From positions 5,104,357 through 5,168,356 of the forward strand of contig NC_049980.1 of the NCBI RefSeq assembly GCF_000003815.2: a stretch of 64,000 bases of DNA, given 5' to 3'. Both the position numbers and the translations under genes were made by a program. Shown here one piece after another: positions 1-64,000 of the stretch. The DNA comes from Branchiostoma floridae (lineage: Eukaryota > Chordata > Leptocardii > Amphioxiformes > Branchiostomatidae). Position 1 is the first letter of the stretch. Every line of letters starts with the position of its first letter. The notes below the pieces were generated by a model, which saw nothing but the letters and a program-made list of their open reading frames with translations, was not told the origin of the DNA and made no database searches.

Positions 1-110
1 TTGCAAATGGTCAACATTTTCAAAATATTGCAATGTGAAACTTCCTTCCATCGACTTAACGATCCAAAAATAACCTACGAATAAAGGTGAACTAACGTTA
101 TATACCGTTT
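1..110. mobile_element. Right part of a GTAACGC-family element, cut by the window edge
   Basis: Matches the second half of the 38421 element: attgcaatgtgaaac, a gtcgacttaa-like core, then aaaggtgaactaacgtta at the end (about 109). Confidence 0.6.
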
Positions 111-129
111 GTACCCCCATCACTGTCAA

Positions 130-340
130 AGCATTTCAAATAGAACGGTTTGTAAGGATCGCAGCCCAAGCTTTGACAAGGGATTGCATTCGTCATTTTG
201 GATGTTGAAGTAACGCCGGTATTCCCGGTCCCGTGTATGACTATGAGGGAGCTTCAAGTCTAGCTTCAAGAGTCAAACTTTTGCGCGTAAAAGAACCCAG
301 CACAGTTATCGAGAAGAGTCGGAGTGACCGATGTGCTTGG
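130..340. repeat. Dispersed repeat fragment (partner at 36135)
   Basis: cggtcccgtgtatgactatg, aagagtcaaacttttgcgcg and gtcggagtgacc match 36170-36268 with small gaps. Confidence 0.45.
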
Positions 341-1548
341 TTAGAAACGCGAACCGAATCGAAGCCACATTTCACTGCACTATCTACATGAAAATGCATC
401 ATGCTTCACCTTAGTTGAGGATAAGTGATTTACGTTTGTTATTGTGTGTCAAACTTCAAAGAAAGCTCTTACCACACTTTGGTGGGTTAGGAGAGGGCAA
501 TACTACTAGTACTTAGTCTAGTACTTGTGATCTGCACTTACAGTTTTACAGTAAACGTTTGGAAATCGTGATCGATTTCAGTGGCTTCTTTTCTTTCCAA
601 ATCCTTATCTAGAGGGGTAGTTGGAGATTTAATGTATTTCGTCTTTCAACAATTTTGGCACACGATGCATCATACCCTGTGGAATCCAACCGAGTAGATG
701 GGAAGTTGTATACTTTACTGAAAGATCGATCGGCGATGCATAACTTTGAGCTGTGTAGCAAAGAACTGAAAATTATCAATATGAACTTATGGCGTGTCCT
801 TGTACGGGACACGTACAATGTAAAATTGTCGGTGCGTCAAATTTAAAAGCACCCTCACAACCTCAACCAAACTCGTACGTGGTAGAGACACCTTTGTAGC
901 CTCATTTGCAGACTTCAAACGGTGCTGGCCTTTATTTTATCATAATAAGTTGCAATAAAGGTATTATATCATTTGGGGGGGGGGGGTCCTTAGTTTCAAA
1001 GTTGGCTAAGGTGCTTTAATGTCGGGAAAGGGAGTTTGCCGAGGAAGCAAACTATATTTTTAGGCAAACTCTCTTCCAGGGCAAACTATTTTTTCTGTTC
1101 TAGCCAAACATCATTCGTAGCTTTGGAAAATAACAGCTCCAAGACGACGGTATTCTACAGGTTTCGACTTTATTCGTCTTTCTCAATAATATATAAAAAT
1201 GTTTTTCTTGGCAAACTCTATTCCAGGAAAAACTCCATTTCCCGCCATTAGAAAAAGTTAGCCCAACGTTGAAACTAGCAAAGACCCCCCATCCCCCCCA
1301 CCCCAACACCACCATTAGGTAAAAGCCAGCCACTAGAAGTCTGCGAACGAGGCTAACAAGGTCAGTTGGCCCTGTCTGAAGTTATCACACTTGTAGGTCT
1401 GTAACCATAGCGACAGGTGCTGCAGACCATCCTCGAGGACCACTCCAATCTGACCCCCGGTGCCAAATTAGGAAACTCTTAATCCCCTCCAGTTCCAAAT
1501 AGCTTCTGCTATACAGTCGGTCATTGAACGTAAAATCTATACTTTATA
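341..1548. other. No gene seen
   Basis: Holds a run of 12 G at 975-986 and a loose repetition of ggcaaactctcttccag and ggcaaactctattccagg (about 1060 and 1210). Nothing else recognised. Confidence 0.5.
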
Positions 1549-2080
1549 TTAGGCCACAGCAAGTAAATTTTATGGATGACATCCTTTTCAGACTGCAAAA
1601 ATAGTGAGATAGCGCGAAAAAAAAACAAGATGGATAAAAAGAATGGGGAAATTTTCAAAATAGACACCATAAACGTTGTAACAAGATTTTAAGCGACACA
1701 ACATAGTATCACAGCTAAAAAGACATTCATTCCATGTATTCAAGACATGTACTAGTGCACGTGTAGTAAAAGTGACACTAGTGTGGTAGACTGGTAACAC
1801 TAACAAAGTTGATAACTACACCTATATCATGGCTTCTATATTATATATTTGTGCCAATTTTCCAACAATCCAACTGGTTTCACTTAATTCTACAACTACA
1901 GTCATGGGTACCACGCTAGTGTAACAATATTTAGACTACAACACAACATATCTGCTCATTTTGGTTACTTTTCGTCATGTTGACCATCTCCAAAGAAGAC
2001 AAATCTTTTTTTATGAAATCGGGCAAAAATTAATGCGCGCTCTGACGTCAGCCAGAAAATTTACTTGCTGTTGCCTTACA
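1549..2080. mobile_element. About 530-bp inverted-repeat element (GGCCACAGC subfamily)
   Basis: Left end aggccacagcaagtaaattt and then atggatgacatcc. The right end is the imperfect complement (aaatttacttgctgttgcct). The interior is AT-rich and has no ORF of note. Confidence 0.65.
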
Positions 2081-2404
2081 TTAGTCTTGGCGTTCTACCG
2101 ACATGCAATCATATTACAGTATATGTCGATGGAATTAGATGACAGTTTAGGACTCTAAGTGCATACATTGTACCATATACTTGCATAAAGTAAAGTACAG
2201 CATTTATCAAAACCACCATGCGTGATATGATACATGTAGTGCAACTTTGTTCCGTTGAGCGTTATACATTCAGCTTGTGTATATGCAACATGAGCACATC
2301 TGCAACCATAAAAACTTTAAGCAGATAATTTCTAAAAACGTATCGGTACATTTGTTTTCATTTAAGTTACCTACAGATAAAGAACAATTATGAAAATTAA
2401 TTGA

Positions 2405-2750
2405 TCCCTCTTTGATTTATCCTACGCTACAAAGCCTGCAACTGAAACGCCTCCTGCAGTTCCAAAGAAAGCCGCTAGAAGGCCAAAATTTATGTCGCTC
2501 TTCTTTAGACTACAACAGCTATCTAACGACCATAAATAGCTTGTACAGAACACAGAGTATCAAAGCCTCAAAATCCGCTGCAGCACCGCACGAAAGCCGC
2601 TTAGGGGCGCCATCATTTTGAGGTCTAGTCGAGAAGAACCCACATACAATGTACCAAAAATTAAGACAATTAGTCATGGACAGACAGACACACGCACGGA
2701 CGCTAACGAACACATAAAATTCTTTGCGAAGGTAAAAATGATGACTAACC
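2405..2750. repeat. Dispersed repeat, eroded
   Basis: cctcctgcagttccaaagaa and agccgctagaaggcc recall the gctagggggcccaaa motif at 51735, with an acagacagacacacgcacg tail like the other copies. Confidence 0.4.
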
Positions 2751-3602
2751 ATATCTTGACCACGACTTGCAGCATAAGCAACAGTACATTCTCATTAAAG
2801 CTTACGTCAATGTTGCCTTTTGCCACGAAAGTACTATACCGTCACTATACGTATACTTTACAAATGCTTAATGCTTTCTGTAGTGATCTATCTATACATA
2901 CGACTACGATGCACGATTCTCTTCGAGCAGTATTGAAACCACTCAGTATGATTTGCTACCCAGTCTGGCATGTTGGCATGTCATACACATTGATTGCACA
3001 TATGATAGATGGACGCACTCCACATACTCTACTCTAGTCTTCTCATGGATTGGGACGAAATCCGAATGTCCTGACAAGACATCAATCAACTGTAAACAAT
3101 TTCGTCAAAACTTTTTCCTCTGAGTGAATTGGCGGGGAAACTTTTCCCTTCCCAACTCTTGTGAACGAGACATAGTTTGGACTTTTGTGGTTTTGGGTCA
3201 GACAATTATGTTAGTTGAACAAATGTATTACATTTTTGGTCTAAAAATGACCTTAAGTCACAAAAATTGATAGTTTTGAAGTGATGTATGCAAAAACGTG
3301 TGGATGACATCGTGTGGGCATATATCATCACCGTACCGAATTTCAGGTTATTTTGTTTCATACCAGGACACAGAAGCCCAAAATGTGCATGTACATTTCT
3401 ACTTTGAAAAATAACAACAGAAATGCCACATAATTGGTTCTTGGCAGAAATTGAGATGCCTTCATATTATCTATCATATCCATACCTGTTTGAAATACAT
3501 TCACAAATATTTGTGCCAAATTTGGTGAATCCAGACAAATTTTTCCAGCTACAAAATTGAATTTTCATGTCAAATTTGTCTATTATGTATTACACTTCAT
3601 GG
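2751..3602. other. No gene seen
   Basis: Part of a 139-codon open frame (2618-3037) with no recognisable domain, composition or splice context. I read it as chance. Confidence 0.5.
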
Positions 3603-3604
3603 TA

Positions 3605-3813
3605 CTGAATATAGAAACTTTCGTGGTGGTTTAATGTTCGCGGTTTTCGTGGTGGCCACTTCACCGCGAACTTAAAACCACCGCGAACATTTTTCCATGG
3701 CAGTAAGAGACTACAGTGCCTGGTGCTACCGCGAACTTAAAACCACCGCGAAAAGTCATTTTCCCGCTAGGTACCGCAAAATTAAATCCCCGCGAACTTA
3801 AATATATTTGCAG
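3605..3813. mobile_element. 209-bp TA-flanked inverted-repeat element (CTGTAAATGCA family)
   Basis: The ends resemble CTGTAAATGCA and its complement, with TA on both sides (3603-3604 and 3814-3815). The interior is built from GCGGTGGTTT/AAACCACCGC and GTTCGCGG/CCGCGAAC blocks that pair with each other. It has no coding capacity. Same family as 4114, 24539 and 57709. The TA duplication suggests a Tc1/mariner-type mobiliser (inference). Confidence 0.75.
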
Positions 3814-4113
3814 TATTACATGAAGACCATTCGCAAATAGCCAACCCCTCTCCTAGGCCCTTTACTCCACCGGAAATCTTGTGTAGTTCCTTACTAGACA
3901 CAAGAATGCCTACATTGTGTTGACCTTGCCTTAACCCGGCAGACTCAAGGTGCCAATTCAAACTTGTTGTGTTGTTAGAACATGTTTGGCAGGGAGGGGA
4001 GATACCGTTTGCAGAAACATGGGTTGTACCACTATGTCAAAAAGACGGGGGTGCCCTTGTGTAAATTCACATTACATAAAGATCACTGCTAGACCAAGCT
4101 AGAAGCGGACATA

Positions 4114-4320
4114 CGTAAATGTACTTAAATCCGCGGGGATTTTATTTGGCGGTAGCGGAAAAATATGATTGTTCGCGGTGGTTTTAAGTTCGCGGTGGCA
4201 CCATGCACTGTAGTATCTTACTAATATGGAAAAATTTTCGCGATGGTTTTAAGTTCACGGTGAATTGGCAATGTAAAAACCTCGAACATAAAACCACCGC
4301 AAAAATTTCTGCATTTATAG
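4114..4320. mobile_element. 207-bp TA-flanked inverted-repeat element (CTGTAAATGCA family)
   Basis: Opposite orientation to the 3605 copy, 300 bp away. TA at 4112-4113 and 4321-4322. The same GTTCGCGGTGG and AAACCACCGC blocks are present, with more mutations than in the 57709 copy. Confidence 0.7.
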
Positions 4321-4619
4321 TACCAAATTCCAGAACAAATACATATTGACTTATGGCTGCATACACAAAACCATTACCAACCGCAATACCCCCTTAGGGG
4401 GTGAACCACCTTAACGAAGCTACTGACAGTAAAGGAAGGGATAGCTTAGACAAGTTCAAGTCTTTTATTTGGCCGAAGGAATCTGTATAGCTACAGTCCG
4501 CAGTATCTTGTCTTTAAAATCCTGACAACATAATGTCTGTACTGAAAACTCCAGTAGCCCTCTGGGCGTCTGGCCTCACCACTCGTATTCATGGCTTGGA
4601 AATGGAAGCAATACCAACT

Positions 4620-5003
4620 TAGGTCATGTCCATTCGCTTATGTGATATATATGGATGACACCCTTAAGGCACTCCAAACTGATGCAAGTGAGCAAGCAAA
4701 ATCGCCTTAAAAGGTTGGACAAATTGCTAAACACATAGCGTATGGTTTACCGAACAACAGATTCTTCATAGCTGTTCTTTTACAATTTCTTCTTTCACCT
4801 TGGAATTAATGTTGAAATGCTACGGTATTAGTATCCATCTCCCGATATTTTTCGTCTTTCTATGGCTTATATTTGCTCATTTTTTAGCTGCTTTGTATGA
4901 TTTACAGTGTGGTTAAAAACTTTTTTTTTCTTTCTTTTGGAAACGGACAAAAATTACTGCGCGCGCGAACATCATCCATATAAATCACATCAACATGGCC
5001 CAT
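4620..5003. mobile_element. About 384-bp inverted-repeat element (ATGGATGACATCC family)
   Basis: The left end contains tatatatggatgacaccc and aaactgatgcaagtgagc. The right end gcgcgaacatcatccatata and atcaacatggcc complements it. Confidence 0.6.
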
Positions 5004-5189
5004 ACAAGGTTAAACATACTTCGTAACACAACGATGTGTGTTAACCATTCTGCAAAGCTTTTTAACCATCCCCTAGTCTATGTCAAAGACTTTGTAACCT
5101 TGAACAACCATCCTTTAGATCGCATGCTAGCCATGCATGACCGAACAATGCCCCAGCTGGCGGGAGAGATAGGGGGTTATCAAGGCGAA

Positions 5190-5460
5190 GGTGGCGGCAA
5201 GTTTGCCGCTCCAGTCACGCGACTCGAGCTCGCTACGTCATATCTTCATTCAACTTTTTATATTTACGAGCAATCTTGATGCTTTCTTTTCATTTGTTTG
5301 TAGTACAATGATAATGATAATAATCTTTATCAAGTCGAACGTTGTCGGCAAGTTTGCCGCTCAAGTCGCGCGACTCACTACGTCGTATCTTCTTACGATT
5401 ACGTTTATATCTACGACTAGCTTGATGATTTCTATTCAGTTGTTTACAATAACATTATAG
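5190..5460. repeat. Two-copy tandem duplication, unit about 152 bp
   Basis: ggcaagtttgccgctc, cgcgactc, tacgtc and tatcttc recur in the same order about 152 bp apart. Each copy also holds the palindrome ggcaagtttgcc. Confidence 0.55.
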
Positions 5461-5541
5461 CGAGATCTGTAATGTAAAACTGGTAATAAAATACAATGGA
5501 TGATATTTTATCAAGGAACCAAGCTAGTGGTTACCCGAATT

Positions 5542-5623
5542 GTGAGTAATATCTTTGAATGCTATAGTCGCTATATAGCTTTGAATGCTATAGCACTATA
5601 TACCAATCCAAGATATTACTCAC
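5542..5623. repeat. Hairpin with 14-bp perfect arms
   Basis: gtgagtaatatctt (5542-5555) and aagatattactcac (5610-5623) are exact complements. A tttgaatgctata direct repeat lies between them. Confidence 0.6.
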
Positions 5624-5845
5624 AGATATTGGACATAATAAGTCAGCATTCATACTTAAGACTTCAGACGAAGCATGGCGCTTTTCCATTAGATAGTACT
5701 ATCAATAGTGGAAATGCGGTTTCGCCATGGCCTGTGTATTTCAGCCAAAGACACTGGGTCAACCCTACGCTTATCAATAAAGTGCGCTGGGTTCGTTTAT
5801 ATACAGAGGTTTGACAAACTGAGGTTTATACCCAAAGCTTTCTCT

Positions 5846-7217
5846 AAGGCTAGGGTCACAATTGGCCCGGTGCCCGTCAGGGATGTAGCCCCGGCCGGGC
5901 TCTGAAGTCGGGCGGACACCGGCTGTTTACCGGCTGTCGTGGTCACAATCAAACGTTGCCTTCGCGCTGCCCCATGGGGGTCCCGGAGTGTTCCGGCGGG
6001 CACCCCGTCATTTTTCTTTAAAAAATTTCCACCTTCCTAGGTTCGTCTCCGGCAGACACCCGTCAGATGTTCGGACGGTGTCCTGTAGTCACCCCTGCGG
6101 GGTCCGACAGGGTAACGTTTGTCTCTCACAGCCCGGTGGGGCAGTTGTAGGGTCCCTGCCGCATGCCCTGCGAACAACGGCAGGGAACCAGGCAGGCTCC
6201 TGGTGGGCACTCTTTAAGGTGTATAAAAACAAGCATTGTCTGCATTCACTTAAGGTAGTACATCATTGAACTTGGAGTACTGGTGCGGTACGTCGGGTCC
6301 GTTCACTGCGGCACGGTTTTTTTCGCCAACTTTTCCTCGCACTCGCACTGACGTGCGGCACTGTTACGTTTCTAAACTAAACTAAATAAACATGTTATTG
6401 GAATTTTTAATGTCGGCGGATGACTTGCCAAACTGTTGAGGCCTATATTTTTATATTTGTAAAACGAAAAAAATGGCTTATGGGTCCGAATGACTGCAAG
6501 TTTGGCGTTCCGTCGGCCAATTGCAGAGGAAACGTCCTTCTTCAGCCAAACATCTTTCTTCAGTTTGTTTCTATAGTCTGGGGTTGTAATATCGTAAAAA
6601 ACATAGAAGCTTTCTATGAAGGAGGCTATCTGTTCGTCCTGCTTCTCAGTGATGCAGCCTATTATGTGGTCTGTTGCGTGGTGTGTTGTCCTATCCCCCT
6701 CTGTTCAGCCCTTGTCTGCAGAAGTTTCTGTTGCTGAATTCTTGCGCCTGCCTAGTGGGCTAAGGGCTGTTTCCCCTGGTCTTCTCCTTTCCCTTGGTAT
6801 AGCGCTATGCACTTAACTCCACTGTAATACGAGAACTGTGTGATACGTGTAAGTTCACGGCTTTTGTCCTTTCACGTGATCTGTGACGTCACATATTTGA
6901 CCCGGTGTTACGAATTACACACTTTTATTCCGTAAACCTGGTCTTTGACGTAACGAATTTATTCCGACAGGCTGCCGGCAACCGGAGGGGTCCCTCTCGG
7001 TGTTGTCACGATTAGGTCGCGGGGTGGTTGTACGAGCGGGTCCCTGGTTCATTTTAACTCAGACTTAAATTGAACCAGGGTCCCGGCCGGGCCTCAAAAT
7101 ACCCCGGCAGCCGCGAGGTGTCCCACAGGGCAACGCAGGGGTCACGCCCGAAAGTGCCAAAAAACAGCCCGTGAATTGCCCGGCAGGGCCCCTTTTTCGA
7201 ATTGTGACCTAAGCCTT
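5846..7217. mobile_element. About 1.37-kb GC-rich inverted-repeat element
   Basis: Left end AAGGCTAGGGTCACAATT and right end AATTGTGACCTAAGCCTT are near-perfect complements. The outer 400 bp on each side are very GC-rich and rich in ccggc/gccgg, with further internal gtcacaat copies. The middle is ordinary sequence. No ORF resembles a transposase. Confidence 0.65.
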
Positions 7218-7654
7218 ACACGGGGTCACCGGCTTTAAATCACCTTCTGAATAACGAATGCAATCCCTTACAGTATGTCTAAACCGAGTATGCCCAAACG
7301 CTACGGGCAGAAATACTGAATTTTAGTCTATCCTGCATTATCATAAAATGTCAGTGTCTGGGAATATTCTAGCCTCCATAGAAGGCTCTCTGGGGCCTTT
7401 TTGTGCTCATAATACACTTTTGCCTGACATTTCTATTTGTACTCGGTCACTGATTGCTGGCCTTTTCTGATTGCCGGCCTCCAACCTTTCTTTAAATCAA
7501 ATGGCACATTGAGACGTCAACAACGAGAGTTCTTTTGAAGGATTCTTCAGAATCACTTACCAAGGAAATGTATTCTGCCTAAAACGTCTCACTGACCTTT
7601 TCCAAAATAATCCAGATATTTGAATAAATGCTCCGAGAGTTTGATTTACAAGTG

Positions 7655-7754
7655 NNNNNNNNNNNNNNNNNNNNNNNNNNNNNNNNNNNNNNNNNNNNNN
7701 NNNNNNNNNNNNNNNNNNNNNNNNNNNNNNNNNNNNNNNNNNNNNNNNNNNNNN
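7655..7754. other. Assembly gap of 100 N
   Basis: Run of exactly 100 N, probably a placeholder of fixed size. Frames crossing it are meaningless. Confidence 0.99.
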
Positions 7755-8140
7755 TCTCTGAATTTCAACCCCCCTCCCCACCCCGAAACCCCGTCACTGG
7801 TAATGACTAACGACTTTCTCACGTAAACACTGCGCGGTTTTCCAAACACCGGTACGAGTCGCCTACACGCATCAATCTGGGGGAAAATATTTGGATGGGG
7901 GCGCCGCTGATAGGTGTGTCTTCTTCACACACTGTCTCCGTGGTGTTGTTCTGTCCGATATCTGGTGTGTGGCCACCTCAGCACATGTCTCAGACTTGTC
8001 TCCAAGCGGAGGTTGGTGGGGAATATAGTAAACGTCTTAAGGCATTCGAGTTTTATTTTAAACAACCAGTATAGTATCACTTTTTGATGCCTATTAGACA
8101 TCTTACTCAAAGCTTCTGACTGCTTCTCCCCGTAGCCAAT

Positions 8141-8235
8141 GTAGGTGGCGCTTTTGTGGTGAGAACACGGGACGAGGGGGGATACAAAGTTAGCCACTTT
8201 TGGGATCGTGTTCACACCGCGAAAGCGCCACCTAC
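8141..8235. repeat. 95-bp hairpin
   Basis: gtaggtggcgcttttgtggt at the left pairs with accgcgaaagcgccacctac at the right. It lies inside a 125-codon minus-strand open frame that I do not regard as a gene. Confidence 0.6.
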
Positions 8236-8313
8236 TTCGGCGACATGCATGTATAAGCGGCGTGGAGCAGAACTCCAGTGAGAGGCTCTGAGGAAGACAC
8301 AACGTTTACTCTT

Positions 8314-8577
8314 AAGGTGCACTCTCACTGGAATTGGGGCACGCTTGCGGCATTGCGGGGTTCGGAAGATACTAGTACTCAACGAATTCGAATTTTAGAG
8401 ATAAAGAACGAATTGTCTTACTTTTTGTGCATTTTGTCGTCTTCTAAGTCAAACTTTTACGTATTACGCAATATGTAGATTATAAAGAATCGGAGAAAAT
8501 AACAAAACGGTGACGCAGTGAACGATCGAACCCCGCAATGCCGCAAACGTGCCCCAAGTCCAATGAAAGTGCACCTT
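8314..8577. mobile_element. 264-bp foldback element with about 50-bp arms
   Basis: The left arm begins aaggtgcactctcactgg and continues through gcggcattgcggggttcg. The right arm is its complement (cgaaccccgcaatgccgc ... gcacctt). Noncoding. Confidence 0.7.
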
Positions 8578-8969
8578 TATTCAGTCCACTTTGCATTGAC
8601 CGCATCTATCGTATCGACTATGCAAGGACTTCTATGATCTTCTATATAACGTCCTTGAACCATGTATGACTCCAACTGATCTGTGTTATCCCCGTAAAAA
8701 CGTGGGCGATGACGACATGACGTGAGTTTGTCTTCCTGTTGAGCGCGCTAGTTTGTGGAAGCTGACCGGAAATGGTCTGGCGGAAATGCCAGAGTCACCT
8801 GGAAAACTCACCAGGTAAACATGTCATGTTTACACAGGCGTCATGGATGCCCTGGATGGTCGGGAAAACTACCTACAATATTTATTTGTTTCCGTAGATG
8901 TTGTAAGATACCACTTGTGTCTTATCGCTACAACTTGTACTTAGCTGTTAGAGCATAAATGTCGTAAAA

Positions 8970-9079
8970 TTCATTCATTCATTCATTCATTCATTCATTC
9001 ATTCATTCGTTCGTTCGTTCGTTCATTCGTTCGTTCATGATGCATTCATTCATGATGCATTCTTTCATTCATTCATTGT
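8970..9079. repeat. (ATTC)n / (GTTC)n simple repeat
   Basis: A run of attc units changes to gttc and back, with two catgatgcattc interruptions. Confidence 0.9.
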
Positions 9080-10184
9080 CTTGAAATTTGGTATGTGGGT
9101 ACGTCTCAATCTTGGTGGGATCTAAAAGAAGCGATTTTGATTTGGGGGCCCTTAGCGTCTTATTATGGTATTGCAGCTTGACTGTCGGTACTTGTATACG
9201 TGTGTGGACAAGTAATGGCCACGGGTTTCGGTTAGAAGTTGGCTCCTTTACTTTGTATAGAGCTCGTGATGTGTTCAGTACATGTGATGTTCACATACCC
9301 AGAGGTGACATAACATCTATAATATATGGCTTGGAAACACAATGTTGACAGGAAATTAGGCAAAGATAGCTTAGAACTAATGAGAACTTGTAATGGAGGC
9401 TTAATCTTCAATTTTCTACAGACGCGTTCATGTCTTCTGGGACTACTATCTGTCGTATGGGACTGATGTGGAATACAAATTTGTTATATCAGACATAAGT
9501 TTTCTTGAGCATGGCTATTGACAGGATGTTTCTGTTTAAAATGCAATTAAATGTGTTATTGACAGGAAGTATATGTATCAGAATGAATCATAATTATGTT
9601 TCACGCACGATAGGGAAACATGTTGTTTTAGCTAGTTTCTCTTTTCTCTTTTACGTTTCTTCTTCTGTTAGAACCAATTAGAGCTTATAACAGCTGTTAC
9701 AGCAGATCTAAACAAATAACAAATTATATGCTGTTAGAACAAATATAAAGTATTTTTTGTGTGGGGGTGGGGGGGGGGGGAGGGGACGCCCTAGAGCCAA
9801 GCCTAATGTGTGAGAGTAGATTGAAAAAAGGCAAATAAATGGTAGGGAAAATCCAGCGTTTTCTCGAAAATGTTGCAGTGGCCTTTCTAGGTTAAGTAAT
9901 TTTTTTTCAGTCCTCCTTTTTTTCAAACCGGCTATATACATGCTGGAATCAGTGATAAGAGCCATATCTTACACACATCCTGTCAATAATACCCAAAATA
10001 ATAATTGTTGTCAAGGTCAATAGCATTGGCCTTTCAAACTACTGTAACACCATGCAGTGATTTAGAGATAGTGTCGAATATTCCGTGTGAACTGTATACA
10101 TCTTTCGTCGTGGGATCAAGCTCGAAAATAAATTAGATCATTTTGACACCATTGATGGGTGTTAAAGCAAATAAGCTGAGTACT
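9080..10184. other. No gene seen
   Basis: AT-rich, with a G run near 9765-9785. No feature supported. Confidence 0.5.
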
Positions 10185-10290
10185 GTAAAAGATGAAATGT
10201 TCACGAGGATTTAATTTCGCGTTAGAGAGAGAAATTGAGTGTTTTCATTTTGCGTTTCTTTAAAGTTCGACGTTCGAACAAGAGGGTAAG
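10185..10290. mobile_element. Eroded fragment resembling the CTGTAAATGCA family
   Basis: Contains ACTGTAAAAGATGAAATGTT followed by gaggatttaatttcgcg, like one end of the family. The second half is not recognisable. Confidence 0.35.
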
Positions 10291-10671
10291 TGGCCAGATG
10301 ATGCTTTTTATCTAAAAAATAAAAAATAAAAATTCGAGGTGGCAGAAGAAGAGAAAAAACCAGTAACACAAAAACCTTCGCGAAAATTCACCCCTTACAG
10401 TATGAAGTCTAAAAGAGTTGTCAAAAGAGTTAAAAGCGTGCCGTCAAAGTGTTCTCTAAACAAGTCATACTGTTTGCGAAGAATAGAATTGAAAAAGAAA
10501 AGGGTGGTGTCAACGATGGCTTTCACATCATGATTGTCACTTCTTGCCATGTGCCACGCCATTCCTTGCCGGACCAAAACAAACAAACATCGCCCTGACA
10601 AGTTAAGCCCCCTCCCCTTGACCCATGTCCGCGCTCGGTGGTCACCTAAAACCCATACCGATGGACTGACC

Positions 10672-11195
10672 TAGGGCCACACTGAGTTGATTATGTGGAT
10701 GACATCTCTAGCTACCCCAAAACTGATGCGAGCTTACGAAAGAAAAGTTGGACAAAGTTGCCTTCATCACAAAATCTAAGCGGTAAGGAAGGTTGAATAA
10801 ATAATAAAATACTTATACATACTAGTATCAAATTCTACATTTTTGTTGTTTCACAATCTTCTTTGTTGACTTTGGGGACTTCGCTTATAGGATTTCAACC
10901 ATTTTCTATTGCAAGCTTTCAGGTATTTGCAAAACATATGGCACAGAAGTCGCTCTTGTGCCAGAGCATTTGTATGCGTGAGGTCGTACTTATTATTTCA
11001 CGACCCAATCAATTATGACATTAGTATATTACGTTTTTCATTCCTCTTTATTTTGTGTTGCAATATCTGTTTTCATTTTGTAGCTGCAATTTGTACGATT
11101 CACAGTATTGTCGAAAACATGTCTATTTTGGAAACTGATGAAAAAATTTATGCGCGCGCGGATGTCATCCATATGATTAATTCAGTGTGGCCTTA
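10672..11195. mobile_element. About 524-bp inverted-repeat element (GGCCACACTGA subfamily)
   Basis: tagggccacactgagttgat at the left and attaattcagtgtggcctta at the right are complementary and continue into gtggatgacatc/gatgtcatccat. The subterminal part holds aaactgatgcgagc and, at the far end, gcgcgcgg. Confidence 0.7.
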
Positions 11196-14100
11196 CGTGT
11201 AAGATAGAAAATCCCAGGATAGGGCAATCGCTAGTCTACACACCCCGCGTTGACACCGTGGGACTCATAGATCGCGGCCCTGTGTGACCCTCAAGGCGCC
11301 CGCCCTATCTTCTCACGGCCGCTCGCGGACGTGTGATGACTAAATTACGGCAGGTTAAAAACACCTGGTCAAGGGTTATCTCACCTGTGAACGCCAGGTA
11401 AAGGTGTGAACAACGCGACGCCAATTAGCGACGTTAACAGGTCGAGGCCAGAGGCAAAAGTCAATACCTTCACGTACTGTACCAGCGTTCACTGACTGGG
11501 CTGCGTCAAGACATCGGGTTAGTTCCTTCACGAGTTTCTTTTCTGACATCCTAACTTTCTTAAGATCATTACCATCTTCTTCCTGTGTAAGATCTAGAAG
11601 GCTCGGTCGAAGACAAAAGTCTTGGGCCTGACTTTGCGCTCTTCATTTATTAACGGGTTCGAACCATTTTCTTTCACCTTGGGTGACTTTTATTCAGTGT
11701 GTTGCTTGCTATAAGTCACTCGATACAATCGATTTATTTGCGGACCTATCTTCAATGGCGGTTCCGTGTGGCTTATTGTAAATATGATTCTATTTTTGCT
11801 GGTTGTATGTAGTATGAAACGACAACGTTATTGTGTAAAACCACCGCCCACCCTTAAGCAGAGGTTCAGATCAAAACGGTTTTATTTCAAACGTCGAGCT
11901 TTACACAAAGCTTAGTTCCACCAACTCAACACAGCCCTATGTTTGCTTGTTTTTCTTACCAATCCTTCGCTCGGTTACCCTCGCCTTTTAGAAACAAAAA
12001 TACCTTTCAAATAATAGTTTTCCCCAACTTTTCCTTGAGTACAAACGTAACGACTTATCTCTTGTAGACAATGGATTGTGGAATTCGTGGGTGCGTGTCT
12101 CACACAACCTTTCAGGTATATCTGTTCTCTTTGAAAACCTGACCACCGACAATCGACGCGCTAACAGTTTTGCTTAACAGGCTACAACAATAACAAACCC
12201 ACACTGGTTGATATGCACGAGTTGAAGTGAATGGCGCTTTTCAAACACCGCCTGCATACTGGGATCCCCATCGACTTAATTTTCACTCCCATTCTTTTCT
12301 ATCTCTTTTATAAACAACGGCGTTCGAACTTAGGACCCAGTCGACATATGTCGTACGACCACCGTACGATCGCAAAAGAAGGCGCGTTATTTGGATAGTA
12401 TAGTCGTAAGTGTGGCAACATTTAGCTGTCTTGGTACTAGAAACTAAGTTTGTCTTATATATCCTTGTCGGTATTTGGTTCTGTCATATCCTGCTTGAAA
12501 ATTCAACGTACGACGAGCTACGACGATCGTGAGTACGTCGCTACTTGGTCGGGATTAGTTCGTACACCGTATTTCATCACAGGTCCTCTACAATTGTAGA
12601 AAGACAGACCTAAATATGTCAGGCGGTCCTTACTATAGTAATAAATCTCTGCAATGTTTAATGGGGCGTGAAGAGGGACATGTGGGGCCATGGGAAATCT
12701 GTACAGGATTGATGACTTGTTTATCAGGGAATGTGACAGGGTGTGGGAGAGACTCTTTCGTGCGCTAGGACTCTGCATGATGTAGGAGTGGGTACGGGTA
12801 CATAAATTTATGCACAGGTATGGTCCAGGTCCAGAGGGTCAGGTCCAGGTCCGGACCTGAACCTGGACCTAATTATCTGTAAAAACTTGAGAATGGGAAA
12901 TACTCAAAACAGTTGTTTATTTCGCTAGGACTCTGGATTCTGGTTGGTGGAGTACCGTAACTTGGCTTAAGTCCACTGGCGTTCAAATCAACTCTAACTG
13001 CCTAAAGTTGTTTTAGACCAAGTTTGTCTGTAGAAGCTTAGTACAATTTTTATCATCTCTCCTTTACCTATCTCTTGTTATTTTTGTCTGGACCTGTAAT
13101 CCCGGCAAAACACGTGCACGTAAGTTTACGCCTGCCGGTATCAACTGACGTGTTCGTTTTATAAATCGTTCCGAAATCCGGGCTCCTTTTTTTAGGTCCG
13201 TTTTTTCTTGCCCGGTCAAACAAGAAAGAACCCTACTCTGAAGGAAGGAGAGGTAGTGTCTTATGAGGTAAAGTTGGCTTGTCGGTCGAGACCGTTGTTT
13301 TAGGACACAAGGTAACAGTTACTCAAAGTGACTGGATTATGTAAACGGTTACACGTTTCAGACAGCACCAACTACCTCTCGTCAGTCAGTGAGTTTTCGT
13401 CGGTCCAAAAAAAAGGTAGACTGTATTTTGCCTGAAACGTCTGACCGTTTCTAAAAAATCTATCCCGTTGCTTGAGTAACCGTTACCTTGCGTATCGTAT
13501 TACCTTGATGTCCAACTTTCATCGACGTGTGGTTTTTGTACGTTTCCCGTACATAGAATACCGCTGTGTTGACAGTAGGATTGTCTAACTGTAAAAATAA
13601 ACCATTCTCGCTCAGAAAACAACAGTTGAGAGCTTTTCGTTACTGACCTGGAATATTTACTGCCGTGGCCCACTTGGTGGTCTACATGTTCTTCCGGTGG
13701 ATTTGAACAAGTATATACTAGCTAGTACAATCCCATATTTTACATGCACTTTATATATATGCTCAAAACTTTTAGCCTGGGTGCCAGCCTTTATATTTTC
13801 AATTCGCGACCGAGTGAGCGGACTAAATCGAAAAATTAAGCCTAGCACTCAAGACTATGCTACTACGCTCGTTTCTCACCATTTATGCAAAGAGTGTGTA
13901 TGTATTTATATATACAAGTTTACATTTTGTACATTTCTCCACAGCGACGAACATGCTATCGCTTGTTGGTCTTGTAGTGTTGTATTGAGTGGAATTCGAG
14001 AAATTGTAAACAACGCTATCAAATCATTCTAATCGGTGACTTAAACATAACAAGCGTTAACGCTTTAGAAACACTTTGTGTAAGTCAGGCTTGCCTTCTT

Positions 14101-14200
14101 TCTTAACGTTTTCTTGAAAAAAATCTTATTTTTGTCGCCACGTCTTGATTTTAAAAGCTTTCCAGTACGTTGAAATGCAACAACAACAACAACAACGCGC
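11196..14200. other. No gene seen upstream of paralogue 1
   Basis: Apart from the palindromic repeat at 12785, only a fragment around 13475-13520 (accgttaccttgcgtatc) recurs, at about 21303. A caacaacaacaacaac run lies at 14178. Any distal promoter or enhancer of paralogue 1 would lie here, but no site is recognised. Confidence 0.5.
12785..12872. repeat. Palindrome-rich repeat of ggtccaggtcc units
   Basis: gggtacgggtacataaattt is followed by four aggtccaggtcc-like units in both orientations. It forms a hairpin around ccgg at about 12850. Confidence 0.5.
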
Positions 14201-14203
14201 ATT

Positions 14204-14209
14204 TATAAA
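14204..14209 (+). promoter_or_regulatory. Possible TATA box for paralogue 1
   Basis: TATAAA lies about 230 nt before the proposed leader donor. A start about 30 nt downstream (near 14235) would give a 5' exon of about 200 nt and would exclude the ATG at 14221. This is motif and position only. Confidence 0.25.
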
Positions 14210-14438
14210 GCAGTAATGTAATGCCTGATTATAGTGGAGTAAGCACCTCCCAGGATTTACGAAAACCCTTCGTTAAACAACCAGGAGATGTTTTCTTTCT
14301 CGCTCGATTGACGCAAGAGATCGCGATGGAGTCGAGTGGAGGCGGCTTCTTTACCTTACGCCTTTGTTCTTGGGTCCGGTATCTGTTACTGTGGGCCGCT
14401 TTACCAGTCATGACGAAAGAATTCTGCGAATGTCTGAG

Positions 14439-14511
14439 GTAAAATATCAGAGTTTTTGTTTCAAACACTAACAGTCTTTTCCCGCTTCTTTTTCTTTTTG
14501 TTCTTTCACAG
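14439..14511 (+). other. Predicted 73-nt intron in the 5' UTR of paralogue 1
   Basis: The donor ctgag|gtaaaat and the acceptor ttctttcacag|gtgtct, preceded by a long pyrimidine tract, bracket a short intron. It ends 142 nt before the ATG at 14654. Paralogues 2 and 3 also have strong acceptors 108-169 nt before their ATGs, which supports a conserved leader intron. If transcription starts before 14221, splicing would join an 87-codon upstream ORF (14221 to 14557) that stops before the main ATG. Confidence 0.6.
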
Positions 14512-14653
14512 GTGTCTGGAGTTCATTCCGCTTGAACTGAAGGCTGTGGAAAGTTAAGAACTGTCGTCCCCGTAACATCTACAAGACAAGACATTACAGA
14601 GAAGACAGGAGGATACATTCATTCAACGAAACTTTCTGGGATGTGAACTTACG

Positions 14654-15514
14654 ATGGCGAAATTACAAGGAAGCCAGTGCACGAGATTCGCGTGGATCTT
14701 GCTCGTGTTCGTTCTGAACATTGCGGACTGTTCTAGCTCAACGGCGCTCGGCCGCCATCTTGTTTCAGACGATGAGGACGCCTCTGATCACACCATCGCT
14801 ACCCTGACCGACTTTTGGCAGCGGGTGAAGGCAGCTGTGCAGGACACAGAAGTCAAACTGGACGACACCTCGCCCACAGAACCGATATTTGGTAAAGACG
14901 ACGCGCCGATCGACCCTCCCCCTCAGACGAGCGCTCTCGCAAACGATATCGTGACACAAATTCTCTCATCCGTTGCCCAGGGCAACGAGCAGCGCGCGAG
15001 CAACGAAGACCTCCTCACCAACCTCACGGCCAGAGTCGTCAGCATCGAATCTGAACTTGCTCGTGTGAGAAAGGTCAACGATAGACTGCAAGACCAGGTG
15101 CGAAATCTGACGGCTATAAAGAAGGCGTCGCGCGACAAGCGCAGACGACACCACAGCTCGGTGGCGCGCCTTTCCCGCGCAATCTCCAGACTCCAGGGAG
15201 AGTTGGAGAAGGAGAAGCATCGCGTGAGACGCTACGAGGAGGAGCTAGCCTTCATGTCGGAGAGACAGGAGCGACTGGAGGGAAGAATCGCGGAGATCAC
15301 GCTCATGTTCCGCGACCAACACCCGGTCCTCGATCCGGACCCTTCTTCCGTCGTGAAGGAAGTCAAGTCGGCGGACGGAGAACTCTTGTCACCCGAAGGA
15401 AGCAGCCAAGGCAAGACGGAAGATAAGAAAGACGGCGACCCCCACGAAGAAGACGAAGACGATTACTACTACGACTACAACGAACATACGGCGAGAACGC
15501 CGAAAGAACAGTAG
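14654..15514 (+). CDS. Predicted secreted coiled-coil protein with FW-VK motif and acidic Tyr-rich tail (paralogue 1, 286 aa)
   Basis: I do not recognise a named family. The single coding exon runs from ATG in a good context (cgATGG) to TAG. Residues 1-26 look like a signal peptide: basic start, then a hydrophobic stretch ending at D-C. Residues 51-62 carry the block LTDFWQRVKAAV, shared with the two paralogues at 37589 and 40455. About 112-152 and 165-220 are heptad-like, charged coiled-coil segments separated by a basic KRRRHH patch. N-x-T sequons lie at N123 and N151. The tail (about 256-276) is very acidic and holds Y271, Y272, Y273 and Y275, good tyrosine-sulfation candidates. No transmembrane segment follows the signal, so secretion is inferred. 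The exon is visibly GC-richer than its flanks. It lacks the CxxC that follows the signal peptide in both paralogues. Gene reality is strongly supported by the paralogues, the 5' splice structure and the poly(A) signal. Function is unknown. Confidence 0.85.
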   Translation: MAKLQGSQCTRFAWILLVFVLNIADCSSSTALGRHLVSDDEDASDHTIATLTDFWQRVKAAVQDTEVKLDDTSPTEPIFGKDDAPIDPPPQTSALANDIVTQILSSVAQGNEQRASNEDLLTNLTARVVSIESELARVRKVNDRLQDQVRNLTAIKKASRDKRRRHHSSVARLSRAISRLQGELEKEKHRVRRYEEELAFMSERQERLEGRIAEITLMFRDQHPVLDPDPSSVVKEVKSADGELLSPEGSSQGKTEDKKDGDPHEEDEDDYYYDYNEHTARTPKEQ

Positions 15515-15673
15515 GGAAATGATACACAACACTACCCGTCCTGTCTTGCATATAGCAAAGAAATTATCAGAGAGAAAATACGCTATTTAAAAAAAGACTT
15601 TGTTTTTACTCCGTTGTTTGTGGCAGCGGCAAATATATGTTCTGTGTTTGGCATCTGAACGATTTGTATGTAA

Positions 15674-15679
15674 AATAAA
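15674..15679 (+). terminator. Poly(A) signal AATAAA of paralogue 1
   Basis: A canonical AATAAA lies 160 nt after the stop codon at 15514, in AT-rich sequence, in the right place for a short 3' UTR. Confidence 0.6.
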
Positions 15680-15834
15680 ACGTAGATAGAAATCGACAGA
15701 CACTTTAGCTTGAGTGTTTCTCTGTGTAGGACAAAGTGGGCTCGACGTTGTACAAAAAGATATTATCGTGAAATTTAAACTGATGTGTATCTCGTTCCCA
15801 GGACGGCACCTCGTGACCAGGGTTCTTCATCTGG

Positions 15835-16216
15835 CTCGGCCATGTTGATTTGATTAAATGGATGACATCCTCTGGGAACCCACAAACTGATGCGAGCGTA
15901 ATTTTTTCAAGTTTGGCAAAAAAAGTCACCCCCATTATGAAATCTATGTGGTTGAACAAATAGCTAAACGCATGGTTTATCGAACAATAAATACTTTAAT
16001 TCCATTTTTCATCTTCTTCTTTTATCTTGGGAATTGATTGAAATTCAACGACATGAATATTCATTTGAGTTTTTGTTCTTATTACGGCAGATATTTGATT
16101 ATTTTTCAGCTGCTTTGTACGATTTAGTACGATTTATAGTTTTGTCGAATTTTTTTGGTTGAAAAGAACAAATTGTGAGTGGATATCTTCCATGTAATCG
16201 TATTAAAATGGCCTAA
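15835..16216. mobile_element. About 382-bp inverted-repeat element (ATGGATGACATCC family)
   Basis: Left end ggccatgttgatttgattaa with atggatgacatcc and aaactgatgcgagcg. Right end gatatcttccatg and attaaaatggcctaa. It lies about 155 bp after the poly(A) signal of paralogue 1. Confidence 0.65.
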
Positions 16217-16684
16217 GCTTTCAGACCATAGGTTGTGCTGTTTTGAACAGTAGATGCGTTATACCGCAGTATATGCATTTGTGAAATGATATACAGTCTA
16301 CTTCTATGTCAGGCAGATATACCATGCATGAAATACCTCCAATACAGCCCGTACAGGTGCTCAAAGTGCAAAAAAATATATCATGTTTCAGCGAGATGTA
16401 TCGCATCGATGTCACGACCTGTCAATGTACATAGGGAACAGTAACGTTAGTGTTCAACACCGCCTATGAAGTCTTTAGTTAGGCCCCCTTTTCTATAGTC
16501 GGCGATCGCTTACCGCCTGTCCAGCGACGAAAACTGCCTTGATTCTACAGTTGGAATATGGTACAAGATGTATAAGTACAATTTGAAAGACAGAAAGACA
16601 TACAGAGCGTAAAGAAATACGTCTTTATCTGTTTAATTCGTTGAGCGATCTGTGAAACCTTTGGTCTTTCAGGTGTCGCGTAGT

Positions 16685-16897
16685 CTGTTCACACTTGTGC
16701 GTACATTCAAGTCCGTATGAGCTGCGTATTTACAATTTTGAATTAGGTAAATTTTGAGGTCCAAGAAGCAGTTTGTACGATAGAATAACTATGCTGTACA
16801 ACAATGGATCCAAGTGCAAAAATAAGTTCTTCTTGGCAAACTTTACCTTAGTAAAAAAATATTAATACGGACTTGAATATACGCACAAGTGTGAACG
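16685..16897. mobile_element. About 213-bp inverted-repeat element
   Basis: The left arm ctgttcacacttgtgcgtac with attcaagtccgtat is complemented by atacggacttgaat and acgcacaagtgtgaacg at the right. Arms are about 34 bp. Confidence 0.65.
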
Positions 16898-16899
16898 GG

Positions 16900-19299
16900 G
16901 CCTAAAACACTTTCCATCAAATTGAAACCGGCGAAACTTGTATAAGCCATAAGCATAATTTAAACACAGTCGATGATGTGAAAAATATGATTTTGAAGGC
17001 AACAAAACACAACACAAACAAAACACACTCATTTATCAACGAAACTAGTTTTAACTACTGCTCAAAATTTTCTCAATTACCTTGTCGCTCCCTAAAAAAG
17101 GAAAGGTATAAACTTACATGCATAATGACGGCATAATGACCCATTATGTTAAATATTGAAAGGCGGAGTCTTGTACAAGTTTAGTTGTGGCCAGTCACGT
17201 CTCACTTAGTGCAAATATCCGTACAGGACACAAAGGAGGCTTGACCGCTTCGGAACCGCATAGCCTGTCAAAGCGGCTAAAAAGAACAACAAAGAAACTG
17301 ACATATTCCATTGGGTCTAACTCGTGCGTGTAAATGGGGAGGTAAAAGTGAATAAATACAGCTTATACGTGAACCGAAGCGTGGTGTAGACTTTTCTTTG
17401 TGGTCAGACTTGTCAGTATCAAGTGTGGGGGATAGAGAGAGCGCTGAAAGAGGGTCTTTGTGAAACTGTAAGGGCGGTGTCACACTTGTCCGTATGCACC
17501 TTAACAGTTCGAACCAAAAGGGAGAATGTAATGTGTGTGAAAGAACAAAAGTGGGAAGATTATCATTTCGGTTTTTTTTTTTTTACCTCAGAATATCATA
17601 GTCTGGTGTAATTGAATATCTTTGTAGATAAAAATATGACGTGGATGACAGGTTTTAAACTGTTTAGGGGTGATAAAACTTCTTAGTCGGGCGAGTCGAC
17701 TTGCTTAGCGTTAGACCTTGTGGGGATGTCTTCTTGTGGTGGACTAAGAGATGTGAATAGAAAGGGAAGAAGTACCCAAAACAGTTTGATACAACAATTT
17801 ACGACAAAATCTGTGATAGTCGCAGTTCCCAAGAAGTACCAAGGACAGTTTGATTCAGCAGTCTACGACGAAAGCTGTGTCAGTTGCAGTTCTTACATTT
17901 ATCGTTAGATGCCGTTTCTGACAGGTCCCTGACCTGGCAAGCCTAAAAATAAATCGTCATAACCCAATGCGTTGTATGGCAGGGATTGTGACCTTCTAAT
18001 AACAGGAAAAGGCAGGAAAAAAGACGGGAGACCTTATGAAGAAAGGAAAGAAATTATTTTCATCTTAGCTGTGTTGGTGATCGTTGACATTCACAAAACC
18101 TCGAAATATTGCGTCTTAATTGCGTCTTAATTCATAGATGTGTTAACATATGTACAGTGGCAAATACTGATACTCGCAACTGGTTCATGGCCCAAACTCA
18201 AATCCTTGGCCTGTTTCAGTATATCAAATCTTTCGTTTTGCGAAGCGTAACTATCTTCAATCTTGTGCGACGATTCAGGGATTGGGGCAAAACAGGTTCT
18301 CCAGAAACTGTACTACAAGTCAAGTCAGAAGTCAACATATAAAGTTACTAACTGCAGTGCCACATTGTCCTGGTCAGTCCAAAAGCAAATCGAAAAAAAA
18401 TCTCACAACTTCTGTGTTTTGTTTGTTTGTTTGTTTGTTTTAAATTCAGCTCATACAGAAATATGTTAACGAAACTGAAAGGCGGGAAAAAAGCATTCCC
18501 TATGCAGACCAAAGCCGTCTCTAATTGTCCCAAAAGGAGTTTTGAGACGACTTTGGTGAATGGTAAAAGCTGAATACAGAAGAAGACTATCAGGCCCTAT
18601 CACTCACCCGTATTTACGTTGTATAGCTGTAATATAAAGTAACCGGTCAAAAATAGATTAATTTCCTCCCGACCTCTGCTCTAAATCTGACGTGTCACGT
18701 GATCACCGGAACCATGATTTCCCTCGCGTCGTTCTCAGGGTACTCATCACACTCCTCATCCAATCATCGTCGAGAAAACAATTCCATATGAAATGACATT
18801 CAATTAACGACGCAAAAGTGATGTGAAAGATGTGGATCTATTATATTATTATTGAGTGAAGATCACCTTTGTCACCTTTGTCAAACACCATTTTTGAACA
18901 ACCGTGAAGAGAAAAGCGCATTAGATATGCATATTCATTTGTACAAATTTGACATGTGAATATCTATGCCTATGAAACTCAGGGAGAGCGAGAAATAATT
19001 AGTGACAAAGGGGAAGATAGATGCAGAAACAGATATAGACAGACAACGACACAGAGAAAGACAGAAACAGATTCTGAGATAGAATAATATAGAGAGGGAG
19101 AGGGAGAGAAAGAGGAGAGATAGAAAGAGAGAGATAGAGATAGAGAACTCTACAAGTGTAGTACGCTTCTTTTCCTGTGTAGGCGAGTGCATTCCTTGCC
19201 AACAATACTTTCTTGGGTTAGTAATTCCCTTTGGTACCCTCCAGTCTCCACAGTGGTAAGAATTTGTGACTTGGGGCCAGAGAGCGGTCGGAAGTGATC
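16900..19299. other. No gene seen
   Basis: Contains a (gttt)n run at 18418 and a short accaagaagtacc-type direct repeat at 17760-17890 (gacagtttgattcagca against aacagtttgatacaaca). Nothing else. Confidence 0.5.
19030..19145. repeat. Purine-rich (GA)n tract next to a sequence gap
   Basis: Almost only A and G on the + strand (gagagggagagggagagaaa and similar), ending about 155 bp before the N run. Confidence 0.8.
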
Positions 19300-19647
19300 N
19301 NNNNNNNNNNNNNNNNNNNNNNNNNNNNNNNNNNNNNNNNNNNNNNNNNNNNNNNNNNNNNNNNNNNNNNNNNNNNNNNNNNNNNNNNNNNNNNNNNNNN
19401 NNNNNNNNNNNNNNNNNNNNNNNNNNNNNNNNNNNNNNNNNNNNNNNNNNNNNNNNNNNNNNNNNNNNNNNNNNNNNNNNNNNNNNNNNNNNNNNNNNNN
19501 NNNNNNNNNNNNNNNNNNNNNNNNNNNNNNNNNNNNNNNNNNNNNNNNNNNNNNNNNNNNNNNNNNNNNNNNNNNNNNNNNNNNNNNNNNNNNNNNNNNN
19601 NNNNNNNNNNNNNNNNNNNNNNNNNNNNNNNNNNNNNNNNNNNNNNN
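19300..19647. other. Assembly gap of 348 N
   Basis: Run of 348 N just after the purine-rich tract. Confidence 0.99.
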
Positions 19648-21089
19648 GAACCATGAGATTATGCCTCCTAGCGAAACTCAAGGGTTCTGCATCTGAACTT
19701 CCGGTTTTGATATCAAGTACCCTGGACATGCTATGATCGATATCTTTTTAATAGTAATAGTTATAAATAGCTGTTGATAAACTCGTGTGGGTTTATGCCC
19801 TAGTGGCTTTGTTTGGAACTGCAGTGTGTTTTTTTTAAACTTCTGAAGAGAATAACTCGATAAGGGATTGGTGTATTCGCTTTAGATTTCACAGAATTTT
19901 AAAAGAAAGTGCCTTATATGGTCACAAATCTACAAGGTACAATGTATATTCAAAGATGTTTAATGAAGCTGCTGCCTGGTACCAAGACTATCAAATGAAT
20001 GGTCCCTCAACTCTGACCTCCCATTCATTCTGGTACTGCAATTTGTGCGTGTGTTACTTCATTTGCTCCCCAGACCGGCTTGCTGCTCAGTCGGCGTTGT
20101 ATATAATCTCTCTGATCGTATTTTCGTGACTAATACCAATAGAAGAGGGACTGCCGAAGCCTCAGCACCCGGCAAGAACAGTACCAGGAAGATGTAAGTA
20201 CTATATACACATATATGTGTGTGTCTGTAACACCTGTGTGTTTGTTGATTACGCAATTCAGCGCGCTCAAATACTGCCATGTATTTGGAGATTGGAACTG
20301 CAACCAATACAACCTATCATTATTATTATTGCTATACAGAAATTAAAACCATCACAATAATTCTGTTTTTAAAGATAGTCTCTTTTTCTAGATGTCTAGA
20401 AATTATTATTGTTTTCTGTAACAGTCATGTATATGTATAATTGTATACAATGTATGCAACTTGTACTCTTTTTGATAGTACAAGCTCCGTGTGTTACGCT
20501 ATGGCAATACAAACAAACGTCAACCAAAACGTATAGACTCAGTCTGGTAAGAAAAAGGTAGTGGTGTAGAAATTCTACATTTTTTTTTCAAGAAAATGGA
20601 AGGGCAGACACAATTACTATAGCAGTCTAGGTTATATCCTCCAGACTTGGACCACCACTAGACAGACGAGTAAAATGTTACCAATACGACTGAAATAGAG
20701 ACCAGTGGTGGTGTGTAGTGCGACGACCCAGTCCCGTTAGTCATTAGTACATCTGCCTGCCCTACAGGGGTAATTTCACGCAACACGATGGCAGCTATAC
20801 TAAAGACGTCCCGTGTAGTAGTCACTTGGTTATGGGACGGGAAAGTGCTGATGCTGTCAAATCCGTTCTTTTTAATAGTTTTGACACAGGAATGGTGCAA
20901 AAGCATATTTCTGATGCTCTTGAAAAAACTTGTGCTGTTAAAGTTCACAAAATTCACAGTTCGAATTCCCTTAAAGTTTACAATTTTACAAATACATCGG
21001 TTAGTACCGGGGGTACTTACAGGTGTCTTAGTAGAATGGGTCAATTCATTGATTACCTTTTTTTTCAGAAATAGCCCGTATAAGCTACA
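19648..21089. other. No gene seen
   Basis: Several open frames of up to 150 codons exist next to the AC repeat. They owe their length to low complexity and show no domain. Confidence 0.5.
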
Positions 21090-21136
21090 CGCACGCACAC
21101 ACACACGCAGGCTGCCACGCACACTCACAAACACAA

Positions 21137-21214
<78 letters not shown>
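21090..21214. repeat. (AC)n microsatellite
   Basis: An uninterrupted AC run of about 38 units from 21139, preceded by imperfect cacgcacac repeats. Confidence 0.9.
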
Positions 21215-21219
<5 letters not shown>

Positions 21220-22013
21220 TACATTTCAATCCACTGGTAGTTGGAAATACTTAGAGAATTTATTATATTATTTCTAACTTTCATCCGGTCGTTTGAGAAA
21301 CTGTTACCTTGCGTATCTTATTACCTGGCGGTCTAACCTTCATCTATGTATCAGTGACTGTACCTCAAGGTCGAAAAGTACCAATATTTGTGCAGAAATG
21401 TAAACCACATGAAAAACCCAGGGTTTCTGTTTAGCGCTCGAGGCTAGAGGAGGCGAGGGCAGGGGGTGAGGTACCCCCGTGTGTCTCCTGTAGCGAGGCT
21501 AAGTGTTTCCATACCCTACAACAGACCAAAACAGTTCTTATGACCTGTGCTCTATTTTAGCCTGGTCACCATTCTCCAATGGTCGGCTTAGAGGTTTACC
21601 GGTATCTGTCTACCGTGGCCGACAGGAACAATAGGCATCACACGTATTTGGCCTGTTCAACACACCCATTTTTTTCCGCTCAACGCCCAAACTTTTGCTA
21701 CGTGACACACTTCCTTTTTTTCTGTGCAACACAGTTACTTTTCAGTCTGCTATGTATAGGCATATTATGGCTTCTGTCAGTCCGTCTTTTTACGTTATAT
21801 AACAACTCGGAGTCTCCGTGAAACAATTCCGCGGGGTGCACTAATGGATCTTTATTAACTGGGCGGGCTAGATACACTCTCAGCACCGTAGAGATAGTGG
21901 AGAGCTCCTGGTGGATGGTATGGTTACCAGTGCGCCCAGCTGCTTCTTCGTGTGCCCCTCTTACCTTGGGATCCAGACAGGACCGGGTAGCTACAGAGTT
22001 TTGTTCGCAGAGC
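21215..22013. other. No gene seen
   Basis: Includes the fragment shared with 13475. No other support. Confidence 0.45.
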
Positions 22014-22139
22014 CAAGGCAGTCAGCCCGACGATCTCACATTAGCGCTCCGGAGAGTTTAAACCTGAAGGAGTTATCGCTACCTCATCGGGCTTAAACTC
22101 CCCGGGGCACTAATAGGAGATCTGGTGGGGCTGACTGTC
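22014..22139. repeat. Imperfect 126-bp inverted repeat
   Basis: Arms of about 47 bp: left ggcagtcagccc, attagcgctccgg, gagtttaaacc; right ggcttaaactccccgg, actaataggagatc, ggggctgactgtc. GC-rich sequence continues to about 22220. Confidence 0.55.
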
Positions 22140-23007
22140 TTTGGGCCGCCGAATAAACTGCCCTAGCTGCCCGATCCCGGCTGGCTCCCAGGGTAGCCCC
22201 TCTAGGTTGGGGCTTGTTTTTGAGGTGTTTGTTTGGCTTAAAAAAAAAACAATAATACACTCTCCTGACTACTATAGAAACATGTGTTTTGGATAAACTT
22301 GAACTTGATAACTAATCCCTGTTGCGGTGACTCATTTCCCTGAGAAAGACAAAACAACACATTCGGTGTACATTTCTTTAATTCTTCCAGCATGGTCAAA
22401 GTCAGGGTTACTCCGAGACATTGTTAATCACCATTTATTACAAGCATTTCTGTAATTACAGATAATTTCACAATTTAGAGGGATGCTTGCCTGTGCAGTC
22501 GTTATTTTTATATGCTTAGTAAAAGTAACGGATCGACATCTGGTGACTATTCTTTTTGGGGGAGGGGGAAGAGGGTGGGCTTTAGGGTAGCAAAACAACC
22601 GACGACATTTCAGACCATACATAGTGATACTCAAAGTGCGGTCACTACTAGTAAGTGTGGGGTGCGTCCTCTAGCGACCTTTTGCTGTACTTCACCTTGC
22701 ATGCTGGTATGACCAGAACCGGTCGAGAAAAACAAACTATGGATTAGGAAAATCCTCTCCTGTCCACCCTCAAGTTACGGTTGAGCTATCTGGCCTTGCA
22801 TCACCCTTAAGCGCACCTGTTGGAATAGGGACGAACCGTACGTATTTTCGCCATTTGTCCCATGCGGTCACCTGACGTGGGACACACGGGGAAAATACAT
22901 GACCGCCTCTACATGTAGATGCAAGATGACTTTGTGTTGTCACTGAATTATAATTAATCAAAGCATGCGCGCACAATGATTGATATTCATCGAAAGAGAT
23001 ATGTCAT

Positions 23008-23110
23008 GGTCGCGCCTGATAGCGACTAGTTCGAGTCTTGTTCGCCCACTTGCGACGTTTTGCAATCATTTTTTTTTTTAATTTTCCAAATAAAATTCTA
23101 CAACTCGAAT
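23008..23110. repeat. Dispersed repeat fragment (partner at 55130)
   Basis: cctgatagcgactagttcg, gttcgcccacttgcgacg and a T-rich stretch match the complement of 55185-55275. Confidence 0.4.
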
Positions 23111-23407
23111 GGCATCGTCCACAATATACGGGACCGACGCCGGAAAAAAAGTCGCAATCTTACTCACAAACACCTGCTTGCAGAGTAGGAAGGTTTGGCG
23201 TCACTGTGACCCATACTCTGAGGTATTTTAGGATTTGAAAACGATATACATAAAATCACGTCTAGTCTACCTTCGAATTCCAGACTAACAGGAAATACCT
23301 CTTCATGAGCACATCTACTCGACAGAAGCCAGACTTCAACAAACCACGTGTCGAGTAAGTAGTCATGATTAGGGGTGGGTACCGGTATGTTATATGCCCC
23401 CCCCTAG

Positions 23408-23573
23408 ATTAGGCGAAAATCGATCGGACAACTAGTCTGCCAGCTCTAAATTTCGAGTGAGGCCTGTCCCTGACAGGAAGGGGGAACCCTTCCATTTTTT
23501 CGTCGGCGGCAGGGCCATGCCTCCTCGTAATTTAGAGCTTGCAGACTCGTCGTCCGATCGATTTTCGCCTAAT
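23408..23573. mobile_element. 166-bp foldback element
   Basis: attaggcgaaaatcgatcgg and ctctaaatttcgag at the left are complemented by ctcgtaatttagag and ccgatcgattttcgcctaat at the right. Arms are about 60 bp. Confidence 0.7.
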
Positions 23574-24182
23574 GTGAGGGAGGGAATAAAATGAAAAACC
23601 TTATTGGGCACCTCCGAAAACAATAGACCTGTAATAAAGTAAGTGGACCGGATTTTGGACCGATTAGACATTGAACTGATAGAATTGAATACCGGAAAGT
23701 GTTCATGTGTTTTGGGGCTTGAAGGCTCAAGAAAATAACAAGAGAGAAGCAGAGGCGAGTTGTTGGTCAATTTTACCAAGATTATACAGTCAAACTTGGT
23801 TTAAGTATGGTCTTCCTCTCTGCCACCTACACCCTTTATCCATGGTGCCCACTGTGAAAACATGACACCCCATCCCACAACAATCACTACATCTCTTTAT
23901 CATCATCACATTCATCATTTGAAAGATTATTTATCATAGCAGTTTTGACATCTTATCGTTCAATCACCGTCTGATTTACAACAACAAATACAGGCTTAGT
24001 GTTTGTTGCACTTAGGTTTGAAACATCAATTGGGAGTTGTTGAAAAAGCAAGGAGGTTCTATATAATCTCCTTGTTGAAACATAATATCGTACGGTGAAA
24101 AATAAACATTGACGACATATTTCATCAATTGGTTCATAATTTGTATGCTGGCACGGGCTCTCGCATCTGCACACGTAGACCC

Positions 24183-24480
24183 TACGAGGTAGCAGAACAC
24201 AACATTGTATCCTTGACTGTACTTCGTGATAACAAATTCCACTCCACGATAGTTCTAGGAAAATACGATATTTTTTAACGCATCAATCCTAGGTTGGTAA
24301 CTCTGGTACTTGAAGTCATGGCTGTTTCTTGTTCTTTTTTGAGCTGGTATTAGATACTTATCAGTCGGTACGTCCACTAGTTTATTGGTCATTTTGTACA
24401 TTATGGAAAGTCTGAGCAAAGTCGTATGTGCCGAGATGCATCCAAGTGTTTGGTGGCGCAAGTGTCGGCTTTGAGGTTGT
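24183..24480 (-). pseudogene. LINE (non-LTR retrotransposon) reverse-transcriptase C-terminal fragment
   Basis: The minus-strand translation gives RLSIMYKMTNKLVDVP, YLIPAQKRTRNSHD and PRIDALKNIVF, followed in the +1 frame by RTIVEWNLL. This is the well-known C-terminal end of LINE ORF2 proteins, with a frameshift between the two parts. Upstream it turns into unrelated frames near 24480. The ATG-started open frames here are remnants, not host genes. Confidence 0.7.
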
Positions 24481-24538
24481 ACGACTTCTCTAGTTCGTGT
24501 ATAAATGCGCGCCTTCTTGCGCAACCGTAAGAGCGCCA

Positions 24539-24745
24539 CTGTAAATGCATTTAAGTTCGCGGGGATTTAATTTCGCGGTAGCGGGAAAATGGACTTTTCG
24601 CGGTGGTTTTAATTTTGCGCTAGCGTCATAGACTGCAGTCACATAATATAATGGATAAATGTTCGCGGTGGACTTAAGTTCGCGGTGAATTGGCCTCCGC
24701 GAAAACCGCGAAAACAAAACCGCCGCGAACATTTCTGAATTTATT
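24539..24745. mobile_element. About 207-bp inverted-repeat element (CTGTAAATGCA family)
   Basis: Begins CTGTAAATGCATTTAAG and holds the GCGGTGGTTT, GTTCGCGGTGG and CCGCGAAC blocks. The right end is eroded, so its border is approximate. Confidence 0.7.
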
Positions 24746-24999
24746 ATTCCAAAATAGCCGTAAAAGTTAATCAACGTGTCGAATCCAGTTACCATATAGT
24801 CTTTACATATAGAAATTCCCACAGGCCGACAATTGTCTTCTACTACCTTAACTGTCGTCTGAATTTCCCTAGATGGCCAAAATGGCGGAAGTGTGTAAAT
24901 ATTAATCGCTTTAGTCGACATTTATATGACATAACTTTGTAAAATAGATTCTATTAAATCGAATGACAGCGGCAGAGAGGTATGGTGCATTGAGAACAG

Positions 25000-25125
25000 T
25001 TAACGCTAGTTCACCTTTATCCGCAGGGTAACCTATATCCGTTTTATCTAAAATAAGGGTATTTGGGGTTATCAAGTCCACAGAATTTGTTTCAAACTGC
25101 AATATTTTCAAAGATTTTAATAATA
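25000..25125. mobile_element. Left half of a GTAACGC-family element
   Basis: Reads taacgctagttcaccttta, gggtaacctatatccg and caaactgcaatattttc, as in the 38421 copy. The right half is missing. Confidence 0.6.
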
Positions 25126-25178
25126 TTCCCAAATACAGCTTACCTCGCAGATAGTTAGAAATAAATCATGAACTTTAA

Positions 25179-26136
25179 ACCTCAAGCACCCGACCTTTTT
25201 TTGCGACTAAAATGACCGAGTGGGGTCCAAACGGACCCCAAAATGTTTTGTTCATAAAATCTCAGTACCATTTCTTATCGGCGATCATTGTATATACATT
25301 GCTTCGTCAATGTAATAGGAAAATTTTGAGATGTTAAGGTGTTGCTAATTCCAACTCATTATCATAATTTATGCAAAAATTTAGAAGGACCACGTTTTGC
25401 ACTAAACCTATTCCGACCAGATAGGGGAATTTTGAGGCCCTCAGCAACATTTATGTCACATAACTCATGAACGGCTAGAGCTAAAGCTATGAAACTTGGT
25501 GATTTATCACAAAATATTGTTTGCAAAAGTTTTTGGTGAATAAAGTAAGTTTATCATTTTTGGGGGTTGCCATGGCAACCATTTTCTATCAGGCATATTT
25601 TTGCCAAAATTTGACAATTTCAATTTAAACAAGGTTTCTCATCTGTTTTCTGACAACAATTAATTGCTATGAAATTTAATGTAATTTTCATGACTTAAAA
25701 TTTATAATCTATGCTTTCATGTCGTCATTGGTCAAAATCCAAGATGGCCGCCCTGATTATGCAAATGACGTCATAATGTCGTCACATTACATGTTGATGA
25801 CACAGAATTTTTTTTGATGATTTAAGTTTACATTCTTATTATCGTCTGAAAGTTTGGTAGTCATACTGTAAGTGGTTAAGGAGTTAGCCTCCAAAGTGTG
25901 TTTTAAAAACTGCACATTTTTGCTGGGGTCCGTTTGGACCCCAGAGGGACTGAACACAAACTTTCTTTATAATTTCCACATCATTGTACCAATCTTTGTG
26001 AAAACTTGGGGGGATATATAAGACATATTGACTGACAAAGTCACGGAAGGATTTTTTCTTCAGATCAAAAATGTTCAAATGGCACTTCAAAATGTACGCC
26101 TGGGGTCCAAATGGACCCCACTCGGGTGTTTGAGGG
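25179..26136. mobile_element. 958-bp TTAA-flanked element, piggyBac-like, with palindromic GGGGTCC motifs
   Basis: TTAA at 25175-25178 and 26137-26140. Inner ends ACCTCAAGCACCCG and CGGGTGTTTGAGGG are near-complementary. TTAA duplication plus a CCCT-type end is typical of piggyBac elements. No transposase ORF is present. Near-palindromes of the type ggggtccaaacggacccc sit at 25222-25239, 25925-25942 and 26102-26119. The interior (ttttgaggccctcagcaac, gttgccatggcaacc, tgacgtcat, aagatggc) matches the 34929 element. Confidence 0.75.
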
Positions 26137-26630
26137 TTAAGATGAACTGACGTAGAGCTTTTTTTACAACATGACATGAACTCTTCTAGCAGAGGTTAGA
26201 GAAAGGAGTGATTATTTTCTTATATTCATGTTTTCTGACAGCCTACATTGTATTTCTTCAAGAGTCACAGGCTGTAAGAAAACCTGTACAGATACTTTAA
26301 TATGAAAACAATAGTAGATGAGAGAATAATGGAGATAACAAAAAACAATTTTATAATTGACATGATATGACAATTGTATATCAAATGATAATATAACACA
26401 TTCAACGACATATTTTTCTTATTTTTGTATGTTGAAGTAGTGAAAGAACCAATCACTTATCCGCCAACCTTGACCTCTATTAAAACAACACCACACTACT
26501 GTTCCCACGGTAGACCACCCAGCTGTGATGTCCGCTCAGTCGATCAGCTAACATGGAAAATCACTCACAACGGGAGAGTGGAAGTCTCCGAATTGTTCCA
26601 ACGTTATAATGAAATGTGATGTTTCTGTCT

Positions 26631-27090
26631 AAGGCCACAGCAAGTGAATTTCATGGATGGAATCAATTATATTTCTGTCAGATCTTACAAAAATGAACAA
26701 TGACGAGAAAATATGTCATTTTAAAAACTAATTGTACTTGTAGAGGTGATAATAGTGGGAGTAATATTGAGTGTAGTAATTGTCTAAACTAATTCGTTCG
26801 ATATTGTAGAAATGGCACCTGTGTGGTAGCCTTGAGTGACGTTTCCAACTTGGTCATTGATACTAGTCTTCCACAGCTGGTATCACTTTGTACTTAAACT
26901 TCTTGAATGCAGATATAGAAGACTTGCCGGTTTTCTGTGATACCAAGTTTTGTCACAACAGTGTTGTCACAACGTTTATGATGTTTTAGCCATCTTGTTT
27001 TTATTAAACAATCTTGTTTTCTCGCCTTCTCGCATTACATTTGGAGACAGCAGTGGAATTCATCCATAGAATTTATTTGCTGTGGCCTAA
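26631..27090. mobile_element. About 460-bp inverted-repeat element (GGCCACAGC subfamily)
   Basis: Ends taaggccacagcaagtgaat and aatttatttgctgtggccta form about 30-bp terminal inverted repeats. Interior AT-rich, noncoding. Confidence 0.7.
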
Positions 27091-27196
27091 TTGCAACCAT
27101 TTAAGCTGCTCGTCTATCAATCCTATTTTGCACATAGAGAAGTTACTCAACCTAAATGTGTACTTAAAGATCGATATACGGTAAGCTGTGTTGCAT

Positions 27197-27446
27197 GGCG
27201 TCGTGTTGGCAAAGGGGTTATGGTGTTTGGCCAATGGCCAGAACCCAGAGGCCCTCGTTTAGAATTCCATGACATGCCGCCGGTGTTGTACCATTTTACA
27301 CGACTTTCTCCACTCCACCAAAGTGTAAACATGTGTACCTGACTTCGGTTGGGGAGGTAAAGGGCGATGGAAGGAGAGGGATAGACCCCGCCCCCAGTAC
27401 CATGCCCTAGATAAATTGGATAAAACTCATTGCCCCTACGGATTAG
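27197..27446 (+). mobile_element. tRNA-derived SINE (older copy)
   Basis: Shares ggcgtcgtg, ggtgtttggcc, gaacccagagg, gacttcggttggggagg and attgcccctacgg with the 49785 copy. The B box is mutated. Confidence 0.65.
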
Positions 27447-28419
27447 AAAAATTGGCGTTTTGAAAATGGGACTACATTAACCTTCGAAAGCTCATTGTCC
27501 TTTATATGTGTCACATTAAAATAAGTTATTTACTTCATTGCAGTGCCATAATGTCTTGTCCCTGTCTAAAAGCAAAAAATAGTGACTCCGGCCTGGCTGA
27601 ATAGTTATAGGGGACTTTGAGCAAGTTAGAAATGAAAGTCTAGTAGGAGGTAAAAATAAAGAATAAACTGACGGGCCGGTGGTAATAGCTGGATGGTCTG
27701 AGAAAAGCCTAATTGAAATCCCATGGCAACTTATTTGCCCCTATTTGGCCAATTCTTATCTGTGTTTCATCCAGCTGACACGTCTGCTTCGAGTCTAGGC
27801 AAAAGGGCTTATATGTAGCTTTTCTCAAGATGATGGCCGTCCTCTTTCTTGGTATCCCTTTTTACAGTAATATACGAGTTTTTAAAAAGCTTAGCTTTAT
27901 TTTTTTCATCATGATGAGAAAAAACGCTTGGCTCTATCACAAGTTATCTTAGAGGCGTACTGTTTGTTTACGCATCAACACCTTTTTATCATGGTGAATT
28001 AGATCAATAAATTTTCCACAACCATATTGTTTACTAGTACACAGTGTATGTGTGACTGTTTGTGTTTGTCAACACTCAAGTGTGGCCAATTAGCGAGACG
28101 TGACAGAAGTTGATACAGTGCAGCGAGTCGGTACCGACAGGGGGGCAAACATGACCCACAAACGAGCCGTGAACTTGTCAACTGTTAAACTAGATGACCA
28201 AACAAAACTGAAGCAGATGGGGAGGGGGGCTAATCTCCAAGCAGATGCTACAATGGCATAAGATAGTACCAGACTGGCCAATGAGTGTAGTCAGCCAAAA
28301 GGTGTCCATTTGCCTTCCCCGGTAGCGAAACACACTCCTAAGCTGGCTTTGAACTCCTCTGTCAGCTTTTCCTACTATCTTAAGTTATGCTACCGTAGGA
28401 TGGGTGTTTGTAAGGAATA
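27447..28419. other. No gene seen
   Basis: Unique-looking sequence with no frame, motif or repeat that I can support. Confidence 0.5.
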
Positions 28420-28600
28420 GACCGATCTGTCAATCACAATCATGTTTTGACCAATCAAAAAGAAGGACAGTTAGCGGTTCGACGAATGAGACAGCATGCA
28501 GCTCCATGTCCGTCAACTAATTTGGATCTGTATGTTTTGATTCTGCCTTTTACGTTTTGATGGAGTTAGGAGAGGCTTTGGGATCCGTCTATTGTTGTTT
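28420..28600. repeat. Dispersed repeat fragment (partner at 36295)
   Basis: gaccgatctgtcaatcacaa and tacgttttgatggagtta are shared with 36300-36450. Confidence 0.4.
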
Positions 28601-28689
28601 GTTCACATCTAAAGTATCATAAGTGCCTAAAACTAGTGGTACATACATATAGGTCAGCAAGTGTCCTTGCTGTTTCAGTAGCAGGGTAT

Positions 28690-28920
28690 ATCTTTTTATG
28701 TACAGGGAGAAGTTGCTAGTCCTTCCCCTTAAAAATCTCGAGGTACATCCTCGAACACCGGACCCCCATTTTACGTCCCTTCCGAAAGGCAGGTGCAGCC
28801 CCAAACGGAGTTTTTTAGGCTCTGCTGTTTCTAGTATATGGGACTTTAACCGACTCTCCCAGTTACCAACATATTGGAAAGGGGCTTAACTGTGAGCCTG
28901 CTACCAGTTGAACTACAGGA
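28690..28920. mobile_element. Dispersed repeat (ctcgag...cggga family)
   Basis: ctcgaggtacatcctcgaac, accggacccccattttacg and cttccgaaaggcagg are shared with 43745-43875. The end contains a tRNA-like accagttgaactacagg, so a SINE is likely. Confidence 0.4.
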
Positions 28921-29576
28921 ACATCCCGTTGAATGTACCTTGAAAACAATTGATCGCCGAGCCTTCAAACTTTGACTGATACGATCCTTGATGTCACAAG
29001 TGGAATATGTACATGTTCCACGGTGTAAGAACTAAAAGACAACAAAATACATAAATGACAAAAAAGATATCTGTATGGATTCATTGATCCGTCAGCATTT
29101 TCCTCCCTTTAAAAGTGGTCTCAGACTCTATGATTGGAAGGGGGTGTCAGTTTCCATCTCGTCTTAAAAAGGGAAGACTTCTTGAAGTAATGAACGAGTT
29201 CTACCCTCTTTCGTTGACGACTTGAATACCCAACAGTTTCAAACGGGCCTTTCAAGTCGCTCACTAACTATGCGGATTTCGCAGGACATTTGAAAAATGT
29301 AGACTCTAATTATTTTAGATTAGAAGTTAGACATTTAATGACAATTACGCCTTTTAATTAAAGCAGCTAGTCGCAAATGGCAAATTGCAACCAGAGGTAC
29401 AACTGTTACAGTGGGTATGAAAAGAGTTCGCATAGTTTGGAACCGCAGTATATAAGGATACAGTATTTCTTTCGCATGACTTCTATGTTGAAAGGTCTTG
29501 ACCTTTGTCAATCACGTGACCTTGCCCCCTTCCCGTCAACCCTATGTGACAGGCGTTAGCCAATCGTAGGCCGTAT

Positions 29577-30201
29577 TGATTTGATTGTATGGATAGCATC
29601 CAAACGAGCATCAAATTTTTTTCGTCACTTAGAAAATTCCACCATACTGTGTAAATCGTATGAAGCAGCTACAAAATATAATAGTTGTTTTATTTGCAAA
29701 ATCATGCCCGAAGGCTATATGATATTTATGATTTATGGCATACATTTCAAAAATGAAGTCGAAAGAAGAATTTTACTGTCTTATTCACGTAATTCTTAGC
29801 AAGGCGACCAAATCCCAAGGTCAATTCCAAAGGTCAACGAAGGAGGTGTCAACGAAACAAAAAAAATGAAGAACCTATCGTTGCTTTTACTTTATTTTGT
29901 ATGTTCAATCATTTGTTCAACCTTCCCGACCACTTGATTATATAGTGAAGGCAACTTTTTTTGTCAAACATTTTTTTATTCGCACGCTCGTATCAGTTTT
30001 TGGGTTTCCACAATATCTTATATAAATACATAAAATAATAAATAAATAAATACAATATATAATCAAATCAATGTGGCCCCACTTAGATTTCATAGTGAAG
30101 GCAACACATTATTTCTTGCCAAACTTTTTACTTCGCACGCTCGCATCAGTTTTGAGGTTCCCAGAGGATGGCACCCATATAATCGACTCAACATGGCCCT
30201 A
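29577..30201. mobile_element. About 625-bp inverted-repeat element with a duplicated right end
   Basis: Left end taggccgtattgatttgat with gtatggatagcatcc. Two successive right-end modules follow. One runs about 29940-30077 (gtgaaggcaac, gcacgctcgtatcagttt, caatgtggcc). The other runs about 30078-30201 (gtgaaggcaac, gcacgctcgcatcagttt, caacatggcc). Confidence 0.6.
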
Positions 30202-30839
30202 TAGAAGCAAACACCATATGGTAGAGCGGCCCAGAGAGATCCATTCCCCACATCTGTGTAGGTCCATGGGATAGGGCGGTCGTATGAGAAATCTATCCCC
30301 AGATATAGAACTTTCTACCGGCCGCTCAACGTACAATCTTACGGCCCTGCGTCTACGTAAGAGCTGTTTTACTTTGGATTATAACTGCGGAACAAAACAT
30401 ACTGTAAACTGTAAGTATATTTTTATCGTATTTTGTAATGAGCATTTGGTTGATAATGGTCTTAACGTTTGATAGGCGCTTACGGTGAAAATTGATTCGA
30501 TTTTATCTTCATTTTTCATCTGCTATAATGCGGGAGGGCATATATATGATTGAGGAAAAATGTTAGTGTCAAGGTTACGATAAAAGCTTTTTGTCATTAA
30601 TTTTCTTGTCAGTGTGCCGATAGAATATTAATATGGCCACTGTAAATATCATCAGTCCGTATGGACCCGCTTGTTCCTTACATTATGCACGATGTGCTAT
30701 GCTTTCCATTTATCAGTTAAATAGAGTCATATTTTAATGTAGAAACTCATAAAAACAATTATGCATCCATACGTCCAAAGCTACTCCACCTTGTCTTGGG
30801 GGTTTGCAAGTCCCTTTTCCATAAATTTGGATTTCCCGT

Positions 30840-30990
30840 TACTCGAATGGAAAGCCGACTTATTCACGTAATTCTTGGCAAGGCGATAAAATTTTCGCGT
30901 AAATGTCTTCCTTGATTTTCAAGCGCGTATGCTTTGTAGAGGGGTCTTCTGAATTCAACGTAAAGCATTGTCGGGACCCCCTATACGGAT
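30840..30990. repeat. Direct repeat, copy 1 (partner at 32140)
   Basis: Shares ttcccgttactcgaa, taattcttggcaagg, ttccttgattttcaagcg and cattgtcgggaccccc with 32140-32290 in the same order. Copies are about 1.3 kb apart. Confidence 0.5.
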
Positions 30991-32139
30991 CACAACCAAA
31001 ACATAACTTTCTTTGACGAATGTAACAATTGAAGTTGCATGAAAGTGACGATTGCAGAAACAGGGTTATTTTTTTCCAAAACTGAGTCTCAAACGTCTTT
31101 CTTGAGTCGACGATGAAAAATGTTTGACTTTTCTGGTCAAATTTTGTATACAAATCCTTTCTTCGAATCCTGTCAACCACTAACTGTTCAATATCACTTC
31201 GCAACAGAAAAACACCCCCAATTAATTTACTTGTCTGACAATCTAAAGAATTTTCACATGGTCTCCGAAATTGATTGAAGTTCACCGGTAAAATCTATGA
31301 CCTTTGCTTTCCTCACGGAGACTACGAGGGGTACCTAGGATGTCGGGAAGTAAACATTTTGCATTGTTTGTTAAACAACATGTAAACATGTTGGTGGTGT
31401 CAATAACATGTGTAAGGGTGGATGGCATTCGTCGCGACCAAACTGAAAAGTCCGTTTTCGGACAAACTTGAAAAAGTAAGACGAAACAAGGAATTCCGTC
31501 GTTTGAAGATCAAAAAGGACGGCATGTGTATGTGAAGACATTAACGTAACCGCATCAAAACGCTCAATATATAACTTTCGGTCCTTACCTAGTAGAAAAG
31601 GCACTCAGGCCTTTTGGCTTTTATCAATATTCATAATATTTCGAATCATTGTGGTTATTACTTTCCAGTCGACGTCCTTCTGAAAATCAGTATGTAAGTG
31701 GCGAGAAAAACAAGGGTGAATTTTGTTCATGCCATAGAATCTTTGAAGACGTTGTCAAAATGTTTTATGAGGATTCCCTTCGTAAATTCAAAGTTCAGCA
31801 CGTTTAAAACATTTTCTTCTTGTTCCAATTCGATTTTTACCCGTTTCTACTTACGTTTGAACGTTTCAAATTGGGAACTGGAAGAAAGGTAACGATATTT
31901 GTCTCTAAATATCTGCTTGTCGGGGTATGCTTTGAACCCTTTTGGAGTTCTCACTAGAACCGCCTTCCGTAAAACTCAGACTGACAGAACTTTTGCACGG
32001 TTTTGCACACATGCAGTTGACCTTTCACTCCGCGTTAGTGTCATCGACGAACGGTTGTCGACTCCCTGGGTAGCCAGGTATTTTCACATACATGGGTCTT
32101 CATGCACTTTTCCATAAGGCGTCGGTAGGTTATAATTTC
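30991..32139. other. Spacer between the 30840 and 32140 direct repeats; weak open frame
   Basis: A minus-strand open frame of 141 codons (30860-31285) is Cys- and Lys-containing and partly overlaps repeat copy 1. It has no recognised domain, no good splice partners and no signal peptide. I do not call it a gene. Confidence 0.35.
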
Positions 32140-32290
32140 CCGTAATTCGAACGGACGTAAGTCGTCTTCTTTGCGTAATTTGTAGCAAGTAGATAAAATT
32201 TTAAGTTCTTGCCTTCCTTGATTTTAGCGCCACACGCAGGGATTTCTCCTTGATTCAGCGTCAAGCGTTGTCAGAACCCCCGTATATGTA
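32140..32290. repeat. Direct repeat, copy 2 (partner at 30840)
   Basis: Contains ttcccgtaattcgaacgg, ataaaattttaag, ttccttgattttagcgcc and cgttgtcagaaccccc, aligned to 30840-30990. The sequence between the copies is not obviously alike. Confidence 0.5.
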
Positions 32291-34924
32291 GACCCTCACA
32301 TAGGGTCTAGGAGACCCCATGGTTGTGTGGGGTCACCTGGGGTCATGCCACAGATGACCAACACTTCGGTAAAACAACAAGAGAACGGTTTGACATCAGA
32401 CATATTATTGTCCGGTTCCCATGTGTTAGATTTCACGGTGAATACCGAAAGGAAACATTTCTTGTGTGTGGTTACTAATGTAACGTTTGTTAACTTGTCA
32501 TATGCATTCTTTTTTATACGCATTCTAGTTTATACTATGAGGCTTAAAAATTGCCTCGTTTTCGCTTACCAGAAATCTGCTAACCCTAACCTCTTTCTGT
32601 AGAGTCGACCGCTGGCAAGAGACATAAAATTTTCAAACCTGACATCTGAGTGTTGAAATTGAAACAGTTTTTTTCTACGATTTTTCATGATTTGAATAGT
32701 TTTGAAATGTTTCATGTGATCTATTCAGAAATTCATGATTGAATAGCTTCGTCAGGTTGGTAAGTCACTGATTAAGAACAGTCGTTGTACATAACCAAGT
32801 GCTCAATTCAACTGACGTTTCAGTGCTAGTGACCGCCTGTCATCTACGTTTAGGGCCGTATCTGTGAGCAGCGACACCTATGCTGCAATGCAATGTGAAC
32901 AAGTAAGAATTGCGCTGGGAAATGTGACATACCGTCACGTCATCGAAGCGTCGGTTGAATAAAGCCTTTGATTGTGTGCAAAGAATCCTGTTATCACGAG
33001 AAATACATGTTTTTCTTCAATGATAATGTTTGACATTAATGAAACCGGGAGCCCTGATTTCTACCGGGAAGCCATATTTCCTACCTTAGTCACGCCGACA
33101 GGAAAACCCGCGGCACATGGCCTCGTCTGGCCCGGATCAAAGCCGGGATCAAGGCTCGTTAGCTAACGTGTAACGAGGCGGAAAGTAGAGGTGCTGACAT
33201 GACTGATAGGGATAGATATATGACTGGGATCCGTGACAAAGCTAGTGTCTTACCGGGCCGCGCATGTTGGCGTCTGTTTGCGAAAGACATTCGCTAACAG
33301 TCACCAACACTCTGCTGGTTGGACGCCTAAAATTACGTTTTTTAAATTAATCAATATTGTAATTGGCAAAATGCCACGAATTATGGCACAAAATACGTGA
33401 ACAAGTCGCAAATATATTTTTGATTAAATCGTACGTTGTGCATTGTTTTGTTTTTTATTTTTAATTCAGTAGCAAAACTGAAAGTTTCAATAAATAAAAG
33501 TAATCTACTTTTGGGCCGAAACTGAGGATGTGAAATTCCAGTCGCGGCCACTTTTGTTGTGGAGGGCAGGTTATGAAAAGAAGAGAAAAAAACACATGTA
33601 ACAATCACTTAGAAAATGATTATCCTTTGTGCTAATGACATTTTTTTTATTTCCACTTCAAATGATCCATATGACGATGTCCTTGTGTGTTTCCTGAATC
33701 ATTCTCAGTACCATCGCATGGCTGACTATATCCTTATCTTATCGCCCACAAGGTGAAAATTTCAGTCATCAGCTTTTGATCAGGTCACAATCACATCGCC
33801 TGGATAATGTCTGTCGGTCGTGTATGGCATATTTCAATGACATGTTGACAATGACTCTCCAGGCAGAGGTTCAGACAATGGCAAGGAAACGCAGAAACTG
33901 CAAAAGTGTTAACGAGATCGTAAAATAATGTTCAATTTTCTTCAGCACAGTACAGGGACACATGATCAGTCTTTAATGTAGCGGGGCTTGAAAGCCTTTA
34001 AATAAATTCTACATATTCATATTACATTGTACTTCACATAGAAAATGAAATTTATCTATCTATCTATCATAAATGTTAAACGTTGAAAGCACAATTGGTA
34101 GGACCTATCGATTGTAACATTGAATAGGCAGGCATTTTTCAAGCACATAACGGTGATGACAAATAGTGCTACACATTGGTTTTGAATTTCTGAACAAGTC
34201 GATTGTAAAATGCGTCATGGTGACATTGACAATAAAATTCCGTTTTGTGTTCTGTTATTTGGATCATGCTTCAATATCTTGCATCATATTTATAAAGTCA
34301 ATGATCAAGCGCATATAGGTGATAAATGACACTGCTTTGACTGCAAGTCAAAATGCATCATGTTCATATACTAGTACGTAAGTACGCCTTTATTGTGAGA
34401 CTGGCTGCTAATGACTCAATTTAGGAAGTCTGGCCATGAGTAAGTCAGTAGCACAAGTCGCCCTGGCGCTAGATTCCCCCATAAACACCTAATTCTGTTT
34501 GACAAGCCATTATGCGGGTGTAAGTGGGCATCTCTCTTCCCACTCACATCCTGTCAAATTGGTTAGAGGGGAGGCCGGATATTGTGGCTAACGCTCTAGA
34601 GTCTAGCGACTCCCCGCCGACAAGTCAATATAAATGGAGACCAAACTTCGTCGGCAAACTGTCAAGTTCCCTCCCGCGAACTTCTGAGTTTACCAGAGGA
34701 CAAGCCTGTCAACTGTAAAGCCTGGTAACCATGCCATCGTGAGGTCCCAGGTATGTCTACGGTGCTGGGAGTGTAGTCCCCAGTGAAGTTTCGTAGCACA
34801 AGCCGGGGGATTTTTACGGGCTTGGTTGTCAGAAAAAGAATACTGCTTAATATGCCCCGGTCATCGATATATCTGGCAAGAAATCGGGCAACACACATTT
34901 TAGAATCTTACAGAAAATCTTACA
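32291..34924. other. No gene seen
   Basis: A small hairpin near 32295-32330 (tagggtctaggagacccc) and a (tatc)n run at 34052. Otherwise nothing. Confidence 0.5.
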
Positions 34925-34928
34925 TTAA

Positions 34929-35887
34929 CCCTATCCAGACCGGGGGGGGGGGGGGCTTTTGAGGCCCGCGGCAACTTCGATGTCCTATAACGCCAGAACG
35001 GCTTACGCTAGAGCCACCAAATTTGGTGAGTTTTCCTAAAATATTGTTGGCAAAAAATTTACGAAGTTTAAAAAATTTTCCATTTTTTCGTGTTGCCATG
35101 GCAACCGTTTGTTGACAGCCTGTTTTGCCAAAAATCACTATTTTTGGTTCTAACAATGTATTTTTCATATTTATTTGTTATATTACTGCTATTTTGTAAC
35201 ATAGATAAAATCTTATATTATTTAGCATATCTTTCATAATTATATATGCATAAATTATGCTAATTTGATGACGTCATCAGCCCAAAATCCAAGATGGCGG
35301 ACCGTATGGCAAGGTCAAGAATAACAAGCTAATTATCCCTCAGAATTTGTAACAACCTGGTATTTTTTCATCAAAAACCATCTAAATGAATGAAATTAGT
35401 CTATTTCCATTGCCCTTTGTGATTATTTGTTGCAAAAAAAGGATTTTTAAAAATTCAAGGTGGTGGATATAATATGGCAGAGCCCAACTCGTATCTTAGA
35501 TGTGCATGACGTCATTTTGTGACGTCATTTTGACGTTATCGATGTTGCTATTGGCAACACAAGTCGTAATAAACATTATTATTCTGTTATCTGCACTTGT
35601 TGTTACATTTTTTTTAGCATAACTTGAAGTTTTCTGAGAAAAACCCTTTTTTCATGGGTCCGGCCAATATAATCAAATATTGATGACGTCATAATTACGT
35701 CATCTTACGTCAACGTAACGTCAAACGTCAAATACTTGTCAGATATTATGTCGATATTATGTCCTAAAAATTTGGTGGCCTTACGGCACTAGGTTTTAGA
35801 GTTATAGGACTTAGAAATGGAGGGCCCCAAAAGCACCCCCCCCCCCCCCGGTCCAGGGATGACCAAAAAAGCCCGGTCTGAATAGGG
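34929..35887. mobile_element. 959-bp TTAA-flanked element, piggyBac-like, with G/C-run ends
   Basis: TTAA at 34925-34928 and 35888-35891. Ends CCCTATCCAGACCGGGG and CCCGGTCTGAATAGGG are complementary and run into a G run and a C run of about 14. The interior matches the 25179 element (ttttgaggcccgcggcaac, gttgccatggcaacc, repeated tgacgtcat). No transposase ORF. Confidence 0.8.
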
Positions 35888-36134
35888 TTAAATAAAACTG
35901 TACCCAGTGAAGATTCATCGTAATTTTGGGTGGTTAGACTATTTGGTAAGGTAGTGCAATTTCTTTTCCTAGACTATCAATTGTAAGCAGTGCTTTGTTG
36001 TCGAAAATGGAAAGTTCATGATCATGAGTTTTTGTGTTATGAGTTTTGTAGTCTTTCTTAATGTTCCCAAAACAGCTACCCGGTCTGGCCCCGGTTTGGA
36101 TATTTGACAGTAGCACTAGGACTTGTGTCATTGT

Positions 36135-36450
36135 ATTCGTTATTTTGGATGATAACGTAAAGCCAGCGGTCCCGTGTATGTGAGGGTGCTTCAGGCATAA
36201 GCCTTAAAAGTCAGACCTCTGTACGTAAAAGTCCAACACACTTTGATATCGAAAAAGTAGGAATGACCTGAAAACGCATTCAGCTTCAACTTAATAGACC
36301 GATCCCGACTGTCAATCACAATTAGAATATCTGATATCCTGACACTTAACGGTTAAACCAATGAAATAGTCAGTCTTGAATTTGAATCTACATGTTCTAC
36401 TTTGCATTTCTACGTTTTGACATAGGAGAGTGGGGATAAAGGATTCGTCT
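36135..36450. repeat. Dispersed repeat fragments (partners at 130 and 28420)
   Basis: The first half matches 130-340. The second half (tagaccgatcccgactgtc, cgttttgacataggag) matches 28420-28590 (tagaccgatctgtcaatcac, cgttttgatggagttaggag). Confidence 0.45.
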
Positions 36451-36764
36451 TGTGAGGATGCCTGCTTTACATTTTTAAGGGACCAGTAGTGAATGGTTTC
36501 CAGGCTACTAGAAGGCAGACCTTGTCAAACTGCGACTTGTGAGGAGACCGGCTTGTTTTCGCGTTCGGTCGTGATTTGGTGGCGAAATAGTCGGCATTCC
36601 TGTAGCCGTGTCAGAAACAGGGCCGGTGTTTTCTGATTACCCTGTCACTTTGACGCTAATCAAAGAGATGAAGTAGCTCAGGGTCAACACATTCATGGAC
36701 ATAGTTGATGGTGTCTGATACTGCCAGGAATGATGTCTGTACAACTTAAATCTAAAATACAAGC

Positions 36765-37102
36765 TAAGGTTCCGTTGATTTGATCATATGCATGCCATCA
36801 GAGCGCGCATCAGTTTTCGGTCATTTACAAAAAGCTTTCGACCATACCGTAAATCTTGCAAAGCAGCTGAAAAAACAACAAATATACGCGCCGTAAATTG
36901 AAAGAAAATATCGGAAGAGGAATCTAATCTTCCAGAATGAAAAAATCCATTCCCAAGTCAAAAAAATTCTTCAACCTTGATTTGTTCAACCTTCCGGACC
37001 ACGTAAGTCTCATATTGAAGGCATGTTCTTCTCCTGCCTTTTTTCGCACGCTCGCACAGCTCTCTCCAGAATATCATCTATATAATCAAATCTATATGGC
37101 CT
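36765..37102. mobile_element. About 338-bp inverted-repeat element upstream of paralogue 2
   Basis: Left end ttccgttgatttgatcatat with gcgcgcatcagttttcgg. Right end gaatatcatctatataatc and atatggcct. It is the closest transposon upstream of the paralogue 2 leader acceptor at 37420. Confidence 0.55.
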
Positions 37103-37386
37103 CGGACACAATAGCTTTGAAAACAACGAAAGACATTGTTAATAATAAAATATATAAAGTCCTTTGAGCAACTCAGATCCCTTGTGTGTCAAAGACTGGC
37201 AAAATGATTCTTTGAATGTGCTGGGCGTTACGTTTGAAATGTATCTGTAGGCCCTTTGGCAAGTTTAGCAATACTTGCGGTTAGGCCAAGGCCGTGTCAA
37301 GTATACGGATGTGTATTCAAGGAAATGTATGTTACGAAATGTGTGTTTTGTGCATCTGTAATTCTCTTGATATCCATACCAGCAGT

Positions 37387-37420
37387 GATTGAATTTTCCT
37401 TTTTTGATGTTTTTAACAGG
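37387..37420 (+). other. 3' splice site upstream of paralogue 2 (leader intron acceptor)
   Basis: A pyrimidine-rich run ending tttttaacag|ggcagg places an exon start at 37420, 169 nt before the preferred ATG. The position matches the acceptors before paralogues 1 and 3. The matching donor was not identified. Two short upstream ORFs start at about 37433 and 37460 in the leader. Confidence 0.5.
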
Positions 37421-37588
37421 GCAGGTCGCGAGATGTATATGTGCCAAGCTGAACAGTGATGGAACGGATATTCCAGGAGTGCGAAGATATGAAATTTTCC
37501 GGCAAAAAAAAAGATCGTATAGATGAAAAATATTGACTCTTTGTCAAAAAGGAATCACAAGACTTGGCACTGTGGTATGATGATCAAA

Positions 37589-38416
37589 ATGGCGACCACA
37601 TTCTCGCGATTTCTCGCGATGTTTACCGTGACGACAGCTCTGATGAACTACTACGTACTTCTCTGCGCCGGTTCAACGCAACTTTGCCCGGATTGTCCTG
37701 CAAATTCCCACGTCTCGGAGCAAGAAACCATTCTCACGGACTTTTGGACGCGAGTCAAGACTGCGGTGGCGACCACAGAGCGAGAGCTAAAACAGAAAGA
37801 CGCCTTGCCAACACCCAACCGGGGTTACTGGGTCAAACTGGGCGAACATAACATACATAGCTTCGAAGACGAACTCTCTCTGATGTTTGCTTCGCACATT
37901 CTCTCCAATCTCTTCCATAACAGGAGGGTAAACGAAAAGAGGGACGATGTGGGAATTCCTCAAGAGGTGCAAGACACGATAACAAACTTAACGGACAGAG
38001 TTTACAACCTAGAGGCCGACCTACAACAGGCCATCGCCTCAAATCACTACCTGAACTCACAGGTCAGAGACCTCACGGGCCAGATCTCGCGATACGAGGT
38101 GAAGTCTCACGAGAGTTCGAAGAAGCTGAGGCCGAAGTACCAGCGACAAATCAAGCGGTTGTCGAAGACGGTTTCCGAACTTGGACAGGGTCTGGAGAGG
38201 GAAAGACACAGGTCGCAACTTCTGGAAGAGGAGCTAGCACTGTTTGAAAAGAGGCAACAGGACACTGAGGATAAATTGATCGAGTTGTACCGACTTGTGG
38301 GATACACAACTCCACAAACGCCAGAAGAAGAAGAAACCTCGACGCCGCCGACTGAGTCGAACGACTATGATTACGACCTGGTCGGCAGGGCGCACAGACC
38401 TGTGGGATATCGCTAG
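37589..38416 (+). CDS. Predicted secreted coiled-coil protein with FW-VK motif and YDYD tail (paralogue 2, 275 aa)
   Basis: Same unrecognised family as 14654 and 40455. The frame is open from 37523 (297 aa), but I prefer ATG 37589. It has a better context (aaaATGG), gives an M-A start as in both paralogues, and puts the hydrophobic signal sequence (about residues 5-27) at the N terminus. From that start: CPDC at 33-36, LTDFWTRVKTAV at 49-60, sequon N133-L-T inside the first coiled coil (about 125-165), second coiled coil about 180-235, proline/threonine/glutamate-rich linker 241-257, and YDYD at 260-263 in acidic surroundings. It ends in PVGYR; the other two end in basic/Gln residues. The segment between the FW block and the coil (about 92-108) matches paralogue 1 weakly (a shared HILS/QILS) and is missing from paralogue 3. 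It is convergent with paralogue 3. A small transposon starts 4 bp after the stop. Confidence 0.85.
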   Translation: MATTFSRFLAMFTVTTALMNYYVLLCAGSTQLCPDCPANSHVSEQETILTDFWTRVKTAVATTERELKQKDALPTPNRGYWVKLGEHNIHSFEDELSLMFASHILSNLFHNRRVNEKRDDVGIPQEVQDTITNLTDRVYNLEADLQQAIASNHYLNSQVRDLTGQISRYEVKSHESSKKLRPKYQRQIKRLSKTVSELGQGLERERHRSQLLEEELALFEKRQQDTEDKLIELYRLVGYTTPQTPEEEETSTPPTESNDYDYDLVGRAHRPVGYR

Positions 38417-38420
38417 AATA

Positions 38421-38628
38421 GTAACGCTAATTCACCTTTATCCGCGGGGTAACCTATATCCGTTGTTTATAATAAAAAGACAAGTAAACAGATGGTGGTT
38501 GCAAACTGCAATACTTTGAAACTATTGCAATTTGAAATCATCATCCGTCGACTTCATATCCCTAAATGGTATGTCTTTAAAAACAACGGATATAGGTTAC
38601 CCAGCGAATAATGGTGAACTAGCGTTAC
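38421..38628. mobile_element. 208-bp inverted-repeat element (GTAACGC family) abutting paralogue 2
   Basis: Terminal inverted repeats of about 45 bp start GTAACGCTAATTCACC and contain GGGTAACCTATATCCGTT. TA flanks lie at 38419-38420 and 38629-38630. There is an inner inverted pair, CTGCAATA/TATTGCA-like. It has no ORF. It starts 4 bp after the stop codon of paralogue 2 and contains the first AATAAA after that gene. Confidence 0.75.
38471..38476 (+). terminator. AATAAA downstream of paralogue 2, inside a transposon copy
   Basis: The first AATAAA after the stop codon is 55 nt downstream and lies within the 208-bp inverted-repeat element 38421-38628. If used, the element supplies the 3' end of this gene. 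Confidence 0.4.
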
Positions 38629-39626
38629 TATCAATAATAGGCGATAGGTGACACGGATATCTTTATTATGATTGAAATGTACATATGTGGGGAACACTGC
38701 CGAATAGGACTGCTCTAAAAACTGGTCTATGTGGACTATTACTTAATCCTGTGTCAATGTTAAAAATTATCTTAGAGACCAACAAAAAGTTGTCAACGTT
38801 GGCCAGGGAGCCCTTTTCTATCCGTTGTTACTAGTACAGGTTTGACTGTACCTCAATGGCCAGGTGGTCAGAATGTACGTATGAGCGATGTGGTTACTAG
38901 TATAGATTTGGCTATATATTGATGTCCAAGAGGTCCTTATTTACAGATTTGACTGTTATTGCTTTTTTGCATGATGATAGCATGTACAGAACACTTTTCA
39001 CATGACGACAAGTAGAGAAGACCATATAGAAAAGAATAAAAAAAGTTTTGCACTTTCTTAGCATTTAATGCCATGTATTAAATGAAACTATAAATTGAAC
39101 ACAAGCGTTTAGAAATACAACATATACCATGAACACGAAATACAATTTAGAGCCTTTGGATAACTTTGTAAAGATGTTGGAAGGCCATCTAGGCTACTCT
39201 TTATAATAATTCATCCATGTATTATATAGAAAAATATGATCTGCATGGATAGCGACAAGTAACACATATATTTGTATTATATTGACAATCATGAGAGGCA
39301 CAACATGTTCATCTAAAGAATGTCAACATACGTATCTTGTATCTTCTAGAATATGATATTATCATGATAAATCAATGCATGTGCTATTATAAGTATGAGA
39401 TATCGATCACGACAATGATTGAATGCGTAGTTTTGCCTTAAAGTTTGGCATATGGCACAACATCACCATTTCCTATTATAACCGTTACGGCAAGTACAAA
39501 CAGCTCAAGTCGTGACATGTTGTTTTTGTCATATACTAGAAAACGCCAATGACAGCAAGAAATGAAACGAACGGAATTTTACCACTTAGCGTAGCACTAT
39601 CACTTCCAAATCTAACCATATGCAAT

Positions 39627-39840
39627 TAACGTTAGTTGATCTTTATCCGTGGGGTAACCTATAACCGTTTTTTAACCGGTTATGTAGGGATATCAAGACG
39701 AGGCCGGTGGTTTCAATTTGCAGTTTTTCTATAATATAAAGAATACTGCAGTTTGAAAACACAACACGTCGTCTTGATATCCTTAGATACTAAAAACGAC
39801 GGATGTAAGTTACCCCTTGGATAAATGTCAGCTAGCGTTT
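39627..39840. mobile_element. About 214-bp inverted-repeat element (GTAACGC family)
   Basis: Starts near taacgttagttgatc, contains ggggtaacctataaccg and an inner inverted pair around gatatcaagacga/cgtcttgatatcc, and ends cagctagcg. It lies between the convergent paralogues 2 and 3. Confidence 0.65.
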
Positions 39841-40454
39841 TAAATTATGTCATATAAAGTGAAATAAGATACGTTACCACTTATTGGGACAAGAATAGTA
39901 CAGATGCTATTTTCCTATTCATTCCTATTCCAAGGTTATGGACTACATTCAAGCAGCGTCCAAAGTCTGAGTTGGTTTATGATTGTTTGACTGTATCTTT
40001 CAAACGGATGCATATTTTTCACTTGATACATCGCATCATTTGCTCAAAATACCATTCGAATCCAAGCTTTCAGATTACCAGATGGTAGTAAGCAATCGAC
40101 GATAAGCAAATCTATACTTAAACTCTGAATCAAAGACACAATATCGGTAGCATGGTGTGAAACAGTCAATACCACATCACCATAGGCATAGCAGTGCAGT
40201 AATGTAATGAATGATATTGACCAAAGTTTTCAGACCTGTTCTCGATCATAGAAGCACTAATTGTCTAGGGCAACACACACAGACAGTTCTCCTTACAGCA
40301 CAGGAAATTACAGCTTTGACCGTGACCTGGTCTTCAGTCTGACGATCGATTTATCACTTTGCGCGCCTATGACGGCCTCGCCACAGCATCGGAATTTCTC
40401 CCCTTGCTATCAGATGCCCTCAGTGTTTCACAACAACGTTAAATTTACAACCCT
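39841..40454. other. Intergenic, 3' of paralogue 3
   Basis: Should hold the 3' UTR of paralogue 3, but no clear AATAAA (TTTATT on the + strand) was seen. Confidence 0.4.
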
Positions 40455-41213
40455 CTATCGCTGTCCCTTTGGCTCGCGCACAAACTCAACATCATAGTCG
40501 TACTCAGTTTCACCTGCGGGAACCTCAGGGGAGCCAACCGGAGCAATCGCGTTGGTGACGACACTGTTGTGCTTGCGCCGAGGATTGTGGGTAATCCTTC
40601 TCGCCAGCGCCGCCATCTTGGATTCCAGTTCCCCCTGTCTGACCGCTATCGTGGACAGTTCTGTCTGGTATCGGTTCATCTTGCTGCGCTCGTTGTCCAG
40701 CTCCATCTCGACGTATCCGATGCTTTCTTCAAGGTGTTCCATGTAGTTCCTCAAGTGCCGACGCTTTCCTTGACCTTTGTTTCCGCTCATTTGAGATGAC
40801 AGGTTGGCGACCTCTGACCGCAAGTACTGGTTCTGGTCAAGTACGAGCGACATGTTGGTTTCGAGGCGGGAAACTCTAGCGGACAGTCTGGCCACTGCTG
40901 ACCACGAACCGCTAACCTTCGTCTTTTTCGTGTTCTTTGTGTCATCCTTGGTGCCACTTTTGTCAACCCACTTTCCTTCTTGGCGTTTCGTTGCAATCTC
41001 TTCTTCAACGTCCTTGACCGCAGATTTGACTTCGTCCCAGAAGACTTTTAGAGTTGTCACTTTTCCGCCACCTTCGTCGCCCGCAATGCAGTTCGCACAA
41101 GCCTCGCTATGCCTGTGCTTCGTTGTTGCTGTTGAGTCCGAGACGGAGACAGATGCGGTGAAGCACAAACTAACAAGAAGCAAGCAGCTTGCAAATTGTC
41201 TTTCGAATGCCAT
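40455..41213 (-). CDS. Predicted secreted coiled-coil protein with FW-VK motif and YDYD tail (paralogue 3, 252 aa)
   Basis: Third member of the family. The start is in a good context (gaaaATGG) and gives an M-A start. Signal peptide about 1-25, CANC at 39-42, FW block TLKVFWDEVKSAV at 54-66. A Lys/Thr/Asp-rich linker at about 75-100 replaces the longer segment seen in paralogues 1 and 2. The first coiled coil is about 104-143 with possible sequons N120-M-S and N137-L-S, the second about 152-207. YDYD lies at 238-241, followed by a basic end (REPKGQR). It is the shortest and most divergent copy, but it aligns along its whole length without gaps in the coiled-coil regions. A 3' splice site sits 108 nt before the ATG. 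I saw no clear AATAAA close downstream on this strand. A secreted location is inferred. Function is unknown. Confidence 0.85.
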   Translation of the reverse strand: MAFERQFASCLLLVSLCFTASVSVSDSTATTKHRHSEACANCIAGDEGGGKVTTLKVFWDEVKSAVKDVEEEIATKRQEGKWVDKSGTKDDTKNTKKTKVSGSWSAVARLSARVSRLETNMSLVLDQNQYLRSEVANLSSQMSGNKGQGKRRHLRNYMEHLEESIGYVEMELDNERSKMNRYQTELSTIAVRQGELESKMAALARRITHNPRRKHNSVVTNAIAPVGSPEVPAGETEYDYDVEFVREPKGQR

Positions 41214-41320
41214 TTTCGGTACTCGACTAACCTATCAAGGCTTCTTCTTCTGTGGATTTTTGCTCACAGCAATCTGCACACAAGGCTCTATGGACAGCCC
41301 ACCAGAGCTCCAACCGCACT

Positions 41321-41345
41321 CCTGCAATCAACAAAAAATAGTGAG
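41321..41345 (-). other. 3' splice site upstream of paralogue 3 (leader intron acceptor)
   Basis: On the minus strand a T-rich tract and ttgattgcag|gagtgc place an exon start at 41321, 108 nt before the ATG at 41213. This is the same arrangement as in the two paralogues. Confidence 0.5.
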
Positions 41346-42025
41346 AAAATGAAAAAAAGGAAAAACGTACAGTAACAGTAACTATGCTCCTAAAGTATTC
41401 CTGTTTATATGGATCTGTGTATTTCATATGTGCTTGCAGCTAACATATTAAGTACAAACCTAACATTTTGCTTGAACAGAAATAGATAGCGCATCGAATT
41501 GTCGACCGTCTTACTGCAGTCCTCCACAGAATTCAAATGACTGAGCAACCGGATAACGTGACTTAACTAATATATGACGTCACTAGTTGGTCATAAGTGG
41601 CAGGAAGTTTATACCGTCCACCGTCTTTGTTGAGTGACGGATGGTGTGCTCTATTGCTTAAGACAACATAAAAGAACATTATTGTATAAGGGTAAACAGT
41701 AAAGAGGACTACATCGTGAAAGGGGCCAATGAGGTCATTTACATCAGAGGAGGGCAACAACCGTCACTCAACAGAGACGACTTCCTGACTCTAATGACCC
41801 ATTAATGACGTCATGCATCCTGTTGTTTGGTCACCTGAATTCTAAGAAAGACAAAATGCAGAATACAGAACAGACTAGACAATTATTCTGTCAAAATTGG
41901 GATCCAAAATACTTGGAAACCATGCTATACTTCTAAGGGTGGCAGCATTGACACACGTGATCAACTTGCTTGTTGAGAAAACTCAAGTCAGGTGCATGGA
42001 CTACAAATCTTCATGATGAACGTAT
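41346..42025. other. Upstream of paralogue 3
   Basis: Expected to hold the leader exon and promoter of paralogue 3. Neither a clear donor nor a core promoter could be pinned down. Confidence 0.4.
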
Positions 42026-42349
42026 ATGTTCACCTTAGATAACCCGACGAAGGGTACCAAAATATTTTTTCTTTGGTGTTTGAAGTACAAACAAATAATA
42101 ATTAGCGTGCAAAAGTATCAAACCAAAACGTCAACGTTTGGGTTTACCTTAGATATAAATCAAGAACCAGTTGATAATTATTTTTTTCTTCGATGTTTGG
42201 AGTCGGAACAAATATTTAAAGTCCGAAATACTCAAACCAAAGCGTTAAGGTTGAGTTTCACCTTAGATAACCCCGAAAGTGTTGCCATAAACTTCTTTCC
42301 TTCGGTCATTGGCATGGAATTAGTGAAATCAGCTAGCCAGGGTCAATGA
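42026..42349 (+). repeat. 114-bp in-frame tandem repeat, 2.6 copies, open over 107 codons
   Basis: Units begin ttcaccttagataaccc (42029), tttaccttagatataaatc (about 42143) and ttcaccttagataaccccg (about 42257). The unit is a multiple of three and the + frame is open throughout, giving 38-residue repeats that each start FTLD and keep FF, CL, Q and QTK at the same places in the first two copies. No splice sites or homologous domain were recognised, so I list it as a repeat, with a small chance of a coding exon. Confidence 0.5.
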
Positions 42350-42572
42350 TTTTTATCAGATATTGGAAGAGGGTAGATTTCCCCTGGCGTACGCTGTGCT
42401 ACTCAAGAATAATTGCTTTCGACCACTCAAATAAATGTCAAAAACTTCATCGGAGATCGAATACTTCACTGAGATCGAATACTTCACCAGCGAAGTTCAT
42501 GATCAGGTTGAAGTTAGCGAGCAGGAATCATTTATTGACCGAAAATGAATAGAAAACTCTGGATTAGAGTTG

Positions 42573-42699
42573 AATTAATCTCCATGCAGACCTACTGGTA
42601 GCATAAGGTGTTTAGCTGGCCAGAAGCCCAGAAAACCCTTTCGCCATGGCCACCTAAACCCTTTATGCCACCGGTATATCTGCATGGAGATTAGTGTTG
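42573..42699. repeat. About 127-bp foldback
   Basis: gaattaatctccatgcagac and tagcataagg at the left pair with cctttatgcca and ctgcatggagattagtg at the right. The arms extend over most of the length. Confidence 0.6.
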
Positions 42700-43744
42700 A
42701 ACTGGAAATTCAAAAAAATTGACTTATCCAAATCTTCAACTATTGAACTGTACTTCTGTGGTGTCACGTTATGCAGATAGAACACGTGACCCAGTGAGTA
42801 GGGGATCATAAGTTTCGGAAAGCCTATGGCGCTCCCCGTCACAGAAAAGGACAAAATCGGTCGAAAATACGAGTAAGCTAGATCCTCTCAGTGTATAAGC
42901 TGAACAACCCCTTGTTTTCTTTTGCATGGTAAACATCTATACTCTGGTGAAGGAAAAAAATCGGATCGGAATATGGGTAAGAACTTGAACAACTTATTGT
43001 TTCAGTGCTCAAATGCCCAACTCTAATGTATGTCCATAACCCCCATTGGACCCTCTGTAGCAAAATGATTTAGTGTTCTAAAATCAAGTAGTGTCAACTA
43101 TCCATCAACACCTTTGCCAACCACGACGAAAAACGGTCTCCACAACTTGTCCATGCGGAACTAATTGACAGCGTTCACTATACTCAACACGGCATAAGCA
43201 AACGGTTCAGTTACGTTGGCAAATTTAGGGGAATGTGTCAACAAACAGTTGAGTTGGCGTGTGGCGTGTTTGGGCAGGTATAAATAAACAAATGCTAGCC
43301 TCACACGACTTTGTCAAGTTCTCTCGGCATGGGAGAAGTCTTATATAAACTATAATGTGCAACGAGAAGCGACTTCTTTAACTGAAAATTATTGTTACAT
43401 GTCATTTAGATTGACAGCAGTAGTGATACACGTGATATAGATTCTCGGAGAGTTTTGGCTGTCACTTGTAGGATTCTTACTAAGAATACTGTATGTGGGT
43501 GGCCGTTTGTGCCTCAACTTAGTATATTTCAAACTGTGTGGTGGTAAAAGTGGGTATCTCACTGGGGCTGGGCGACACCTGTTACCGACTGAGTGCAAAT
43601 GACATTCGCTAACTGCGCCATAAAGCAGTTACGTATACTCAAGGTACTTAGGATATGATTTTGGAAACAGTCCGAAGTTTCAGGTAGCATTCATTATTTT
43701 TCGTCAATGACTTGATGACAAGCTGCTTTTCCGGGCAGATTTAT

Positions 43745-43875
43745 TTGATTCATTCACACCGGGAAGGACCCCTACTTTTTTTTAGAAGTGTGGTGCGTTC
43801 TTCATCGCACTCGAGGTGTGGCTCTCTTCAAACACGGGACCTCTATTTAACATCCTATCCGAGGGACGTCCCTAA
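43745..43875. mobile_element. Dispersed repeat fragment (ctcgag...cggga family)
   Basis: ctcgaggtgtggctctcttc, aacacgggacctctat and ccgagggacg match the same motifs at 28735-28800. A weaker relative lies at 62470-62620. The family was not identified; SINE-like in size. Confidence 0.4.
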
Positions 43876-43882
43876 CAAAGCT

Positions 43883-44000
43883 AGGTACTCATTTACACCT
43901 AAGTGAAGTGATGAAATTCGTCGAAAGTGCCTTTCCCAAGGGCAAAACGTCAGAGAATATCAGGGGACTCCAACCCAGGACCTCTGGTCTTTAGTCATAC
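43883..44000 (-). mobile_element. tRNA-derived SINE fragment
   Basis: On the minus strand: accagaggtcctgggttgg, cccttgggaaaggcac and cttaggtgtaaatgagtac. The tRNA-like acceptor is lost. Confidence 0.5.
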
Positions 44001-45316
44001 ATCCTTCAGGGTTGATACACAAGTTTTGACAATGATACAGTACCAATTGTTTATATAAGAACGTATTGGGTGACCATTCTCTATAATACCTTCTATTGTT
44101 TGCATGTAATTACCACCTGTACATTGTTTAGGCACCGATGCAACGGAACCAAAAGAGAAAGTCTCTGTAAATACGGCGCCTCTCAAGAATACAATAGAAG
44201 ACTTGAGGCGCGACCATTCCCACATCTCAGCAAGTATTCCTCCAGGTGTTTTCACATCAGACGCCAAGAAAGCCCACCTGTAAGGGGCGCATGCCAGAAA
44301 TGACCTTAAAACAAAAGAGTTCACACCTGACAAACGTCCGAGAGAACACATACCTCTAATGTTGGCCACTTAGTGGTTTTCCACGTGTTTGGTAAACAGT
44401 TTGACTGTAAAGACCTATTCAATTTGATAAACAAACGGCTGTAAAGCAAGGAGTTAAGTTACTAGTAGCACGAAGAGTGAGGGGCAATTAGCAACATCTC
44501 TTCAAACGTTAGAATGATGTGAGCCATGCTATGGTAAGCGACACAATGTTTAGACGATGGAAATATTTCAAGAAATAGAAAACTAAGCAAACTATTATAA
44601 TCATTTTCATTATGGTCCCAGGATTCTTCCTTGGGGGACCCAGTGTTGTCCGATTTCTGTTATTGTTCACAGAGGTATATAGTATTCCAATCGTTTGTAC
44701 GATTAACGTCCACTGCGGAACCCACTGTACGGCGTGTTGCCAACACCACACGATCTTCCATCTAGCAAGGTCAGTTTTTGTCCAAATCTTCAAGTATAAA
44801 AACGTTTTAAAAAAGTCAACGTACTTCCCGCAAAATATGACACAAAACAATGTGCAAAAGCCAATGGCAGGGGGCTAGTCCACTGGCAGTGGTGTGTGTG
44901 TGTTCAGCATTACTCAGCCTCAAATGCTGAGTGCTTATCTGAATGCACCATGTTTAATGTCTTTGATATGTTTTGGCCAGGGATCAAAGCTTCTGAATGC
45001 AAGGTCACTTCTCCAGTTTAGCAAGTATAGAAATGCAAATTTAAGCTCTTCGTTTCAATTGGGTTTAAAAAAACGATTTGCCTGCCTACTCCTTGAATTT
45101 CTATAAAAAAAACACAGCACACATGGGCTGACACCTGTCACCTGGACACCATGACGATATGATATGACAGGTCGTGACCTTTCCTCCTACGAGTTGACCT
45201 TCACCACCATGACCTATGACCTCCGCTGTGTCCTGACCTCGGGTCACCAGATATGCTCTCTGCATCTGCAGGAATTATGTGTGGGGAGAATTGAAATTTT
45301 CTGGAACGACTGTGTA
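44001..45316. other. No gene seen
   Basis: Opposing open frames of 113-124 codons (43995-44369 and 44509-44850, both minus) have no recognisable domain and no splice context. Confidence 0.4.
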
Positions 45317-45321
45317 ATATG

Positions 45322-45661
45322 CAGGGTTGGACAAGTCCACAAGCCCTATTGTCCAGGGCAAGTGAAAGTGCTGTTTGAGCAAGTGCATGACCTACTCCAC
45401 TTGTCCGATCGGGCAAGTATTAAGATCTTTCCATTAAGTGAGATTTTGATATACTCTTTAATTTTTACAGTCACGACATCGAGCAATGGTCAACATATAA
45501 AAATAGAGGCAATGATAAGAATTCCATTGCTGGAAGTGAAAATGCATGTAAAAATGACATTTAAATTTTGACCAAGTGAAAAATTGGTTCGGGCAAGTAA
45601 TTTTTATGTGCTTGACGGATAGGACATTCAAGTGAATTTTTAGAAAACTTGTCCAACCCTG
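45322..45661. mobile_element. 340-bp inverted-repeat element with ATATG duplication
   Basis: Left end CAGGGTTGGACAAGT and right end ACTTGTCCAACCCTG are exact complements. ATATG is present on both sides (45317-45321 and 45662-45666). Subterminal gggcaagt motifs recur in both orientations. It has no transposase. The superfamily is not assigned. Confidence 0.75.
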
Positions 45662-46019
45662 ATATGGCATCCTGAAACGATTTTACCAGTGTTTTATCAA
45701 AGTTTTGAAATACACATTATGCACTAAGGCTCGTTGTAGTTCTCTTCCAACTTTCAAAATCAAACACTGTTACCAAGGGATTCCCCTTTTAAAGTCCTGA
45801 AATATCCATAGACTATACACGACAGTTTCGCCCAGACATATATATCATACATTTGACCGTTATGAACGTAGGCTGTATTCAATCAGACATTTGGCGGAGA
45901 GCCAGAGGTTGCTGGAGTGCTTTCGGAATAACAAATTTTTTGTTATCAACCCCGCAGAGTGTTATAGCTCTCATGATCAGAATGTGACATGCACGGGGCC
46001 AGATGGCTTTCAAATTATA

Positions 46020-46890
46020 CTTCATATCAATTACAAACTTTTTTGTAGAGTTTTGCTGTAAGTGTTTGAAAAGGACACATTTTGGCAATAAATTTGACAA
46101 GAATGTATTTTTTACTACAAAACGTGACCTTACCACGCCTTGGAAGAAATACAATTCGACGTTAAAATATCTTGTTTAAAAGTTTTCTTACTAGTGCTAG
46201 GAAATATCACATTTTAACCCATAAACTTGACAGATTTATTTTGTAGTTTTGTTTCATTAGTTAACGATGTTTTTTTAACGATTTGGATTTCACCGCAAAA
46301 CGTGACATTACCAGGCCTTGGGAGAAATACAGTTCGATTTTTAAAGAGTTTGTTTCTAAGTTTTCTTACAAGTGCTTGGAAATGCCATAGTTTAACAGTT
46401 ATCTTGACAGGTTTGTTTTGTAGTTTGGGTTCATTAGTTAACGATGCTTTTTTAAAGATTTGGATTTCACTACAAAACGTGACCTTACCTGGTCTTGGAA
46501 GCATTACAATTCGATGTTAAAATATCTTGTTTTTAAGTTATGTTAAAGGTGTTTGGAAAGGGCACATTTTAGTCGTTAACTTGATAGATTTATTTTATAG
46601 TTTTGTTTTGTCTGTTAATGATGTTTCTCATGGATTTGGATTTCACCACAAAACGTGACATTGTAAGAAATACAATTCAAGTTAAAATATTTTGTTCTTA
46701 AGTTTTGTTAGAAGTGTTTAAAAAGGCAGAATTCAACACTAAAGGTGACAGATTTGTAGTCAAAGTTTTGCTTTACATCTTAATGATGTCATTTGTAAGG
46801 ATAGCAGTTCACGATAAACGTGACTTTACGGAACCTTTAAAGAAATTTACAACGCAACGTTCAAAGAATTCCAAGTGCTCGCAAAATGAT
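46020..46890. repeat. Tandem array, unit about 177 bp, nearly five copies
   Basis: The landmark aaaacgtgac falls at 46119, 46297, 46474, 46650 and about 46815, that is, 178, 177, 176 and 165 bp apart. Each unit also carries gatttggatttcac, agaaatacaattcgat, taaaatatcttgtt and cttgacagatttattttgta. Copies have diverged. Short open frames here are by-products. Confidence 0.75.
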
Positions 46891-47517
46891 TGTTTGAATT
46901 CAGTCGTAGCATAACATACTTTATAGCTTATACACTATAGAGGCACATCCGTTTTAAGAGTACTGTTGGCTCCAACAAGGTCAAGCCATAAGTGTCGGCG
47001 GTGCGTTTTAGAGTGGGGCTTACTGGGGATCAAGTACACGGCTTAGGGTTGACAACTTGTTCGATGTGCACGTGAACTTGAATCGGACGACTAGGTCTGA
47101 CTGTGAAATGCTATGTTCGGGCGAGGTAGGATGATAGATTTTACTTTCGCCAATTATGTTTTTGGGTTCGGGCGTTTGTCTGTGAACAGTATAACTCGAG
47201 AAGTTTTGGATTTTGGTAGGTCGCTAGGGGTTGGCAAAAGGAACAGACGTTTGGATTTCAGGCCGTCTGGCGGCTTTCGACGATAATGCACGGGTTTTGA
47301 TATCTTGTGTTGTGTATAAGCTGTATGTTTGGCTGGTAGGGAACTCTTGCGGACGACATATCTACACATTACTTCCGCACAAATACTGACAATGTATATT
47401 ATGTATTGACCTTTCACATTTGTGCACCGTTTCTAAAGATATTCATGGTACAATACTAACGTATTTTTCCCAGTTAACAAAATAATAGCTTCCTCTAAAA
47501 AAGATAAAGCGTTCGTA

Positions 47518-47745
47518 CCTTGACCTTCGTCTTCCCAACCCCCTATTCTCGTATCAAATATAATTACCATCCATCCAGAGGTTCTAAAGTTATGCTTACT
47601 AGAAATATCAGGAAAGACACAAAAACTCAGACACACAGACACACACACACACACGAACAAACACACAAACACACATACACACAAACACAGAGAGAGAAGA
47701 GAGAGAGACGCCAAAAACTATACCTTCATTTTTAATAAAAACTTA
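47518..47745. repeat. Dispersed repeat with gaccttcgtcttcc core and AC-rich tail
   Basis: gaccttcgtcttcccaac, catccatccagaggttctaa and agttatgcttacta match 51890-51970. It is followed by an (AC)-rich and AG-rich tail. Confidence 0.5.
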
Positions 47746-49075
47746 ACACATTTACGAGGCGTGACCTTACAACCGCAATCAAATATCTATCGACACGCCG
47801 ATGTCAGTATGACGAGCCGTTAAATTGATTCAATTTTCTCGATGGTGTGAACTAATCAAAACACGGGCCAGAGGTCTGTCTCCATTTCCAATCGTTCACC
47901 ATGTTTGTTTTTCCAGTACCGTGGACAGAAACCACCTGCTAGAAGGCTTTTAACATTTAGTCCATGGCTACTTCCCCTCAGCCAATGAGAAGCCTAAATT
48001 CTATCTATTGTATATCCTGGGATATAACATAGCATGGGACTAAAGAAAATGTGTGAGAATGTTTCATGCAAATGAGGAAAAAGTGTAGTGATATGAAGCA
48101 AAACTGTAATGTCAGAACAAAAAGTATTAGTGCTATATATACGCATGTGATCTCACGTGTCTTTGACCCCTCTACTAGGAATACAAAAAATATGTCATGC
48201 GGTAACTGACACAGAACATATTTATTGTATTTAACGTTACCTGGCTAGAACGTAATAATAGGAAAAGATACTAGCTCATAATGAAAATAGATTGATGTTA
48301 AGAAAAGTAACATTAAAATTCGTAAACACAGCTGAGAATAGACAGTGATAAGTTGAATATAAAAACAGGAAGATAGGGACTGTGTTATGATAACTAAGAT
48401 GGTATGTCGGCGACGTGATTGAGTTTTTTTCTGCTTCATTGCTTATTTGAGTCCAAAAACTCTCTATTCGCTGGGGTGTGGGTGGGGTGTGTACTTCCTT
48501 GGGCAAAAGAATAAGAAAGAGCTTTCTCAGAAAAGAGTTTGGGTACACTGAACTTGGCCTCAAGACAGGAAGCGACTGACAACTTCAGTTGACACGTTGC
48601 TAAGACTATTCCTTAACATCTACCTGACGATACTTTACGCAGTTAACCAAAGTCAACATGTTTACCCGTGACACGGAGGAAAGAAATAGAAGCCCACTTT
48701 TGAACGAAAACAGGAAGCTACTGACAAGTCGGGTCGAGTGTTTCAACATTCACATGAATCCTTTTAGAACAGTACACCAAATCTTACATAATTACGGTAC
48801 GACACTGTAAATGGTCTAATGTTTGCGGTGATTCCTTTTATTTGATCTTTTCACCGCAAAAAAAATGCTTGGTTGTCATTGAATGTATTCTCCATAGAGC
48901 AGATACGGTACTGTAGTAATCTATATCAATAGATCAGTGACAGTTAATCACACCAAACGTGACTGTTCTGTTCGTCTATATAGCACCCTTGCCTTGTCGC
49001 TAGTAGAAGTGAGACGGTGCAAGTATCTACGTTGCTTTCCGTAAAGGCGTCGGTGTTTCCATTATATGACTGAAT
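47746..49075. other. No gene seen
   Basis: A possible remnant of the CTGTAAATGCA family at 48808-48862 (ctgtaaatggtctaatgttt ... tcaccgcaaaa). Otherwise nothing supported. Confidence 0.45.
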
Positions 49076-49274
49076 GTAACGCAAGTTTACCTTTATACGC
49101 CTGTGAACCTATATCCGTTGTTTTTGAAAACAGGATATCAAATACATGGGGAGATCAAGTCGACGGATAATGGTTTAAAACTGCAATATTTTGCATCTGT
49201 TGCAATTTGAAACCCTGTCTTTTAACGAAATAACAACGGATATAAGTTACCCCGCGGATAAAGGTGAACTAGCG
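49076..49274. mobile_element. About 199-bp inverted-repeat element (GTAACGC family)
   Basis: Starts gtaacgcaagtttacc and contains gtgaacctatatccgttg and the complementary caacggatataagttacc. It ends aaaggtgaactagcg, where it runs into a short gctagc repeat. Confidence 0.65.
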
Positions 49275-49299
49275 CTAGCGCTAGCGCCACGGATGTTTC

Positions 49300-49395
49300 T
49301 AGTTCGAGCTTAAAATCAAAGCGAACATTCCCTTTTGTCTCTACCGAGAAATTAGATCCCCGCGAACTTAAAATTTTCAAATCCGCGCTAGCGCT
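49300..49395. mobile_element. Fragment of the CTGTAAATGCA family
   Basis: Shows agttcgagcttaaaatc, ttagatccccgcgaactt and related blocks directly after the 49076 element. One end is missing. Confidence 0.4.
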
Positions 49396-49784
49396 GTCGG
49401 GACAAGCGGTTAATTTTGAACCCGCGCCCCGGCACGTTCCCAGGTCACACTCGGAACAGGTCATGACTCGATCCCAGTCGACCCACACGAAAAACCACTT
49501 CATTAGGGACCTCTTTACTTCAGGTTTCTCGTGTTTCTTACTGACATGAAGTAGGCACTTGGGGCCGTGTGCTAGACACAGGCCACATGTTCAGCTCATG
49601 TAGAAAGAACCACCTGCTTTTTGAGTCAAGGAGAACTTTCTAAGGTTCGAAATATTGTGTCCTTAGTTCCTGCATACGTTCGAAACGGTTCGATATTTAA
49701 TATCTTTAGGTATAGTGCTAGTATTTAGAGTATTGAGAGTTGTTATGAGCTTTTGTCTGACATGCCCTTCTTGTTACACGTCTT

Positions 49785-50004
49785 GGCGTAGTGCTGAGTA
49801 ACGGTTAGGGTGTTTGGCCCAAAACCCAGAGGTACTAGGTTCGAATCCCCTGTTATGCCACCGATGTTGTGCCCTCGATCGGGAAAGGCACTTTTCACCC
49901 GACTTTGGTTGGGGAGGTAAACCAAAAGGCAATGGCTTGCTTACTTGCTTACTAGCAAGTAAGCATACCCAGTGGATAACCACCCACTGCCCCTACGGCC
50001 TCTA
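49785..50004 (+). mobile_element. tRNA-derived SINE
   Basis: Nucleotides 49785-49860 look tRNA-like: GGCGTAG pairs with TTATGCC as an acceptor stem, and ggttcgaatcccc is a good RNA polymerase III B box. A body follows with gaaaggcacttttcac, gacttcggttggggagg and, near the end, actgcccctacggcc. The same body is present at 27197. Confidence 0.7.
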
Positions 50005-51719
50005 CTTAGGACTTCAACTACCTTTACCTTTTACCACCGCGTACAAACAAGTACTCCTTTACCAGGATAACAACGTAATGTACAAGATGTAGTTATGTAT
50101 GCTTCACAATGGCATATGGATTCAATTACAAACCAATTTCTGCAAGATATCCTTGCTGAGTCTCTACATATAAGCAGCATACCTCCCCAAACCTGAAAGC
50201 CTCCTTTACGTTTAACTTTACCGAGGCTCCCATTCTCTCTCCTATAATGTAAGATCCGGTAAAACTAACTAGGGTGACAATCAGGCTATCCCTATAGATC
50301 CTTCACAAGAATTCCTGACCTATAGCCTCCTTCGTAGACCTCTAGCGGCGTTGGCTTTTATTCGTTTTTGAGGGGCGCTGTTTTCTGATTTTCAACGTAG
50401 GTCAAGGTCTAGAAACTAGTGTGAGAAGAGGAGAAGTTTCCGGTCGCCCAGCCCCACAAGATAAAAGGCGGCAGCGCTGTAAGAAGTCTGCAAAGGAGGC
50501 TATTCCAGATATATAGATCCGTTCCAAAAACCGTCGACTACTTGTCCACAGTAGTGGTTGCAATTTCAACAACTTAGATTCAAACGCAAGAACAGAAACT
50601 CACCATACAGTTGATTTACTACCGTCTGTCCTGTGTCCGTTGGTTATTCTCACTCACTCACTTCTTACACGGATCGCGTTGTTTGCGAACTAACACGGAT
50701 GGATCGACATTTACCGTCCAACATTTACTATACCAGAAGTGTCCACGTCCTGTGGTCAAAGCTAACATGTGTGCGGACAAGGGCTTGACCTCTCGACCTT
50801 GTGGTCTGTGTGCAAAGTCTCCGACCGTTTGACCAGTGCAAACAATTCAACAAAGTTTACCCGCGCTTTCTTTCCTTGAACCGTTTACATTCAAGTTGGT
50901 CCTTTCCGTATTTGTGTCTGAACAACAGTTAGACATTTGCGCCCCTAATGCGTTTCTTGCAAAATGGCTCTTCTAGACTTCCACCATACGACGCTTTTCT
51001 TAACGTTTATAAGACAAATTCATAATTAAACAGGGTCTTGGGTGAGCAAAATTCACAGTAAACCGATTCCTCTCTCCACACTAAAGGCAGTTTTAAAATC
51101 ATACCCATAGCTTGTCAAGAATAATAGATACTCGCATCAAATCCGGAGGTTCAGCTGCAGTACATTAGAGAGACGTTAGGTGGTCCCAAATCTAATAATT
51201 TTGAGTTTCGAGGTATCATCAAGACCTACCCACATACTAAATATCAAGACAATGCAACCAAACATTCTAGAGTTATACTATTCACAAACACACAGACACG
51301 CCGGTGAACCCCAAAACATAACCTTCTTGGCGAGGGTATAAAACATACCAAAAATGTCAAATATCAGGATGAGGGCGAAAGGAGTACTACAGGTAAGAAT
51401 CGACACCTGTACAAATACCTACCTCCCACCAACAGGTGAGCCTTTGACCAACCGCTCACCTCTCGAATAAAGATGAAAGTAATAGAGGTAAGAAGCCTTG
51501 AGAACCCACTGTCTATATGCACAGGCTGGTTTAGTACGTGCTCGTAGAGCCACATGTCCATTTACACAAGGGTACAATGGTCCCTCTTTCCATAGATAGA
51601 TGACCACCCATGCTCATACAATTAGGCTACCTACATACATGTTGTAAATGTATTGTAAATCCGTCGTTCCTATGTTCTGTTATCCTCCTTGAAATACAGT
51701 ATTCTAACAAAAACACCAT
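50005..51719. other. No gene seen
   Basis: Ends of the gaccttcgtc-type dispersed repeats around 51160-51350. The rest is unrecognised. Confidence 0.45.
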
Positions 51720-52045
51720 TGCAATTCTAAAGCAAGCTGCTAGGGGGCCCAAAACACTGCGTTTCCCTTACATCAAACGCTATCTGCTGATTGAGATCAT
51801 ACGATGCCCAGGACAAAAGTTTAAAGACCAAACGTACAAGTACTGCTGCAGTACCAAGGTCACACACCAGGGGGCCTAAAATCGACTTTGACCTTCGTCT
51901 TCCAACGCACATACCAAATATCATTACAATACATCCAGAGGTTCTACAGTTATGCTGACCACAAATATCCAGAAACATAAACACACAGTCAGGCATACAC
52001 ATAGATGTACACAGCTACATAGTTACCAAAAACAATACCTTGATT
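51720..52045. repeat. Dispersed repeat with gaccttcgtcttcc core
   Basis: gctgctagggggcccaaaac at the start and gactttgaccttcgtcttcc, ataccaaatatcatta and ccagaggttctacag later. It is the continuous copy against which the 57620-57975 copy can be aligned. Confidence 0.5.
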
Positions 52046-52659
52046 TTTCTAGAGCAGAGGTAACAACATGTAGACTTTCTTCATGCAATACTCTTTTTTA
52101 GCCCTTCATACCCAGGAATACCGTACGTTTCAATGTGTCACACATTGTACAATATGCCTATGCACGTTTCTAACGTTACAATTTTAATGTTTGAAATTTC
52201 TGTATTTTCTGACCACAAGGAAACACCGCAATGCACAAAAGTTGTGGAGAGCATCTCCTCCTCATTTTCCGGCCATTATTTTGTCGTCTAGACGTGGATA
52301 AACAAGACGATACCCGTGACTGTTCGTGTTAGTCACACCGACAGCCCCTACTCTGTAATGTCGTCGCCCGTGGGTGGTATAGCACCAACTACGCACACAT
52401 GTATGTACACCACATAGTTGAAATAACCAAAATACGCGTAAAAAATATACCAGAGGGGTAAATTGGTTGCATGATGTACACAAACGTTACCCATGCCAGT
52501 AAAAACCTTTGTATAAGTGTAAAGGTAGCCCTAAAGCCTTTTTTGAGGCCGTCGGAAACTGTGGGGTTTTGCCCACTGTGTCTAAGACGACAGGGTATTG
52601 GAAATCGGAGCCTTAATTTTTACCCTTTCCTTCATTCACATTTTACCTCAAAATTTTAC

Positions 52660-52803
52660 CAGGTACCCATTTTACACCTGGGTGGAGTGAGGAAAGTGGT
52701 GTAAAGAGCCTTTTCCAAGGGTACAAGATCGGTAGTATGACAGGATTCGAACACTTGACCTCTGGGTTCGGTCGAAACTACCCTGAGTAGTTACGCCACA
52801 AGA
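52660..52803 (-). mobile_element. tRNA-derived SINE (3' truncated)
   Basis: On the minus strand: ggcgtaactactcagggtag, gaacccagaggtcaag, tgttcgaatcctgtc, ccttggaaaaggctcttta and tcactccacccaggtgtaaa. This is the same head and body as 49785. Confidence 0.65.
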
Positions 52804-53754
52804 CCCAACGAACAAATGTTTTATAGCGTCAATATTACCTTTTTGGCTAATTTCGTCTTTTTTTCGGTTAACCTATGAGTTATGGTAGAAACACCTCACT
52901 TCCCATATATGGCACTGGATAATTTTGAAAAAGAATCAGACAGCTAAACTGATAGAGCCACATTTTCTCACCGGCTAGGGATTTCAAATCCGGTACAAAT
53001 ATGTATGCCCACGCCTTGCCTGCACTTGCCGGAAAACGCTATCCGGTCCACCTGCATCATTTAAAAGCATGCCCTAGTTTGGGGGAGGGGGGTCTTGGGT
53101 AGTAATTTACCACCAATTTAGACCGTTTAGAATGTCTTTTACACGCCACATCTGGACATAATATGCATGCACATTTCCAGGCGCCATTTCCTCAGGCAAA
53201 AGCATCATTCTGATACACGTAACCGTAGTCACGAGTTGTTAGGACGCCATGCACCGCTCATTTAATTCTTACGAGGTAATAAGATTGGTATTCCAAGCAA
53301 GTACCTAGTACTACATGCGACCCTATTGTACCTCATACTCTATCGACATGGCCGTTTTAAGTGTTCCTATAATGTTCAGTTATGGCAAAGATTATACACA
53401 GATTATACACAACGAAAACCGTACATGAAACTGAATCTTTAATTTAAGCACGGCTGAAAGATGCGTAAAGGCACGCTATTTTTGTGTAAAAGTATTGATT
53501 TTATGTATGTTTAACGATTGTTTAATGTGTGCTTTAAGATCAGATTTCGGGTAGTGTACCCCCTCCCCACCGACCACCTGATTCCCTACTGTTAACTGCC
53601 CGGTACTTACCCGCCAGGAGCTCTCCCGATGAAAGGCCTCTTCAGCTGGCTTCTACAATCTTTCCACAGAGCACCAATCTCTCGGTCGTCCGTTTTTCCT
53701 TCCGCCGATGGACTGTAGAAAGAGGAGGTCACGGTCAGGGTTGCTAAGGAACGG

Positions 53755-54250
53755 TTTATCTGACGGAAATGATTGACACTCAGCGTTGTACGACAGTTTG
53801 ACGTTGCAGGAATCCTTCCGAGTAAATGGCCACTTCAGACTGTGGAATATATTTCCAAATAGCCCCTCTCAAACGTCCGCTTTCCTTCCCGATGACTGAA
53901 GAGAAAGCCACAGTCAGGGTAAAGGAATGGTTTTCTGACGAAAATGATTGGCAGAAGCGTTGTACGACAGTTTTGTCTCTTCAGTTGGCGCGATCTCTTC
54001 ACAGACGCGGCACCTCTCTAGCATTCGTCTGCCCTCCCTCACCGAAGGCCACAGTCAGGGTAGGAACAGTGTACCTGACGGAAATGATTGACAGAAGCGT
54101 TGCACGACAATTTGGTCAGGACAGGAACCGTTGTTATCTGACGGAAAATGATTGACAAGAGCGTTGTACGATAGTTTGGTCAGGGTAGGAGCTACGAACC
54201 CCTTTACCTGACGGGAATGATTGACAGGAGCGTTATACGACAGTTTGGTT
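53755..54250. repeat. Degenerate minisatellite-like cluster
   Basis: The motif ctgacggaaatgattgacag, with agcgttgtacgacagtttgg just after it, recurs at 53760, 53935, 54075, 54138 and 54208. Spacing drops from 175 to 63-70 bp. The later copies share gtcagggtaggaac. Confidence 0.6.
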
Positions 54251-55104
54251 GCGAAGGTGACGTCACTGCAGGTCGGACTTGCAGGTGGCGGGAAATGACC
54301 GGGAGTCTCGTTTCAACAACACTGAGGGTCTGCTAGGGGAAAATAGGGCTACCGGCACGTACTCGGTCACGGTCAGCTAAGTATTACAAACATTTAGGTG
54401 AAATATGAGAATGCTGTAGCAAAAACCACAACAAACGATGTGGGCTTGGTAAACGTTATCATTTGAAACGGCAAATTCTTAACAGGATATTCGGACATTT
54501 GAAAATAAATCGTCATTTCATCTTTCGTGTAGTAGATTTTGTGCCTATAACATACATGTATAATATAGAGCTTGAGCAATGGTACGTATAAATGGCACTA
54601 ATATCACGTCATACAACTGGACAACTTGAATACCAGCGAACTCTCCATGTTTTTTGTTTTTTTTCGTCTGAGCATTTCTTCTTGTTACCTCCAAGAAGAA
54701 GGGTTCAACTACGACAGGAGTATTTTTTTCGGGACCCGTATATGTGCGTTTTAGCAATATTTCAATATCCTTCGGATGCATTTGTCTGTATTTTGTAAGG
54801 TTTAAAATGAAAAGTTTAAAGATTTTGAAAAGATTAACAGTTACACATAACTATGGCTCACAGCACTATTAAAAACTACCGGCGCACACAACACACACAT
54901 CCTTACATAAATCCTTCGGCCCAAAATTGGCGCCAAAATGGGACGCCGAAAGTCTTAATTTCCGGCGACAGAGGTCACATTTACCTAACGACCTTGTACC
55001 ATCTAGAAATTAAGATAAATCAGACAGATGTCCTCACTAATAATCGAGTCTTCACAAGGCCAAGGCCTATAGGGTCATCAGTGCAAATGAGATTGAACAC
55101 CAAG
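54251..55104. other. No gene seen
   Basis: No frame, repeat or motif supported. Confidence 0.45.
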
Positions 55105-55275
55105 GCCAATAGTGTCGCTTGTTAGCGACTATTTGCAATTTAAAGACATTTCAATGGGCGGTAGTTTTTTCACCTCAAATGGCGAGTTTTTTTAAAATTA
55201 AAAAAAATGGAAAAATGTCGCAAATGGGCGCGAACTAGACGCAAACTAGTCGCTAACAGGCGTGATCGCTACTAA
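55105..55275. repeat. Foldback-like dispersed repeat (partner at 23008)
   Basis: cgcttgttagcgactatttg at one end and cgcaaactagtcgctaacag at the other are roughly complementary. gcgactagtt and cgcaaatgggcg motifs recur. Confidence 0.4.
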
Positions 55276-56074
55276 TCTCTTTTTCGATGAATCATAATCA
55301 TTGTACATCGGTTTTTAATTCAGTTTAATTCAGTTAATCAATTAAGTGTCTTAAGATGTGACATTCCGGGCGCGACATTTGTAGGGGTTACGTGTTTTCC
55401 CTGTGTGCCACATGTCACGTTTACGATTATATCTATTCTCGTATTATTTTCATTTTATGTACTACTTCGAAAAAAAGGTGAGTCTATAGAAATCCTTTAA
55501 TAAACAATCCATTTGATATGTGATAGCATCATAGCACTATACATAGCACTCAACATATGTATAAAATCCAATAAAAACTCTTCATTATCTAGATCTATTC
55601 CGAAATGTAGGATAAAACAATCAAATATCCCCAAGAAATTAATTCAGGGTCGAATCAAGTATCAAATGTGTATTCCATCATGTGCTAGATTTGACCCCAT
55701 AAACTGACGGCATTTGACCCTTTACAAGCTTCTCATTGATGTAGTAATAAAATTACGATAAATAACAGCAAATAATAATGTCCCCATGAACCTTTGGGAA
55801 TTACGAACCTCTAAAGGCCTGCAGGCCGATTTGAGCTTCTCATTGATAAACTAGAGTTCCACGAACACATACCTTTGCCAAATAAACCAGATTCGTTATG
55901 TAGAATGATGTCTGTAGACATGAATGTGTTACTCGTTACATTCTATTTTATATGTTTGGAGTTGGTTCATAAAATTTTGCCGTTGATTATACAAATTACA
56001 ATACAATATCAAATTGTATCAACAATCACTTAAGCTATCACCATACCAAAAATCATGATGATCCTTTCATCCCT

Positions 56075-57240
56075 TCTTGACTTATTCTCTTTCGAAATCT
56101 GAAACTAAACCGGCTCCTGCAATTAAAGAAAAGACGTTAGGGGACCCAAACATACACCCCTCTCTGCCATCTTTCTCAGTTACATATGTGGCAAGTTTAA
56201 AAGTCCTATCACGGAATGCAGTGAATTTATCAACTTTCCATATTAATCATGCAAATTAGCTGTTAATTTGCATAATAAGTATCTCATTATGTAAGTTTTT
56301 ACTTAGGCTATCTACATATCTCTTTCTCAGCTACAAATGTGACAAGTTTGAAAGTCCGTTAATGGATGCAGTGGATTTACAAACTTTCCTCATTAATTTT
56401 GCAAATTAGCTGTCGATTTGCAAGATTAGAATTCCGTTATGTAAAACTTCCCTTTGGCTATCTACATACCAAAAATCATGACGATCCGTCAACATGCTCA
56501 CATGTTTTCATTAATTATGAAAATGAGGCCGTCATTTGCATAATTAATATGTATTGATATTTCTCTATTTCTTATCTATATATGTTACAAGTTTGAAAGA
56601 CCTATCAAGAAATGCAGTGGATTCACAAACTTTCCTCATTAATTATGCAAATTAGCTGTTGATTGGCATAATTAGTATTTCATCATGTACATTGTTACTT
56701 GGGCCTTTTTATGGATCCCTTTAGTTGGTATTGTCTTCTTCATATCCATAAATTTTAAGAAATATTGATTATCCAATGAAGACCTTTATTGTACGTTTTT
56801 GCTTTCTAACAAGCTAAGTAAAGGTCAAGGAGAATAGAATCTAGAGAGTTTAGAATACATTTAGAAAGCTTGAAGTTTGTATAACATTGCAATTTTATGT
56901 CTAAGTCTTTAGGGTCTACTTTACACACATGATTTGATAAATATGAACCCGGATATGATTGTACCCCAAGGAAATATTAAAAGCGATTAGGGACTGTCAT
57001 GTCAACGATTGTATTAATAGAAGTGTCCTCTTCTCTCTAAAGATAGATAAGCAAAATACAAAACCCGGACGTTCTATTTCAGCTCCACAACAACCCGCTA
57101 GGGGGCTAAATCTAACCATTTGGAGGTACCATCAAGAACTAGTCTTATGCTTAATTTCAAAACAATCCGTCCAGGCATTTTTTAGTTCACAGACACCAAC
57201 GCACACACCAAAAATATAACCCTCTGACAAAGGTAACGAA
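56075..57240. repeat. Composite dispersed repeat with an AT-rich internal tandem array
   Basis: Flanked by cggctcctgcaattaaagaa at 56112 and cccgctagggggctaaatc at 57088. Inside, a unit of about 155 bp (gtgacaagtttgaaagtcc, atgcagtggatt, caaactttcctcattaatt, gcaaattagctgt) recurs at about 56190-56290, 56335-56450 and 56580-56690. Confidence 0.55.
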
Positions 57241-57619
57241 GCAAATTCGGTAACAGATTTTTGTACTATTTATACACTCTTCGCTTCTTCATCTGTCTTG
57301 CATTTGCGTGCTCTATGATACTAGTACATTTTGTATACTAGCAGTACTCTTCTGATAATAGATCTGAAAAGAATCCCCGTTTGCTGCCTCTAGCATATGA
57401 TGAATAGACCAGACGTTAATCAAATAGACTATGCCGTTGGAGAGGCTCTTAGGGTAAAATGTAATCATAGTAGCGAACCTTCCCGAGGGGACAGTTGGCC
57501 CGTAATCGAATTTCGCATCACGAGTAGAAACTGTGCAGACGACCATTTTGTGTAATTTTTTTTACCCTCATAAAAATTGAGGTATTGTTTTTGTCGTTCC
57601 TGTCCGCATGCCTGTGCGT

Positions 57620-57975
57620 TTGCTTGCCACGTTTCCGGATATCATAAATGGTCAGCACAACTTTAAAACCTCTGGATGGATCATGACGATATTTGGTATG
57701 TGGATATACTGTAAATGCAGAAACTTTCGCGGTGGTTTAATGTTCGCGGTTTTCGCAATGGCCGCGAATTAAAAACCACCGCGAACATTTTTCCATGGCA
57801 GTTAGAGACTACAGTGCATAGTGCTACCGCGAACTTTAAACCACCGCGAAAAGTCTACTTTCCCGCTAACGCGAAATTAAATCCCCTCGAACTTAAAATG
57901 CATTTACAGTATCTTGGAAAGACGAAGGTCAAAGTCTGTTTTGGGCCCCCTGGTGTGTGATCTTAGTACTGCAAC
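57620..57975. repeat. Dispersed repeat (opposite orientation), interrupted by the 57709 element
   Basis: 57640-57706 (cctctggatggatcatgacg, gatatttggtatgtgg) and 57912-57960 (tcttggaaagacgaaggtc) join to match the complement of 51890-51960. Confidence 0.6.
57709..57909. mobile_element. 201-bp TA-flanked inverted-repeat element, nested in an older repeat
   Basis: The cleanest copy of the CTGTAAATGCA family: left end CTGTAAATGCA, right end TGCATTTACAG, TA duplications at 57707-57708 and 57910-57911. It splits an older dispersed repeat whose two halves match the continuous copy at 51890-51960 on the other strand. Confidence 0.8.
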
Positions 57976-58369
57976 AGAACTTCCGTTTTTGTTAATAATC
58001 TTTTGTCATTGATATGCTATGATCTTGTTGTGATGGCCTATCATGCTTGAGACCAAAAAAGTTTGACAATATCGAATGTTTAAGAACTTTTAATTGCAGA
58101 GTTTTAAATCGCATTAATATTACTATTCGCTAAACATATAACAGGCATGAATACCTTACATGAATTCATTCGTTTGGTAAAAGTAGAGTGGACTAACGTT
58201 TTTAAAGTATGAAGTAATGCAAAGCTATGACAGTGACGATAAAATGGTGCAAGCATAATAATTCCTTGTAACTCTCGCAAAGCTTGAGATTGTGGTTTCA
58301 GATATATATGCATCGGGTTGTTACTTATGAGTGTATGCATGCTGTTCGTTTTATTGATGTTTATCAATA

Positions 58370-58506
58370 TGTGTATGTGTCTCTGTGTGTGTGTGTAAGA
58401 GTGTATACGTGTGTCTGTGTGTGGATTTGTGTGTGTGTGTGTGTGTGTGTTAGTGTGAGTCTATGTGTTTGTGCATACGTATGTGTTACATATTAGTGTG
58501 TGTGTG

Positions 58507-58538
<32 letters not shown>

Positions 58539-58559
58539 CTCGTTCGTGTATTAGTGTGA

Positions 58560-58600
<41 letters not shown>

Positions 58601-59280
58601 TGCCTGTGTGAACGCGTGTACATCAGTGTATGTGTGAGGGTGTTACGTTTGTAATGTTAGACGTTCGTTTTTGTGTTTATATGTTTGCTTGTGTATGTGC
58701 CTGAGTGTCAGTTCATGTGTGTGAATTTTCATGTGTGTGTGTTTGAGCGAGTCTGTTTGTGAGTGGGTGTGTATAGGTATTTGTGTGATGACGTGTGTGC
58801 ATGTACGTGTGTGTCTAAGCGTGTGCAGGTGTGTGTGTGCGTGTGTTAGTGTGAGTTTATTATGTGTTTGTGTGCGTGCATACGTGTGTATGTTTTAGTG
58901 CATGTGTGTGTGTGTGTGTGCGTGCATGTATTAGTGTGATTTTATGCGTGTGTGTGTGTTAGTGTGTATGTGTTAGTATGAGTTTATGTGTGTGTGTATA
59001 TTCGTGTGTTAGTGTGAGTTTATGCGTGTGTGTGAGAGTGCGTTAATGTACGTGTGTGTGAGTGTTGGTGTGTGTGTGTGTGAGTGCATGTGTTAGTGTG
59101 AGTTTATGTGTGTGCGCCTGCCTGTGTGGACGCGTGTACATGTAAGTCTTAGGGTGTAACTGTTTGTACACGTTTATGATTGTATACTTTTGTTTGTGCG
59201 TATATATATATATGTGTGTGTGTATGTGTATGTGCGCGTGTGTGCATGTTTATGTGTGTTTGTTTGCTTGTGTTTGTGTG
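58370..59280. repeat. 900-bp GT-rich repeat block with a higher-order unit
   Basis: Continuous tgtgtg sequence in which gtgttagtgtgagtttatgtg or a close variant recurs about seven times. Open frames here are low-complexity artefacts. Confidence 0.85.
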
Positions 59281-59833
59281 TGCTGCTTGCGCGAGTGTAA
59301 ACCTGGTATTTCATGAGTGTCGGTGGAACGTGTAGTGACCTATGATATATGAGTGAGTGCAAAAGACGTATGTACAAGTGAAAATGTGTACATTTATTCT
59401 CTGTAAACATATCTATTAATAGTGTACTGTCAATAAATTGAGAAGTGTAAACGTGTAAATGTAAATGCATATTTGTGTATAAATGCGACACGTCTTATAT
59501 GGGTCACAGTGAAGTGTTTGTGTGTAATGTGTTGATGTTTATGTCGTTGTCAATGTATTTGTTTGCGTTGATGAAAATTTGAATATATATCAAAGCATCA
59601 GAAAGCAGTAGTCAGTTAACTATCAATGATATTAAGAAGCAAGCTTCAAAATTCCGAAAAATAACAGAAACGCACACTGTCAACTAACATTGGAAATGCT
59701 TTGATAGAAAAATGTTACTAGAAGAGACAATATCGCTGGTGACTTCGAAAGAAACCTTGAAACACAATTGACTACAGACAGTGGACTACTGATCTATTAA
59801 GCTTGACGCATGGTCTATCCACGCCCCCTAGCG

Positions 59834-62800
59834 TCACAGCTCTGCCCTGCTCTCGGAGTCCCTGTAGCCATACGGACTGACGATCTCCACGCCACAGTTC
59901 AGGACCCGGACCAGTTTCTTCGGTCTGTCCCAGGCGTCTACCTCCGTCTCCGCAATCTTCTTCACCACAGACTACGAAGAAGGGAATTTTAAGATATTAA
60001 AGGCAAAATAATTTCTGTTGTTAACGGTACACGGTAGATGAAACAGCAATAGCAAGACTAGAAAGGCAACATTTTCGCGAAAATGCAGAATAATCTTCTC
60101 GCAGCCTTTTGTCAAGATACTCACACACAATACTATACCTATAGTTTTGTGTGCGAATAAAAAACAACATCAATTTCACACGCACAAAATACAGATGGAC
60201 ATAATATCATATTCTATTCCGACTGATGTTTTTAATGGTTTATGCAATAATCATTAATGACCATTACGTATACACGGGATGTTTCTATTTATATCATTAT
60301 GTGTCAGAAGAAGACGAAAAAGAAGAAAATCACACCAGCAAAAAAATTGCAAATGGCCATGTGATCTATTAATTAACATCGTTCTTGGTGGTGTGTATTC
60401 CCGCCATAGTATAGATGCATGAAACCACGTGATGATTATCGTTTGTTTCTTTACCATGGACCATATACATAAGACAGTTTACAATTATGATTCTTTCTAA
60501 CCATTTAAACCCCCGAATCCGGTTTTATGAAACAAAACAAAAAATTATCTTCCAACTCACCAATCCTTGCAGAACCTTCCCGAACACGACATAGCGTTTG
60601 TCCAGAAACCTGGAATGCGGATACAGAGAGACATTGTTAGAACGGCGTCATTACAATAGATATGCACATGTACCTAGAAATGGAACTGGCCAACAATGTT
60701 TTTAAGTGGAACCTGAAATTAAGCGACGTACTATTTCGATGTATCACATCAGAAAAAAAAAAAAAACGAATGAGACATGAGTTCAATATCAATTTTCAAC
60801 ACAAATCTATTTACGCCAGTCTTTCTAACACATTATGATACACTTCTTTCTCTTTGTGTTAAATGCTTGTTCATGCTTATCCACGGGGTAACCTTTATCC
60901 GTTTTTTTACAACAGGGTATTTATTCTAATCAGTGTTATTACGTGCATGAATGGTGGTTTCAAACTGCAATATTTACAAAGCATTACAATTTGAAACTAC
61001 CGTCTGTCGACTTGTTATCTCTAAATATTAAATCTTTTTAAAGAATTCAAACGGATAAAGGTTACCTCGCGGATAAAGGTGAAGTACCCTTACCTAGCAG
61101 TCTGTAGTGTGATAAAGAACTGTGATTGGTTGGTGTCCGGCCCGTGATTGGCCATGGAAACCCAACCAGTGCCTTTGTGACTCAGCAGGAAGTTTTCGTC
61201 AGGAAAGACTTCACCGTAAATGCTCTTTCCTGGGGTAAGATGTATACGTCAATAACTGCTTATTATTGTGTTAACGAATTAAACAAATTACTTTTTTTTT
61301 CTTTCTTCCATTTTTAGCTAATCAAAACTCAGAACGGCTGATGACGTCAGCAAAGGTGCGTAATATACCTTCAAAAACGTCTTTACGTCATGTAGGCGCA
61401 AGTAGCTCAGCCGACAATGCAACCTTCTATAACAAAGCAAAAGACTAAGGTTTCTGTCCAGCCTCGGAAAATTTAAATCTATTTTTCTTCATTTTTTAAT
61501 TTTTAGACAAATGTCATATATACAACGCTTTCATCTTGCAAACAGAGCACTGCACGTTTAGCAATCGGCCTTTTTAGTTCTTTCCTAACCTGTTATTTTC
61601 TGCCCACCTAAAACATCTTGCATTTTCGTCGAAAACGTGACCTTTCTAGCGTTTACACAATCTCTCAATTAATTGGTGAACACATCTGAACATAAAATGA
61701 TGGAAGATTAAAAGGAAACACAAAACAAGACTGGCAATAAAAATATTACTGCCATGACGACGATTGAGGGGAACAACAATACAGCTCAAATCAGAAATAG
61801 ACTGGAACTTCCCTGTCGCACTATCCCAGGCACAATATACGAGCCCACCTGTAACATAAACCTACAGCCAGCAGAAATGTTGTCGTCAATAAGCGTGTAC
61901 TGTCTTATGATCGAACGGAAACTTTTCTTTGTATTCGTATGTAGTCATTTGCAAAGTGTCAACGATTTTCCCTTGATAACACATTGTATAGACATATCAT
62001 AATGTCAGACACCCAACTGTCAATGATATTAAATTTTGAATACAAAATGTAGACTCAGTGACGTTTGTGTACGATTTTAATAACTTGTATTGAAACTTTA
62101 CCTCCCGTGCCGTCCCAGTTCGTGATGTCACCTCCCTGTATCACGTGATCTTTGACGACACGGTGGAAGATGGACCCCTTGTAGCTGAAACTCGACTGGA
62201 ATAAAACAAGGGACATTCCGTCATCATTTTAGACCTCAAAAGCAGCGCAGAGCACCTAGGCCACACTGCACTTATTTTATGGATGACATCCCCTGGATAC
62301 CCTAAAACTAATGCGAGAGGGCGAAAAAAATGCTACTAAACCGTAGTTGAATTCTTTTAACACTCAGCTAGAAATGTGAACAATATATCGTGAACAATCC
62401 ATCATAAAATGGCGTTCAGCTACATGTACCGTTATAGTTGTACAATTATTATTCAACTGGTGTATTGTTGCAGCCAGTAGGTACCCAATTTGGGTAATGA
62501 GACGAAGCACCTCCTCCAACGTGGGGCCCCAATTTTACATACCTAAGTCGAATGTAATCCCTTACAACATGTCCGAGCTAAACCTATCTTAGGATCGAAC
62601 TCAGACCCACAAATCCATATCTCCTCTTCTTCTCAATTGTATGTTACTGTTGTTTTGTTTTTCAGTATTCTGAATAAAAATTTGGAACAAAAAGATTGTT
62701 TGAAAATAGTAGTTGAAGAGAGAAGGAATCTGACTCACGTCTCCCTTCCATGTGCCCTTCATAAGAGCTGCGAAGTTCATGACCGTGGCCGGGACGATGT

Positions 62801-62864
62801 CTCCAAACAGCCCGATCACAATCCTCCCCACCGGCTCGTCATCGATCTCTATATCCATCCAGGC
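59834..62864 (-). CDS. Cyclophilin-type peptidyl-prolyl cis-trans isomerase, five 3' coding exons (5' end missing)
   Basis: The family catalyses proline cis-trans isomerisation and acts in protein folding. Exons on the minus strand, each with GT-AG borders and phases that join in frame: 62739-62864, 62102-62195, 61094-61229, 60561-60609 and 59834-59971 with TGA. They encode about 180 residues covering almost the whole cyclophilin fold. Visible landmarks are [61 protein letters not shown] and [11 protein letters not shown]. The sequence before exon 62864 (signal peptide or N terminus) is not found here; its exon probably lies beyond 64000 or was missed. In human cyclophilin A numbering, R55, Q63, N102, Q111 and F113 are kept. 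F60 is His, M61 is Val, A103 is His, W121 is Phe and H126 is Tyr. Overall it looks closest to the secretory (PPIB/PPIC-like) or invertebrate secreted cyclophilins, but the subclass is not certain. It ends in SRAEL, which is not a standard KDEL signal. A candidate poly(A) signal is at 59393-59398. Confidence 0.9.
60868..61093. mobile_element. About 226-bp GTAACGC-family element filling the 5' part of a cyclophilin intron
   Basis: Contains cacggggtaacctttatcc, caaactgcaatattta, gtctgtcgacttg and, at the right end, gataaaggtgaagtaccctt. On the gene strand its terminal GTAAGGGTACTTCACC lines up with the family end GTAACGCTAGTTCACC and coincides with the GT donor after exon 61094-61229. Confidence 0.65.
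62257..62420. mobile_element. Left part of a GGCCACACTG-family element in a cyclophilin intron
   Basis: taggccacactgcacttatt, atggatgacatccc and aaactaatgcgagaggg match the family left end. No matching right end is seen before the next exon of the intron boundary. Confidence 0.5.
62470..62620. mobile_element. SINE-like fragment in a cyclophilin intron
   Basis: ccaacgtggggccccaattt followed by tacatacctaagtcgaatg and, later, aggatcgaactcagaccc resembles the 28690 and 43745 repeats. Poorly preserved. Confidence 0.35.
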
Positions 62865-64000
62865 CTACGGGGTCGAAAAGCGTATTTTATTCTATTATCG
62901 CTTAGATTATTGCAGACTTAATGTACTTATTATTTTGTAATATATCTTCTATGCATCGTTTATATTGCATAGCCAGCAGTAAACGAGACAACAAGCGGCA
63001 TGATCCGTATTTGATTTATTGATCCCGCTTCAACTGCATGGATCAAAAGCGGCCCCTATTAATCCTTGTCAGTACTGCAGCAACATGGTGGCGCTTGCGC
63101 GCTGTGAGCCTGCAATGATTACATCAACTGCTAGGAGTCTCCATTGTAACGTTGATTGATTGATTAATTCAACGGTACGATTGAAGTGCATGATTGAAGT
63201 GCATCTTTTGTGATCTTATTATGCAAATAAAATAATATTACAAAGTATAGCATTTTCATATATTCTTCAAAAAGCAACGCATAGTCTGTAGCTTTTTCCC
63301 CTGCTGTTAAACGCCTTGCAAGCAGATATTCATACTGAAGGCTACGAATGAAAAATATTGTTTCCTCAGTTCCTGTGTCCCCAAAACCCACCTACCCAGG
63401 CCTATAGCCCGTGGATGGGCAGTGGAGTCACTTAGTTCCTAGTTAGAACTTTTATTCAGCCTGCTTCCTATTGAAGTTAATAAAAATCCCTTGTCCTAAC
63501 TAATGAATGAAACAGATGTGTAACCATTATACACAAAATTAAAGTTTGTCTTTGAAAACATAAATGCGTTCTTAAACTGAATTCTATCACTTGAGTTTGG
63601 GAAAAATCATAATTTATTTTGATACTAGTAATCCTTACCTACCGACCCCGATTTTTGAGAACGGAAACAGGAAACACAGCATTTTTTCATAAGTCTGAGA
63701 TCTATATATTAGCTCAGATCATTGGACGGACACCTTGATATGATCCAAACAGGACGATAATGGGTACAACTGCGCTACCACTATGTGTGGCAAATGGCAG
63801 TTTAACCATTAATTGATGATACCAGACAATTTTAAAGTAATAATCTTCTCCAAGATAGTCTAAAATATGAGCACTGATATCTATTTTCAGATTCGCGCCC
63901 TGTATGTTTAACGTCAAGGTTTATCTAAGTCATCTATGACCACAGCAGCTGTTTGGATAAAAAATGCTTTAGGTTCAGATAATGATTTATTATTTCCCAT
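62865..64000. other. Upstream of the first cyclophilin exon seen; no exon found
   Basis: I looked on the minus strand for an exon with a signal peptide and a phase-0 donor that would join to exon 62739-62864. None was convincing. Confidence 0.4.

Follow-up and report, generated by a model that had tools for sequence, protein, structure and literature searches.

Five divergent, clustered paralogues encoding predicted secreted coiled-coil proteins with acidic tyrosine tails in Branchiostoma floridae

The question raised by this stretch of Branchiostoma floridae DNA (64,000 nucleotides, here called the window) is whether three reading frames, described in an earlier note as a local family of secreted coiled-coil proteins, form such a family, and what the proteins might do. 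All three frames are open and lie exactly where they had been placed; apart from one frame that crosses a run of N, they are the only ATG-started frames of at least 250 aa in the window.

14654..15514, plus strand: member 1, P0001, 286 aa, single coding exon
37589..38416, plus strand: member 2, P0002, 275 aa
40455..41213, minus strand: member 3, P0003, 252 aa

For the second frame, the first in-frame ATG is at 37523, with T at -3 and A at +4. We favour 37589 as the start of P0002 because a purine at -3 and G at +4 are then common to all five members of the family described below. The description of the genes as intronless holds for the coding part and is to be limited to it, since acceptor-like sites lie 92-169 nt 5' of the ATG in all five members. 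Taken singly, two of these sites stand out against random sequence, at 0.003 and 0.048, and three do not (0.13, 0.175 and 0.281). Those in the window are:

14510..14511, plus strand: acceptor-like AG with pyrimidine tract, 142 nt 5' of the P0001 ATG; 0.3% of random 300-mers score as high
37418..37419, plus strand: acceptor-like AG, 169 nt 5' of the P0002 ATG; 4.8% of random 300-mers score as high
41322..41323, minus strand: acceptor-like AG, 108 nt 5' of the P0003 ATG; 17.5% of random 300-mers score as high, not significant alone

The AG at 14510..14511 may possibly mark a 5'UTR intron of member 1. Rfam gave no matches and the tRNA scan returned none. When nine other ORFs of the window were compared with Pfam, one cyclophilin exon scored above cut-off.

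The three genes are homologous, as had been proposed, but membership is larger. One whole-genome search together with profile searches gave five full-length members over 120 kb of one contig, the two further genes (P0004 and P0005) lying 54 and 78 kb to the left of the window; profile searches of about 228 kb did not find a sixth. The whole-genome search, made with one query, returned 12 places, namely the query, five rows for the four other members (one being represented by two rows) and six weak places with E 0.42-7.87. The weak places (C9 twice, C10, C19, C2:34.3 Mb and C362) were left out of the family, and the FW block and the tail were absent from the four loci inspected, the C9 pair, C19 and C362. 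With a five-member profile, the next match after the family was L013 (on C19; E 0.0091, best domain 0.16), followed by a C9 ORF at E 0.053, both of which come from loci chosen for earlier weak matches. P0001 is 29-31% identical to the other members, and five paralogues at this distance within 120 kb bear out the suggestion of local duplication followed by strong divergence.

Smith-Waterman comparison of all ten pairs (300 shuffles per pair) gave z 13.8-30.3, and chance or composition was rejected on this ground as the origin of the similarity. The N-terminus and FW block alone gave z 8.2-16.5 (again 300 shuffles per pair), so coiled-coil composition is not its whole cause. These comparisons support a reading of the genes as tandem, very divergent duplicates of common origin. 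All three proteins of the window contain the acidic Tyr tail and, of the landmarks listed earlier, FW-x-x-VK-x-AV, R-V-x-x-[IL]-E and N-x-x-L-x-x-[QE]-V. Two others need loosening: P0002 has Ile in place of the Thr of T-[IL]-x-x-FW, four residues ahead of FW, and P0003 carries Q-T-E-L in the place of E-x-[ED]-L. The FW blocks are:

14792..14860, plus strand: member 1 FW block, TIATLTDFWQRVKAAVQDTEVKL
37721..37789, plus strand: member 2 FW block
40995..41063, minus strand: member 3 FW block

In Pfam-A, no listed family reached its gathering cut-off for any of the five proteins (the best 25 of 50 rows for P0001 and the best 25 of 31 for P0003); the best row, ATG16 for P0001, is a coiled-coil match with 29.3 bits against a cut-off of 33.7. 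PDB sequences returned generic coiled coils only, the best profile match being the designed protein apCC, antiparallel by its name (E 0.0012). Within Pfam and PDB, membership in a named family was accordingly rejected, in agreement with the earlier note. By title, the literature matches listed held no amphioxus family of such a secreted coiled-coil kind. As an orphan family it is well supported, and its structural kind is ordinary.

The account that we consider on balance probable is that of secreted, disulfide-stabilised coiled-coil oligomers that would display probably sulfated tails to basic partners. It begins with two predicted coiled-coil segments in each protein:

15014..15118, plus strand: member 1 coil 1, R-hxxhE as RVVSIE, core Asn
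15164..15310, plus strand: member 1 coil 2, core Glu/Tyr/Gln layers
37979..38083, plus strand: member 2 coil 1, R-hxxhE as RVYNLE
38153..38299, plus strand: member 2 coil 2
40791..40895, minus strand: member 3 coil 1, R-hxxhE as RVSRLE
40593..40739, minus strand: member 3 coil 2

R-V-x-x-[IL]-E is the earlier note's form of R-hxxhE, published as a motif for the trimerization of coiled coils, and it stands in the same column in all five members with R127 and E132 (P0001 numbering) invariant; R-hxxhE appears anywhere in 6-12% of shuffles of each protein. The register that places R at g was the best of seven in every member, with hydrophobic a and d and Glu at e, in a scoring that counts the motif's own two hydrophobics and in which the margin is narrow in P0001 (9/14 vs 8/13). 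Heptad periodicity was seen in most coil segments; for coil 1 it was modest in P0001 and P0004 and did not reach significance in P0005. When the anchor columns were excluded, coil 1 identity was.40 at a and.75 at d vs.20,.14 and.20 at b, c and f (permutation p 0.0004), and coil 2 identity was.59 and.52 at a/d vs.17-.19 at outer positions (permutation p 0.0002); the permutation does not remove the identity gained from a Leu-rich core composition. These values support two coiled-coil segments in which the hydrophobic core is what is kept. PMC3653964 describes R-hxxhE as determining parallel coils of three strands and names coronin-1 as a protein that has it. The core a position of coil 1 is Asn in four of the five members. 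An Asn buried at this position directs dimer formation; though it speaks otherwise, we judge a trimer likelier than a dimer.

Core positions kept across paralogues with diverging outer ones would also suit a hetero-oligomer, in which the five paralogues would be different chains of one mixed, fibrinogen-like coiled coil, making one assembly and not five homo-oligomers. The genes are clustered, and the polar layers conserved in the core, with Asn in coil 1 and with Glu and Gln in coil 2, could fix the pairing. However, the e and g positions, the expected carriers of chain specificity, showed no significant excess of conservation once the motif columns were set aside (p 0.47 in coil 1 and 0.08 in coil 2), which leaves contacts between chains beside the core unsupported, and each chain has an R-hxxhE of its own. 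We regard mixed chains as unlikely.

Constraint on the proteins is supported by the codon positions. Mean identity at positions 1, 2 and 3 was.431,.537 and.311, against.351,.419 and.286 in codon-shuffled, realigned controls (20 shuffles; highest control means.389,.485 and.303). The real identities exceed the controls, the excess therefore lying mainly at positions 1 and 2; this excess and the five long open frames speak against pseudogenes, which were rejected. The order 2 > 1 > 3 is no evidence in itself, because it was found in 164 of 200 shuffled pairs as well as in all ten member pairs. The proteins might instead be fast-evolving recognition proteins of reproduction or immunity, with positive selection altering the outer faces of secreted oligomers. 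Identity of 29-31% to P0001 inside one cluster, outer coil positions only 14-20% identical and the tandem array would fit, but deep age accounts equally for the divergence; age and rate are inseparable here because third-position identity (.311) is close to the shuffled value (.286). Rapid evolution of this kind strikes us as rather unlikely.

Secretion, on which the favoured oligomer depends, is predicted from the N-termini:

14654..14731, plus strand: member 1 predicted signal peptide, rule-based; hydrophobic 10-mer with mean KD 3.08, candidate site between ADC and SS
37589..37672, plus strand: member 2 predicted signal peptide, the weakest of the five; 10-mer mean KD 1.8
41139..41213, minus strand: member 3 predicted signal peptide

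In a rule-based check, the residues after the hydrophobic run fit the -3,-1 rule in all five members, the candidates in P0004 being poor, and none of the five proteins has a hydrophobic 19-mer downstream of the N-terminal segment. Together with the heptads and the core conservation, this supports, at the level of sequence, the secreted oligomeric rod put forward earlier. CxxC is present as CPDC, CANC and CVGC, with a near-match, CDDVDC, in P0005 and no CxxC in P0001. Alternatively, the N-terminal segment might be kept as the anchor of a type II membrane protein with its coil projecting outside the cell; uncleaved anchors are also found ahead of extracellular coils, and by eye two C9 ORFs of this genome seem to be of this type. 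The -3,-1 residues behind the hydrophobic run argue against retention, even with the poor candidates in P0004, and we find an anchor improbable.

The remaining element of the proposed secreted oligomer is the tail:

15443..15487, plus strand: member 1 acidic Tyr tail, HEEDEDDYYYDYNEH
38354..38380, plus strand: member 2 acidic Tyr tail, ESNDYDYDL
40485..40514, minus strand: member 3 acidic Tyr tail, GETEYDYDVE

Asp or Glu stands at -1 or +1 in 15 of the 16 clustered tail tyrosines of the five members, a count from which P0002 Tyr274 (GYR, at the C-terminus) is left out as lying outside the cluster. None of the 16 has Lys within five residues, and Arg is near one, P0002 Tyr262. Tyr with D/E on both sides is confined to P0002, P0003 and P0004, P0001 and P0005 being without any. 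Asp at -1 and an acidic +1 are described as major determinants of the Km of TPST (PMC5562738), and extracellular binding as mediated by sulfotyrosine clusters in flexible anionic segments (PMC9372746). The tail tyrosines are in an acidic setting of the kind favoured by tyrosine sulfotransferase, and their sulfation is probable.

A prohormone-like precursor, cut at a basic hinge or at the tail to release peptides, would make different use of these regions. By eye, a basic hinge lies between the coils in all five members, with RDKR there in P0001. Conserved furin processing was nevertheless rejected, a strict site being present in P0001 only (1/5), where the second, RVRR, falls inside coil 2; no amidation signal was seen by eye, and both sides of the hinge are conserved as coils. 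We hold such a precursor to be very improbable. Exchangeable-apolipoprotein-like helices, suggested by size (about 270 aa), by the FW amphipathic helix as a lipid binder and by the slightly stronger 3.67-residue signal of P0005 coil 1 (.42 vs.38 at 3.5), are most improbable and, as 11-mer helices, were rejected, since in 9 of 10 coil segments the power is greater at 3.5 than at 3.67 residues (best period 3.40-3.54) and no apolipoprotein family is among the Pfam rows listed (25 of 50 for P0001, 25 of 31 for P0003).

As secreted oligomers, the proteins would lose the signal peptide, CxxC would form disulfides and the FW helix would act as a head motif. Coil 1 would begin a parallel bundle, probably three-stranded, by way of R-hxxhE, and after the basic hinge coil 2 would lengthen the rod. 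The acidic C-termini, each with two to four clustered tyrosines, would be flexible and sulfated in the Golgi, and the rod may hold two or three of these anionic, sulfated tails near one another. A basic extracellular partner, for which a heparin-binding growth factor, a matrix protein or similar is a guess, could then be bound by avidity. The paralogues would have diverged on their outer faces and tails, and so in what they bind, with the assembly core retained. Points against this account are the Asn at a, the dimers predicted for the B. floridae tenascin heptads (PMC11401434), the uneven periodicity of coil 1, P0001 without CxxC, P0001 and P0005 without a Tyr flanked by D/E on both sides, the weak signal peptide of P0002, the apCC match and e/g positions without significant excess.

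The cluster offers a view of the evolution of a secreted coiled-coil protein after duplication, with the core kept and almost all else released, and can serve as a natural experiment in coiled-coil specificity, asking whether five such divergent paralogues assemble each with itself or with one another. Should the tails carry sulfate or iodine, the family would also be a candidate for binding outside the cell, or for the chemistry of thyroid hormone, in an early chordate.

Among known systems, the fibrinogen alpha, beta and gamma chains are secreted, paralogous, disulfide-linked coiled-coil chains, and the family is like them in being paralogous chains predicted to be secreted, coiled-coil and disulfide-linked. 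The fibrinogen C-terminal globular domain was not among the Pfam rows listed, and a PF08702 coiled-coil match in P0003 is at chance level (E 0.38). Coronin is intracellular and has a beta-propeller, and no homology to it was detected. Coronin-1 and other R-hxxhE trimers nonetheless have the same hexapeptide code (PMC3653964), in the register that fits best here too.

Thyroglobulin, which the proposed oligomers would resemble in this, is described as having Tyr at its extreme C-terminus brought together by dimerisation (PMC13078365); our proteins are about one tenth of its size, and neither Tg repeats nor a ChEL domain was among the Pfam rows listed. The same source states that amphioxus can make proteinaceous T4 with no thyroglobulin orthologue demonstrated there, that the C-terminal site of thyroglobulin is thought to act by coupling between the tails of two subunits, and that the sites preferred in iodination are preferred in sulfation too. 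By analogy, DYDYD-type tails on a parallel coiled coil could have the geometry for thyroglobulin-type tail coupling. That the family is the amphioxus thyroglobulin substitute, an unrelated secreted oligomer whose C-terminal tyrosines would be iodinated and coupled in the endostyle, seems to us a very long shot: sulfation may take sites out of hormonogenesis (PMC13078365), and a protein of amphioxus that resembles thyroglobulin and conserves one site has been put forward (PMC3464141).

The tenascins (TNC, TNR and that of B. floridae) are secreted and combine N-terminal cysteines with heptads and a central RLxxLE in the heptad region (PMC11401434), a feature matched here by R-hxxhE in all five members. 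In that account TNC forms disulfide-stabilised trimers, and the B. floridae tenascin heptads are predicted to form dimers. Tenascins have a single heptad stretch, some 27 aa long, besides EGF, FN3 and fibrinogen domains, whereas the present family has two coils, the FW block and the Tyr tail with no globular domain found; EGF-like, FN3 and fibrinogen-related domains were absent from the Pfam rows listed for the five proteins, and the frames stop after the tail. The class II SLRPs are leucine-rich-repeat solenoids, not coiled coils, and the Tyr cluster of fibromodulin is N-terminal. Fibromodulin and osteoadherin are secreted, as is predicted for the present family, and have acidic termini rich in Tyr whose sulfation is known or predicted, and the terminus of fibromodulin is described as binding collagen and heparin-binding proteins (PMC7310474).

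The earlier note had described three open reading frames in the window as one family of predicted secreted coiled-coil proteins matching no family known by name. Their coordinates proved exact and their end-to-end alignment was reproduced; the family is real and was placed correctly, but three members were too few, since five were found (members 1 to 3, P0001 to P0003, in the window; members 4 and 5, P0004 and P0005, outside it on the same contig). A single genome search with member 1 as query (513,431,437 bases, 431 contigs) returned 12 places: the query itself, five family rows and six others with E values of 0.42-7.87. The five rows represent four loci, C2:5049700, 5142014, 5144955 and 5025475/5026000, the last as two rows. 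A profile built from members 1 to 3 gave the two added loci E 7e-35 and 4e-24; both of their proteins, P0004 and P0005, have an N-terminus like a signal peptide as well as the FW block, the coils and the Tyr tail. A 28-column profile of the FW block alone picked out the five members again, at 48-53 bits, and the match after them had E 0.15. On contig C2, where the window occupies 5104357-5168356, the order is P0005, P0004, P0001, P0002, P0003, with P0003 inverted, over a span of 120,122 bases. Scanning about 228 kb around the cluster (4,980,000-5,207,999, minus 357 bases before the window and runs of N) with a profile of all five members brought up no sixth copy. After the five, the next matches to this profile were on contig C19, with E 0.0091 (0.16 for the best domain), and on C9, with E 0.053. 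On C9, two near-identical frames about 14 kb apart (L011:4744-5376 and L012:4782-5405) each combine a repetitive coiled coil with a single hydrophobic segment; this pair was placed outside the family. In an unrooted tree, P0001 and P0002 stand apart from the other three (92), among which P0003 and P0004 pair (82).

Smith-Waterman comparison gave z 13.8-30.3 for all ten pairs against shuffles preserving zone composition, and the N-terminus and FW block alone gave z 8.2-16.5 against shuffles (10 pairs). Sequence comparison supports a common origin of the five members. Mean pairwise identity at codon positions 1, 2 and 3 was.431,.537 and.311, versus.351,.419 and.286 in codon-shuffled, realigned controls (highest of 20 means.389,.485 and.303), so that positions 1 and 2 account for most of the excess. 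All 10 real pairs show the order 2 > 1 > 3, but so do 164/200 shuffled pairs, and for this reason it is no evidence on its own. The excess supports constraint on the protein. In all 10 pairs, over half of the identical residues are encoded by different codons, and synonymous sites look near saturation.

All five proteins start with a hydrophobic stretch and candidate cleavage sites in a rule-based check, P0002 being the weakest; no later hydrophobic 19-mer was found in them. Ahead of the FW block, four of the five carry a cysteine pair (CxxC in P0002, P0003 and P0004, CDDVDC in P0005), and P0001 has none. In coil 1, the register with the Arg of the trimerization motif R-hxxhE at g was the best of seven in every protein, with 9-11 of 14 core positions hydrophobic, the margin in P0001 being narrow (9 of 14 versus 8 of 13). 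The Asn of the N-x-x-L landmark pointed out previously does fall on a core a position in 4/5, P0004 having Gly. The core layers of coil 2 include Glu (5/5), Gln (5/5) and Tyr (4/5), and a basic hinge, seen by eye, joins the two coils. Power at 3.5 exceeded that at 3.67 residues in 9/10 anchor-placed coil segments, the exception being P0005 coil 1. Sequence comparison supports a coiled-coil core. Sequons for N-glycosylation occur in all five, and in three one of them, NLT, lies just ahead of R-hxxhE. The tails hold clusters of 4, 2, 2, 4 and 4 Tyr (P0001 to P0005). Of these 16 residues, 15 have an Asp or Glu as immediate neighbour on at least one side (-1 or +1); only the central Tyr of the YYY in P0001 does not.

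Identity per heptad position among the paralogues was counted with motif columns included and recounted without anchor columns. In the recount, coil 1 gave.75 at d and.40 at a, against.20 at b, e and f,.18 at g and.14 at c; coil 2 gave.59 and.52 in the core phases, against.34 and.28 in flanking and.17-.19 in outer positions. Core positions were more conserved than outer ones (p 0.0004 in coil 1, 0.0002 in coil 2), hence the coil core is kept; flanking and outer positions did not differ significantly with anchor columns left out (p 0.47 and 0.08). The extra e/g conservation seen with motif columns included is thus unsupported in coil 1 outside the motif. The data support the hydrophobic core as what the paralogues keep, with the qualification that these are five related sequences, that the statistics ignore kinship and that a Leu-rich core lifts identity by composition.

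We infer that the proteins would be secreted, form disulfides, assemble as parallel trimers, carry sulfated tails and engage a binding partner. Against the trimer stand the core Asn in coil 1, the best PDB profile match, a designed coil that is antiparallel by its name (E 0.0012), and B. floridae tenascin, which has a motif of the same kind and is predicted to be a dimer (PMC11401434). Two alternatives are live: the paralogues may be chains of a mixed, heteromeric assembly, or they may be fast-evolving recognition proteins. A thyroid-hormone reading would be important if true, yet is speculative and highly improbable.

In 5/5 the start codon is preceded by a purine at -3 and followed by G at +4. 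Acceptor-like sites lie 92-169 nt upstream of the ATG in all five, with random-sequence fractions, taken singly, of 0.003, 0.048, 0.175, 0.281 and 0.13 (P0001 to P0005), which suggests a possible 5'UTR intron. At 14209-14511, upstream of member 1, a stretch that opens with ATG and includes a hydrophobic run is followed by a possible 73-nt intron (GTAAAA...CACAG, 14439-14511); the stretch could be a first exon or else an upstream ORF. Other elements were recorded around the cluster.

Elements in the window and on nearby stretches (L010, L015, L024)
38418-38631: MITE-like element with inverted arms of 55 nt (91% complementary) separated by 104 nt
46110-46662: tandem repeat, 177-bp unit x 3.1
58370-59282: long degenerate TG-rich arrays
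62604-62864, minus: cyclophilin-type prolyl isomerase exon (PF00160, 24.2 bits, cut-off 21.7)
L010:5890-7947, minus: LINE-like reverse transcriptase ORF, 686 aa, 0.3 kb downstream of member 4
L015:5726-9427, plus: three overlapping ORFs (gag-like, reverse transcriptase, tyrosine recombinase), DIRS-type retroelement by eye only
L024:7618-8310, plus: SAM-dependent methyltransferase exon, right of the cluster (PF08241, 24.4 bits, cut-off 21.2)

The MITE-like element begins one base past the stop codon of member 2, and the DIRS-type frames sit 10-14 kb right of member 4. Read by eye, a minus-strand fragment at 24258-24566 looks similar to the C-terminal portion of the LINE-like frame; its Pfam scan gave no match.

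None of the five proteins reached the cut-off for any Pfam family among the matches listed. PDB sequence searches with P0001 and with the five-member profile retrieved designed and generic coiled coils, and the family was not found in print in literature searched by words rather than by sequence. It is an orphan family, ordinary in structural kind and unusual in its combination of parts, and belongs neither to the tenascins nor to the class II SLRPs. Nearest in tail chemistry are the class II SLRPs (PMC7310474). Nearest in mode of assembly is the tenascin assembly region, which has a signal peptide, cysteines and RLxxLE-bearing heptads and forms trimers (PMC11401434).
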